Source: Anadara kagoshimensis (lineage: Eukaryota; Mollusca; Bivalvia; Arcoida; Arcidae). From it: 64,000 bases of DNA. The stretch covers positions 73,134,009-73,198,008 of the forward strand of contig CM037861.1 in assembly GCA_021292105.1 (NCBI GenBank), given 5' to 3'. The position numbers and the translations under genes are program-made. Shown piece after piece: positions 1 to 64,000 of the stretch. Within the stretch, counting starts at the first letter, position 1. Each line of letters begins with the position of its first letter. Under the pieces are notes generated by a model. That model searched no databases. It was not told the DNA's origin and saw only the letters and a list, made by a program, of their open reading frames with translations.

Positions 1-330
1 TTCGCTTAGACGTCATTGTATAAATCTAATAATGATGCAGACATTGCAGAATCAGCCGTATCTTATATTTCAAGCTCTCTAGGATAGATATCCACATAAT
101 TTTATCTACATATCTGTATGTGGCGACATTTAACAAGGCTCTGCATAGATACTGCTTCATAAGAATATAGCAACAAATAAGCAAGCAATGGTGCACATTT
201 TGTGTCCATTAGTTTATTGATTGTTTGTTGGAAAATTATCTTACCAAACACAACAATATGCTGGCTATAAAAATTCTTTTACATATTGTTGATGGTATCT
301 TCATTACATTTTTGTTTGATGGATTCCGTG
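1..330 (+). repeat. Diverged dispersed repeat, copy 1
   Basis: This segment aligns by eye with 30205-30555 in the same orientation, with clear substitution and small gaps. Shared anchors include GTATCTT followed by ATTTCAA near 60 (30240), AGCAATGRTGCACA near 185 (30432) and TGTTGGA followed by AATTAT near 228 (30467). No reading frame is conserved, so it is either an old mobile element or a segmental copy. Its left edge may lie outside the window. Confidence 0.5.
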
Positions 331-2490
331 TGGTGCTTAACCAGAAACCAGAACAAAAACCTGAAAATGATCGATCGATTTGAAATTGTGCTGGATTACC
401 GTGAACGGTAATGATACTACAGTGGAACGAATTGTTACTGTAAAATGTATTTGTAAGAGAATTAATATCATAACCATGACATGTTCTCTGTGAAGGAATG
501 CTTCGAGCAGAAAATTTATGAAAAAAGTATTTTTTAAGAATAAGAAAAAATTATGTGGACGCCGTGGCGTACTGGCGTATAGGTAGCTACGCGCCTGGCA
601 ACTATTATGTACATTGTCGCACTTCACCTGTGTAACGATCTACAGTTTAGTGTCTTACGATCGGTACATAGAAATATAGAACAGGTGTACAGTTTTTGTT
701 TCGTTACAAAGAACCAAAAACGATACAAAATGACCACATATATTTGAGTTCCTTATTAACATTCCGGTTATTTCAGTATTTTTTTAAATTTTAGGACGAC
801 GGGAATTACTTCCATTTTAAGTTATAAATAGCAGTTATTTCGGCACTATCTCTTAATATTCTTGTTTAATTTTTGAAAATGTGGCGAAAGACCATTGTTT
901 ATAGGTTGTGTTTTTTCACGCTAATTTGATTTTTTTTTAAAAATGACCACATCTAAAGTGTTAGAGCACACTTTGATAAAGGTAAAACATAAAAATCAAA
1001 TGTTGGTTTTGACGGCAAATTACTTTCCAATTTTATTTAAAAATAGGGGAATTTGTGAATATCTAGTAAAGATATCCATATGGCCGACAACCGCACCAAT
1101 AAAAGTTTTATTTCCCCCACCAATATTCGTACAAGTTACACCGACTTCCCCGTAAGTAAAAAACGTAAAAAAAAAAAATAATAATCATAATAGTAATATA
1201 ATATACCAAACAAAAGGTGATATACTTCTCGACCTTTGAATATACTATTAAAGTTTTAAAAAATTAAAATTAAAGACGATTGTCAGTCAGCTTCATAAAT
1301 GTTCTGGATTTTTTTCAAATAAATATACGAGAAAGTTAGGAGAATGAAAGTGAAATCTCTTAGACATAAAAATATTATAAATATTTATTTAGTCAAATAA
1401 GAAAAAGTATATTTTTTAATAATTTTAAAATTTTCAAAATTATTTCATTAGGCCAGTACGTCGGTCCATCATAGTTTATCCATCCAAATTATCTTATAAT
1501 TTGTTGGATTTATCTTATTAATTTGTCAAATATATCTTTTCAAATGACAACATAACAGTTACCGGGTATCATAGAGACTTCATATCTAATGATTTATACA
1601 CACACGTGTCAATCATTTTTTGCAAATTGGACGGTAAGTTCTTTTGATTACAGGTGATAAAGGTCTACTAATAAACAGGATGTTTATTGATAATCTTTTA
1701 ATTACTGGTATGTGAGATCCCACTTTTAGCAATATTAACTTATTGTGAATTTATAGTAATCAGAAACAACCTATTAAAGTTTGCCGTGGGAAGATTATAC
1801 CAGAAAACCAAGACATCATGGATTATGTGAACTTTGTAAAAGTGATTTTATACATATTATATTGTTTTTTATTGCAATATGAGAAATTTTCTGATGCAAA
1901 AATGTATTCTATTGATATAAATAATACATTCTTTTTTTCTAATAATGGGCCAAAATATTATTCAAAATTTTATTTATTTATTTTGCATTTACCAATTAAA
2001 TATTTGTTTAATGAATTTGATAAGATAGTTAAACATTAGCATTGGGATGGATGGGTGCAGTGTATCATGAATAATCACACTTATTAAAATGTGTATTAGC
2101 ATTTTTACTTATGTTTGTATTGCGCAAACATATAGTATGTTTATGCAATTTGATTCATGACTGGATCAAGTTACTGTTTTTGTGTAAATTAAAAGGATAA
2201 ACGTTCAAATATATTTTTGCCTAACAAACAGTATATCAATCATCTACTTTTTCTTTCTCTCGACTTGTATATTTTCCTCTTCATGTAAACATTTAAATTA
2301 ATATACTGTTTTGCTTGGAATATCTCTTAGAAACATTTTTACCGTCACCAGTCCATTTTAATCCATAAGGACCATGTCACGTTGTCAGTTACCCAGTGGT
2401 CAGTTATATTATCGATAGCTCTTGGTAACGAGGTTTGTGAAATTTACCTGGAAGAGTTATTCCGCCTGATCATTATACAATATTTTTGCA
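331..2490. other. AT-rich intergenic stretch, no gene seen
   Basis: About 2.2 kb without a supportable gene. The short open frames (for example near 943-1155 and 1818-2039) show no domain and have the low-complexity composition expected of AT-rich chance ORFs. Homopolymer runs of A and T are frequent. No RNA gene or tandem array is visible. Confidence 0.6.
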
Positions 2491-2493
2491 GTC

Positions 2494-4067
2494 GATGGTT
2501 TTCGTCGAGATCGGTCGTGTCTTGATCATATATTTTCGCTCAACACCGTGCTTCAAAATAGATCCTCAACTTTTGTAACCTTCATCGATTTACAAAAGGC
2601 ATTCGATATGGTTGATAGAGACCTACTACAATATAAATTATTGCGCAACGGAATTGACGGGAATTTTTATTATAGTATTAGTGCTATGTATAGTGACACC
2701 GTATCCCGTATTCGTCTTGGTGGATTAAACACAGACTGGTTTAAGTCTTCATCCGGAGTTCGTCAAGGTGATAATTTTTCTCCAACTTTATTTGCACTAT
2801 TTGTCAACGACCTCGCGATAGACATTAAAACATGAAAAAAGGAGTAACAATCGGCGATATCAAGCTGAGTATACTGCTCTATGCGGATGACATTGCACTT
2901 ATTTCCGAAAACGAAACCGACATGCAGCTTATGTTACATAAAATCTCCGATTGGTGTAAAAAATGGAGATTAGGCATTAATTCATCAAAATCAAAAGTGG
3001 TTCATTTTCGACAAGACGTAAAAAGCGAAGTGTACATCAGTTTGAATTAAATGGTGAAGTGCTAGATTTTGAGTCCTCTTACAAATACTTGGGAGTAATT
3101 TTTCACGAGAAACTTGACTTTTCTCAAACCGCCGAAACGCTGGCTAAAGCAGGTGGTCGTGCTCTTGGATCAGTGATATCGAAAATTCATAAATACAAGA
3201 GTATTGGTATCAATACGTTTGAGAAACTATATTTTAACTGTGTGGTGCCAGTATTAGATTACAGTAGTGGAGTTTGGGGATTAAAACCATACCTTCAATT
3301 GATACAGTTCAAAATAGATCTATACGATATTTCTCGGATTACATCGCTTCACACCAGTTGCAGCCTTACACAGCGAAATGGGATGGTTACCATCAATTTA
3401 TCGTCGAAAAGTGAATATGGCCAGATTGTGGAATCGGTTAATCCGCTTAAATGACAATCGATTAACAAAGAACGTTTTTCTTTGGGGGTTATCGCTGAAT
3501 AATCAAAAAAACTGGTTTCATAATGTTAAAGATTTCTTTAGTACCAACAATATGTTGAATATTTTCACTGAAATGAAGTGTTGCGACATTGACAAGTTAT
3601 AAAAATCAGTAGCAGATCTTTATGAAATCGAGTGGATGGACTCATTAAATAAATTCCCAAAACTACGGACCTACAAAACATTCAAACATAACACTCTCCA
3701 GGAACAATATGTATCACTTAATCTAACCAAATCTGAAAGATCGATCCTAGCGCAATTCCGATGTGGAATATTGCCCATTCGAATTGAGACAGAACGGTAT
3801 CGAAACGAATCAGTTTGTGACAGACCTTATATCTTGTGCAACTCCGGTCAAATTGAAAACGAAATTCACTTCCTGCTTTACTGTTCTCTTTATACTCCTT
3901 TAAGAAATGTTTTGTTTACCAATGCTAACCTGAACTTAAGTACAACGACACTGGATGATAATGACATTCTTGCTTACATAATTACAAACTTTCCAAGACA
4001 ATCAGCTAAATTCATTCTATCAGCATTTAATTTCCGTAAAGAAACTATTTCCAAGCCACGCATGTAA
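2494..4067 (+). pseudogene. LINE reverse transcriptase fragment (frameshifted)
   Basis: This would be the RNA-directed DNA polymerase used in target-primed reverse transcription. Visible motifs in order: DGFRRDRSC at 2494, FIDLQKAFDMVD near 2580, SGVRQGDNFSP near 2755, the catalytic LLYADDIALI near 2876, and a thumb-like segment beginning YKYLGV near 3080. The C-terminal part at 3636-4067 has GILPIRIET and a knuckle-like CNSG...HFLLYC. The frame changes near 2832, 3050, 3400 and 3600, so no full protein can be made. Both Asp of the YADD box are kept. The start is a truncation edge, not an initiation codon. The family assignment to the jockey/CR1 group is an inference from the C-terminal pattern. 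Confidence 0.82.
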
Positions 4068-4182
4068 TATTGAAATATGTATATATATAGGTCCATTGGG
4101 CCGGGTGTATCATACATTGGTTTCTATGTAATGTAATTTAATTTTATTGGTATATATTATACACATGTCACTCTAATAAAAT

Positions 4183-4201
4183 ACTTACTTACTTACTTAC
4201 T
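4183..4201 (+). repeat. (ACTT)n LINE tail
   Basis: About five copies of ACTT directly after AATAAAAT, closing the LINE that begins at 2491. It marks the element's 3' end and the likely target-primed junction. Confidence 0.8.
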
Positions 4202-6307
4202 CTTAATGTCCATCAATTCGCTGTTTATAATCACTCCTGCCCCATTAAGGTTACTGTTGACACCCATTCTCAGTAATAAGGCCCAATTCACTATTTCAAG
4301 ATTATGAGAAATAAAAGTCTTACAAGCAATGAACTTCTGGTATTTTCAGAGACTGGACATATCAGAAGATTCAGAAACAACAAAATTATTAACACCAATT
4401 GATTATTTTGGTTGTACTTTCACTTTATTGTTACATACATACCATTTGTATTTAAATGAGTTGATATTTACGTGACCGTAGTTAAAGTTCATTATATTCT
4501 TACCAGGTAGTAAGTTAGTATTTATATGGTTATTTATTTAAAAATGTGCCTTGAGACCACTTGGGCACATCGAAATGATAATGACGATATTTGTAGTCTA
4601 CAGAAATTAAAGTATTTTAATGCAAAAATACAATAAATTTATTTCTGTATTCTCAAGTTGGTAACAGAAACAAAATTTCAAACAGGTAGTCATTAATCAA
4701 CACTCAAATCAAAATGCAAATATGTCTTGATGAAATTGCTAACCAAACGAACTGTACAAAACTGATTATCCTCAAGATAATTTTCACTTACCGTATATTT
4801 CCATATAGACTAGGCACATTTTCAGCAAGACGTCGTTTTAAAGAGGAAGAGGCATTTTTTAGTAAAAGCAAACATATATCCTTCTTACCTAATTTGGATG
4901 CTGAGTTCGAAAATGGCGGATACCAAGCTGAAAAATTGCTCTAAGTAGGTCATAATTTAAATACAAAATGGCCGCCAAAATCAAAAATTTTTTTGCGTAA
5001 AAGTTGATATAGAAGTTGTTTTAGTAGCAAGAAATGCTATTAATCAAATATTGTAATATTCCAAGGCTTACTTGGGTGTTAATGAGCAGAAAATTTAAAC
5101 AAAAGGCCCATGGGCCTTATTGCTCACCTGAAAACATTTAAAAGATACTGAAATTTTAGAGGCAACAACATCTTCGTTGATTATCATATACAAAATTTGC
5201 TATGGAGTTAGATCTTGGCATGTTGATTATTTTTGCAACTTGGTGCTTTTATTTATAATACTTTTTAAAACAAATATGGTAAAAAAACAAATTCGCAAAA
5301 AATTATACTCCAGGGGTAACATCTCCTCTATGATCATCATATTTTTACAAACATTGCTACTTAGCTTGTCATGTTCGTGTTTTTTAATTCATTGCGCTTA
5401 TAGAACAATAATAGTTTTCAAGTAAATAGTCACAAAACCAGCAAAATTTGCAAAAAGAAATATGATTTTTCAGGAGCAATAACTCTGAAAAAGATGGTTT
5501 GATATTTATGAAATCAAAAGATCTGGCATGCTAGTCAGCCTTGATAAGCGTTGATGTCCCTTTTCAACCCCTCTATTTCCTGATTGTGTATCCGAAGACC
5601 AGTGTCGTTTTGTAAGTTAATATCAACAAGTCCAAAGTAAATAAGCCTTTTGAATTGGCAAATGTAAAAAATTGCGAAAGAGCAGAATTCAATATTTGCA
5701 CAAGAACGGTTAAGCACCTAAGGCTATCCATACTGATATGAAAGCAGCACAAGGAAAGATGCCCCTTAATAGGCAATAGTAAAAAGTGGTTGGCGGATTA
5801 TAAACGACAGAACATAAAATGATGACCCCAGTCCTGGTAGGCATGCCATTGTTGCAACCCAAAAATGGTCAATAGAGCTTTGTTTTCATTCATGGTAGCC
5901 AAAACAAACATTGGCTGCTTATTTCTGAAAAATCCTTTTCTTTCAAAAAGAAAATTCTTTTTGCAATGAGTTGACATTTCACAAAGAATAATACACTTCA
6001 TTCTGACATCCTGTAATGAGAAAGCTTTGAGCCCGTTGGGCTTCTGGCAATTAATCAGAAGCAAACAAGATGCACTTTGACGCGTGTTAATTAAAATGTT
6101 TAGTGGTAGATACTGCTAGCTCCCATACGAGCTTTGTTACTATGGAGGTAAAGCATCCCAGAGCCCAAACAATAGTCTAAACAAAGAAACCACCCTGGTT
6201 CACCTCCACCAATTAAGGCAGAGAAAGACTGTTCCATCATCTGGAAAGGTTGTGACAACGGAAAACTTAGATATTGATGGTATTCTGGTGGTAGATTATT
6301 TCCCCTT
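4202..6307. other. Non-coding, contains a GGCCCATGGGCC-type repeat edge
   Basis: No gene is supportable here. The perfect palindrome AAGGCCCATGGGCCTT at 5103-5118 is followed by ATTGCTCACCTGA. A weaker relative (GCCTTAATTAACACTCACCTGAGG) occurs near 23990, which suggests a dispersed element with a CTCACCTGA end. Short ORFs at 4714-4944, 5177-5425 and 5535-6447 have no recognisable domain. Confidence 0.5.
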
Positions 6308-8172
6308 TCATGGAGTAAATCTGAATTTTCAACTTTAGGTATCAAATACACATTAGAATTAAAAAATATTGTTATGTTAAATTTCAAAGAAAAATTAGAA
6401 GAAATTTCAAAATTAATAAACATGTGGTCTAAGAGAAACTTGAGCACTTTAGGTAAAGTAACTGTTGTTAAGTCAGTCCTGGTTCCTAAATTAACCCATC
6501 TCTTTCAAAGCCTCCCTTCACCAGATGTTTCAATCTTGAAGAAATTAGAACAATTAATATTTCAGTATATATGGGGAAATAAAGGGGACAAAATAGCTAG
6601 ACAGAAAATGATACAGGATTATGAAAATGGGGGATGCAGAATGATACATATAGGGTCATTTATTAAGTCTTTGAAATTAACATGGGTTAGAAAAATTCTT
6701 AATGAAACACAGCAAGAAGTTTCATGGAAAAATATACTCTTCCAAACTCTCTCAATTGATGAATGTAAAATGTTTCAATTTGGGGATAAATTTTTTAACA
6801 AACTGAGTAGAGAATGTAAAAATTTATTTTGGAAAGAGGTATTTCTTAACTTACACGACTTCATTCATACAATACATATAAGTCAAAAACATATCTTATA
6901 TCAACCTTTATGGTATAATAGTAACATACTCGTTGGAAATAAACCTGTGATGTATAATACATGGTATGAAAAGGGTATACATCTTATATGTGATTTGTTT
7001 GATGATACAGGATGGTTTATGGATTATGAATCTTTCTCATTGAAGTATAATATTCGACCACCCATAACTATATTTCAAGGTTTAAAAATGTCTATAATTG
7101 AAAAATGGAATGTTCTGAAACAACAAAACACTTGTATTCGTCCCTATTGCCCTGAATATATATATTTAATCAGATCAAATGAAAAAGGCAACAGAAATAT
7201 TTATGATTCATTTATTAAGAAACTGAACATTAAAAGCAAGGCAGAACTAAAATGGGAAACAGATTTGGGAATAAAAAAATCAAATAACTGGTGGAAAAAC
7301 ACATACATTTATTCCATGAAACTTTCAAATGACATAAAACTTAGATGGTTTCAATTTCGCATTAACCATAGAATCATTAGTACCAATAAATTCCTATTCA
7401 AAATTGGGATACAACAAGTGAGACCTGTACTTTCTGTAAACATCAACAAGAAACCATTTGCATATGTATTGGGGATGTTACATTATCCAAAAATACTGGA
7501 ATGATATTTTTCAATGGCTCAAGGAGAAATTAAATATAAACTTGAATATTGATTCCGAAACTGTTGTCTTTGGTAAGAAAGGGAAGAAATATTCAGTGTT
7601 TAATTTAATTTTATGCCTTTGCAAATTTCATATTTACAAACAAAGATTGAAGAATTGTAGGCCCATTATTAGTGTTGTACAAAAAGAAATAGAAATATAC
7701 TACAGACAAGAAAAATATATATACTATAAAAATTGTGATTACAACAAATTTCAAAAAAGATGGTCAAACTTTCGCAGATTATTTGATTAGGTATAATGTT
7801 TTGTTTTAGAACAATACTTTAAAATCATTAAAATTAAATGGCTCAAGTATATCAACCTTTTATTTACCCCCCCCCCCTCCATATAAACCAAACCAAAAGA
7901 TAAAAAAATATATAGCGAAAAACACCACAATTGTTAAACACTCATCACATATTTGATAATGTTATTTTATATTTATTGTGAAGTTTACGCAATTAATTTA
8001 CAATTACCAATAAGTGAGACCTTTTGTATAGCCCACCTGTCAGTAGTGTTTTAGTGGCATTGCCTTTTTGTCATTAAACATCTAAATAAAGGCTTTATTT
8101 ACTACAGTTCTAGGAAGTTGTATTTAATGCTGTCATGTATAAAATATCTGATATGAAAACAAAAAAAAAAAA

Positions 8173-8176
<4 letters not shown>
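6308..8176 (+). mobile_element. 5'-truncated L1/Tx1-like LINE (LINE-0)
   Basis: This is the 3' end of an L1-like element. It holds the post-polymerase part of ORF2, a 3' UTR with a C-rich tract near 7867-7878, and a terminal A-run at 8161-8176. Homology to the ORF2 proteins of the other L1-like copies in the window begins near 6313 (a WSKSEFSTLG segment). Everything upstream, including the endonuclease and most of the polymerase, is absent. The A-run abuts a 65-base T-run, which hides any target-site duplication. Confidence 0.82.
6314..7790 (+). pseudogene. L1-like ORF2 C-terminal part (LINE-0)
   Basis: The first open segment reads through 6374-7504 and shows the L1/Tx1 thumb signature: W..RNLSTLGKVTVVKS, a FQYIWGNK block, ENGGCRMI and SLKLTWVRKI. 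The expected C-terminal Cys/His knuckle is split across frames. TCTFC is read in one frame near 7425, and the HMYWGC...YW part is read in another near 7458. The last segment, 7458-7790, ends in a conserved KYIYYKNCDYNKFQKRW block also seen in LINE-A and LINE-B. At least two single-base frameshifts separate these parts, so the copy is dead. The frame is open upstream of the ATG at 6374, so that ATG is not a real start. Confidence 0.85.

Positions 8177-8241
<65 letters not shown>
8161..8241. repeat. A16-T65 homopolymer junction
   Basis: Sixteen A directly followed by about 65 T. The A-run fits the tail of the plus-strand LINE ending here. The T-run fits the tail of a minus-strand retro-insertion to the right, or expansion of a poly(T) site. 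Exact lengths in the assembly are unreliable. Confidence 0.7.
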
Positions 8242-8248
<7 letters not shown>

Positions 8249-9569
8249 AGATCTATTTCATGATGAGCCTCTTTGATAACTTTTTTTCTATGTATTTATT
8301 TATTTATTTATTTATTTTTATTTATTTATTGATTTAAATTGTATATATACATGTATATAGTTTTTGAAACAAGGCTTGACATAGAGCTGTTGTATATGTA
8401 GATATTTGCCTATGGTTCAATTGTTTGAAGCTTGATTACATAATGAGACATAGTTCAAAATGGTCAAGAAATTTATGTGAAATATTATATAGTTAAATCG
8501 TCTTTGATTATGACTTATTTATTCAGCTTAATCTTTTTTCAAGCTTCAAACAACTGAGGCATTAATTTGTAAATAAACTAGCTGTTAGAGAAAATTTCTG
8601 ATCCAGTATGAATGAGTGAGTGAAAGGTGTATTCGTTTCTATATTTGAAAAGCAATAAAAAAAAGATTAAAAAAAAAAAAAAAGATTATTTCCAAAAGGG
8701 ACAAAAAATAAATGTCATATTATTTGTATTACTTGTGAGGCTGTTACGGAAAAATATTCCACTGAAGTGCTGTGGAAAACTCAGTAAAGGTGTCTTGGTC
8801 CACTAGCACAATGCTACCATTACCTTGACTGCAATTAACGATTGTGGCTTTAGATTTTAAATTGATTGAGTGGCCAGTTTATTACTTAAGCTTGCACATC
8901 AGTCTTTCGTCTATTCCAACACTGAAAACGGTCATTTACTTTACCCAGTTTTCTAGTCAGATGATGATGATATATATTTATTGGAGGACGTTCTGACTTT
9001 TAAAGAAAATGAATTCTTTAAAAGTTACATTGAGTTCCTTAAACACCGCTGGCAAAACTGTATAGAGACTGATACTATGTTGAAAAATATAGTTACCGGT
9101 AAAGTTCAAACCATTTCAATTTTGGTATTTTGACATTTACAACAAAGGGTTCTACATACTATTTTGCTAGAACATGTGGTAAACTCTATATAAAAGACTT
9201 GAATAGGCTCTTTCTGCATTTCAAACACAAGTTTCGATTTTGACAATTAATTTATTAATTTCACGCCATGATCTGAATAAAGCAGTGTTTTAGTATAGTT
9301 TTGTTCATGAACTTAATTTAATCATGTAGATTTCATCAGTGCAATATGCAAAAGGCACAGATAATGAACAAACACCTAATTATAACCTCCACTTTATTTT
9401 TAGAAGTTCTTTTAAATTGGGTTTAAACATTTAAACTTCAGTTTAGCCTCTTCCATTTTAATTTAGCAACCTCAAGCTATGCTGAAATGTTAAAAAGAAC
9501 AAAGTACCATCTTTTGCTAAACAAGTAACTTCAATAACACTGTGAAATTATATGCATAAATTGTAACAG
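8242..9569. other. Non-coding AT-rich sequence with TTTA microsatellite
   Basis: No gene is seen. There is a (TTTA)n stretch at about 8293-8335, and A-rich runs near 8655-8690. No homology to the L1-like ORFs was found here, so if the T-run at 8177 is the tail of another element, its body is not coding. Confidence 0.5.
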
Positions 9570-10049
9570 TCGCCATTTTGTTTTTGGAATTATGGGTTAA
9601 GAATTATGGGTCAAGCTTTACCTTCTGAATGACTTTTGCAAGTTTTGAATTTAGTACTCTCAAAATTATATTTCAAAAGCATGTCATTAATTTGCCACCC
9701 AAAGTAACATTTTTTGCATTCGTACATTCTGGATTTAAGTCGCCATTTTATTTTTGGAATTATGGGTGAAAAAACTTAAAATTTAGCTTCGTATCCGCCA
9801 TTTGTGCATTCATCACCTTCGAATTATGTTGAATAAAGCATGTTACCAACTTTTACCAAAATTTGTCAACCCAAGTAACATATTTCATGTATTTTGTGTT
9901 GACCCAGTACACCATCAATTTTAGTCGCCATTTTGTTTTTGGAATTATGGGTTAAGAAACTAACAATTTAGCTTGGAATCCGTCATTTTTAAAATTCAGA
10001 AAACTCGAATAATGTGAAATTAAGCATGTTACCAACTTTTACTAAAATT
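9570..10049. repeat. ~180-bp satellite, left part
   Basis: Tandem, diverged units begin at GTCGCCATTTT near 9571, 9739 and 9925, giving periods of about 168 and 186 bp. Each unit shares GGAATTATGGGT after the GCCATTTT block, then ATGTTACCAACTTTTAC, then AAATTTG..CACCCAAGTAACAT. The array stops at ACTAAAATT at 10049 and resumes at 27490 in the same phase, so it was a single array before LINE-1 inserted. Confidence 0.8.
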
Positions 10050-10380
10050 GACAGAGTTGTAAGGAGGTTTTTGACAGATTCGCTGAAATTGTCACAAGAA
10101 GAGGTTACGAAAATGCTATTTACCGCCGTACATATATATGCTACCTAGTGGGGACGAGAAAAAAAGGAATATAATTGTAAGGTTTAGTAGTCTTATCGAT
10201 AGGGATGAGGTTTTAACAAAAGCTATGAAGTTGTCCCGTGGGTCAGGTTTCAGTGTCACACCAGATTTGGCCCCTGAAACAAGCAGACTCAGATCACAAC
10301 TACTACATGAACGGGCCCAGTTACCTATGGAGGACAGGAAAAGACAAAATAATATATATAAGGGAATATCCGTTCGTTAA
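10050..10380 (+). pseudogene. L1-like ORF1 C-terminal fragment (LINE-1)
   Basis: L1 ORF1 proteins are RNA-binding chaperones of the retrotransposon RNP. This fragment shows the C-terminal domain pattern of that family: KKRNIIVRF, DRDEVLTKAMKL, VTPDLAPETSRLRSQLL. The frame from 10138 is open for 80 codons to the stop at 10378-10380. The preceding 90 bases are also coding in a neighbouring frame (DRVVRRFLTDSLKLSQEEV), so a small indel near 10130 breaks the frame. The coiled coil and RRM are missing by 5' truncation. The first ATG at 10138 is probably not a real start. Confidence 0.75.
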
Positions 10381-10691
10381 ATTAGTTAAAAGAAATTATT
10401 GAAAGCATTCATATTGACTGACTTTACGTTGAGTTTGCCTTTCGTGTATTTAGAAAGTGCCTGAAAAACATTTTTGTTGTCTACAAATTAAACCGTAAAA
10501 TGATTTATATATAGACAATTTATATTCACCATTTACATTATATTTTTTCATAGTACTTATTGACTTTTGTTACAAGCAAGAGGAACTGTTGACTGAAAAC
10601 AAAACTGTTTACGTTCTCACAAGGTGTTGCCGGTAACACGTGGTTTTTATGCAAATTATATAGAAAGCTCAATTATGACCCCGCACCGGTG

Positions 10692-10781
10692 TATGCAAAT
10701 TAGGGAAGGTCGCGCTGGACGTCGTCATTATATACCTGAGGTTATCGATCGATAATAGAATGACCTTCCCTTGTTTGCATA
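10692..10781. repeat. Imperfect 20-bp inverted repeat with palindromic loop
   Basis: TATGCAAATTAGGGAAGGTC at 10692-10711 pairs with the reverse complement of 10762-10781 with two mismatches. The 50-base loop contains the perfect palindrome TTATCGATCGATAA at 10742-10755. It could form a cruciform or RNA stem in the LINE-1 spacer. Confidence 0.7.
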
Positions 10782-10815
10782 GAACCTGCAACTTATTTTT
10801 TACTCTGATTTGTAT

Positions 10816-10848
10816 CAGAAGTCCATTAACACTATTAATGGGCTTCTG
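10816..10848. repeat. 14-bp hairpin with 5-base loop
   Basis: The arms CAGAAGTCCATTAA (10816-10829) and TTAATGGGCTTCTG (10835-10848) pair throughout if one U:G wobble is allowed in plus-strand RNA. The loop is CACTA. It lies between the two E-box/octamer modules, upstream of the NADAR frame. Confidence 0.7.
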
Positions 10849-10948
10849 TTTGTATTGATATAGCCTAGATGAAATTTATAGGAAATAAAATAGTAACTCT
10901 GGCAAAGTAATTTAAAATATATGGAACACGTGATATTTATGCAAATTT

Positions 10949-11488
10949 TTGCAGTTTTTGTACCCGTCATGCAACTTGCTATCCTATAAAACATCGACTG
11001 CATTGAACGTTTTTTCTCTCTTTTCTTCTATCTTTTTAGGCAGAGAATTAGACATATATGTTCGTGGAAAAGATTGCGTATTATCAAACTTTTACCTCTG
11101 TAAAATTACTGAAAACGATGAAGATTTCTCAAGTGCTGAACATTTATATCAGTATAAAAAAGCTGTGTTTTTTAAATACTTTACTCTGGCCAGTGACATT
11201 AAAAATGCAAAATCAGCTAGCGAGGCAAAAAAATTATATAAATTTACTCGGAAATCTGCTGCATCTTATAATTGGTATGATCAGAAATCAGAAGTTATGA
11301 AAGACATATTACAATTAAAATTCGAAATGGTTCCGGAATTTCGCACGGCATTACGCGATACTCTATCTAGTAAAATTATTCATAATGTACCACATAAGTT
11401 CTGGGGCACAGCAAAAAGTGGACAAGGAGGGGAAAATCATTTTGGAAAACTACTGATGGAGTTGAGAGACGAAAATTTTTTACAATAG
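10949..11488 (+). CDS. NADAR-domain (YbiA-like) accessory ORF of LINE-1
   Basis: The NADAR superfamily (PF08719; E. coli YbiA, COG3236) comprises N-glycosidases acting on NAD/ADP-ribose-type and riboflavin-intermediate substrates. Some members remove ADP-ribose from nucleic acid bases. The domain covers about 11070-11470. Visible family motifs are DCVLSNFY, the active-site-type SAEHLYQYKKA, VMKDILQLKF, and HKFWGTAKSGQGGENHFGKL followed by LMELR. The frame is intact to the TAG at 11486-11488 with no frameshift, unlike ORF1 and ORF2 of the same copy. No usable ATG precedes the domain. The open frame begins with a TTG at 10949, and a strong splice acceptor ends at 11039, so the protein probably starts in an upstream exon. 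It sits between ORF1 and ORF2 of LINE-1, where LINE-A and LINE-B carry an IMPACT-like ORF. An alternative is a captured host exon. I am confident of the domain, less so of the gene structure. Confidence 0.83.
   Translation: MQFLYPSCNLLSYKTSTALNVFSLFSSIFLGRELDIYVRGKDCVLSNFYLCKITENDEDFSSAEHLYQYKKAVFFKYFTLASDIKNAKSASEAKKLYKFTRKSAASYNWYDQKSEVMKDILQLKFEMVPEFRTALRDTLSSKIIHNVPHKFWGTAKSGQGGENHFGKLLMELRDENFLQ
11009..11040 (+). promoter_or_regulatory. Strong candidate 3' splice site before NADAR domain
   Basis: A long pyrimidine run (TTTTTTCTCTCTTTTCTTCT, then ATCTTTTTAG) ends in AG at 11038-11039. The NADAR homology begins a few codons after it. The NADAR frame has no upstream in-frame ATG, so a spliced leader exon would supply one. 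No donor site could be assigned with confidence. Confidence 0.5.
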
Positions 11489-11694
11489 TTTTTTTTTGTT
11501 ACACCATAAAAAAGAAGATACTTTCAATGCATTTTGATGTGTTTATACCCCTGCCATGGCATATACATGTAAGTGTAGTCATGTATGTCGGTGTAGGTGG
11601 GATATTATCCTATTTGATTAAATTAACTTTATGTTAATTAAATTAACATATTTCAGAAGGCAACTTCGTTACTATGTCGCACAGCGTCTCTCGT

Positions 11695-11703
11695 TAGTAC
11701 CAG

Positions 11704-11710
<7 letters not shown>
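11695..11710. repeat. LINE-A target-site duplication, left copy
   Basis: TAGTACCAGAATTTTT at 11695-11710 is identical to 17949-17964. The left copy runs into the T-run that is the minus-strand LINE's poly(A) tail. Together they bound LINE-A exactly. Confidence 0.85.
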
Positions 11711-11742
<32 letters not shown>

Positions 11743-11865
11743 TTTAAGTTGTAATGTGTTTTATTTCCATAGAATTCACAATCCTTCACACAATATGTGT
11801 GAGTAAATTTGTTATACTACAGCAATATATAAGATAGTAAATACGTAATTAATTAATAAATTATA

Positions 11866-11868
<3 letters not shown>

Positions 11869-11906
<38 letters not shown>
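11869..11906. repeat. (TA)n microsatellite
   Basis: About 19 TA units in the 3' UTR of LINE-A. Similar short TA runs occur at 16420-16434 and 39383-39413. Confidence 0.9.
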
Positions 11907-11913
<7 letters not shown>

Positions 11914-11929
11914 TACAGTACGGATCTGT

Positions 11930-12119
11930 CTAAAGTTTAACACTGAGGTAACGAAAAGAATTGATGATCAGCTGCCGAACTCCGATGTATGAATAACTAG
12001 TGACCGAAGCTGCTGATATATATACGACAACAGCTGTTATATGTTTTATTAACGAAAGTAGGCGATTAGCTTTCGATTCGACATCCATTCGTTAGCTCAG
12101 TGTTAAACTTCCGCCAGGC
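11930..12119. repeat. Foldback module in LINE-A 3' UTR
   Basis: AAGTTTAACACTGAG (11933-11947) is perfectly complementary to 12096-12110. The pairing continues with one mismatch through GTAACGAA (to 11955) against TTCGTTAG (from 12088). The whole ~190-base unit resembles 51062-51276 in LINE-B, for example GAGGTAACGAAAAGAAT and GGATTAGCTT. The LINE-B unit has its own, differently sequenced matching arms. Confidence 0.7.
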
Positions 12120-12154
12120 TTGTACTGTAACAATAAATACATTCTATAGAAAAA

Positions 12155-12224
12155 GTGTGTGTGTGTGTGTGTGTGTGCCAAAAAATGCATGTGTGTGTGT
12201 GTGAAGTGTGTTGTTGAGAGCGAG

Positions 12225-12257
<33 letters not shown>
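12155..12257. repeat. (TG)n and (AG)n microsatellites
   Basis: TG runs at 12155-12177 and 12190-12203 and an AG run at 12227-12257, all within the 3' UTR of LINE-A. They generate spurious repetitive ORFs on the minus strand. Confidence 0.9.
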
Positions 12258-12261
<4 letters not shown>

Positions 12262-12575
12262 GCCCGACATCCTTGCGAGTTCTGACGCACTAAATCGATG
12301 TACAAACGCTAAAACACGCATGAATATCCCGTGCGTGACTTTAAAGAGGTCAATACATGTGGTGTATGATACCGTGGATATATAAAAATGCTGTGTTTGT
12401 GATATATATGATGTATATAAAGATATGGATTTTATTGTTATTTTGTACCGTAAGTTATCTTTCTATATAATTTTTTGATAATTTATTAAAACTAAATATA
12501 TTGAAAGAGTGTTCTTTTATCAAAGTAAATCCTGTCATGCGTGAAATGTGTAAACAAAAATTTAAGAATATAACA

Positions 12576-15500
12576 TTATAATGTTTCATACTCAAAAATA
12601 TTTTCCAATATATGCCAATATTCATAGTATACGTTGTAGTTACAGTTTTTAAATAGCAAATATTTTTCAGCTGCCAATTTGGTTTCAATATAGTGCCTTA
12701 GTGAATTTATATTTGGCTTTTGTTTTTGTAATCTTTTGCTGTAGATAAAACATTTAGTATTTAATATTAACCAGTTCAGTGCTTTATTTCTTTACCAGCG
12801 AATTCTGTACCAAAAACGATTGTTTGCTTATCTAACCGAAATGTTTTTCTAAATTTAATTTCAAGCATTTTTTGCAAGCTGTCCCATATTTTGTTTACGT
12901 AACTACATTGGAAAAATAAGTGTTCAATGGTTTCATCATGGATATCGCAAAAGGTGCACAAGTTTGAATTAACAATTTTAATTTTATACAGGAATGAATT
13001 AGTAGCCAAAATTCTGTGTAAGATTCTATATTGTAACCATTGTACAGCAGTTTCTTGACAGCATTTAAAAGATAATATGTAGTTCTTTTCCATTGTTCTT
13101 CTGGAAAATCGTATCCAAATTCTGTCCACTTAGACTGTGCCGTGGGAGTAGTGTTGCATTTGCATAAAATTTCATAGATTGGTTTACAACCTGATTTGTA
13201 ACTCATCAAAACTTTCATATTTTGAGGTATAAAGGGCTGTGATGCTTTGGAAGATATACTATTCCCATCATATCTAAATAAAATAGCTTTATTGCTTTAA
13301 TTAACGTGGCATATTCCAAAAAAAATGTTTTTATTCCAAATGTCTTCTTAAAATCTTCAAAATTTTGAAATTTACCATTTTTGTCTAAAATATCATTATA
13401 TATATATACCTGCTTTCCAGTAATTTTTATAGAAAAGTGTTTTCCCCCCTATTGCTATGTCCTTATTATACCATATATTATGTAATTCTAAATTTTCTCT
13501 TTCTGATAATTTAGCTTTATTTTGTACTATACCCCAGCTATACAACACATCTTTCCAAAAAAGGTTACTAGTTCTTTCCATCAGCAAAATAGTATAGTCA
13601 TTTCCGAAATTCATAAGTTCATTGATACTAGAATTTGTTTCAGACTCAAACAGATAATTCTATTTTGAATCATTGAAAATGAGTCTTCTTATCCATGATG
13701 TCTTAAGAGCAATCAAAAAATTGTAAATATTTATCATTTTTAAGCCCCCTCATCATGGTTCTTATTTAATATCTTTCTTTTAATTTTTTCTATTTTTGAT
13801 TGCCATATGAAATTATAAAATAACTTGTTTAACTCATCTAAAAATTTAACTGGCGGGTTGGGCAAGGATATTAGTAAATGAACCATTTGAGAAATTATTA
13901 GAGTTTTCACAAGTGTAATTCTGCCAATCACAGTTAATTTTCTCTTACCCCATTGGTTCATAATGTTTTTCATTTTCTGGAGCACGTGTGTATAGTTTAA
14001 TTCATTCATCTTAAATAGGTCAACTGAAAAGTTTATACCTAATAAAGTAAAATTTTCCGACCCCCATTCCAGCTTCCACCTATCATGGTGATAAACATCT
14101 CTTGAAATTTTTTCTTACCTATCCATATAACTTTAGTTTTTAACGTGTTAATACATAACCCCGATATTTGAGCAAATAAATCCAATACTTGAAGTGCACT
14201 GTTTAGAGACTTGGGAGACCCATCTAAAATGAGACTTGTGTCGTCCGCATACTGCGAAATTTTATATTCTTCTCCATTTATTTCAATACCTTTAATTTCT
14301 TTAGAATTTCTTATAAGGATAGCCATCACTTCTGCACACAGAATAAAAATATAGGGCGATAAAGGATCTCCTTGTCTACATCCTGTTTGTAAAGTAAAAC
14401 TTTCGGACAAAAATCCATTTTGTAGAACTGCTGAATTTGAATTTTTTTAAAAAAGTAGTAATCATAGCCAGTTAATAATTGAATCTTTAAAATTAAACAG
14501 TTTTAAAACGTCTTTTATAAAATCCCAAGAAACCGAATCAAAAGCTTTTTCAAAATCTATAAGTACTAACAGACCAGGTATGTCGTGTTTTTCAGTATAA
14601 TGCATAATGTCGTAAATTAATCTAATATTTTCCCCTATGTATCGACCTTTTAGAAACCCCGTTTGATCCTTATTGATAAGTTTGTCTAATACCCTTTTAA
14701 TTCTATTTGCTATGCACCCACTGGCAATTTTGTAAGTAATATTCAACAGGCTAATGGGTCTCCAATTTTTTATATATTTTTTGGGTTTATTCGGTTTTGG
14801 CAAACATGTTATTACTCCAAATTTTTGTGTAACAGATAGAACACCTTCTTTATTACCATAATTTATGGAACGAACTAAATATACCCCTAAATTTTTCCAA
14901 AAGAATTAAAAAAATTCTGCAGTAAAACCATCAGACCCAGGGCTTTTGTTATTTTTCATTGTCTTCAAAAAGTCAAGCGCTTCTGTATATGTAATATCCC
15001 CCTCCAGTTGTAAAGCTTCATTATCACTTAATTTTTCAAAAGAACAGTTACGTAATATATCATGCAGTTCCATATTATTATTTATGTCTCTGGAAGAATA
15101 TAATTTTTTTTTATAAAATTTTCTCATTTCTTTAAGTATTTCATTTTGTTCCGTTATTGAATTTCCACTTTCGGTTTCCAGATTTAAAATTAATTTATTT
15201 GTGTAATTTCTAGATTCTAAGCTGCAAAAGTATTTAGTTGGTTTTTCCCCGTCCTCAATGAATTGAGCCCTTGATCTTATATAATGTCCTTTCATTTTAA
15301 TTTGTCTTAGTGTTTTTAATTTTTCTCGTTTGTTTTCTAAACTTTCCGATTGTACAGCAGTTTCATCTTGTTCTAATTCGTTTATTTCTTTAATAAGTTT
15401 AGTTTCATTTAGTTTGTTTTGTTTGTTTTTAAAAATAGCGTATGATATTGTTTTAGATCTTATTTCAAGGAGCAGCATTTCAAAGAATAATTGATCGTCA

Positions 15501-16351
15501 ATTCTGAACTGAAATTCACTGTCTAATATCGATTCTATGTTTTCGATATTATATACGGGTATCATATATTGAATCTTTATTTGCTGAATAAGTTCTATAA
15601 TTGTTTTAACATACTTTTGATCTTTTAAAAGTGAATTATTGAATTTTCATAGACCGGGCCCCCGTTTTAATTTGTCTAGTTTTAAAGATAGCACTACTCC
15701 AGAGTGGGTCTGATCTATAACTGTTTTCTATTTTAATATTTTCTACATCCTGTATTAATGTATCACTTATTAGATAAAAATCAAGTCTTGCTTGCTTTAA
15801 GGGATTTCTTTTCCTCCAGGTATACATTCTTTTTTCTGGAAATAATTCTCTAAAAGGGTCAATGAAATTGTTTAGATCTTTATGTTCCTTTATTATCTGT
15901 TTTGCTTTCAAATTATTTTCGTGTTTATAATTCATTGTGTCAAGATTTTGTTCAAGTACTAAATTAAAATCCCCGCAAATTATCACATAATTATTTTCAA
16001 ATTCTTCGATATCTAAAAACATTTGCTAAGGTAAATCTTTTTTCATTTATAGTTAAGTCTAAGATCAAACAGTTTCCATATAAATCATTTTTAACTCTAT
16101 GGACTTTATATTCAAAGTTATTATTAAAAAATATTGCTACCCCTCGTGAGTTGGTAGAGTATGAATTAAAAATACATTGATATCCCCATTGGTTTTGTAT
16201 ATATGGTTCCATTTTTTTTTTTATCAAAATGAGTATCTTGTAGACAGTAGATATTGTATTTTTTGCATTTTAGATAATTGAATACATCTCGTCTCTTTTC
16301 TGAGTCTCCCAGTCCCTGACAGTTTACAGTTAAAATATTAAACAAAGTCAT
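12576..16351 (-). pseudogene. L1-like ORF2, endonuclease plus reverse transcriptase (LINE-A)
   Basis: ORF2 nicks the target and copies the RNA. From 16351 leftward: APE-type endonuclease (TVNCQGLGD, CLQDTHF, ICGDFNLVLEQ, KQARLDFYLIS), a linker (15565-14906) ending in NNKSPGSDGFTAEFF, reverse transcriptase (NWRPISLLNITYKIASG, LLVLIDFEKAFDSVSW, GCRQGDPLSPYIF, SQYADDTSLI), thumb (RKLTVIGRITLVKT) and the C-terminal knuckle CTFC...HLFFQC near 12900-12950. The end, missed if only long frames are read, is a KYLLFKNCNYN block with its stop at 12576-12578. About eight frame changes break it. The conserved endonuclease SDH is SDP here (near 15705), so even the domain would be inactive. The ATG at 16351 matches the ORF2 starts of LINE-B and LINE-1. 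Confidence 0.88.
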
Positions 16352-16460
16352 AATTATAAATCTTAAGTATTACATATTCTACTTATAAACACACAACATT
16401 CTGGTTTAAAAAGGATAATATATATATATATATGCCACATATTTGGTAAATGAGAGGGCG

Positions 16461-16463
<3 letters not shown>

Positions 16464-16497
<34 letters not shown>

Positions 16498-16521
16498 AAG
16501 AGAGAGAGAGAGAGAGAGAGA
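16464..16521. repeat. (GA)n microsatellite
   Basis: Two GA runs (16464-16494 and 16501-16521) separated by TATAA, in the spacer just upstream of LINE-A ORF2. The Arg-Glu-rich ORF read through them is an artefact. Confidence 0.9.
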
Positions 16522-16679
16522 TTAGTAAATACCGACGTGTATAGAGCTGGACATTTAAGGTCAAAAATACGACTTTTTTCTTCTGGACGCTTACTTTATT
16601 TTGGCAGAGTACCAGTAATTGAAATTATCCATGAGTAGTTCATAATATACTGGTATTGTCAACAACCATCCACACTTAA

Positions 16680-17110
16680 TATTATATAGTGTGTCCGTTA
16701 TAAATACCGCGCGACAAGGCGTGACTATATACTAGCGTAATTTATTCATTATTGTATGGTCCGTGTGCGACACCTTGACGGGTCCTTCACAGACCAAGAA
16801 GAGTCCACACAGTGTAAAATAGGGACCATATATAAAGACGGCTTTGGCCAAATGAACTCAATAAGGCGTGAATATATACAAAGACCAAGAAGAGTCCACA
16901 CAATGTAAAATAGGGACCATATATAAAGACGGCTTTGGCCAAATGAACTCAATAAGGCGTGAATATATACAAAGGATAGTACAGTATCAATTTATGTGTG
17001 GTATGGACTCGCCCGTGTCTATAAATGACTCCCGTCAAAACATCGTAGACTCGCCAGTGTTTGTAAACAATGTCCATATATTATACCGCGAAACCACACA
17101 TATTTGTCAA
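16680..17110 (-). promoter_or_regulatory. Conserved LINE spacer with TATA-like block and 91-bp duplication
   Basis: Between the IMPACT ORF and ORF2, a 91-bp unit is tandemly duplicated (16792-16882 and 16883-16973) with one or two differences. It contains GGGACCATATATAAAG and AAATGAACTCAATAAGGCGT. The corresponding spacer of LINE-B (50590-50700) has GGGACCGTATATAAAGGC and AAATGAACGCGTTGGCGTGA. The TATATAAA lies on the plus strand, antisense to the LINE. Conservation in non-coding DNA of two elements suggests a promoter or RNA structure. The role is inferred. Confidence 0.5.
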
Positions 17111-17535
17111 TAAAATGCTACAATGCTATTTTTGCCATGTATTCTGCCAAAATACAGCATGCGACTTAAACCTGATCATATTTTCTGATAAATTCCATCT
17201 TTTTTAGATGTAAATACATATTTATTATCAGTATTAGGATTATAAAGCGTATAAATATCATGCGTATTTACAATATTAAATGGTTAGTAAGGATCGCTTA
17301 TGATACTTTGGCATGTCTATATAGCTGACACAGTGTTTATTAAATATCGACGGATTTACATTATTGACGACTTCCACATATTTAATACTTTCATTTTTCG
17401 CGTTACTTGCTTTGACATACCTACGTATCATGAGCGGTTCTTAATGACCTACACTATGTATGATCACCTGCAAAATAATAATTATCAAAAATCGTCCAAT
17501 GTCCGGTTACTGTGTAAATACAGTTATTATAGAAA
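17111..17535. other. LINE-A spacer, remaining part
   Basis: AT-rich spacer between the IMPACT ORF end and the conserved block. No further structure could be supported. The plus-strand ORF at 17300-17761 is antisense to the accessory ORF and has no domain. Confidence 0.5.
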
Positions 17536-17907
17536 TCAAAGTTTATTAATAGCTTCCCTGCCTACTTCAACTATGTGTTTAAACCTTAAAGGTCCAAGTT
17601 TTTCACCAGATACCCTTGAAACGACAACAAGTTTATTTGTAACATCGTTTTCCTGTAAGTATTTAAGAAGTGTTGAACCTGCTCCAAATTCCCCGTCGTC
17701 ATCGAAACCATCGTGTATACGTCCATCTTTGTCAGTAAACCGATATGCCGTGATATTATGATCAGCACGTATTGTTAACTGGTCGCGTAGAATTTGTTTT
17801 AGAGCCTCGCGTGTTTCATGGTATGTAGTTGTTGATACTGCTCGCCCAGTAAACTCATTTCCCCTGTCACGTAATGGGTTGCTTTCACTTATGTGTTCAA
17901 ATTTCAT
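17536..17907 (-). CDS. IMPACT/UPF0029-like accessory ORF (LINE-A)
   Basis: UPF0029 (PF01205) is the ancient domain of IMPACT/Yih1 and bacterial YigZ. In eukaryotes IMPACT/Yih1 binds GCN1 and dampens GCN2 signalling. The 123-residue frame carries the family pattern: a helix with TREALKQIL, HNITAYRF, GFDDDGEFGAG, LLKYLQ, then LVVVSRVSGEKLGPLRF and KHI. The usual WYGG after the VVVSR strand is replaced by VSGE. The ATG at 17907 is the first in frame, but the frame is open up to the LINE edge. A TTTTAGAT just upstream (IMPACT frame TTA GAT) matches the ORF1-stop overlap in LINE-B. The frame is intact while ORF2 of the same copy is badly broken. No RWD domain is present, so it is only the small ancient domain. 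Confidence 0.83.
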   Translation of the reverse strand: MKFEHISESNPLRDRGNEFTGRAVSTTTYHETREALKQILRDQLTIRADHNITAYRFTDKDGRIHDGFDDDGEFGAGSTLLKYLQENDVTNKLVVVSRVSGEKLGPLRFKHIVEVGREAINKL

Positions 17908-17948
17908 GTCGCTGTTTTCCGGATCTAAAATTTCTGAGGCTTTTGGAA

Positions 17949-17964
17949 TAGTACCAGAATTTTT
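17949..17964. repeat. LINE-A target-site duplication, right copy
   Basis: Identical to 11695-11710. It marks the 5' end of the minus-strand LINE-A and the point where LINE-1 sequence resumes. Confidence 0.85.
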
Positions 17965-17984
17965 GTCAGTTCTCTTGGCTAATT

Positions 17985-18090
17985 AAGGTAGGTGGTTTTC
18001 TCCGGGTACTCCGGTTTCCTCAACTGTCCCAAAACTGACCACTTTGGTATCATGGAAGTATCCTTGACTGGGACATAAAACTCCACTTAT
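17985..18090 (+). mobile_element. SINE central-domain fragment in LINE-1 spacer
   Basis: GGTGGTTTTCTCCGGGTACT, running on into CCGGTTTCCTC at 17991-18021, has the pattern of the conserved core domain shared by several metazoan SINE families. A relaxed version on the other strand occurs in the SINE copies at 21921-22330. It lies between LINE-A and the start of LINE-1 ORF2, so it is either an insertion or a domain shared by LINE and SINE. Confidence 0.5.
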
Positions 18091-18471
18091 TTATCCATCC
18101 ATCGGTTATATGTTAGTCTAATGATAGAGGATATTGGTCACTATAAAATATGCAGCCTTTTGTGTCAGTAAACTTTTACTATAAATGTATTCACTTATCC
18201 TTGCTAAAGGGCTGCAGATTTCGATAGTGAACTATATCACTGATATGAGGTCTACACAACTCGGAGCGTAGATTCCAACTATTATAGATTTTAATTATTA
18301 GTTATAGAATAATGTTTTCGGAAGTTTCGAGACATTCTGGGAGGGTAGGGGATTATGATATATATATGAAGAAAACGTCTTCCAAGCTTTTAATAATTTA
18401 TTTTTTATTCACATTTGTACAAATGATACTAACCTGTCCCGTGTGTAGAAATTATCTAATATTATCTGGTC
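18091..18471. other. LINE-1 spacer upstream of ORF2
   Basis: About 380 non-coding bases just before the ORF2 ATG. Nothing specific is seen except AT-rich runs and a GGGAGGGTAGGGG stretch near 18339, which is a weak G-rich tract. Confidence 0.4.
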
Positions 18472-20638
18472 ATGAATAGTGATCTAAGAATAGGTAGTTT
18501 AAACTGTAGGGGGCTATATTCGGATTATCATAAAAGAAAAGATTTATTTCATAGATGTAGAAAAAAATATGATATTTCATTTTTGATTGATACTCACTGT
18601 ACAGAAGAAATGGAACCTTATTGGAAAGCTGAGTGGGGTAACGAAGCAAGGTTTTGCTCTTATACCAGTAACAGTCGAGGAGTTGCCATTTTGTTTAAGA
18701 ATTCTTTCAAATTCACCATATTAGATGAAATTAAAGACATTAATGGTAATTATCTTATTCTAGATATAGAAACCCAAAATAAAAGAATAACTCTTGTAGC
18801 GGTCTACGGACCAAATTCAGATCAACCAAGCTTCTTTGAAAAACTTTTTACAAATATTAATATCCTTAACAACAACTCTATAATAGTGGGGGGAGATTTT
18901 AACGTTCCATTAAACTACGAAATTGACACATTATATTACACCAATAAAAACAATCCAAAGTCACATGAAAAAATAATTGATAAGATGGCAGAATTTGACT
19001 TACTTGATGTTTGGAGAGAATTCAACCCAGATGTTAGGAAATATACTTGGCGTGGTCCAAGATGTGTTAAACAAAAACTCGACAGACTTGATTACTTTTT
19101 GGTTTCCGCTGACTTAAAACAATTTCTGATTGATGCAGACATTGACATTGCTTATAAATCAGACCATTCTCCAGTAAATATTTCATTTAAATCCATTGAA
19201 CATGTAAAAGGTCGTGGTACATGGAAATTTAATAATGGTCTACTATATGATAAAGAGTACATAGACTTGGCTAAAAGTAGTATAAGACAAACTGTAGATG
19301 AATATACTGTAAATAGCACCTCTGAAAATGGGGATGTATGTTTTTCAATAAATGACCAACTTTTATGGGAAACTATAAAACTAAATTTAAGGGGAAAAAC
19401 AATATCGTACTCGTCTTACAAAAAGAAAAAAGTTCTAAGAAAGAAATTGAATTAGAAAATAAACTCAAACTTCTTTATACAACCGAATCAACAGTATCGA
19501 GAGATGAAATTGATAAAAACGAAAGAGAACTAAAGGATTTAAGGGATGAAAAAATCAGGGCTTGGTAATGAGGGCAAAATCAAAATGGTTAGTTGAAGGG
19601 GAAAAAAGCAGTAGATATTTTTGCAACTTAGAAAAAAGAAAATTTGTTGAAAAAACCATGCCAAAACTAATATTAGATAATGGTACCGAAATTACGAAAC
19701 AACCTGATATTATTCGAGCACAAATGGCATTTTACCAAAACCTATATACTTCTCAAAAGTTACCAGAACATAATAAAGAGGCAATGTTTTTCGATAAAAC
19801 AAACGATTTTTTTTAAATTTTTAGATCCGGGTATATCGGATACTTTAGAAGGAAATCTTACTGAATCTGAATGTACGTCTGCATTATCAAAAATGAAAAA
19901 TGGCAAATCACCTGGTTTAGACGGTTTTACAACCGAGTTTTATAAATTCTTTTGGAATGATATTCGGGAATACGTAGTTAACGCTCTTAATTATGGGTAT
20001 AGTATTGGTAAGTTGTCTATATCCCAAAGAAGAGGTGTTATAACATGCATACCAAAAGAAGGAAAATCCAAATTGTATTTAAAAAACTGGAGGACAATTT
20101 CTTTACTAAATACTGATTACAAAATTGCATCAGCTGTTATTGCTAATAAAAATTAAAAAAACATTCGATCTAATTATTCCTGAAACACAAACAGGGTTCA
20201 TAAAAGGACGATTCATAGGGGAAACAACCCGCTTAGTTTATGATATTATAGAAAAAACTGACGAAGACAAAATTCCTGGGGTTCTTTTACTGTTAGACTT
20301 CGAAAAAGCGTTTGACTCCATAGAATGGTCATTTATTGAGAAATCCCTTAAATTCTTTGGTTTTGGTAACTCAATCATCAAATGGTTTCAAACTTTTTAT
20401 TTAGATATCATGAGTTGTACCCAATACAATTGATACTGCTCAGATTTTTTTCCAATAGAAAGAGGGTTAGGCAGGGGGACCCTTTATCTCCTTACCTTTT
20501 CATAATATCGGCAGAATTACTTAGCGCGGCTTTAAAACAAAATCCTAATATAAACGAATTAAAAATTAATGGCTCCGAATATTTAGTAGGGCAATATGCA
20601 GATGATACTAACCTCATCTTAAATAATGACGAAAAATC
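18472..20638 (+). pseudogene. L1-like ORF2, part 1: endonuclease and start of RT (LINE-1)
   Basis: The ATG at 18472 starts an APE endonuclease of about 240 residues with its key motifs intact: SLNCRGL, LIDTHC, VYGPNSDQP, VGGDFN, KLDRLDYFLVS and KSDHSPV. The linker (19440-19800) and polymerase follow in shifting frames: NGKSPGLDGFTTEFYKFFW, LLLDFEKAFDSIEW, RVRQGDPLSPYLF and GQYADDTNLIL near 20590-20625. Frame changes near 19440, 19565, 19815, 20150 and 20430 inactivate it. Coding is cut at 20638 by a ~5.1-kb insert directly after the YADD region and resumes at 25722. Confidence 0.88.
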
Positions 20639-21184
20639 CCCTAAAGTGTAAGTACAATGAAAAACGATATTAACATATTTTAATAAACTCCTTTCCCTGA
20701 GACGAACGCCGTATTTCTTTCAAAAATCGAATCACTAATTACGAGAAATTTTGAAATAACCCCTTTTGCACACCTGAATGGAAACTTGAATTTCTCTCTG
20801 ATGACTCGTGACGTCACAAGTGTGACAGCCAATGTTTGCAGACATGCGCATAAGCACCCACGTAAACAAGTATGGCGCCCGCCGAAACTTAAAAATGTTC
20901 AGTCAAACCGCATTAACTGAGGACAACTTTACATAGGTTTAGTAAGAAGAAGACGAATAAATCGCAAGTGATCTGTTCATGCATTATGATGAGGTTTGGT
21001 GGTTAAATTAGCCTGTAAACAGCCACAACCGTTCCATAACACATGCACATGACCCCTCCTCCCTGTTGTTGATGTTGAGTTCATAGCGGAATTTAATCAC
21101 GACTGACCTAATCCTTTTCTAACAAAACAATCGTTGCAGTATAACGTGTATGTTGCGATATAGCTACCTGTTTGTCGGTCACTT

Positions 21185-21330
21185 CCAAGACCAGGGTTGG
21201 GCGAGCCTCAAAATGCAATAGGGAAAGAAAAATACAGCGACCAAACCGAGACTCGAACCCAAGACCTTCCCAACAATACTAGCGGGATATACTACGTCGT
21301 AACTACCGGGTTCGGTCAACCATACTTGCT
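21185..21330 (-). mobile_element. tRNA-derived SINE head (B box visible)
   Basis: On the minus strand GGTTCGAGTC (21250-21259) matches the Pol III B box, preceded at tRNA-like distance by CCGGTAGTTACGACGTAG. It reads like the tRNA-related 5' region of a SINE rather than a functional tRNA: no acceptor stem pairing could be built. It lies within the 5.1-kb insert. Confidence 0.4.
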
Positions 21331-21920
21331 TTTCAGGATGGGGAGGGGGTAGGGTCACAAATGTAAGTACTGGTTACAAAATGGCCTACATCATAACTAG
21401 AAGGTGCAAGGGGATGGTTGAATGCAAGCTACATCACACCAGAAACTTTTTCTTGTTGATGGAAACACAAGTTCATGTTGTGTGAAATTCATGTGTTTCT
21501 GGTTTGCTTTGAATAACACAAGTGTCAATGCACCAGTATGGAAAGGGTCAGATGTTATACTGTCTGCCTCTCATGATGTAAAATATAAGAACACCTTATT
21601 TATTTAGTCAACCTTAAATTATCCACAGAAAAAGGAAACTGCAACTTTCCTGTGTGCCTGCTCCTGCAGCTTTGAGAAATTCAGTTGACTGCATCTGGAA
21701 GTCATAGACTCCTACTGGTTGTGTTAGTTCAGGTATAATGGACTGAGTGGTAACTGGCTTCAGTGCAAAGATAATGTGGTAATATGGCAGCAACCTATAC
21801 AAATGTTGTTAGCTATCAATTAAAGCCACTCTTATATATGCTTGCACTAAGTACCTACATGCACAGAGCCAAGCTTCTATGGAATCATTTTGTACATATC
21901 AAAGTCAGGCCATAGATACC

Positions 21921-22330
21921 TCTTTCTAAATATAAGTGTTGGAGTAAAGTTTACATCCAACAAAATTATTTTACTTATATCAAGGTGGACATCTCTGGAA
22001 TGTTGGAGGAATCTGGACTGGATGTCTGGAGAAAACCACTGACATCAACAAACAGATTGACAATTTTTCACACTAGGATAAGTCCCAAGTGGCATCTTCC
22101 TAAATATATGTGTTGGAGTACACCCAATCAAAATCAAATCATTTTACTTATATCAAGGTGATGATTTCAAAATGTAGAGGAATCTGGAGTGTCTAGAGAT
22201 AACCACTGACATAAACAGACAGATTGACAAAATTTTTTACACTAGGATCAGTCCCAAGTGGGATTCAAGCCTTGAAATTAAAAGGTGTAATAGAGACCAA
22301 TGTGCCACCAACCCCCTTGGAATAGGTCTA
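21921..22330 (-). mobile_element. Two tandem SINE copies
   Basis: Two diverged copies lie head to tail, 21921-22092 and 22094-22330. Both begin (plus strand) with CTAAATATA.GTGTTGGAGT and share ATTTTACTTATATCAAGGTG, GAGGAATCTGGA, AACCACTGACAT..ACA and CACTAGGAT.AGTCCCAAGTGG. Only the right copy keeps the tRNA-like head, with GGCTTGAATCC as a B-box relative on the minus strand. The left copy seems to be the body without the head. Confidence 0.6.
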
Positions 22331-25300
22331 CACATTTCAAACTGGTCATTTCATTATAGGCAGAAAATCTCCACAAAATTACATTATCAAAATATCATGT
22401 TTGTAAATCTGAGTGTTGTTTTAGGTAAAATATTGTTTTTAACTTGAAAATATATTTTTCACAGATTTTTATATTTTTTCTCAAATTAAAAATAAATTCC
22501 ATGAAAACTGGTTTTAAAAAAATGACATGAAAATTTAGATCATTATTACCATTTCAAAATACTGCAAAACCTCTGATATATTGGCAATATGGATGGAATT
22601 TGACTATAAAATTGTATAGTTATTTATGGATAGCTGTGTAGATGAAGTTAGCCAGTACCAATATTGTGGGTACCTGTTACATGTACTTGTGGCAGTGAAC
22701 CTGTGCCATAAAATCTGATTAACCCCCCCCATTCCAATCAGATAGTTTTTGAGTAACATCTATGAAAAACTCTGAGTACTGGTAGTAAAAACAAACTATT
22801 TCTCAACAATAATTTTAATACATGTATGATACATAAACAAATTCATGTAATGAAAATACCTTGCTACTCTTCAATTAGACAAATTTGTGCTAACATATAA
22901 TTTATCTTTTTTGCATTTTGGTAAAGTTATTGAACAATCTGGTCAAGTGGTTGCAAAACTGTAGTTGAGAATCTAGACCTTGCACTTGATGTTCAGCTGT
23001 CTCATGTCCAGTATGTCATCTTTAAATGCTAAGCTGTGTATATTGAAGTAATTAAACCACTACAAAAAATTTAAATAATTAAATGCATGCTGACTAGTAC
23101 AAAATGAAATATTATACATAGTTTCTTTTCCTTTAAACTTGTCTCGGATATTTCACTTCCTCTCTGAATTTTGAATTCTCTATCAATATCAGGTTGAATC
23201 TGTATTGCAATGAATGTGTACCTATCAAAATATAAATGAATACACTGTATTTTCTATTGAATTTGATCATACAAATCACACAATAGCCAAAATAAACAAG
23301 AATTTGTCATGAATGTAAGATAATAATCACACAATATATTAAGTTTACTTCACATAACTAGAGCAGCTCTTTAGACAGCCCCCCCCATCTTGCTAGTTGT
23401 CATTTTTAAGATTTATTCCTTGTTCTATTCACCTTAATTTGGTATGCAACACATTGTCTCATGTTGTTTTCATTTGTTGCAAGTTTCATTAAAATTGATC
23501 CATAGACATAGAAGATATGGAGTGTACATTATATTTGGACAGATGGACAGGGTGATTCCCATATACCCAGTGGGCCCCAACTTTGTTTGCACTGAGTATA
23601 AATATACAACTCTGAATTATTCAATATAATGAAAAATAGAACTTGGCCATATTTGGCCTGTGAGACCTATGAATATACAGAGGTTCAAAATTGTCTTGGT
23701 CTGGGATATATTGGGTGTTGGGACCCTTGAAAAGTTAAAAGTTAAAACTTGAAAAGTCTGATGGACCCAAAATTTTTCTCTTAACAAGAAAATACTACTT
23801 TTTTTAAATGATTACATATTTTCAAATGTTAACTCAATTGCACATGGAACTTTCAGTGATATTTGTCTTTCAAAAAATTATGTTGAACCCATGAAAAAAG
23901 GCAAAAGGTCCTGGACCTTTAATTAAAAAAATATGTTTTGAAATTTTGAACCCCTTATTTATATATTAAACAAGAGTCACATATGCCTTAATTAACACTC
24001 ACCTGAGGATATGTCCCAAATCTACTGAAGAAGTTAAATAAACAATAACATTAATTACAAGGACTGTCAAAATCTTGTCAATTTTGAACCCCACTGTTAT
24101 CATGACAGATCAATGTAAATCCATCATGTGACTGCTATACTGTATTTGTTAAGCCTTCATTATCTTTTTATGCAATTTGTTTTATCTGAAAAGAGAAATA
24201 TTTTAAGTATTAAAAGAGGCTTCATTGAAAACAATGAAATAATTAACCATTAATTTCTGCTATATCATAATTATGTATACCAAGTTATTTAAAGTGCAAT
24301 GAATTTTGATTGTTTGAAAACATTTTTTTTCATTTAAATCTAACCCAACATAATTAGACACATAATTGGTACCTGGGGTAGGACATGCTATCAAGAGTGT
24401 ATGGTAGGGTAAAACAGATAGACACAACAGCAGATTAACCATATACATGTGTAATAAGTTTTTCTGGAAAGAAAGTTGGACAATGTCATATTTACCAGAG
24501 AACAAGATGGTCATTAGACTGTCTTGACCACAAATTGGATAACAGCTATTATCCAGTCAGGATTAAAACAAGTGATTTGCATACACACATGAGGTTGGGT
24601 ATTCACAGATTATGGATATTTCAATTCATCTGCCTGATACAAAATTGTACATCCTCCCCACTGTATACCTATTAAACAGCACAAACTGATTAATGATGAT
24701 ATGTTGAATGTCTTCCTTAGATACCCATGTAACAGAAAAGAATAATCAAATACATTTTTTTCAATTTACAATAAATATAATCCTGAGTGGTGATGTTTTA
24801 AAACTAGACTTTAACAGATTTATAATTATTATTATTTTTATTATTATTAAGAAATGATGTTTTGACATGTTGAAACTGACACTAGCTGATCAGCTCAAGT
24901 TGTGAAAGTAAGGATTATGGGGTTCAAACCTAAGGCAAGTAGCCAACCAGTAACTTCATATCGCACTATATTATATTTTTAACAAGCAGTGCCAAGATAG
25001 TGGTTATAACAACCTATGCAAATGTAAACCTAAAACCCCAGAATGCATTGGAATTTGTACCCGTATAAGGCAAAATAATAGGATGTCAGCTGGTCATTGT
25101 CATGATTGTGGTATGTGGAACCGGTAGCCTGTACTAAAACGTGCATGTGGTGTGGTTGTGACACATAGACACCTACTTTCATTAAACATTGACCCTCAAA
25201 CGCAAGGAAATAAAAAAAAGACAATACACTGTATATCTGCTGTAAAAAAAATGAGACAATAGTTCGTAAAAATTACAATATACACTACCATGTACAGCAT

Positions 25301-25550
25301 TAACCCTGTCAGACAGTTTCTTCTGATGAATCTGATACATTTTCCACCTCACAGTTTCGTATGGCTCGTAAAATTTACTGAATGTTCGTCATGTTTACAC
25401 CTTGAAGTCTGTCAGTATTTTGTATTCCGTAAATTCCGCCGTTGATCGGAGAGCTGAAGCGCACCTTTCAGTCGTTGTAACCCATGCAGTTGTTAGTGCA
25501 TCACGCGCACTTTCGCGCTACATGTACTTATTGATGACGTCACAAGTGTG
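22331..25550. other. Interior of the 5.1-kb insert, no gene seen
   Basis: AT-rich sequence without domain-bearing frames. Near 23975-24010 a CTCACCTGAGG segment resembles the dispersed repeat at 5103. The remaining short ORFs are not supported. Confidence 0.5.
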
Positions 25551-25721
25551 ATCGTCGAAAACCGGAAGTTGCCTGTACAGGCTTTGATTACAAATTTTTC
25601 CAGGTGCAAAATTGGAGGTTTCACCACGTATATCTCGAAAAGGAGACCATGTACGATCACGGGATTTTCGACATTGTTTTAATTACGGCATTTACTATTT
25701 ATACTCAAATTATCGAAAATC

Positions 25722-27345
25722 GTTTAACTTAAACTTTAATTCAGCAATAAAACTAATTGATGACTTCGGTGACTGTTCTGGGCTAAGAGCAAACTTTGGT
25801 AAAACTGAAGCTATTTGGATTGGGGCGAAAAGGGGATGTGGTGAAGAGTTAAAGACCTATAAAACATTAAAATGAAATCATGAAGGAAAATTTAAACTTC
25901 TTGGTATCAAATTTAATTTGCAATCTGAATTCTTTTACATGGAAAATTATCAAGAAAAGCCGAGGTCTTTCAAAAACATCCTTTCCGATTGGTCTTATCG
26001 AAATTTATCTTTAATTGGAAAAATTGTTGTAGTCAAAACAATAGCACTGCCTATATTAATACATTCTTGCTTGGCTCTTCCAGACCCTCCTAGAAAAATC
26101 ATTGACGAGATTCAAGCCACTATTTTTAAATTCATTTGGAATGGAAAAGTGGATAAGTTAAAAAGGAAAATAATGTATAATGATCTTGCAGAAGGGGGAC
26201 CCCGCGTTCCCCATATTGAATCTTTTATTCGTGCATTAAAACTTACATGGGTTAAAAAATTTATCGATCCACTTGTTCATTCCAATTGGAAAAAGCTTTT
26301 ATTGGACACAGTTGAAAAATTCGGAGGGGACAAAATTTCGTTTTTAAAAGAAGGAATGAAAAAAATTTCCAAAAAATTAAACACTTTTTTGAAAGATGTA
26401 TTTTTGAATTGGTCCAAATTGAATAAAACTCTCATCACATCCCCTAGTGATATATTATCCCAACCGCTTTGGTATAATCCATTAATCAAAGTTGATAAAA
26501 ATATGATTTTTTATAAAGATATGTGTGATAAGGGGATTTTCTTTATAGGTGATATCATAGACGAAAATGGTAGAATTATGAATTGTAACGGCTGTAATGC
26601 AAAATACGGAATTAATACCAACCCTCTACGATATTTAAGTTTAATCCATGCTATTCCAAACAAATTTAAAACAGAATTGTTAGGATTACCCAATAATAGA
26701 CAAATAGAAAATGAAAATATATTGACCTTGAAGAGAATGGAAAAAGTAACAAAAGTATTTTACGACAAAATTGGGAAATTGGGAGTAGAACATGCGTCAA
26801 AAACTCAAGAAAAAATCAATACAAAACTAAATACCAGCATAGATGAAACTGAATGGAGAGAAATTTACTCGTCCCCTTTTCGAATTACCGATGATACAAA
26901 ATTACAGTCTTTACAATTCAAAATCAACCATAATATTATCTTTTATAGGTGTAAATTGTCGGATACAGAATTATGTACATTTTATTTTGAAACGAAAGAA
27001 ACGCTCATCCATTTATTTTTCGAATGTTACACTGTAAGATCAGTTTGGTACCGTTTTTTAGATGAACTAAACACAAAATGTAACATAAAAGTTAATAAGA
27101 ATGCAGAACATTTTGTTTATGGTATACACAACCATGAACAAAAAGACATAATTAATCTCTGTTTTTTGATTATTAAAAGTTATATTTACTTATGCAAAAT
27201 AAAAAAAACGTTACCAAACTATGATGTTGCAGTGCAAAAGAAAAAAGTATACCGGAACTTAGAATTGTTTTCGCTTCATAAATATAGCCCCAAGAAAATA
27301 AACAAAATTAAAAAGAATTGGGACGATATAAAACTCTTGTTTTGA
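25722..27345 (+). pseudogene. L1-like ORF2, part 2: RT end and C-terminus (LINE-1)
   Basis: Coding resumes exactly where part 1 stopped: the KS of the split motif is followed by LNFNSAIKLIDDFGDCSGLR and TEAIWIGAKRG. After one frame change near 25875-25918, a 475-residue open stretch covers the thumb (RNLSLIGKIVVVKTI, IFKFIWNGKVDKLKRK, GGPRVPHI) and the C-terminal region. The knuckle reads CTFY...HLFFEC, so the second Cys has become Tyr. The frame ends at the TGA at 27343-27345, followed by ~145 bases of 3' UTR and an A-rich tail. The long intact frame shows that the element is not very old. Confidence 0.88.
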
Positions 27346-27489
27346 AGACATATGTAATTATTATGACATTCTCTTATTTTTAATATGTGTATTTGTATGT
27401 CATTAACAAAATTATGTAGCATCTCAAATGTTAAATATTTTTGTAAATTATTTGGAAGATGAAATAAAAAATACCAATACCAAAAAAAA

Positions 27490-27850
27490 TTTTACTAAAA
27501 TTTGCCACCCCAATGAACATTTTTGCATTGGTATACTGTAAATTTAAGTCGCCATTTTGATTTTGGAATTATGGGTTCAAAAACTCAAAATTAAGCATTG
27601 TATTGGCCATTTTTGAATTCGACATCCTCAAATTATGTTAAATAAATCATGTTACCAACTTTTACCAAAATTTGTCAACCCAAGTATCATTTTTGCATTG
27701 ATTTACCATTAATTTTAGCCGCCATTTTGTTTTTTGAATTATGGGTTTAAAAACTCAAAATTCAGCTTGGTATCCGCCATTTTCGAATTCAGCACCCTCG
27801 AATTAGGTTAGAAAAAGATGTTACCAACTTTTACTAAAAAATGCCGCTTC
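27490..27850. repeat. ~180-bp satellite, right part
   Basis: This continues the array at 9570-10049 in phase: TTTTACTAAAATTTGCC, AAGTCGCCATTTTG near 27548, GCCGCCATTTTG near 27719, with shared GAATTATGGGTT and ATGTTACCAACTTTTAC. The first 13 bases are the second copy of the LINE-1 target duplication. Confidence 0.8.
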
Positions 27851-29100
27851 AAGTCACATTTTCTGAAAATGTGCCTAGTCTAATATAGATACGTCGCAAC
27901 TTTTTCACTAAATTTTAAAATTTTAAAATGCAATGCGACTTAACTAGCCGACATTAAAATATTTTGATAATCTGTCTCGAATTTTCAAGGCATTTTAGAA
28001 GATCGACAAACCGGATGTTAAGGTAATTTTCTAGTTGAAAGTAAATTTTGCTCTTTATTGTATTTTTGTTATTGTTTTTATTATATGTGATATTTTTGTT
28101 ATTATTACATTTGACAAATAAAGTCTTTGAAATAAACAAATAATTAATTAATTAAGGTAAGGATGAGTCTCATTTTTAAGTTGTCACGCGCAACAGAATA
28201 GCCGTCGGCAAAGAAGTAAATACTTGGTCACCTGTAATAACTTTGAATAATCAAGTCCTCCCGGTAACACCTCGCGTGTGTCTTGTTTGTTTAATGATTG
28301 GAGCCCGATAACTTATCTATTGATATAATTGTCCATGTTTACCGGTACCTATGTTTATATATTGAAGAAGAAAGTGCCGCCATTACAAACACTAATTATA
28401 TATTTCTATGTCAGAGGTCATACGGCACTTTCGTATCTTTCGGTTTGAGTAAAAATTGTTAGGATTGGACAATCGCTGATCGGGATATTCATAAAATTTA
28501 TTAAAATTAAATTTGCAATTCCAACGACATGTTTAGATTTTAAATGCAACAAAAATGGATACAAATTATTCTAACAACCGGAGGTCGTCCTAGTTATTGA
28601 CCAATACTCTCGAATGCAAAACCACATGTCATTCTGAACAATATAAAATGGCGATATTTACCCCCCCCCGGTAAGCAACAGATCGTCAACTTTAACATAA
28701 TACCGACAGTCCAGTATTATAAAATCTGAAACATGAGTCTAATAACGCTATAAGCGACCCCCTTGTTTAAACAAATCATGCAATACATATCGCAACCTCT
28801 GCGCATGATCAAACTTTGACTTCCTTTGTCGGTGACAACAACATGTGAATTAACCTATCTCATGATCGGGAGCCAAATAGTACATGTTTTATTCAAGCAA
28901 TATACATCGTTTGTATATATACATGTAAAAAATAATATCTACATACATGTTTAATTTACACAAGCTATTCAAACAATATTTATTAAGAAGAAAAATAATA
29001 AATAACACCGGTAAAAGCTTTTGTTTCTTTATTCGTGGAATTGAAAATCAATGGCTCTTGCTGAGCAAATCTTGAATTTTCTCTTGCAAATTTTTGGCTG
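27851..29100. other. Non-coding stretch
   Basis: No gene is seen. There is a C-run near 28662-28670 (CCCCCCCCCGG) and a T/A-rich segment near 28060-28110. Short ORFs have no domain. Confidence 0.5.
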
Positions 29101-29640
29101 CGACGTATGTAGACGACCTTTAGAAAATACTGGGCTTGCTGGCCTAGGGTGGGGGTGCGACGTATCTACTGGGGCGACGTATATACGGAAATATACGGTA
29201 AGTAAACAGTGTATTCGGTAACGTATGTAGCACCTCTAGATGACTTTGAGTCAATATAAAGACAGCTAAATTATATTATATTTCAAATTGTTAACTGTTG
29301 TTTTCCTTAATAACATTGTAAAACTTATCAATAGAACACATGATATTGGTAAATACGTTCACTTTTCTAGCAAAATGACAAAAAACTATTTATCGGTAAC
29401 GTATGTAACAGTTTAACCGATAATAAGATTATGTACATAGTATCGTTTACAATGAAGTCTTCAATTTCTTGATTAAGACAACAAGAGATATAAAGCTTTT
29501 AAAATTATCAATTATCACGATGCAAATGTTCACTTTTCTAGTGACAAAAATAATTAATTAAGTAAGTAACGTATGTAACTGTTTAGTCATGTATGTAACA
29601 ATTACATACTGGGGTTTAAAACTTCTTCACTCAGTGACAT
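29100..29640. repeat. Old ~175-bp tandem repeat with GTAACGTATGTA core
   Basis: GTAACGTATGTA recurs at 29218, 29396 and 29566, intervals of 178 and 170 bases. The second and third are preceded by a shared GTTCACTTTTCTAG, then TGACAAAAA, and all fit one degenerate unit. Further relatives in both orientations occur at 31150-32420. Confidence 0.55.
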
Positions 29641-31149
29641 GCCCTCCTTTAAAGAAATTCAATAAAATATACCCGAGTTACATTCTAAAAAACAAGGCTA
29701 ATGGAATGAGAAAGTCTTAATTGCTAAATAAAATATCATATCTTTAAAGGAACCACTATCTGTATTTTTCTCTCCAGTAGTACTTTTAATATTTAGTTTT
29801 TAAACCTGAAATCTGGACTTATTCTTTATTTCTAACAGCTTTCTTTCTCCACCCGATTGATTATACTGTTTTTAAATTCAGGATAGACTAAAAAATCTGA
29901 CATGCTATGTACCTTTTACAAACATTAACTGTTTATACCAGTCAATTTATTTAAAGTCGTTCTCTTTTTCTTCTAATTATCTTTTAATCAATCATGTGAC
30001 TTAAAATGTCTCTCATACCGATCCATGCCAGTTTCATAATCCCAAAGCAGAGAACAAACGTTGAAAATTTGCAAATAAAAGTAAACACACGAACTTTCAC
30101 CAGGAAAGTGAAAACAAATCAACAATGTCCATTGTATTTTGGTATTAGTAATCAAGCAGTTTGCTTCGTTTTATAAAGTCCACGTGGGTGCCATAGTTGA
30201 GGTACAAGTCCCAATATGAAGCAGAACATGAAGGATTAGTTGTATCTTTTATTTCAATATCCTTAAGATAGATGACATTCACAAAAGCCTTCGAATTTAG
30301 AATTATAAAATCCTATACCAGACATCATATATCTGTATATATGTGGAGTTAAATGGTTTTGTTACAGTCATCCTTCAAGTTAAAAAAAACGGTTTTACAC
30401 ATTCTGCTGCAATATGAAATAAATCAGCCAGCAATGATGCACAGTTTAGACCCATTACCGATTATTGTTGGACAATTATATTGCTAAACATAACATGTAT
30501 ATGTTGTCTTTCAAAATCACTGATATTTTGTTGTTGATTCTTTCACTATACATGTATTTAATATTTGTCAATAAGGAGTTACCAAGAAGAACTTTTTCTT
30601 GCTGAGCTTCGCTTGTTGGGTGTCAAGTCAATAATGGATACATCACTTTCTGTTTGCTTTCATAATGTTAACTTCTCATTTGAAAATGTAACTCTTTTAT
30701 CATCTCTAATATGAAAGTTTTCTAACTGAAATTTCTTTCTCATGATTTATCTTTTAAAATTTTAGCTTCTTGTCAGAACTTGTATAGTTTGACCCCTAGT
30801 TTAAATAGAAGGTAACCTAAAACTAAGAAGAGTATGACCACTTTTGTTAATGACGTAACAGGGACTGGTTCCAAAGAGACATAACCACTATCTAAAACAT
30901 CCTTGGCGGCTATCTGTTCTGGAAAGTCATGTGTTTAACTTAACTTGCCAGTTTCTAAGTTTTCACTTTGCTTCTGGATTTGTGATTCGGACACATGGAA
31001 TAGTAGGTTTGTTTTTTTCAGTTTAATTCTTAGTTTCTCTTCAATTTAGAACTCCGATCATATCCCATTTTTTTGTCTCTGTAATTTGACTGAATTTCAA
31101 GACTTGATTAATCCATCATGAAACATTAGACAGCAACTGTGTTTGTTAT
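29641..31149. other. Non-coding, includes diverged copy of window start
   Basis: Segment 30205-30555 is the second copy of the repeat at 1-330. The rest is AT-rich with no gene or tandem structure that I can support. Confidence 0.5.
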
Positions 31150-32430
31150 TCAGACCAGTAGCGTAGATACCAATACTTACGTTACCCGGGAGTCTGCAGA
31201 TATATGAATGTATATTGACCACCCATTTGACCATTGAAGTTTTGTTTTACGCTGCATTTACACTTTCATAATCAGAATTTATAAAATTGCAGGTATTTGA
31301 TTTGTATGTATAACAAATATTAAAATGAACAATGTTGTATTCAAATATATGAGAAAATTATCCAAATAAATTAGACCAGTGACATCTATCGTTTCAAAAT
31401 CCAATTTGAAGTTGAAAATTGTTTAATTTCTCTACACGTAACTAAACTAGAAACTTTAAGTGTTTGTTTATTTTTGTATCTAATGACAGTTTGCTTAACT
31501 ATTTCATTGTAATTGAAATGAAAGTGCTGATACATACGTTACTTGTGTTAAGTACATACGTTACCTATAGTAACGTATATATCATTTTTTGGAAAATGAA
31601 TTCCAGACTATGGATCAAGGGTAGACATACCATCATGGGTTTAATGGAAATGACAAGGTTTATTATTTATATATAGTCAGATGTATTATTTCAAATTGAA
31701 ATGTTTTAATGGATTCTTGCCATCCAAAGAGGTCACCTTCGACTGTTTCGATGTGGTTAAAACTTCACATGTACACTTCTATAATTTAAATCTAGAACTA
31801 TACAAATTATAGTGGTCACTTGACGTGATTTAGGTGTATTTTCAAATGATGTTATCACATATGTATCGGTAACGTATGTATTTTTCCAACTGTTACAATA
31901 TGTGGTTTAAATAATAGGAACTTGTGCGGAATAAAGATGATATATTTTAAATATTATATCAAAGTACTTCGTTTGACAATATATTAATTTTGACTTGGAT
32001 AAAATATTTAACCATATGAATGACGTAACGTAAGTATGGATGAAAATAAAACCTTTCATTCAATTTTGTGTCATGCTTGTTCAGGTCCAATAGCGACTGT
32101 TAAGTTGAAAATTTAATTGTTCCGTTAAGTATGCGTAAGATAAGCTTCAATTTGCCCACGTCAGTGGTAAGTATGACATTAATATATGATAACCATGGAG
32201 ACAGTTTTATATGTGGTAACGTTTGTATCCGACAGCTGGTAACACATCTTTATTTGGCACCAGATTTTACCAATAGCTTGCATTGTCATCAGAAACCAGT
32301 TTTTAGATATGACAACAATGCAGCATTAACAAAAGCAATTCTTTAAATTTTTGTTACTTTCCAAATATTGAAGATTTGGCGATTTAAAACATAAAAACCT
32401 TACCCGGTAACAGTAACGTTTGCATTATTT
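31150..32430. repeat. Dispersed GTAACGTATGTA-type motifs, both orientations
   Basis: Relatives of the motif occur at about 31179 (reverse), 31531 and 31553 (reverse), 31570, 31868, 32025, 32216 and 32411. The last four are spaced 157-195 bases apart, similar to the unit at 29.2-29.6 kb. Flanking sequence is too diverged to align fully by eye. Confidence 0.4.
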
Positions 32431-32614
32431 TGAAGGTTTATGAGTTTGGAAAATAATCAAATACATGGATTAGCAAGAAAACTGTGATTGATAATTGTAG
32501 ATATAATGTGTAGTTTCTGTTGGTACATGTATTCTTTGGTCTTTTCCAAAGCCAATTCATTATACTGTAATATAACACTATTTGGGCCTTTTAACTACAG
32601 CTATTATTTCAACA

Positions 32615-35600
32615 CTACATCAATAATTGTGTACGTCTTTGAACTAAGCTATAGCAGAGTCCTCTTGTAAATGTTTTTATTCTGTTAGTTTCTTCTTTAT
32701 TGAAGATATGAAAGGCCGTACAGTCAATTATCAGGGTCGCAATTCTGGCAACATCAGAGAATAGATCACGCAATACAGATTGAGAATAATTTCGCTCAGA
32801 TTGTAAATAGGTTTTCAGTTCAGTAATGTACTTGTTCCGGATTGAGTCAAGCGAGCTGCAGGTGACTAGGAAGTGCACAATATCCTCTGGTTCTTTCAAG
32901 CAGAGTTTGCAGGTTGGTTCAATAGGCGATTTTGAAAATTTAGATCCATGAGATTGGAGTAATAAAGTTCCAACGGCAATTTTTGCTTTCATCGAGGCCA
33001 TAGCGACTGCAAAGGGTTGAGTGCCAGAGCTACTCCAGATAATGTGAGGTTTACCGGATACTGTGTCGTTCAGGTTTAGGAATTTCAGTGTAGATTTATC
33101 CTCAGCTTCTTTTTGAAGAATTGCGATGTGAAAGTTGTCGACTGTTCTATTGACCAATGCGTTCCATGATTCTTTAGGAGATGGGCTAGATAAAAGTTCA
33201 TGTGGACAAGGTAATTCGTATTTATTTGCAATTTCAACTACTTTAGCGAACCAGCTGTCATGACTATTGCTGGTCATAGCAAGTTGTCTGAAGGCTATTT
33301 CCTTTTCATAGAGTCATCATTCCGAATGATATTGCCAAACGTTTTTAGTATCTTTTTATCTATTTCTGTAGATATTGGTATTCTTCCTAAAAGTAACAAA
33401 GAAGCACAGTTTGCAGTCCTTATAGGGAGGTGCTGTATTTGTTTTAAAAGTTTAGCATAGAAAGAGTCCAGATTTTTGACGTCTAAGCAAGACAACCTGA
33501 TAACATAGAGTCCATAGAGAAAACGAGGTATAACGAAAACTCTGATCAAATGCGATGAGACTGTTGGACTTATCCCGTTGAGGCCATAAGAGCATATACT
33601 GTTCTTCTTGCTGTGATAATGCGCTCAGCAGATGTCTTTTTATTTCCTGATTTGCAAGAAGTGTCTCTAATGATGCCTAGATGAACGGACGAGTTAGAAA
33701 CATTGATTTCTTAATCGTTCAGTGTCCATTTACTATTTTCTTTATCATTAAATACAAGGACGGTTGACTTTTGTTCGCTGATGAGATATCTTTGCTTGTT
33801 TGCATAGGCAGTTTGCACATCCAGCATTGTCTGGAGTTCGTAAGGACTGTTGGCAATTAAGGTCACATCATCGGCTACCGTTGGAGTGCCACAATAAGTA
33901 GTCCTTATATATGCACAGAGTTGGTTCTTCTCAAATGTTTGAAGTAACTTGTTTATGAATATTTTATAAGCGGTTGGCGACCAGACACCACCCTGGCGTA
34001 CACCCTGCTGTTCCTGTATTGGCCGAGACAGAGAACCATTCCATTTAATTTTTTATGTAACATTGCTATACCAGCTATGAAAGAAGAGCCAGTTGTCTCC
34101 TTGTATTCCAAAATTGAACATTTGACGTAGGAGTCCAGTATGCCAAAGAATATCAAAGGCTTTACGAGCATTCGTCGGAGCAACATATAGTGGAGACTTG
34201 GTTCTGTTTGCTTCAGTTATGAGTTCAGTTAATATAAGGGCGGCTATAAGCGGCATTTGGCCTTTAGTGAATCCTTTTTGAAGTTTTGATTGTTGGGTTT
34301 TCACAAGATGTTCGTTATGTAGGAGATGAAGTTTCTCAATTATCTTTCCAATAAAGTTGGTAACTGTTATTTTGCGGTATGAATTTGGATCAGGTTTGGG
34401 CTTTCCTTTCTTCAATATCGGGTGAACAATTCCACTCTTCAGAAAATCTGGTATTTCAAGGTTTTGAAAAATATAGTTGACAATGTCAGTTATCATAGAA
34501 ATAAGTTTGTCTCCTGCATATTTTACATGTTCAGCAGTGATTGTCAATTCATCTGGGGATTTTCTGTTCTTAAAAGATAAGATGGTTTTACGTACATCAC
34601 TTATTGAAAATATTGGTATAGTATCTGACGGGTTTTCAGTAGCAGTACCGTGAATATTTAAGATGTCTCTATTGGTGTTCTCAAAATGGCTTTGATAAAA
34701 GAAATCAAATGCTAATGGTGAAGCTAGTTGTTCGAATTATCTTGCCCAGCCTTCCTTGATATCTTCAAGAGATACAGTTTTGTTTTTGAATATCATGGGA
34801 GTGACTGTAGAATCCTTTATATCTCTTTGTTTGCGAATAAGACTGAAGAATTCTTTGTCATTTGCTTCATGCAGTTCCATTATTTTTATGAATCGTTCAT
34901 TTCGTTTCGAGGCCTCTAGTTGACGTTGTAGTACTCTTAGGTCTTTTTTCGTTTTAATCTTTTCCAGACATAAATCACTGTCTTTTGGTTTTCCAGCGTT
35001 TTCTCCATATTGCGTGAACATCTTTGCTTTTTCTGACAGCGTCAGCAATTTCGGGTGTCCATGGTGTTTCCTAACGCTTACGGGATTTTGGTCTAAGATT
35101 ACGTTTCTTCGGAATAAGGTCAGCCGCTGTCTCTGATAGTACACTACAGATACTAGTTATATGTTCCGTTATATTATTATTATTTCCAGAGTTTGTACAC
35201 AAATTGGAGCTTATGATGGCTTCTTTAACTTTGTCTTGATATTCTAATTTGTCGATTCTATCCCAGTCTATTCTAGGTTTTATCTCCTGTATGGTCTGAT
35301 CTTTTAAAACGTCCTGAAATTTGCAAGGTATTTTTACTAAAATCGGATTGTGTGTCGAAGAATTCAATGTCCCTCTGTCAAATGTAATATAGGTATCTAT
35401 CATTTTAGCGGACTGTAGGACATAGTCAATTTGAGAAGCATCATTGCCATTGTAATGATAAAAGGTAAAAGCAGATTTACATTCATTAGGTACTAACAAG
35501 CCATGCTCAGCAATAAAATTTTTGAACAGTTTATCTTGTGTTGAGGACCTATTTAGAGAGAAATTCATGTCTCCCCCAATCACGATTCTAGCTGTATTGC

Positions 35601-35942
35601 AATATTTCGACACGATTTCTGACAGTTCATCCAGTATCTGTTGGTAGTTCTCATTTGAGTGATTACCGCGGCAGGGCATATAACATCCTAAAATTATTAT
35701 AGATGAAACACAGTTGACCTTAATACCTATGACCCGATGGCCACCGTCAGGCAAGGGATCTACATGTTGCTCAAATTTTTTGTTTACGCAAATTGCCACT
35801 CCGGCATGGCCACGTCTTCGCTCGAGTGGATCAAGAAGAGAGTCATCATCAAAGCATTTTGAGAAACAAATGAAATTGTCCAGTGAATTGCGTAGTTTAT
35901 AATTTTCATAGTTGTGTAACCAGGTCTCTTGAGGTAAGATAA
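32615..35942 (-). pseudogene. LINE-3 ORF2 main part: endonuclease rest, RT, C-terminus
   Basis: This is a minus-strand polymerase of a CR1/jockey-type LINE, broken by several frameshifts. From 35942 leftward: endonuclease from the LPQETWL motif, with RRGHAGVAI, VIGGDMNFSLNR, QIDYVL and STHNPILV; a linker; RT with NFIGKIIEKL, QSKLQKGFTKGQ and ARKAFDILWHTGLL near 34170; VRQGGVWSPTAYKIFINK and ADDVTLIA around 33980-33860; then the C-terminus with the knuckle CKLCLKEPEDIVHFLVTC near 32860-32920. The first bases of the endonuclease lie 21 kb away at 57032, because a gypsy element inserted within the gene. The C-terminal open frame (220 residues, stop at 32615) is intact. Confidence 0.85.
35939..35942. 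repeat. Gypsy target-site duplication ATAA, left
   Basis: ATAA directly precedes the LTR start TGAAATGC. The same four bases follow the second LTR at 57028-57031. Four to five bases is the usual Ty3/gypsy duplication, and the broken endonuclease frame rejoins across it. Confidence 0.8.
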
Positions 35943-36810
35943 TGAAATGCCAAGCCAAATCACTGACTTAGCTATTTATTTATCTATTTATTATGTAGCT
36001 AAGAATTAGATATTTAATTATGTTCAACTGATGAATCAATTAGCTACTTAATTATTTATTTATCTATTATTATTTATTTATTTATTTAGCTAATTATTTA
36101 TTTATTTAATTAGCTATTTATTCATTATTTTCACCTGATAAATTCTACCCAGGATGGATGACCTAGTTAGGTAATCCAATTATTCATTTTTGTTTCCTTC
36201 TGAAATGTTGTAAATCTAAAATACTGGCGACCATGCCATCTCTTGAACTTGTTGTGTAATAATCCATCCATTTTTAACTTCTCAATGAGACAAAACATCC
36301 CATTTTTATGATAAATAAATCATTTTGTTTTCACTTGTGCCATGTGCACTTTACTATTTTATTCAAAACACAATGTAGTAACGGCCCTTGAATACTATAA
36401 CAGTCTATATTGGATATATAGTTATGCAATACGGGTTAAGTTAAAGGTAAAACTAAGTGATAAATAAGCATAACTATGTGGGTTATGGGTGATTTATTTT
36501 AAGTGAGGGTATGTAATAATAAATTTAATCTATGATTATTTATTTATTTTTATTTTTTATTATATTATATTTTTCTTTTTTTTATTGTTTTATTTTGTAC
36601 AAACATGTATAATATTTTAAATCTGAAAATTCAACATATGGTAATGTTTGAACAAGACAAGATAGAGCAGACAAAGCTTGGGTACATCTGCCTATTGTAA
36701 AGGGGGCGGGGCTTAACTAGCATCTCAGGATGAAAGTGATGCAAACTAGCATCCCAACATGTTAGTTACAGGTGTGCAAACAAACAAGTACACATGCAAG
36801 TTGTATTCAC

Positions 36811-36818
36811 TATATAAA
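36811..36818 (+). promoter_or_regulatory. LTR TATA box
   Basis: TATATAAA in TTCACTATATAAACTGCAG, conserved in the 3' LTR at 55012-55019. Transcription would begin about 25-30 bases downstream, at or next to the GGGTTTG hairpin at 36841. Confidence 0.65.
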
Positions 36819-36840
36819 CTGCAGTCAGAAACAGCAGAGC

Positions 36841-36862
36841 GGGTTTGCGTGATTCCAAACCC
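36841..36862 (+). repeat. Hairpin at predicted 5' end of LTR transcript
   Basis: Stem GGGTTTG (36841-36847) pairs with CAAACCC (36856-36862) around loop CGTGATTC. The loop is identical to that of the 46-bp repeat units, but the stem sequence is different. It is fully conserved at 55042-55063. Confidence 0.8.
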
Positions 36863-37146
36863 TTACCACATTGATTCTCCTTGTAAGCACAAATAATTTT
36901 TAAAGTTTATTATTTGGAACAGAGAAAGAAAAGTTATAATTTATTTTTAATTTTTTTATTAAATTAGTTTGGCTATTTTTTTTATACAAATATTTTGGTT
37001 TCATAAATTTCTTTTAAAACAATTTATTATTATTTTATTAATATCTATTCGATATTAATTTAGTATTTTACATTCAAAATTTAATTCAATTAATTATAAT
37101 TCTATGATATTTCTGTTGAACATTGTGGTATTTTATTAGCATTCCC

Positions 37147-37879
37147 TTGCAACACTGCGTGATTGCAGTGTTTGTATTTTACTAACTATATTGTGCAACA
37201 CTGCGTGATTGCAGTGTTTGTATTTTACTAACTATATTTCGCAACACTGCGTGATTGCAGTGTTTGTATTTTACTAACTATATTGTGCAACACTGCGTGA
37301 TTCCAGTGTTTGTATTTTACTAATTATATTGTGCAACACTGCGTGATTCCAGTGTTTGTATTTTGCTAACTATATTGTGCAACACCGCGTGATTCCAGTG
37401 TTTGTATTTTAGTAATTATATTGTGCAACACTGCGTGATTCCAGTGTTTGTATTTTACTAATTATATTGTGCAACACTGCGTGATTCCAGTGTTTGTATT
37501 TTACTAACTATATTGTGCAACACTGCGTGATTCCAGTGTTTGTATTTTACTAACTATATTGTGCAACACTGCGTGATTCCAATGTTTGTATTTTACTAAT
37601 TATATTGTGCAACACTGCGTGATTCCAGTGTTTGTATTTTACTAATTATCTTGTGCAACACTGCGTGATCCTAGTGTTTGTATTTTACTAACTAAATTGT
37701 GCAACACTGCGTGATTCCAGTGTTTGTATTTTACTAATTCTATTGTGCAACACTGCATGATTCCAGTGTTTGTATTTTACTAACTATATTGTGCAACACT
37801 GCGTGATTCCAGTGTTTGTATGTTACTAACTATATGGTGCAACACTGTGCGTTTCCAGTGTTTGCATATTACTAACTAG
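37147..37879 (+). repeat. 46-bp tandem array in 5' LTR, ~16 units
   Basis: Unit period is 46 bases, with CAACACTGCGTGATTCCAGT at its core followed by GTTTGTATTTTACTAA. Each unit contains a 7-bp stem AACACTG/CAGTGTT with loop CGTGATTC; the first three units have CGTGATTG. The last unit is degenerate. Identity between units is very high, so homogenisation or recent expansion is likely. Confidence 0.92.
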
Positions 37880-38491
37880 GAAACTGTATACTTCCTGTGT
37901 GGGTATATCTACCTCAGTTTTATAAATTGTCACTTGTTTTACTGCACTAGTTAAATATTCATTCTGAATTTTTGTTTCCTTAACTTTTAAGCTGTTAAGA
38001 GTATTTTTTTGTGGTATTAATCTTATTTATATAATCAATGATGCTAAAGTAGATTATTTTAGAATTTTTATAGTCTAATTTTGTTTAGAGTTAGTATTTT
38101 AGTCCTAGAGAGGAAACAGTCATTTCCATTAAAATAGATTTCATATATGTTGTCATATTTTAGCGTAGTTGTTTTATTCTATTTTTGATAACTGTTTTAT
38201 CAGTATTTCAAAAAGAGATAAGAGTTTCATGAAAGTTTTCAGAACAAGTCTTGCCTTAAAGATTATATTTTTTATGGAGGCTTTACTAGTCCCTTATGAA
38301 TAATTGATATTGTGGTTACTTATATATCTTTTTATTTTTATACATTATTTTTAATATAATTTTAAAGTCCGGTTGCAATAGTTAATTCTGATTTAAGCAA
38401 GTGCTCCAGTGTTCGAGTTCCTTAGCTTGTTGGTTGTTAAACTGTTAATCATAGTTTCAGAGTGTGTTGAAACTAAAGTTGTTGTTGGTCC

Positions 38492-38629
38492 AGAACTGCG
38501 AGATTCCAGTTCTTGGATAGTATTACCTACAGTTGTTTGACAGTTGGTTCACTGTTGAGATTATTTTTTGATCCGGAACTGCGAGATTCCAGTTCTGAGA
38601 TTTTCCAAGACTGCGAGATTCCAGTCTTG
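38492..38629 (+). repeat. Three hairpins with CGAGATTC loops
   Basis: Stems AGAACTG/CAGTTCT (loop 38499-38506), GAACTG/CAGTTC (loop 38582-38589) and CAAGACTG/CAGTCTTG (loop 38614-38621) all enclose the loop CGAGATTC. The stems differ but each remains self-complementary. Confidence 0.8.
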
Positions 38630-38640
38630 AGACTTTTCTA

Positions 38641-38646
38641 AATAAA
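38641..38646 (+). terminator. Candidate LTR polyadenylation signal
   Basis: AATAAA in the 5' LTR, followed within 40 bases by T/G-rich sequence, would fit the R/U5 polyadenylation signal. It is missing from the 3' LTR because of a ~143-bp deletion there. Confidence 0.4.
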
Positions 38647-38876
38647 TTTCTATGTTTTGTATGTCGTTGTTTGTCAAGTTATTTAGTGAAGTGATTTGCA
38701 CTTAGTAGTGGTGTAAAGTTAGTCCGAGTGACTGTGCTCTAGTTGAGCCTATTTTTAGTGGTTAACCCTATAGTCAGTGAATGACTGCTCCAGTAGTGAG
38801 CCTTTTAAGTGGTCCCCGCACGTGACCCATTTTTATATGAGGTGAGAACCCCTCTTGTTGCGCAACCAATTAGATG

Positions 38877-38979
38877 AACCAGGTTGAGTGATTCCCTGTT
38901 CATTTGTTATTTATTTCCAACTAGGATTGAGTGATTCTCCTGTTGGACCCAATCAGGTTGAGTGATTCCCTGTTGGGCT
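38877..38979 (+). repeat. Three bulged hairpins with TTGAGTGATTC loop
   Basis: GAACCAGG/CCTGTTC (from 38877), CCAACTAGGA/TCCTGTTGG (from 38918) and CCCAATCAGG/CCTGTTGGG (from 38948) each enclose TTGAGTGATTC. Each has one unpaired base at about the same place in the left arm. They are conserved in the 3' LTR (about 56880-56980). Confidence 0.7.
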
Positions 38980-39035
38980 ATCCTGATCCGTGTGACGTGT
39001 CAAACTGATCACTTGGCCGTTACATTGGTAGTTTT

Positions 39036-39053
39036 TGGTGTCAGAAGTGGGAT
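39036..39053 (+). promoter_or_regulatory. Primer binding site (tRNA-Leu type)
   Basis: TGGTGTCAGAAGTGGGAT lies 11 bases after the LTR. It is complementary to a tRNA 3' end ATCCCACTTCTGACA plus CCA, which matches the acceptor end of eukaryotic tRNA-Leu. This would prime minus-strand DNA synthesis. Confidence 0.75.
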
Positions 39054-39876
39054 CTAAGTGGCATTGTAATTGTGTTGATCGAGTACTGGGCTAAGGTTAT
39101 TCAGTGAGAGTGGTACTTTTGGGAAGAAGAACATCAGCTCAGGAAGTCCGTGGTTACATCCCTTGGATCCAGTGAGACGAGCCTATGCTCTGAGTTAGTA
39201 GTTTGTTTTGTTTACCTTGTTTGTGGAACTTGTGACTTACCCTGTTGTATTTCATCAGCTGTTGCAGAGACAAAAGGTCGTTGGCGAGTTACTTTCCAAA
39301 ACAGGAAGGTGTACTAGAAACTGCACTGTTGGTCCAACAGAAGTTTGGAACAGTGATTTTTGTATATCAGTTTCCGTCACACATATATATTATATATATA
39401 TATATATATATATTTAGATTTATTGCGAAGAGCAATTGAGTTATATTATTTAGAAGTTTGGAGTTTTTGACATTTTGATGAGTTATGAGTAGTGGTTATT
39501 CAGTTTAAGAAGGAATTAGAAGTAAGTGCCTTATTGAGAAGGTGAAAAGTTTGATTACTTGAGTTTTAGTATAGTTCTGGGAAAGAACTTTGTTGGTTAA
39601 GCAGTTTATTTTTGTGTGTGTATTGAATTTATTTATTGTTGTTTTGTCATTTGTAAATCCTAGGTACTGGTTTTTGTTTTGTGTTTTGTTTTTTTATGTA
39701 CACCATTTTCAACTTACTTAGAAGTTTATTTTTTTTACACTTTTTTATACAATTTTATTGCAACCTTAAACCACAATATCTTTTATTCATATAAAGTAAA
39801 TTTAACATTTTTGAGATACATTTTCTCATAATTTATATTACGATAGTGTCTTATAAGTCCTATAAGTAGAAAAGTC
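39054..39876 (+). other. Gypsy leader between PBS and gag
   Basis: About 820 non-coding bases with a (TA)n run at 39383-39413 and T-rich tracts. The short frames at 39208-39439 have no domain. Packaging signals would be expected here but cannot be recognised by eye. Confidence 0.5.
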
Positions 39877-41616
39877 ATGCCTAATAAACGTAGTTATAAT
39901 CTTAGAAGGCAAAGTCGAGGGCAAGAGCCACCTGAGGATATTGATGAAGTCAGAGCGGACAACCCACAATGTCAACTAAATGCCGTTCTAGAAGATAACC
40001 CTTTTCGTGCACTAGCAGTTCAATCTGAAGACCCCTCTAGAGATCTGCCAAGAAGAAGTGCAACACCAACAGCAAGAAGTTATGGCGGAGATCAAATTGT
40101 AGTTCAGGCGAATGTACACAGAGAAGATCCTAATGCTATGACAGTACCATGTGTATCAAATCACAGTACCGACAATGTTGAAGAGACCCAGTTAGAAGTT
40201 CAAGCTACAGAACCAAATCCTGGTTCCAACCCCGATTCAATGAGTCGTTTATTGAGTCTCATGACTAATATGCAGGAACACAACCAGAAGATGATGTTAG
40301 AGTTAAAACAAGCACTGACAGGGAACGATGCCCCCGATTCAGAAAGAAGCAAACATGGCAAGGGTGTTAGGCAAACTAGGCCAGTGGTGATAACTGAAGA
40401 TTCACTCAGTGAAGAATCTGAAGGTGAAAGTAGTAATGCTGAAACAGACAATGACGAAACCGAGCTTTACGATATTGTCAAGCCAAAAGATAAAGATACA
40501 TTAGTCCTAAAAAGTACAAGATTACCCCCATTCAATGGAAATGAACGAGAGCAATGGAAGGTGTGGAAAAATAGATTTGAGACAGTCACCAAACGCAAAG
40601 GCTGGAATAAAGAAGAAATGCTGACGGAGATTTTACAAAAGCTACAGGGATCAGCCGCCAACTTTGTTTTTGACCAGTTGTCTGCAAAGACACGTTGTAA
40701 TTATGACAAACTAACACGAGAACTTGACAGCCGATATGGTGTCATAGAAATGAGGAAGACATTCAAGTCCCAGTTCAGCAACCGAAGCCAACGAATGAGT
40801 GAGACCCCTGAAGAATATGCAGCTGAGCTGAAGCGACTATACGATAAGGCATATCCAGATCGTAATGAGAAAACCAGACAAGAAGATTTGCTACGCCGTT
40901 ATTTAGATGGTTTACAAGACAATAAAGCCAGGTTTGAAGTCGAATATAATAAAGACCCATCAACTATAGACGAAGCTGTATGCCAAGTTGTTAACTTCAT
41001 GGAAACCCGCCACAGGTCGCATCACTATTCAGACTCGTATGATCGACCATATCGCCGACCAGCTCGTTCTGTCAAAGTAGCGGTAGGAAAAGGTTCAAGG
41101 CCCACTTATGGCCCGAGTAGACCAGTTGGTAATAATAACAGTGGCAAGCTCGGATGGGATAGGAAACAAAGAAATGTACCTTCCAATGAGAGGTCTATTA
41201 ATGAAACACACATTAACACCCTTATGGAAAAGTTGAACCAGATGGAAAGTGAGCTCAAGGTGTTGAAGGGAAATGGAAGACCCAGTTTAAACTCTCAAAG
41301 GGGAAACAGAACACAGAATAATGTAGTATGTTATCGCTGTGGTGAACCTGGACACTATGCAAATGAATGCAGTAATCCACTCCAGAATTCCCTGCCATAT
41401 CATCAAAACAACCCTCGACGCAACCAACCAAATCCAAGTAATAATCAAGTGGCTTCATGGGGAACTTCAAATAATCAAGGACAGAATGATCCAAAACAAA
41501 ATCTTCAAGGCCAATCACAAATACCCAACCAGGGTCAACGAGCACCATTTACGGACAGCAGGCAGAATACTTCTACCAGCTTAAACCCTGCAGCACCATT
41601 ATTTACGTTAAACTAG
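39877..41616 (+). CDS. gag: Gypsy Gag polyprotein
   Basis: Structural protein that forms the virus-like particle and binds the RNA. The 579-residue frame is intact from the ATG at 39877 to TAG at 41614-41616. Residues 1-200 are polar and acidic. A Ty3-type capsid region follows around 210-390, with LPPFNGNEREQWKVWKNRF, LDSRYG and EEYAAELKRLYDKAYPD. A basic linker leads to one zinc knuckle, CYRCGEPGHYANEC, at residues 485-498, and the tail is Asn/Gln-rich. The stop is directly preceded by GTTAAAC, a known type of -1 frameshift heptamer, linking it to pol. That gag is intact while pol is broken is unusual. Confidence 0.93.
   Translation: MPNKRSYNLRRQSRGQEPPEDIDEVRADNPQCQLNAVLEDNPFRALAVQSEDPSRDLPRRSATPTARSYGGDQIVVQANVHREDPNAMTVPCVSNHSTDNVEETQLEVQATEPNPGSNPDSMSRLLSLMTNMQEHNQKMMLELKQALTGNDAPDSERSKHGKGVRQTRPVVITEDSLSEESEGESSNAETDNDETELYDIVKPKDKDTLVLKSTRLPPFNGNEREQWKVWKNRFETVTKRKGWNKEEMLTEILQKLQGSAANFVFDQLSAKTRCNYDKLTRELDSRYGVIEMRKTFKSQFSNRSQRMSETPEEYAAELKRLYDKAYPDRNEKTRQEDLLRRYLDGLQDNKARFEVEYNKDPSTIDEAVCQVVNFMETRHRSHHYSDSYDRPYRRPARSVKVAVGKGSRPTYGPSRPVGNNNSGKLGWDRKQRNVPSNERSINETHINTLMEKLNQMESELKVLKGNGRPSLNSQRGNRTQNNVVCYRCGEPGHYANECSNPLQNSLPYHQNNPRRNQPNPSNNQVASWGTSNNQGQNDPKQNLQGQSQIPNQGQRAPFTDSRQNTSTSLNPAAPLFTLN
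41607..41616 (+). promoter_or_regulatory. -1 ribosomal frameshift site GTTAAAC-TAG
   Basis: In the gag frame the codons read TTA AAC TAG, preceded by G. The heptamer G TTA AAC followed at once by a stop is the same arrangement as the arterivirus ORF1a/1b slippery site. The pol frame is -1 relative to gag and open across this point (from before 41600), so a -1 slip would make Gag-Pol. Confidence 0.75.
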
Positions 41617-44600
41617 AAAGGACTGTTGTAGAAGGCCAACAAACAGTCCAAGATAATAACAAAAGTGGCCTAACAGAACATGATAGAGAGGAAAATATGA
41701 AATCAGATGAAGTTAAATTGATACATGATGAGGAAAACAGAAACCGCTGGAGAAAAAGAATTCCAAATGATGCAGGTGTATATGTACAAGGAAAACTAAA
41801 TGGTGTCGAAGTCATTTTTACAACAGATACAGGAGCATCCAAAACCATTATAGCTGAAAGAATATACAAAAGTATACCAATAGATAGGAGACCTGCCTTA
41901 TCAAAAGCCACCAACATAACTGGAGCAGGGGGCAATATTTTAAACAACCTTGGAAAAGCAGATTTTGTATTTCAATTGGGGCCTGTGGAAGTAAAAAGTG
42001 AGGCTATTGTTGCTAAAATCCAAGATGACGGTTTGCTGGGGATCGATATATTGCAGAACGGAGATGAAGGCCCAGCCGATATATTATTAAGTGAAGGGAA
42101 AATACGATTAAATGGAGCTGAAATTCCCTGCGTACAAGTTGGCATGCCAGAAGAAATTTGTCAAGTGAAGTCAGCTGATAACTACACTATTCCAGGATAC
42201 AGTGAAGCAATAATTGATACATTTATTGAACCGAGACCTCCCTATAGTGAAGTTCTTCTAGAGCCAACAGCATATTTTAATGACCATTATCCACTAAAAA
42301 TGGCTTCAAGTGTTGTCGACATTGCTGGCAATGTAACTGTTAAAGTAAGAATATTGAACTTGTTTCCTACAGAGGCCAATATACACCTAGATGCTGTTAT
42401 TGGAAATGCTGAACCATTTAACCAACTACATGTATTATTGGATGAAGAAGAACAGACTGAAATTGCAAACTTTGACCAAGTGCGGCAGCTGAAATTTACA
42501 GATGTCCAGGAGAATGAAACCAGCATAAAAGAAAACACCTTAACACAGACGAGATCAGGTGGCAATGAAATAAATACCTGTGACTTAAATGTAGTCAACA
42601 CCGTTCCTGAACACTTAAAAGAATTGTATGACCGAGCTATAAAGAATTGCACTCCTCAGAAGCCAAGTTAATAGCAGAAACCCTAATACAGTCTCAGGAC
42701 GCATTCTCGAAAAATGAACATGATTTAGGCTTAACTCATCTTGTCGAACTTACAATTGATACCGGGAATGCCCGCCCTATCAAACAACGACCTAGGAGAG
42801 TGCCAATGGCATTTGCAGACGAAGAAAAGAAAATCATTGAGCAACTTGAACAGCAAAATGTTATCAGACCATCGTGTAGTCCATGGGCGTCACCATTAGT
42901 ACTAGTTCGTAAACGAAATGGAAAAATAAGGCCATGTGTAGATTACCGACTTGTGAATCAAGTTACAGTTAAAGATAGTTTTCCCTTACCACGAATACAA
43001 GATTGTCTAGATGCAGTGGCAGGAGCTATTATTTTCAACATTTGATTTAACATCCGGGTATCATCAGATTCCAGTAAGGAAGAGGATATCCCAAAAACTG
43101 CTTTTGTGACTAAGTATGGCTTATGGGAATTTTCTACGCTCCCATTTGGAATGACGAATGGCCCTGCCTGTTGTCAGCGACTGATGGAAATTGTGTTAAA
43201 CGGATTACAATGGCAAACTTGTCTAATATATATTGATGACATCATTGTCTATGGGCGCAATTTTACGGAACATATGCAAAGACTGACCGAAGTCCTGAAA
43301 AGAATAAAGGCTGCTGGACTGAAGATGAAACCAGAAAAGTGTCATCTACTACAGGAGGAAGTGGAATTTTTAGGTCATGTTGTATCAAAGAATGGCGTAA
43401 ACCAAATATGGACAATGTTGCAAAATTATTACAGTCACCGGAACCCACTACCGTAACCGAAGTGAGACAAATTTTGGGAATGGGCAGCTATTATCGGAGT
43501 TTATACCAAAATTTTCTGAGTTAGTTAGGCCTCTAGTCAAACTTACGCACAAGAACAGTGAATTTAAATGGACAACGAATTGCCAAAATGCATTTGATAA
43601 ATTAAAACAAACTCTAGCAAGTCCAGATATCATGGCATACCCAATGAATGATGGCGAATTTATACTGGACACAGATGCAAGCGACTTTGCATTAGGTGCA
43701 GTACTAAGTCAGATCCAGGACAACAGAGAAAAAGTGATAGCTTATGGAAGTCGGACAATGAGTAAATGTGAAAGGAACTACTGTGTAACCGACAAGGAGC
43801 TACTAGCTGTACGATATTTCGTGGAATACTATCGACAGTATTTACTAGGCAGAAAATTCAGAGTGAGAACAGATCACCAAGTTGGTTGTTCAGCCTCAAA
43901 GAACCAACAGGCCGTATTGCCCGGTGGATAGAAATCCTGTCGCCATATGACTTCCCAGTGGAACATAGACCAGGTACAAAGCATGGGAACGTAGATTTCA
44001 TGTCTCGATGTGCTAGCCCACGTGAATGTGAATGCTATAAAGCGGATAACATGGAATATTTGAAGTGTGGTCCTTGTAGGAAATGTCAGAAAAGAAATAC
44101 GGAAATGTTCGGTAAATATCAAATGAATCAAACAGAGATAGGGGCTTCTGTCAAAGCAGAGGGTAAAACTGAGGATCTAATAGATGCCAGTCTAAACCAG
44201 CAACCATCTGCTAGTGAACCCGCAAGTCCAAGCTAAGCAGAGGGTACCCCGAAAATCATTACTAGAATGGTAACAACAAGGTCACAAAGTAAGGACACAA
44301 CTCCTGACCTTCAACCAAATACACCGTCCAAGGTACCAACTTGGGTTGATCAAAACATCAATAAAATTCGAAAGATGCAGGAAACAGATATTGACATTGG
44401 TCCTATAAGTCAAGCAATGAAAATCGGAAAACGACCATTGTATTCGGAAGTTGTGACTCTAAGTCCTGCAACCAGACACTATTGGCAGTTATGGGATTCA
44501 TTGGAGTTACATAATGGCATTTTGTTCCGACGTTTCTACAGAAGAGATACTAGCGGTGAACATTTACAACTTATGGTTCCAAAAGCCCTAAAGCAGGAAG

Positions 44601-45701
44601 TCATGTACCAAATGCACAACGTTATTACATCAGGACACCTCGGAGAAAGAAAACAAGAGAAAAGACTTTACAACGGTTTTATTGGTTCGAACTCAGAGAG
44701 GACGTGAATAACTATGTAATGAAGTGTGAAATTTGTGCTGCTACTAAACCCCCAATCAGGAATCCACGAGCACCAATGGGAACAATGACAGTTGGAGCAC
44801 CTCTAGATCGTCTTTGTACAGATATATTAGGGCCATTACCCCTACACCCAGAGGAAATCGACATATCTTATTGGTCACTGATCACTTCTCTAAATGGGTG
44901 AAATATTTGCTATTCCAGACCAAACAGCCATCACTTGTGCTGGAGTAATACTAAATGAAGTTATTTGCCGCTATGGTTGTCCATTATATATCCACTCCGA
45001 TCAAGGGCGTAATTATGAAAGTGAAATTTTTAGTGAACTATGCAGAATGCTAGAAATAAAGAAAACCCGAACCAGTGCCAGAAATCCACGTTGTAATGGG
45101 TTAGCCGAACGTTTTAACAGTTAGAATGATTAGAGCCTACCTCCGTGGACAACAGACAGACTGGGATTTAAACTTGGGTTGTTTAGCAGCTGCATACCGA
45201 GCAACACCACAAGAGTCAACAAGAGTGACCCCAAATTTACTCATGTTGGGTCGTGAAGTCCGATTACCAACTGAAATCATATATGGCAGTACTACTGAGA
45301 CCGGGGAATGTAATAACAATTATGGTCAATATGTGGAGACACTACGTGACAATCTTCAGAACGCCCACGAAATTGCAAGAAAACACCTGGGTTCAGCTGC
45401 CAAGCGCCAGAAGGATTCTTATGATTCTAAACTATCCGTGTACAATTACCAGATAGGAGATTTAGTATGGTATTTAAACGAAGCTAGAAAAGTTGGTGTT
45501 TGTCATAAATTACAGCCCGCTTATGTTGGACCATGCCTTATAACACGAAAGTTCAACGACCTGAACTACCAAATACTTACTGATAGAGAGGGCCATATTA
45601 AGACGGTTCATCACAACAAAATGAAACCATATGAGTGTGACCAAATACCAAAATGGCTAGAAAAGGAGAAGAGACATGTGATGAATCTGGCCAAATTATG
45701 A
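41617..45701 (+). pseudogene. pol: Gypsy Pol: protease, RT, RNase H, integrase (frameshifted)
   Basis: Pol matures Gag, copies the RNA and integrates the DNA. Domains in order: aspartic protease with DTGA at 41826-41837 and LLGIDIL near 42036; RT with SPWASPLVLVRK and RPCVDYR, LPFGMTNGP and the catalytic YIDD near 43229-43240; RNase H with DTDASDFALGAVLSQ, DKELLAV and RTDHQ (43665-43880); integrase with an HHCC finger (HNVITSGHLGE...CEIC), DD35E residues near 44820, 44998 and 45106, and a GPY/F-type C-terminus (PAYVGPCLI). Frames change near 42647, 43035, 43080, 43400, 43525, 43885, 44240, 44690, 44890 and 45120, so this copy cannot make Pol. All catalytic motifs are nevertheless conserved. 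No chromodomain is seen. Confidence 0.92.
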
Positions 45702-46188
45702 GATTTACCTGATAGCAGACACTGCTTCTTATGTGTTCTTGTATAATCTATTCAATGCATGCTAAAATTAGATAAGAGTAGAAAATTAATTGTGCCTGAG
45801 GTAGTGCGGTACTAAATCTTGTACATTAACATAGAATAGAAATGTTTGTCTAAATAATGTTAGCAGTATAGCTTGTTCTATCCTTATATTTGTTTTACTT
45901 ATTCTTGATTAACCCATGTCCAAGAGGAGATTTAAGTAACGAGTATACAATACTTTCCCCTTTCTCTGTTCCTACATACTAAAAGAGCGATTTTTAAAAA
46001 ATTTGTTTGTTACATATATATATATTATTATAATCTTTCCTTTTATATATTATCTTAGTAAGTTTAATTTTTTCTTTACTTTTCAATTTGTCCTATATTC
46101 TCTATACATTACAGTTTTTTTTTAAATTTAAAATAATAATTATAATCATTATTATTAATGGTACTTCTGAAAAATTGCAAACTGATGG
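45702..46188 (+). other. Gypsy non-coding region after pol
   Basis: About 490 AT-rich bases with no gene. It continues at 52793 once LINE-B is removed. Confidence 0.6.
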
Positions 46189-46200
46189 AACGGAAGTTTT
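46189..46200. repeat. LINE-B target-site duplication, left
   Basis: AACGGAAGTTTT, repeated exactly at 52781-52792. The left copy merges into the T-run that is the element's poly(A) tail. Confidence 0.88.
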
Positions 46201-46566
46201 TTTTTATTTTTTTTTTATATTTTTATTATTTTTAATGACACATAACATGCTATAATCATACAATAAAAAGAGCATAGTATACAAATACTAACAGAAAGAC
46301 AAATAAAGACATTTCTTAACACAGTTACATGTTTTATATATAAAGGGAGATAATTCACATATTTTGGGTGCTTATCAGGTTATATTAATTAATTCCACAT
46401 ATGTGTATGGTAGAAATAATGCCTTCTACATATCTAATGGTAGTCTTTAATATTTATTATGTAAAAAATAAAATTGGATACACAAATGGTTAATTGCTTA
46501 TTTCCTTTTAAGGAAATCCTAAAGAATATTAAAGGTCATTTGGGGAGGGGGGAGAACAGTTATATC

Positions 46567-49500
46567 TTAAAACAAATTCATCCAGTGCTTCCAATATTTA
46601 TCGTATTCTTGCCATTTACAGTTCTTAAACATAATATATTTTTCGATAAAAAAATATTCTTGCAAGTAGTTTTGTAAACTAAGTATGTGAACCTCTGATT
46701 TTTTCAATTTCATTTTAAAAATATAGTACTTAGTGTGTAAAATTATGAAGTTAATAACTTTATTTGCTTTTAATGACATGGTTTTTCCAAACAGGATTGA
46801 TAGTAGATCAAGGTTTAGGTCAATTTGTAATATATTTAGTATCCAGGTTTGTAAATCATTCCATAGAGTATGTACCTTTGGGCAATAATAGAACAAATGC
46901 TCTATAGATTCCACTATATTCTTACATTGATTACAGTTTTTATCTGAAAAAATAGTTTTATATGTTAAATAGGAATTTGTTTCAATTATTCTATGTAAAA
47001 TCTTGAACTGAAACCACTGAATTGTAGTATTTTGTGTTGTTTTGAATGGAAGTAAATATATGTTTGACCATTTCTGGTTAGCAATGTAAATACCTTGATC
47101 AGACCATTTAGATTGACTAGTTGGTGTTTCTATTTTACTTTTGGCAAGAATATGATAAATATCTCTGCATCCTTTTGGAGATTTTATTAGAATTTTAAGA
47201 TTTGGTGGTATATGGCAATCAAAATAGCTTATTTAAGCTATTGTAGTCAAAATTACATTTCTTTAGATAACATCTAACAGTGGTAATCAAACTGTTAAAC
47301 TCCAAAAAATTTGTGTTTAAGTTGTAAACATTTAAAAAAGAATCATAACAATATAAAATACCTTCTCGTCAAACAGATCTGAAATAATTCTAATGCCGTT
47401 ATTAAAGTAATGCTTATAGAAAATAGTGTGTTTATCAATTATAATATCTCTATTATACCAGATGTGAGCATTTAGAATATCACTATCACTAAGAGGGGTA
47501 GTTTTATGAGTAAAAAAGTTCCAGCTATTGAACACATCTAACCAAAATTTATTATTCAAATTATCTGTAAGTTCTGAGATATATTCTGGACCTAATTTGA
47601 AGATGTTATCTAGTTTACCATTACAAATAGTTTCTAATAACCTGTACCATTTTGTATTTGTATATAAAAATCTTCTGATCCATGACACTTTTAGAGATTT
47701 CAAAAATAAATCTAAATTAATCATTTTTGCACCCCCTTCTTCATAGTTTTGTATCATTACATTTCTCTTTATTCTATCCACCTTTGACTGCCATATAAAC
47801 TGAAACAGTGTTGAGTTTAAATCATCTACAAATTTAGAGGAAGGGTTTGGCAGACATAAAAGTAAGAATGTTAATTTAGATAAAATGAGGGATTTAAGGA
47901 TTGTGATTCTTCCTAGAACTGTGAGATTTCTTCTATTCCAAGATTTGATCAGTTTGTTTATTTCTAAAAGCTTATTATCATAATTCAGTGATTCAATTTC
48001 ACTGATGGTTACAGAAAAAATAATTCCAAGCAATGTGAATTCTTGTGAGCCCCAATTTAATTTCCATTTTGAATGGTGGAAAACTTCCTTTGAAAATTTT
48101 TTGCTACCAATCCAGATAACTTGTGTTTTTGAAAAGTTAATTTTCAAGCCTGAAATTTTGGCATAATAATCAGAACATTTAGTGAAGAGTAAAGAGATTT
48201 CGCAGAACCATCTAAAAGAAGAGAAGTATCGTCAGCATATTGCGATATTTTGTAAATTTCTCTGTCAATACAAATACCTTTTATATCTTTGTTATTTCTA
48301 ATATAGATACCTAATATTTCTGCACATAGAAGAAAAATGTATGGACTCAATGGGTCACCTTGTCTACACCCCTGCCTATTGCAAAGAAGTTGGATAAAAA
48401 ACCACTTTGGGTTACTGATGATGATATGTTATTGTAGAAAGTATTTACCCAGTGTTTTATAGAGTGACCAAAATTAAAGAAATCTAATACTTGTGAAATA
48501 AAATTCCATGATATCGAATCAAAAGCTTTCTCAAAATCTATTAGAAGTAACATACCAGGTATATTTTTATCTTCAACATATTTCATGATATCGTATATTA
48601 AACGTACATTTTCTCCAATGTATCTACCTTTTATAAAACCTGTTTGATCTGGGTGGATCAATTTGTCTAACACTGTTTTCATTCTTTCTGCGATACAACC
48701 AGATGCAATTTTATAAGAAGTGTTAAAAAGACTAATAGGGCGCCAGTTTTTTAAATATTGCTTGGGCTTGTCTCCCTTAGGTATACAACTTATCACCCCT
48801 CTCTTTTGTGTAATTGAGAGTTCCCCACATGCATAGCCATAATTTAAAGAACGTATTACAAAGTGCCCCAAATCTATCCAAAAAAAACTTATAAAATTCA
48901 GTGGTGTAGCCATCTGTGCCAGGACTTTTGTTATTTTTCATTTTCTTAAGGTATGATAATGTTTCTTGATATGTTAGTTCTCCATTTAGACTATTTGACT
49001 GTTCTTCACTTAATTTTGGAATATTGTAGTTTTTTAAGTCTTCAGACCAATTTTCACTGATATTTTCTGAATGGCTAGAGTACAAGTTACTATAGAATTT
49101 TTCTACTTCTGATAATATTTCAGCTTGATTAGTAATAAACTTTCCATCTCCTCTGTCAATTTTGGGTATTATTTTATTTATAAAATTTCTATTTTCAAGG
49201 TTACAAAAATACTGAGATGGTTTCTCGCCTTCGTCAATCCATTTAGCTTTTGAACGTAGGACATTTCCTCTCAATTTTTCTTCTCTAATTTTTATAAGTT
49301 CAGTTTTTTAGATTGTAGTATGTCTTGATTTGGTAGGGCATTATTATTTTCTAAGGAGTCTATTTCTTTCACTAGCTTATCAATAGTTTTATTTCTACTT
49401 TTCTTAATAAAAGACGAATATGAGATGGTTTTACCTCTTATCTCCATGAGCAAGGTTTCAGAGAAAAGTTGATCATTAATTGTAAATTTTATTTCTGAGT

Positions 49501-50368
49501 TAGGAATTTTGTCAATATTTTCTAGATTGTAAATAGGAAGGGAGTACTGTTTTTTAACTTCATTAATAAGGTTTTTGATGTTATTTACATACAACTTATC
49601 TTTCAATAATGAATTATTAAATTTCCAAAGACCCTTTCCACGTTTGAATTCATTTAATTTAACAGATAGCACAACAGCAGAATGATCAGTTCTGTAACCA
49701 GATTCGACATTGCATTGTTCTAGACTTGGCATAAAATTTGAAGATACTAAGAAAAAATCAAGACGAGCTTGTTTGACAGGAGTTTTCTTTCTCCAAGTAT
49801 AACGTTTTAAATAGGGATGGAATTGTCTAAAGGGATCTATTAATGAGAGCTCTTCTATAATTTCTTTTATTTTTTTGGTGGCATTTGGGTTGTTATGATG
49901 TTTATAGTTGTAAGTGTCTAGTTTTTGATCTAGTACTAAGTTAAAATCACCACAAACAATAAGGGTTTCATTATTAAAAGTTTCCAATACATGAAATATT
50001 TCATCATAGAAGCAGGGATTATCTTCGTTTGGACCATAAAGTGTTAATAAAGTTACATTTTTATCGTTAAATGAGAGGTTTAAACCCAAATAATTACCTC
50101 TTGGGCATTTCTTAATGTCATGATTTTTATAATCAAAGTTGTTCCTGAAGAGAATGGCTACACCTCTAGAGTTTGATTTGTAAGAGCTAAAGTAACAATC
50201 AGAGCCCCATTGAGTCCTTACATAGTTTTCTATTTCTGGAACAAAATGTGTATCCTGTAGACAGCATATGTTATATTGTTTGCTATGTAAAAAACTAAAA
50301 ACGTCTCTTCTTTTCTTGTTATCACCCAGACCCTGACAGTTTATTGTAACAATTTTTATATCACACAT
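46567..50368 (-). pseudogene. L1-like ORF2 (LINE-B), few frameshifts
   Basis: From the ATG at 50368: complete APE endonuclease (TINCQGLGD, CLQDTHFVPE, LYGPNEDNP, VCGDFNLVLDQ, QARLDFFLVS, YRTDHSAV) in an open 358-residue stretch. Then linker, RT (NWRPISLFNTSYKIASG, LLLIDFEKAFDSISW, GCRQGDPLSPYIF split by a frameshift near 48370, SQYADDTSLLLDG), thumb (RRNLTVLGRITILKS, FQFIWQSKVDRIKRN) and the knuckle CNQC...HLFYYC near 46880-46930. The stop is at 46567. Frameshifts lie near 49306, 48886, 48370, 48175, 47350 and 47230, several in or beside homopolymers (A6, T8). All active-site residues are present. The number of single-base indels in a young copy makes assembly error plausible. Confidence 0.9.
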
Positions 50369-50505
50369 ATTCTGTTTACCAATATACAGAAATGCAAGTA
50401 AAAAAGTTGATGATATAACATGTTTGTGTCAATTTTGTATATAGAACACACGGACAAGGGAAAAGGACAAATACAAAGAAGGACAGGACAAACAAGGTTT
50501 GGTTA

Positions 50506-50525
50506 GGGTTAGGGTACCCTAACCC
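50506..50525. repeat. Telomere-like palindrome
   Basis: GGGTTAGGGTACCCTAACCC is a perfect 20-base palindrome made of TTAGGG-type repeats meeting at GTAC. AAGGTTTGGTT also repeats on both sides (about 50494 and 50530). Confidence 0.75.
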
Positions 50526-51061
50526 AACCAAGGTTTGGTTGCAGTATTTTGAAAAGTATGGCTAAAATATTCCGACAGAGTGCATACCAACACGGAAGAA
50601 TCTATATAATATTAAAAAGGGACCGTATATAAAGGCTATTTTAACAAATGAACGCGTTGGCGTGAACACACACATACCACAACAAAGTATTACTATACCA
50701 GACTACCCGGCTTTCTGTATTAGACCTGTAAATAGTATAAAAATAGACTCGACTGTGTTTATAAACACTCCGCCAAACACATCACGTACACATCGGAGTA
50801 CAGAAATAACACGATATGTTTGGGATCTGCAGTATGACTGTATAACAAATAATTTTTAAAAAGAACATGGTGACAGTATTTCGAAAAGACGTGAATGTAC
50901 AATTAGTGTACATGATCCGAATTTGTCGAAATATATACAATGGGAAATACAGCATTGTTATACCACAAATACTTAACTATAAAGTTAGTATACGGATGAT
51001 AGTATTTTTAAAATATCAAAGTTTTATCTATATACATCTATTTACATCATTTTACATTAGA

Positions 51062-51276
51062 GATCTGTCGAAAAGTCTAAAATTGAGGTAACGAAAAGAA
51101 TATCCAAACTGGCTGTCAGTAGGTGAAACATGGATAGCTAGTTTTAGAGAAGCTTTTGAGAGGTAGAAAAAACTGTTTAAAAGCTTTCGGAATATAGCTG
51201 ATCTACTGATAGGGGGATTAGCTTAACTAACCGTTTCGGTACTAATTTGTATTAACCTTTCGACAGGCCTGCAATG
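51062..51276. repeat. Foldback module in LINE-B spacer
   Basis: CTGTCGAAA at 51065-51073 is complementary to TTTCGACAG at 51258-51266, with weaker pairing continuing inward. It is homologous to 11930-12119 in LINE-A, with GAGGTAACGAAAAGAAT shared exactly, but the outer arm sequences differ between the two while each still self-pairs. Confidence 0.6.
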
Positions 51277-51408
51277 TATAGAGGTCGACTACATAATATA
51301 TCTAGTATCTTAGTATCGTGTCACACTCAATACATAAATAATCGGAAAATGTTTAACAGTAAATTTGTTACTAAGTTCGTGGGAAAAAATACTTCATGGT
51401 CGGAAATA

Positions 51409-51810
51409 TTACAGTTTCGTTGCTAAATCGCGCACTAGATCCTCCATAATGTTAAAACGTTTCGGGCCGATGTGTTTGGTGAACTTGCGCGTAATAACAT
51501 AAGTAATGTCAATAATATTGTTTTGTGTCACACATTGTAGGAGTTTTCTTCCGGCGCCGTGTTCCCCGTCATCGTGATATCCCTCGTGTAGTTTACCATC
51601 TCTGTCTCTGAATCTATAGACGAGTATGCGATGATGCGCGCGGGCCGCCTCTGGATCACATGCGATTTTTTTATACATATTGCGGACACTGTTGACTGTA
51701 TTACATCGCGTTGCATAACCTGTAAATTGGTTTCCAGCTTCCGTAGTGCTTGCCGTTTCAACTGTAATGTTATCTAAAACCGTTTGTTCTTCTTGACTGA
51801 CAAAATATCT
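51409..51810 (-). CDS. IMPACT/UPF0029-like accessory ORF (LINE-B)
   Basis: Second copy of the UPF0029 (Impact_N/YigZ) domain. Motifs: HHRILVYRF, GYHDDGEHGAG, LLQCV, ITYVITRKFTKHIGPKRF. The usual VVVxRWYGG becomes VITRKFT, so the Gly pair is absent, as it is in LINE-A. The frame is open from 51810 and overlaps the last 37 bases of ORF1 (stop 51774-51776) in the -1 frame. The first in-frame ATG (51678) lies after the conserved N-terminal helix (NQFTGYATRCNTVNSVRNM), which aligns with NEFTGRAVSTTTYHETREAL in LINE-A. Translation must therefore start or enter upstream, perhaps by -1 frameshift or reinitiation at the ORF1 stop. IMPACT/Yih1 proteins act on GCN1/GCN2; the role in a LINE is unknown. 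Confidence 0.83.
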   Translation of the reverse strand, partial: RYFVSQEEQTVLDNITVETASTTEAGNQFTGYATRCNTVNSVRNMYKKIACDPEAARAHHRILVYRFRDRDGKLHEGYHDDGEHGAGRKLLQCVTQNNIIDITYVITRKFTKHIGPKRFNIMEDLVRDLATKL

Positions 51811-52631
51811 TCAGCTCGCATCATTGGTATTTTTTCCCGATAAACACTTCCGTTATTGAAGATAATTTTGTCTTTGACAATTCGTGTTTGCACATTTTGC
51901 TGTGTGTAGTTTTCGCGAACTTTGACCAGTCTTTTCCTTTGCTCAACAACTGGGACTGGGGATTGTGGTGTAATATAGAAGGGCAGTTCAACTTTCTGTT
52001 CTTTCTTTTGCTTTTGGGCTGCCAGAATATCGTCTTTCTGCATACGATTAACAAGTCGACCAGTGATGGAACGCGGTTTTCCTCCAGTTTTATTGTAAGG
52101 ACCGTTACGGTGTATATTAACAAAATCTACATTTATATCAAAAAGTTCTTTCAGGAGTTTTGGGATGTCAACTTTCAGGTTTTCCCCCCGATTTTCCGCC
52201 AAGTTGTGTATTAAAATGTTGTCTCGCATTGAACGACCTTTCAAGTCAAGTATTTCGGAAGCTTGTTCCGTTACCTTGCGATCCAAATTGATAACAACTG
52301 ATTTTAGGAGTTCTATTTCTCTTACAAGTTCGGAATTTGTACGTTTTAGAGAGACAATTTCTGAAGCATTATCTTCAGACTGCTGTGCAATATAATGTAC
52401 TTTACAATCAAGGCCATCCTTTGCCCAAACATCTGCCTTCAATTCATCCACAGTATATTTAAGCTGGTCATATTGGACTAATCGTGTGTTAATTTCGCGT
52501 AAACTGTCCTGTATACCAGGTAAAGTACTTAAAGCGTTACTTACTTCTACCGGTAACATATTACCTTGTACTGGTGATGAGTACTTTTCACGATTTGGTT
52601 TTGTAGTTTGTTTATGTCCTTCAAAGTTCAT
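51774..52631 (-). CDS. L1-like ORF1 RNA-binding protein (LINE-B)
   Basis: An intact 285-residue frame from the ATG at 52631 (a GTG lies 18 bases upstream) to TAG at 51774-51776. Residues ~30-150 form a heptad-rich coiled coil (LSTLPGIQDSLREI, IVSLKRTNSELVREIELLKS). Next comes an RRM-like part with RSMRDNILIHNLAENRGEN and VDFVNIHRNG, then the ORF1 C-terminal domain with KPRSITGRLVNRMQKDDIL, ITPQSPVPVVEQRKRLVKV and IIFNNGSVY. This trimer-forming coiled coil plus RRM plus CTD plan is that of L1 ORF1p (Transposase_22), an RNA-binding chaperone. The short 5' UTR lies at 52632-52780. Its end overlaps the IMPACT frame. Confidence 0.88.
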   Translation of the reverse strand: MNFEGHKQTTKPNREKYSSPVQGNMLPVEVSNALSTLPGIQDSLREINTRLVQYDQLKYTVDELKADVWAKDGLDCKVHYIAQQSEDNASEIVSLKRTNSELVREIELLKSVVINLDRKVTEQASEILDLKGRSMRDNILIHNLAENRGENLKVDIPKLLKELFDINVDFVNIHRNGPYNKTGGKPRSITGRLVNRMQKDDILAAQKQKKEQKVELPFYITPQSPVPVVEQRKRLVKVRENYTQQNVQTRIVKDKIIFNNGSVYREKIPMMRAEDILSVKKNKRF

Positions 52632-52780
52632 ATTTTGTGAAAATCTCACTAAAAGTCTAAAATAGCAGATTCCTGAAGTAATATGTTAAATCCTGATGCC
52701 AAAATTGACTTCAGTTTCGCCTTTTTCGCCCAAGATTTGACTTTTTACAGAGACCAAAAAAACACCGTCTACGCTGCTGT

Positions 52781-52792
52781 AACGGAAGTTTT
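52781..52792. repeat. LINE-B target-site duplication, right
   Basis: AACGGAAGTTTT, identical to 46189-46200. Gypsy sequence resumes here with GGCAATGGCAATAACATATA. Confidence 0.88.
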
Positions 52793-52962
52793 GGCAATGG
52801 CAATAACATATACTTATTAAATTTACTTGTCTTATCATTTTGCATTACTGCCTTAATAAGATAACTCTGAAAGGCAAAGTTTTATCATGTTACATAATCT
52901 GATGATTCAGTCGTCTCGAATATACCCTTTGTGTATTTGCAGAAACCAGACTAGTAGCCAAT

Positions 52963-53781
52963 ATGAGTGGACTAGCCTATCAGTGCAAATATTGCTCTAA
53001 ACCATATGTTAACACCAAAGGGAGAATGAAGACCCATGTTTACAAATACCATTTGCCCTTGGAAAGGTCGCCGTATTACTGTGGATTATGTTTGTTTAGA
53101 TGTGAGAGCCAGCGAGAATTGCAGAGACATAGGATTGGCTGCCCGTTACATCGTCAGCGGGTCTCAGATTATTCTACCACAGATCCCCAGTTCTCCGACG
53201 AAAAGTATTTACACTCATTAAAGGCCCCACATATCCTAGGGGAAAAAGATTTCAAGTGCCTAAACGTGCCATACCAACCAAAGAAGAAGACAGTCACTTC
53301 TCCATTGCCAGTAGTATCCAGTGAACAGGAGGATGCATCACTGCATTATTTTGATATTGAGAAGTGGCTTGAGGAGCAACCTCCATTTAACCCAACAGAA
53401 AAACCACACAGTCAGTCCAAGGAAGACACAAAAGATAATTCACCATCCCTTCCACAAGAAGAAAATCCCCCTCAGAATATCGACCACTTCGAATTAGACC
53501 TAGACGAGAGCAATTCCGCCATTGATTCTTCCCCAAGTTCCCCCTTTTTATCCTCCACAACAGCAGCAAGTTCCGGAGACAATGATATAATAATCAAAGA
53601 ATTAGCAGAATTTACAAAAATTTTGACAGAAAACACCAACATCATTAAAAATTTAGAAAAGAAATTCAACAAATTAGAAGATACGGTCTACCGCCAATCT
53701 CGCTACATCAGAAATCTTGAATCAAGGCGACATCATAGGGACCGATCAAGATCACCCTTACATACAAGAAGTCATCGATAG
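52963..53781 (+). CDS. Gypsy third ORF: C2H2-like zinc-finger, RS-tail protein
   Basis: An intact 272-residue frame between the gypsy pol and the 3' LTR. The N-terminus has two fingers: CKYCSKPY...H....H (residues ~8-30) and CGLCLFRC...H..GCPLH (residues ~39-65). The middle is acidic and Ser/Pro-rich. Near residues 205-255 there is a coiled coil (IIKELAEFTKILTEN, NIIKNLEKKFNKLEDTVY), and the C-terminus is basic and RS-rich (RRHHRDRSRSPLHTRSHR). A pyrimidine-rich CAG at 52939-52941 could be a splice acceptor giving a spliced mRNA. It is not an envelope. It could bind the element's nucleic acid, or it could be a captured host gene. I do not recognise the family. Confidence 0.75.
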   Translation: MSGLAYQCKYCSKPYVNTKGRMKTHVYKYHLPLERSPYYCGLCLFRCESQRELQRHRIGCPLHRQRVSDYSTTDPQFSDEKYLHSLKAPHILGEKDFKCLNVPYQPKKKTVTSPLPVVSSEQEDASLHYFDIEKWLEEQPPFNPTEKPHSQSKEDTKDNSPSLPQEENPPQNIDHFELDLDESNSAIDSSPSSPFLSSTTAASSGDNDIIIKELAEFTKILTENTNIIKNLEKKFNKLEDTVYRQSRYIRNLESRRHHRDRSRSPLHTRSHR

Positions 53782-54138
53782 TTTTTTTTTTAGTTTTTAA
53801 GTTGTTTTGTTAAGTCTATTTGTTTACACATTTTTTTTGCTTGAATTTAAAAAAAAGAAAAATACTCATTCAAATCCTAGTTTAAATATTTTTTACTGTG
53901 ATGAAAATTGCTCATTGTTTTAACTCAGGATATTTATCATCAATATAAACTTATCAAAATTATGGCTAAAATACTCCAGATTATGGTTATTAATTATGCT
54001 ACTGTGGTGCCTCGCTGTCATTATTTAAATCTATCTAAGTAACTAAGTGTGGGAATTTTGTTATTATCACACCAAATATGTTTTGATTTTATGTTTAAAA
54101 AAAACTGTTCATGTGTTCATGGGGACATTGAACACATA
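53782..54138 (+). other. Gypsy region between third ORF and PPT
   Basis: About 360 non-coding bases with T and A runs. No gene or repeat can be supported. Confidence 0.5.
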
Positions 54139-54150
54139 AGCAGAGGGTGA
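54138..54150 (+). promoter_or_regulatory. Polypurine tract
   Basis: AAGCAGAGGGTGA directly abuts the 3' LTR start TGAAATGC. A purine-rich stretch here primes plus-strand DNA in LTR elements. It is short and has C and T interruptions. Confidence 0.55.
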
Positions 54151-57027
54151 TGAAATGCTAAGCCAAATCACTGACTTAGCTATTTATTTATCTATTTATT
54201 ATGTAGCTAAGAATTAGATATTTAATTATGTTCAACTGATGAATCAATTAACTTACTTATTATTTATTTATCTATTATTATTTATTTATTTATTTAGCTA
54301 ATCATTTATTTATTTAATTAGCTATTTATTCATTATTTTCACCTGATAAATTCTACCCAGGATGGATGACCTAGTTAGGTAATCCAATTATTCAATTTTG
54401 TTTCCTTCTGAAATGTTGTAAATCTAAAATACTGGCGACCATGCCATCTCTTGAACTTGTTGTGTAATAATCCATCCATTTTTAACTTCTCAATGAGACA
54501 AAACATCCCATTTTTATGATAAATAAATCATTTTGTTTTCACTTGTGCCATGTGCACTTTACTATTTTATTCAAAACACAATGTAGTAACGGCCCTTGCA
54601 TACTATAACAGTCTATATTGGATATACAGTTATGCAATACGGGTTAAGTTAAAGGTAAAACTAAGTGATAAATAAGCATAACTATGTGGGTTATGGGTGA
54701 TTTATTTTAAGTGAGGGTATGTAATAATAAATTTAATCTATGATTATTTATTTATTTTTTTTTTTTTATTATATTATATTTTTCTCTGTTTTATTTTGTA
54801 CAAACATGTATAATATTTTAAATCTGAAAATTCAACATATGGTAATGTTTGAACAAGACAAGATAGAGCAGACAAAGCTTGGGTACATCTGCCTATTGTA
54901 AATGGGGCGGGGCTTAACTAGCATCTCAGGATGAAAGTGATGCAAACTAGCATCCCAACATGTTAGTTACAGGTGTGCAAACAAACAAGTACACATGCAA
55001 GTTGTATTCACTATATAAACTGCAGTCAGAAACAGCAGAGCGGGTTTGCGTGATTCCAAACCCTTACCACATTGATTCTCCTTGTAAGTACAAATAATTT
55101 TTAAAGTTTATTATTTGGAACAGAGAAAGAATAATTTATTTTTAATTTTTTTATTAAATTAGTTTGGCTATTTTTTTATACAAATATTTTGGTTTCATAA
55201 ATTTCTTTTAAAACAATTTATTATTATTTTATTAATATCTATTCGATATTAATTTAGTATTTTACATTCAAAATTTAATTCAATTAATTATAATTCCATG
55301 AAATTTCTGTTGAACATTGTGGTATTTTATTAGCATTCCCTTGCAACACTGCGTGATTCCAGTGTTTGTATTTTACTAACTATATTGTGCAACACTGCGT
55401 GATTCCAGTGTTTGTAGTTTACTAACTATATTGTGCAACACTGCGTGATTCCAGTGTTTGTATTTTACTAATTATATTGTGCAACACTGCGTGATTCCAG
55501 TGTTTGTATTTTGCTAACTATATTGTGCAACACTGCGTGATTCCAGTGTTTGTATTTTACTAACTATATTGTGCAACACTGCGTGATTCCAGTGTTTGTA
55601 TTTTACTAATTATATTGTGCAACACTGCGTGATTCCAGTGTTTGTATTTTACTAACTATATTGTGCAACACTGCGTGATTCCAGTGTTTGTATTTTACTA
55701 ACTATATTGTGCAACACTGCGTGATTCCAGTGTTTGTATTTTACTAATTATATTGTGCAACACTGCGTGATTCCAGTGTTTGTATTTTACTAATTATCTT
55801 GTGCAACACTGCGTGATCCTAGTGTTTGTATTTTACTTACTAAATTGTGCAACACTGCGTGATTCCAGTGTTTGTATTTTACTAATTCTATTGTGCAACA
55901 CTGGATGATTCCAGTTTGTATTTTACTAACTATATTGTGCAACACTGCGTGATTCCATTGTTTGTATGTTACTAACTATATGGTGCAACACTGTGCGTTT
56001 TCAGTGTTTGCATATTACTAACTAGGAAACTGTATACTTCCTGTGTGGGTTTATCTACCTCAGTTTTATAAATGAGCACTTGTTTTACTGCACTAGTTAA
56101 ATATTCATTCTGAATTTTTGTTTCCTTAACTTTTAAGCTGTTAAGAGTATTTTTTTGTGGTATTAATCTTATTTATATAATCAATGATGCTAAAGTAGAT
56201 TATTTTAGAATTTTTATAGTCTAATTTTGTTTAGAGTTAGTATTTTAGTCCTAGAGAGGAAACAGTCATTTACATTAAAATAGATTTCATATATGTTGTC
56301 ATATTTTAGCGTAGTTGTTTTATTCTATTTTTGATAACTGTTTTATCAGTATTTCAAAAAGAGATAAGAATTTCATGAAAGTTTTCAGAACAAGTCTTGC
56401 CTTAAAGATTATATTTTTTTATGGAGGCTTTACTAGTCCCTTATGAATAATTGATATTGTGGTTACTTATATATCTTTTTATTTTTATACATTATTTTTA
56501 ATATAATTTTAAAGTCCGGTTGCAATAGTTAATTCTGATTTAAGCAAGTGCTCCAGTGTTCGAGTTCCTTAGCTTGTTGGTTGTTAAACTGTTAATCATA
56601 GTTTCAGAGTGTGTTGAAACTAAAGTTGTTGTTGGTCCAGAACTGCGAGATTCCAGTTCTTGGATAGTATTACCTACAGTTGTTTGACAGTTGGTTCACT
56701 GTTGAGATTATTTCTTGATCCGGAACTGCGAGTGACTGTGCTCTAGTTGAGCCTATTTTTAGTGGTTAACCCTATAGTCAGTGATTGACTGCTCCAGTAG
56801 TGAACCTTTTAATAGTCCCCGCACGTGACCCATTTTTATATGAGGTGAGAACCCCTCTTGTTGCGCAACTAATTAGTTGAACCAGGTTGAGTGATTCCCT
56901 GTTCATTTGTTATTTATTTCCAACTAGGATTGAGTGATTCTCCTGTTGGACCCAATCAGGTTGAGTGATTCCCTGTTGGGCTATCCTGATCCGTGTGACG
57001 TGTCAAACTGATCACTTGGCCGTTACA
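54151..57027 (+). repeat. 3' LTR (2877 bp) of the gypsy element
   Basis: It is nearly identical to the 5' LTR over its length, with the same TATA box (55012), hairpin (55042-55063), 46-bp array (about 55342-56024, ~15 units) and 3' hairpins. It lacks about one 46-bp unit and a ~143-bp segment between two CGAG sites (5' LTR 38582-38724). That loss removes one and a half hairpins and AATAAA. Confidence 0.92.
55342..56024 (+). repeat. 46-bp tandem array in 3' LTR, ~15 units
   Basis: The same unit as 37147-37879, with stem AACACTG/CAGTGTT and loop CGTGATTC. One unit near 55905 has a small deletion. Here the early units read CGTGATTC, not the CGTGATTG of the first three 5' LTR units. Confidence 0.9.
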
Positions 57028-57031
57028 ATAA
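57028..57031. repeat. Gypsy target-site duplication ATAA, right
   Basis: ATAA after the LTR end TTACA, matching 35939-35942. Confidence 0.8.
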
Positions 57032-57774
57032 TATCGGATCTGTTAGACAGGGTTTCACGATAAAGTTTATTACTAGTAAGTCCTTCAATATTAAAGGTAA
57101 CAATAGAAATATTCTGATTCTCAAGTCCTCTACATTCTCTGGATTGTTTAGACGCTACTTGTTGCGGTGGTGACTTCTCATGGTTAATGCCATCAAGTCC
57201 TTTTTTTGGTTGCATGGAGGAGTCTCCCAACCTGTTGATATCGTTTGAGTTTGAGGAGGAGTTGTGTGCGAGATGTTGTTGCTCCAGGTTGGTATATTTG
57301 TGGTATTGCACCTCGGAAGTGGACTCGCATTTTTCGGTTGAGTGTGTCTCGGGTCGAGAGTCTTTCGAATCTTCGGCGGAGAGGGTTTGTCTAAAAAATC
57401 ATCCGACGCGTTGTCGTAGAGTGACTCAAAAGACCCGTCGACATCACAGTGGACTATATAGTTGGTGGGTAAATCGGTTCTTGTTTGTTCAATATCAACT
57501 TGTTGACTAGAGTTGTTTGGTCTGCGTCTGCGTCTTCTAACTCGAGGTTAATTTTGAGGTTGATGTTGAGTGGGCTGAGCATAGGAGTTGTTTTTCAATA
57601 TCGAAAGTTTCGTGTTGTTCTTAAGGACATCTAGTTCTACTTGCCTAAGTTTTTGCTCTAAGAACCATATATTCATTTCATTAATCTCTTAGGAAACTGG
57701 TTTTTCTAGGCGGGGACCTGCTGAGTTGGTATTTGTATTATGTTTATGTTCTAGCTGGTCTATTCGCTGATTTG
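57032..57774 (-). pseudogene. LINE-3: linker and first motif of endonuclease
   Basis: The minus-strand frame at 57311-57032 ends with the first strand of an APE endonuclease (SIVTFNIEGLTSN) and stops at the gypsy insertion, continuing at 35942. Upstream, 57774-57312 is still coding-like in shifting frames (for example an RVRRRRRRPNN basic patch near 57535 and NYIVHCDVDGSFESLYD near 57455). It joins the PHD/coiled-coil part to the endonuclease, so LINE-3 may encode one long polyprotein or two adjoining ORFs. Confidence 0.7.
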
Positions 57775-59120
57775 CTATAAGTAATGACTGTTGTAAATCT
57801 TTATTTTCTCTTCAAGTGTGATCGAATACGCTCCGTTAGTAGATAGTTGTTTCTTTAGTTGCACTATTTCGGCTTCGTATTTTAGAATCTTATTGTCTTT
57901 GGTGCGCAGTTGTTTCTCCTTTTGTTCAAGAGTAGATTTAAGATGACGAAGTTCACTATTGTTTATGTCTCCAAGGGATGCTATATTGCTATTGCTGTTT
58001 CTTGCTGGAGTTATATTCAAGGATGGGATGGTGTTCGGCCTTGTATTTACTGGTGGTGTAGATGGATGTAAAAGACGATTATTGCTATTGATTTGTTGTT
58101 TTGGTGGTGATATCGTTGTTTCAGTTACCAGGGTCGATGAGTTACTGACTTTGTCTTCTTGTATTTGTGCATCATTCTGGGAGTTATCCTGAGTGGGTGT
58201 CAAAGTTCTACACTGTGAGTGTAGCATACCCTTTCTAGCATTGATTCGCACAGTACAAGAATTGCAGTGACTGGCTCATCTAGTTTGTCAATTTCTGTTG
58301 TGGTTAGACCTTCGCAAGAGTAATGCAGCCACTTGTTGCATATATCACATCCGACTGACGTTGGTTGATCATTACAGGGAAGTGAACAGATCGGGCAAAG
58401 TGGAAATCTATAGTTTTCAGTGCTATTATTCGAGGTAGACATTTGACCTGATGTAATTTGAAGTGTCTGTTGGTCCTCCCATTTATCGCTGGGTATTTTT
58501 GGTAACGACTTGTTCATCGATTTGTTATCTGCTGGTAGGTTGGTGGATGCATGGTTTTGCTTTAGATAGTTTTCAAAGCAAGCTCTTATGGTTTTATTTA
58601 TGTCGGAGAAAAGGGTGTTTCGATCTAAAAGTATCAAAATGACACCGAGGAAATCGTCGATGAACTACGAGATATACTCTTGGTTGCCATTCAAGAGAAG
58701 TTTGCATTTGGAGTTGTAAAAATTAATAACAAAAAGTTTTGTATCGTCCCGAAGAACGGTGATGCATTCTGACACTATGGCTTTGTCTACTTCTTTGGTA
58801 TCTTTACCTTTCAGAGTAAGGTTTTTACTAATAAGATAGTTTTGAGTTACCGTCTTAAATTCGAGGTAAGCGGCAGATAAAAATATGACAGCAATATTTA
58901 CGCTAGTAATTTTTATTTTCACATTGTCTGTCCTCTCTGAGGCTTCTATTTGTTTTTTCATGACCTTATTTTTGTCCATCTTGTAATCTACTTTGTGCAC
59001 ATCTTTGATATTTGCAAGAGAGTTGGACTTATTTCGGGATTTACTTTCGAACGACACTCTGCTTGGGCTGAATATAGTTTTCACTGATTTCATCCTGTTG
59101 CTTCTTCTAACATCATCCAT
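57775..59120 (-). pseudogene. LINE-3 ORF1: PHD-type finger and coiled coil
   Basis: The ATG at 59120 starts a basic N-terminal region (RRSNRMKSVKTIF, KSRNKSNSLANI). A block with TKLFVINFYNSKCKLLLNG follows near 58700, then a PHD-like finger CPICSLPC...CDICNKWLHYSC near 58310-58400, Ser/Pro/Asn-rich linkers, and a coiled coil (LRHLKSTLEQKEKQLRTKD, EIVQLKKQL) near 57800-57960. PHD fingers are known in ORF1 of several CR1-type LINEs. Frames change near 58650 and 58230, and the last PHD cysteines are disturbed at the second break. Confidence 0.75.
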
Positions 59121-60511
59121 ATTTATCACAATTTATGAATGTTAAAACGATAAAAGCAAAAACCAATGTTGTAAAAGCAATTGTCAGTGTAAAAGTCTCG
59201 TGAGTTAAAATACGTACTCTAGCGTTCTAAAATTTTCAGTATGGCAATAAAAACAGCCTGGTGAATGATGGATGTAAAAGTCTATGAGGTTATGAAATGT
59301 TAAAATATTTGCAGCTAAAACAATGACTCTTAAAACCATAAAAGAATCTATGGGGTCAGTGGTTCAAATGGATTTCCAATATGGCGGCTCTACTTCGTGG
59401 GCGAAAATTCAATAATATATGACTATTTCGACGTTGGGGCAGGAGATAACGATATGACGAGGTTTCGCCGACTAAAAGACGTGTTTTCATGTATCACCAC
59501 AAAGTTTTTGAGTGCTGTGACACGTTAAAACAGTATAAAATCAGGCGGTCTTCTTCTTGCACATCTTCGCCATTCAGCGCCACCGGAAGTTCCGGAAGCT
59601 GTCTCTTGTATTCAAGTGGTTTTTACGTAAGGTGTTTAATACTTTAAGAAGGCGAAAAACGGACAATGTCCGGGGATCCGAACGTACCATAGTCACTCCA
59701 TTAGGGAAAATTCCGGCAAATTCGGACACCCGGTAAATACAAACAGTTGCCGTTTAAAATCTTTCCACAGCATTGATTTCCTCCGCCAACCGGTGGTATG
59801 TTTATAAACATGTAAAAATAGTGAGTTGAAATGTGATGTGGAGCTATAGTGTCAAGCGCGTTTTTTATAAAAGATAAATTTGAAACGATCATGACCATGA
59901 ACATCCTTTCCGATATCAATCAGCTACGAAAGTTTGACGGTACCAGAGGTGTGTGACAGTTTGGAAAAAATAAGGTTTTCTTTGACATATTGATGAACTA
60001 TTGATTAAACTATTTTATAACATTATATAGACTTAAATTTATCCACGTTTTCCTATTTTCATTCATAACTTTTTGTAATATTCCTAAAATATCATGTCCG
60101 AATTTACCGGCATTGAAACTATGAAGGGATTTTAATTCGGACACTAAATAAGTGGGAATTACCTACATAAGTCTAGGCCTACTTGCATGATTGACGAATA
60201 TTCAATTTATTCACCTGAAATTTTCTCTTATTATACACAGTTGAATATTATTTTCCTTGAGTTTATTTTTTAAACCTTGATTACAATGAAAATGATAAAC
60301 AGAATTTTGCAAATATGCAATAGAATATGACAAAACTTTCTGAAAAAAAAACGTATCAAACTGTACTGTAGTGTGTGAATCACCAGAAAATAGACAAATA
60401 TCTGGTTTCTTTGAATTAGTAATATTGATAAAATGTCTGTTTTAGAATCTTAAAATAAAAATACTCATCATCTGAAGTCCATTAATACCAGCTGTCTTTC
60501 CTTTTCTGGTA
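59121..60511. other. Non-coding region upstream of LINE-3
   Basis: No gene is seen. It may include the LINE-3 5' UTR. A CCGGAAGTTCCGGAAG segment at 59583-59600 holds two GGAA cores. Two AATTCGGACAC words occur, near 59718 and 60134. Confidence 0.45.
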
Positions 60512-61990
60512 CAATGGCTGTTGTTGACTGGTACATTGGCTGTTGTTGACTGGTACATTGGCTGATGTTGTGTGGTACATTGGCTGTTGTTGACTGGTGC
60601 ATTGGCTGTTGTTGACAGATACATTGGCTGTTGTTGACTGGTACATTAGCTGTTGTTGACTGGTATATTGGCTAATGCTGACTGGTAAATTGGCTGATGT
60701 TGACTGGTACATTAGCTGTTGTTGACTGGTACATTGGTTGTTGTTGACTGGTACATTGTCTGGTGTTGACTTGTACATTGGCTGTTGTTGACTGGTACAT
60801 TGGCTCTTGTTGACTGGTACATTGGCTGTTGTTGACTGGTAAATTTGCTGTTGTTGATGACTGGAACATGAAGTGTTGTTGATGACTGGAACATGGAGTG
60901 TTATGGATGACTGGAACATTGTATGTTGTTGATGACTAGTACATTGGTTGTTGATGACTGGAACATTGAAAGTTGTTGATCTCTGGAACATTGTGTGTTG
61001 TCGATTACTGGATCATTGAGTGTAGTTAATGACTGGAACATTTAATGTAGTGGATGACTGGCACATTTGTGTTGTTGATGACTGGATTATTGTGTGTTGA
61101 TGTCTGAAACATTGTATGTTGTTGATGACTGGAACATTGTATGTTGTTGATGACTGGAACATGTAGTGTTGTTGACTACTGGAACATGGTGTGTTGTTGA
61201 TGACTGGAACAGTGTATGTTGCTGATCACTAAAACATTGTTTATTGTTGATGACTAGAAAATTGTATGTTGTTGATGACTGGAATATTGTGTTTTGTTAA
61301 TGACTAGAACATCGGCTGTTGTTGACTGATACATTGGAACATTGGCTGGTGTGATGGCTGGAACATTGTGTGTTGCTGCTGACTGGAACTTTTGTGGTGT
61401 TAATGACTTAGCTTTTGGTGGTGTTAATGACTGGAACATGTGTTGTGTGGACGACTGGAGCATTGTATATTGGTGATGACTGGAACATGTAGTGTTGTTG
61501 ATGACTGGAACATGGTGTGTTGTTGATCACTGGAACATGGTGTGTTGATGATGACTGGAACATGATGTGTTGTTGATGACTGGAACATGTAGTGTTGTTG
61601 ATGACTGGAACATGGTGTGTTGTTGATGACTGGAACATAGTGTGTTGATGATGACTGGAACATGGTGTGTTGTTGATGACTGGAACATGTAGTATTGTTG
61701 ATGACTGGAACATGGTGTCTTGTTGATGACTGGAACATGTCTTGTGTGGATGACTGGAGCATTGTATGTTGTTGATGACTGGAACATGAAGTGGTGTTGA
61801 TGACTGGAACATGGAGTGTTGTTAATGACTCCAACATTGTATGTTGTTGATGACTGGAACATGAAGTGCTGTTGATGACTGGAACATGGAGTATTGTTGA
61901 TGACTGGAACATGAAGTGTTGTTGATGACTGGAACATGAAGTTTTGTTGATGACTGGGACATTGAGTGTTGTGGATGACTGGAAGCTCAA
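60512..61990. repeat. Two-phase minisatellite (22-bp then 25-bp units)
   Basis: From 60512 to ~60855 the unit is 22 bases, TTGGCTGTTGTTGACTGGTA then CA. From ~60856 to 61990 it is 25 bases, built on TTGTTGATGACTGGAACATG plus five variable bases. The second can be derived from the first by a 3-base gain (TTGA to GATGA). Because neither length is divisible by three and the units lack stops on the minus strand, all three minus frames stay open for long stretches and give false protein repeats. Confidence 0.9.
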
Positions 61991-63700
61991 GTCTTGTTGT
62001 TGAGTAGAACACTGTTTTCTGTTTTGAAATTAAAGAAACTTATGACTGAATGCAAGTGATATTAAATTAATTTAGTGCATGAAGTTATCTTTAAATGCAC
62101 TTTTTACTCCACTAATATCATCAATAAAAAAGTGACCAAGACATAAAAAACAATTTATCAATCGTCAACAAAAACCCAGTGAAGACGTTATGCAAAGGTA
62201 GCAGTGTATTGGACATCAACACCAAAATGTGTAGAAACGGTCCAAAACAAATGATTTATCAGGTTTTAGTAAAAACATTGTACAATTTAACAATTTACTC
62301 CAGTTCCCTTCCAAAGTCAAAATAAGTGTTTGTACTTTCTGGTCATGTTTTGTCTGGTATATTTTTGTTGTTTGTTGTGTTGTGCCGTGTTACAGGCTGT
62401 ATTGGCTGTTGTAAAGTATGGGTTTTTCAGCTGCAGGTCCCCTCTTTTTCTTTTGTGCCATTAAATTTATCCCTGTAAAGGGGACTTCATGTGCTATATG
62501 TTAAGTAAACATATTGTAGATAATTACCTGTCTGCATATTTAGGCCATAAATTTTGATAAACCTTTTTTTCACTTTCTCCCTCATCCTATTTCGTTCATT
62601 CCATATTTTAATCTTCATTTTTTGAATTCTTTGCCCAATCACTAAATCATTGAGAATTGGGTGTAACTCCAAAAACTGCTTTATAACTTTGCTTCCTATA
62701 ATAATATAAAACAATACTAAACTTATATATATATATACCGGTATGCAATTTCTATTTTTTCAAGGCAAAATAGTGAATCTTTGGGGGAGTAAACAAGCCA
62801 ATTGAAGACAATTGAGAGCATCCTAAATCTTAACACAGTTGGACAAAGATTGTAGACTATCATATTAGTGGCATGATTCACAATCTGAACATCTAAATAA
62901 CAGAGAATTCTTACAAAATAAGTTAAGATGATTTTGTAGATAAAAAACATTGTTATGAACAAGTCTCATATATTTTATATAATATTTGCAAGTGACACAT
63001 TACTTGTGGAATGTAATGGAATAAGTACCTACTATCCATATAATTGTTGAAAAAGGTAACTTAAATGAAGGTTATTTAGATAAATCAGATAAACATCTAA
63101 ATTATCTGTTCAACAAACTTTGAAGTTCCTTAAATTCTAAGGTGCTCTGTCAAGTGAGTAATTTCTTAAGTAGGATTTGGAAACATAAACTTAGTAACTT
63201 TTAATATTTCACCAATGAATTACATACAAAACAATGTTTGTTCTTACATATATGACCCAGCGTATGAGTATACACACTTTTTGCATGATATTTAAAAATC
63301 GTTCAACGTAAAACTAATGACATTATGGTAGGCTTTTGAAGTTGAACATGAGCTGCAGAAAGATTGTAAAACAAGTGAAAGATATGGGCTATAATATTTC
63401 CATTGCTTCTGTGTAATGGATTAAACAAAGGAAATTTATTTCTAGCAATATCAACCAGAAATTAGGTGAAAAGTTAAAATATAAAAAATTTTAACAGTAG
63501 CTTCCCCTGATGTCAGTCTATAAACTAAATGACGCAAATATCAAGAAAAGTGTGTCTTTATCTCCTTTTAAAAAGCAGCAAAGGAAAATTAACAAAGATG
63601 TTTCAAGACTGTTTTTAATGGTCATGAAAATGATATAATGTTTTATCAGGACTCAGCATCTAGCCATGCATCTAAAAATACCCATTGAAATTCATATAAA
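61991..63700. other. Non-coding stretch
   Basis: AT-rich sequence with no gene, tandem array or recognisable element. The far right end, from about 63650, begins to show degraded Penelope-type coding traces. Confidence 0.5.
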
Positions 63701-64000
63701 ATACTGAAGATACCATCAACAAAATGTTGGAGTTTTTGATAGATAACAAATTTTTTGTGTTTGGTAATATAGTTTTTCAGCAAACAATCGGTATACCAAT
63801 GGATACAAACTGTGCACCATTACTTGCTGATTTGTTTCTTTATTCTTACGAAGCAGAATTTTGCAGAACCTTGTTAAATCTGGAGAGAAAACTGTCGCCA
63901 AATCATTCAACTCAACATACAGATATATAGATGACGTTCTGTCTCTTAACAATCCTAAATTTGGAGACTATGTAAATGTCATCTATCCTAGTGAGCCTAA
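63701..64000 (+). pseudogene. Penelope-like reverse transcriptase fragment (runs off the window)
   Basis: The frame from about 63701 reads EDTINKMLEFLIDNKFFVFG, then VFQQTIGIPMDTNCAPLLAD, then LFLYSYEAEF. After a frame change near 63895 it continues STYRYIDDVLSLNNPKFGDY to the window edge. GIPMxTxCAPLLADLF and YIDD are hallmarks of Penelope-group reverse transcriptases. The usual GIPMGT has Asp in place of Gly. Upstream coding is degraded, so this is probably an old or truncated copy. The rest lies beyond 64000. Confidence 0.78.

Follow-up and report, generated by a model that had tools for sequence, protein, structure and literature searches.

An L1-group LINE family of bivalves whose ORF1 protein ends in a UPF0029 domain of the IMPACT/Yih1 type

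The window analysed here, a stretch of 64,000 nucleotides of Anadara kagoshimensis (GCA_021292105.1, contig CM037861.1, positions 73,134,009 to 73,198,008), contains three L1-like LINEs, LINE-1, LINE-A and LINE-B, each flanked by exact repeats fitting a TSD (Table 1). Their ends are marked by these repeats of 12-16 bp and by A-rich tails. As a control, words of equal length were common to 1 of 2000 random window pairs for each element, a rough estimate because the flanks were picked after the repeats had been noticed. With an endonuclease and a reverse transcriptase in ORF2, an A-rich 3' end and TSDs, the elements belong to the APE-type LINEs. A Pfam scan detected PF03372 and PF00078 in LINE-B, PF03372 in the scanned piece of LINE-1 and PF00078 in that of LINE-A, the remaining ORF2 parts of LINE-A and LINE-1 being assigned by similarity. 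Each accessory domain, UPF0029 in LINE-A and LINE-B and NADAR in LINE-1, lies in the same repeat-bounded element as an L1-like ORF2, with one insertion per domain, and all three score above the Pfam cut-offs, in agreement with the initial annotation. Domain and ORF2 are separated by about 1040 bp in LINE-B, 1184 bp in LINE-A and 729 bp in LINE-1 (LINE-A removed), and none of these intervals holds a frame of at least 110 codons on the element strand. The order ORF1, accessory ORF, ORF2, originally described for all three elements, was recovered in LINE-B; LINE-A is devoid of ORF1, since its 5' end coincides with the ORF1/UPF0029 junction, and LINE-1 has a weakly matching remnant in its place.

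Table 1. Coordinates of the three L1-like elements and of their features in the window.
Feature	Position	Strand	Evidence or remark
LINE-1, L1-like, split by LINE-A and a further ~4.9 kb insertion (about 20650-25590)	10050..27489	+	TSD
LINE-1 TSD, TTTTACTAAAATT	10037-10049 / 27490-27502
LINE-1 possible ORF1 CTD remnant, 97 codons	10087..10377	+	weak profile match
LINE-1 NADAR domain	11036..11488 (Pfam annotation 10934-11488)	+	PF08719 2.4e-23; YbiA 2b3w 1.6e-11
LINE-1 ORF2 pieces	18472-20639 and 25732-27345	+	Pfam and similarity
LINE-A, 5'-truncated L1-like element sitting in LINE-1	11711..17948	-	TSD TAGTACCAGAATTTTT 11695-11710 / 17949-17964
LINE-A end of ORF1 CTD in frame with UPF0029/IMPACT	17536..17948	-	truncation point 17948
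LINE-A ORF2, frameshifted	12579..16351	-	Pfam and similarity
LINE-B, full-length L1-like element	46201..52780	-	12-bp TSDs 46189-46200 / 52781-52792; A-rich 3' end
LINE-B ORF1: coiled coil, RRM, CTD	51774..52631	-	ATG at 52631; stop reached after frameshift at junction
LINE-B UPF0029/IMPACT domain, displaced C-terminal domain of ORF1p	51409..51804 (Pfam annotation 51409-51810)	-	frame -2; PF01205 1.4e-14
LINE-B ORF2: APE endonuclease, RT, C-terminal part; frameshift-broken	46567..50368	-	Pfam and similarity

At the LINE-B junction, most of the alignments listed in a tblastn comparison with 52 homologues leave the ORF1 frame (-3) at about 51777-51801. At the LINE-A junction, all 47 tblastn alignments lie in frame -2, and several continue from the end of the CTD into UPF0029 (PF01205 2.8e-19, about 17536-17982, minus strand). 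Programmed frameshifting from the LINE-B ORF1 into UPF0029 was considered and rejected, because the frame is continuous in LINE-A and the homologues; the LINE-B frameshift could stem from a mutation or from an error in the assembly. The accessory domain had been presented as a separate ORF, a description that does not hold for UPF0029, which is in frame with ORF1 in the homologues and in LINE-A.

The read-through of LINE-B ORF1 and UPF0029 served as query for the protein family and recovered 52 homologues among candidate proteins of about 224-712 aa, a length range in which ORF1s without the domain are detectable and separate short UPF0029 ORFs would escape. A precomputed PF01205 match is present in 46 of the 52, which makes UPF0029 a conserved trait of the family, and 33 homologues are single proteins of 388-451 aa. 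Five of the six proteins without PF01205 (P0043, P0050, P0054, P0058 and P0060) end before or inside the domain, and the sixth, P0056, is without most of it. All 23 homologues with a named organism are from bivalves. From the 52 homologues, alignments of 15 (A1), 43 (A2) and 52 (A3) rows were made. The profile of 15 homologues matches LINE-1 ORF1p (4.4e-4) and yeast IMPACT; a non-LINE coiled-coil protein, 7o97, reaches the same score as LINE-1 ORF1p (4.4e-4) over the coiled-coil part alone. Fold matches of the AlphaFold model of a family protein agree with a coiled coil, an RRM and a CTD, then UPF0029. LINE-B and the family thus display the coiled coil, single RRM and CTD of L1-type (type II) ORF1 proteins, in the order seen by sequence and fold in human LINE-1 ORF1p (PDB 2yko, 2ykp, 2ldy), from which they differ by the ~110 additional C-terminal residues of UPF0029.

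This C-terminal extension belongs to the UPF0029 family, with scores above the Pfam gathering score and the shared fold. The closest solved structure by sequence is eukaryotic IMPACT (6bqi); the bacterial UPF0029 proteins 2cve and 1vi7 have the same fold and are absent from the sequence matches. The element has in common with IMPACT/Yih1 the C-terminal 'ancient' domain alone, where, of the 18 element positions with the strongest conservation, 12 hold the same residue as Yih1. In the element this domain is preceded by coiled coil, RRM and CTD, and is thus joined to a retrotransposon RNA-binding protein, whereas the RWD domain, N-terminal in IMPACT/Yih1, found no match in LINE-B ORF1 or P0017, both inspected in full, and is not among the 25 commonest of 87 families in the other members. 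Taken together, these data define a bivalve L1-group family in which a type II ORF1p carries, in frame at its C-terminus, the ancient UPF0029 domain of IMPACT/Yih1.

Among proteins selected for having both ORF1 and UPF0029, the domain is conserved about as well as the ORF1 core (41 proteins), the distances of the two parts are strongly correlated (Mantel r 0.895, reached in 0 of 5000 permutations), and the ORF1 and UPF0029 trees, the latter built from element proteins, have 14 supported splits in common and no supported conflict. ORF1 and UPF0029 therefore appear to be co-inherited within the family, with no sign of the cassette exchange suggested by the initial annotation. Judging by the congruence of the two trees, a single origin of the fusion within the family as sampled, followed by joint inheritance, is the most probable course; its coupling to ORF2 is documented by LINE-A and LINE-B.

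LINE-1 carries a different domain. With 83.6 bits against a gathering score of 35.1, it belongs to the NADAR superfamily. The first in-frame ATG of its reading frame (11297) lies within the domain. The ORF1-like remnant, which matches the UPF0029-type ORF1 profile weakly (hhalign E 0.066, probability 0.8%), is located ~0.6 kb away, with stops in all frames between the two, and a search for repeats around this 0.6 kb returned none that would tell an insertion from a spacer. The catalytic residues of NADAR are E43, K50 and E125 in P. nicotianae numbering, and phage NADARs with His at E125 are described (PMC11543638). By our own assignment of these columns, LINE-1 keeps the E and the K, and the E125 position corresponds to a 2-residue gap, or to a His in the 8bau alignment. 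A search at single-domain length yielded 11 NADARs from metagenome collections (32-36% identity), and phage NADARs reach up to 38% identity (best of 282 records). At the length of an ORF1 fusion, none of 644 candidates obtained with a composite query was related. Scans of viral contigs with the LINE-1 NADAR and ORF2, with the ORF1-UPF0029 alignment, and with the ORF2 endonuclease and the ORF2 alignment revealed no relatives. The Tx1 clade, within the L1 group, is known for often target-specific insertion. Tx1 LINEs of the oyster Crassostrea gigas bear a NADAR domain in ORF1, and an Ectocarpus Gypsy element bears one in Pol (PMC12477816). As in LINE-1, the oyster domain is a YbiA-type NADAR in a bivalve L1-group LINE; by the published description alone, it differs in sitting in ORF1, a fusion not seen in LINE-1. 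By analogy with these oyster elements, the NADAR of LINE-1 is probably part of its ORF1 as well.

Over the EN-RT columns, the ORF2s of LINE-A and LINE-B are 58% identical, and that of LINE-1 is 44-47% identical to either. A search of genome contigs provided six further loci, L001-L006. L001-L003 come from Bathymodiolus symbiont assemblies, and we infer that they are host DNA. ORF2 trees were built with FastTree (8 rows) and IQ-TREE (6 rows, leaving out the partial LINE-0 and L003), using L004 as outgroup and omitting the weak matches L005 and L006. In L001, a second ORF bearing RT and endonuclease lies directly upstream of the L1-like ORF2, making this locus uninformative on ORF1. L002 represents, by one locus, a sister ORF2 lineage (57-60% identical to LINE-A/LINE-B over the EN-RT columns). 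Its ORF1 ends without UPF0029, matches the UPF0029-type ORF1 weakly (hhalign E 9e-5, 74 columns, probability 59%), and found nothing in Pfam and no hit below E 0.76 in the PDB. Between its ORF1 and ORF2 lies a single frame of 92 codons, whose best Pfam match, DUF2871 (E 0.025), is below the cut-off. Copies lacking any ORF in the interval had been named as evidence against an accessory slot; such a case was encountered at this one sister locus, solely as an ORF1 without the domain.

We consider it likely that the ORF1p-UPF0029 fusion of LINE-A and LINE-B has been inherited since one gain, and that LINE-1 is another L1-like lineage with NADAR in the equivalent place. The initial annotation is supported in that unrelated cellular domains lie after ORF1 and before ORF2 in different L1-like lineages. 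Its interpretation, a slot exchanging independent accessory ORFs between copies in the manner of cassettes, is in keeping with two unrelated domains at an equivalent place in side-by-side lineages and with the sister lineage devoid of the domain at L002. We nevertheless regard it as improbable, given that UPF0029 is in frame with ORF1 in the homologues and LINE-A and shows no supported tree conflict with it: among the proteins and elements compared, neither a separate ORF nor switching between close relatives was found for this domain, and the few elements at hand include none with close ORF2s but different domains. A possible, if less favoured, scenario is replacement of the whole ORF1, which, with its C-terminal domain, would move as a unit between ORF2 lineages, as in the modular, reticulate evolution of the Jockey superfamily. 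The weak ORF1 match of L002 despite its close ORF2 speaks for such a replacement, as does the horizontal acquisition of ORF1 reported for CR1/L2 by Metcalfe and Casane 2014 (PMC4120745), but a single sister locus with an ORF1 is at hand, and fast ORF1 divergence could look alike. That the domains are chance insertions of host genes, or decayed passengers without a role, is very improbable: the lack of the acid at one active-site position of the LINE-1 NADAR, and the fact that the searches made found no close relatives of it, would fit a passenger, yet the conservation of UPF0029 at the level of the ORF1 core and its Yih1-like residues argue against one.

Captured domains are already known in LINE ORF1 proteins, and UPF0029 appears to be new among them. 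Earlier work describes an esterase and a PHD in CR1/L2 ORF1p (PMC3905857, PMC4120745) and a viral helicase in insect Jockey ORF1 and in TRAS ORF2 (PMC5563155). As in the bivalve family, cellular or viral domains were added to LINE proteins and kept, and ORF1 is modular; these are different LINE clades with different domains, and no mention of UPF0029 was found in the portions of these papers at hand. The statement that no standard description of such LINEs exists has therefore to be dropped for NADAR, in view of the oyster Tx1 ORF1s, and is maintained for UPF0029, for which the literature searched provided no paper on LINEs.

What would UPF0029 do in ORF1p? The predicted role that we put foremost, tentatively, is tethering: the domain would supply the ORF1p-RNA particle with a second conserved binding face, by which the particle could be tethered to RNA or ribosomes, so that the element's own RNA would be translated and packaged more readily. 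The initial annotation names translation-stress control for the cellular domain; a rival role for UPF0029 would be to antagonise the GCN1-GCN2 response and keep the element RNA translated, as host IMPACT does. Indeed, IMPACT, the closest solved structure, is described as a GCN2 inhibitor (PMC5054600, PMC6550387). A direct block of GCN2, with the element protein competing for GCN1, is the less likely alternative, since IMPACT's RWD domain is apparently absent: the Yih1 work links the RWD to Gcn1 binding, and mutations in RWD helix H3 weaken this binding and leave overexpressed Yih1 unable to inhibit Gcn2, the ancient domain being termed elusive in function in the same source (PMC4503747). With the RWD unmatched in LINE-B ORF1 and P0017, we consider this role unlikely. 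A broader and equally doubtful reading is that the ORF1p C-terminus of bivalve L1-group LINEs is a recurrent docking point for RNP-shielding domains captured lineage by lineage. If so, the IMPACT-type module would counter translation shutdown or give access to ribosomes, and NADAR would counter nucleic-acid ADP-ribosylation; since each lineage would have captured its own module, such LINEs would carry counter-defence domains, as large viruses do.

Three of the 52 homologues are oyster gene models named 'protein IMPACT homolog'; they have the look of retrotransposon ORF1s rather than of the host protein. ORF1p is regarded as the less well understood of the LINE proteins (PMC4120745), and the solved ORF1p structures matched in our searches are LINE-1 proteins with a bare coiled coil-RRM-CTD. 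A large natural family that keeps an IMPACT-type domain about as well as its core gives a handle on which interactions ORF1p requires, and on the binding partners of the widespread and poorly understood ancient domain of IMPACT.

In the window, retroelements are stacked one inside another, and three of them, the L1-like LINEs LINE-1, LINE-A and LINE-B, bear on the finding (Table). An exact repeat as long as the one flanking each LINE occurred in 1/2000 random window pairs of the same size, a rough control, the flanks having first been chosen by eye. Since the captured domain and ORF2 lie between one repeat pair in each LINE, both are part of one insertion, nested insertions aside. The domains named in the initial annotation are indeed present, with Pfam matches well above gathering scores: UPF0029 (PF01205, the domain of IMPACT/Yih1) in LINE-A (2.8e-19) and LINE-B (1.4e-14), and NADAR (PF08719) in LINE-1 (2.4e-23). 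The ORF2 pieces gave endonuclease and reverse-transcriptase (RT) matches.

Table. Retroelements and other features of the window
Feature	Position	Strand	Remarks
L1-like ORF2 fragment, a fourth	6278-7787	+	36% identity over 240 residues to C-terminal part of LINE-B
~170 bp repeats	9540-10036 and 27503-27864		LINE-1 target, now on either side of LINE-1
LINE-1	10050-27489	+	13-bp exact repeat at ends, fits target-site duplication
LINE-A	11711-17948	-	16-bp exact repeat, fits target-site duplication; inserted into LINE-1
Insertion, ~4.9 kb	20650-25590		within LINE-1 ORF2; no common word of at least 9 bases found in its flanks
Further LINE	32615-35967	-	endonuclease PF14529, RT PF00078; distant, 23-25% identity to L1-like ORF2s
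Ty3/Gypsy-like LTR element	35943-57027	+	LTRs 35943-39024 and 54151-57027
Gypsy-like internal matches	39847-45701		zinc-knuckle gag, protease, RT, RNase H, integrase
LINE-B	46201-52780	-	12-bp exact repeat, fits target-site duplication
291-aa ORF	52906-53781	+	3' of pol inside Gypsy-like element, possibly an extra ORF of it; match to a C2H2 finger weak and below cut-off (E 0.003)
22- and 25-bp tandem repeats	60440-62094		long arrays; open frames on minus strand

UPF0029 had been described as a separate ORF between ORF1 and ORF2. A query that bridged the single frameshift of LINE-B so as to join its ORF1 to UPF0029 retrieved 52 homologues at E<=1e-3 among 3737 candidates, within a range of ~0.55-1.75 times the query length that separate short UPF0029 ORFs would escape; these are proteins only, from which a downstream ORF2 is not visible. 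PF01205 was precomputed for 46/52 and detected by hmmscan (E<=0.1) in 47/52, and 33 of the 52 measure 388-451 residues. In the homologues inspected (27/52), truncated and chimeric ones excepted, the order is ORF1 first, UPF0029 last. Among proteins without precomputed PF01205, P0043, P0050 (with a partial match below cut-off), P0054, P0058 and P0060 are cut short upstream of the domain or within it, and P0056 is missing most of it. The organism is named for 23 homologues, all of them from bivalve genera, so that the host of this eukaryotic sequence is probably a bivalve too.

Against LINE-B these proteins aligned first in frame -3 (51 alignments) and further on in frame -2 (49), changing frame at ~51777-51801 in most of six example alignments, while LINE-A aligned in a single frame (47/47 in -2), several alignments spanning the last residues of the ORF1p CTD through UPF0029. 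Taken together, the in-frame homologues, the single frame of LINE-A and the frame change of LINE-B show that UPF0029 is the C-terminal domain of ORF1p, not an ORF of its own. By the same alignments, LINE-B carries a frameshift at the ORF1/UPF0029 junction, and LINE-A, whose truncation lies just upstream of it, is without ORF1.

We aligned 43/52 homologues, omitting 9 truncated or chimeric ones, and compared the 41 covering both parts. Pairwise identity averaged 0.458 over the RRM-CTD and 0.451 over UPF0029. Between the distance matrices of the two parts the correlation is r=0.895, a value reached by 0/5000 permutations (maximum 0.234), and of the splits that FastTree supports at 0.9 or more (20 and 21 in the two trees), 14 are shared and 0 conflict. 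These figures speak for a single capture, after which both parts were inherited together, though among proteins selected for having both. Of the UPF0029 columns at least 90% conserved, 12/18 are identical in Yih1, versus 37/113 of all columns (p 0.002 by Fisher's test, against a single Yih1 sequence). The face highlighted in the Yih1 literature, where PMC4503747 describes one side of this ancient domain as having loops with invariant motifs, thus seems to be kept. Fusion and conservation are directly observed; the fold is predicted.

The initial annotation proposed exchange of accessory domains within a family. A six-element ORF2 tree joins LINE-A to LINE-B (99) and makes L001 and L002 their sister pair (100), with LINE-1 outside. 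L001, L002 and also L003 are LINEs in records titled Bathymodiolus symbiont genomes; they look like host DNA. In L002, ORF1 ends at 575 and ORF2 starts at 944; UPF0029 was found neither in its ORF1, weakly similar to the UPF0029-type ORF1, nor in the 92-codon frame between the two. The domain is thus present in one ORF2 clade and absent from its sister, the absence being read at this one locus, and NADAR lies further out. This pattern fits clade-level gain, loss or whole-ORF1 replacement rather than within-family exchange.

The LINE-1 NADAR resembles YbiA (2b3w, 1.6e-11) and, by our position mapping, keeps two of the three active-site positions given in structural work, E43 and K50, with a gap or His at the third, E125. 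The first ATG in its frame comes only at 11297, after the domain has begun, and the preceding ORF1 remnant, a weak match, is separated from NADAR by ~0.6 kb in which no frame is free of stops. A composite query found no ORF1-NADAR fusion (0/644 candidates). Because, according to a paper on Ectocarpus TEs (PMC12477816), several families of Tx1 LINEs in Crassostrea gigas have NADAR in their ORF1 proteins, we infer that LINE-1 is a decayed member of this oyster type.

LINE-B sits in the internal part of the Gypsy-like element, whose unusually long LTRs, with a 46-bp minisatellite, are 98.6% identical outside gaps (2837 matches, 39 mismatches, 213 gap columns); ATAA on either side suggests a 4-bp duplication. 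LINE-B being younger than its host element, the UPF0029 LINE family was presumably active after that insertion.

As to function, UPF0029 might serve as a binding module that attaches the ORF1p particle to ribosomes or RNA, a reading that we favour tentatively. That it antagonizes the stress response, as IMPACT inhibits GCN2, strikes us as rather improbable, because neither LINE-B ORF1 nor the homologue P0017 gave a match to RWD, the domain that PMC4503747 links with the binding of Gcn1 by Yih1. Other binding partners of UPF0029, actin among them, are conceivable. Within part of the PMC literature, no paper was found linking UPF0029 or IMPACT to retrotransposons, ORF1, LINE-1 or transposable elements. 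Esterase, PHD and helicase domains captured in LINE proteins are already described (PMC3905857, PMC4120745, PMC5563155), so ORF1p-UPF0029 is a further case of domain capture by LINE proteins.
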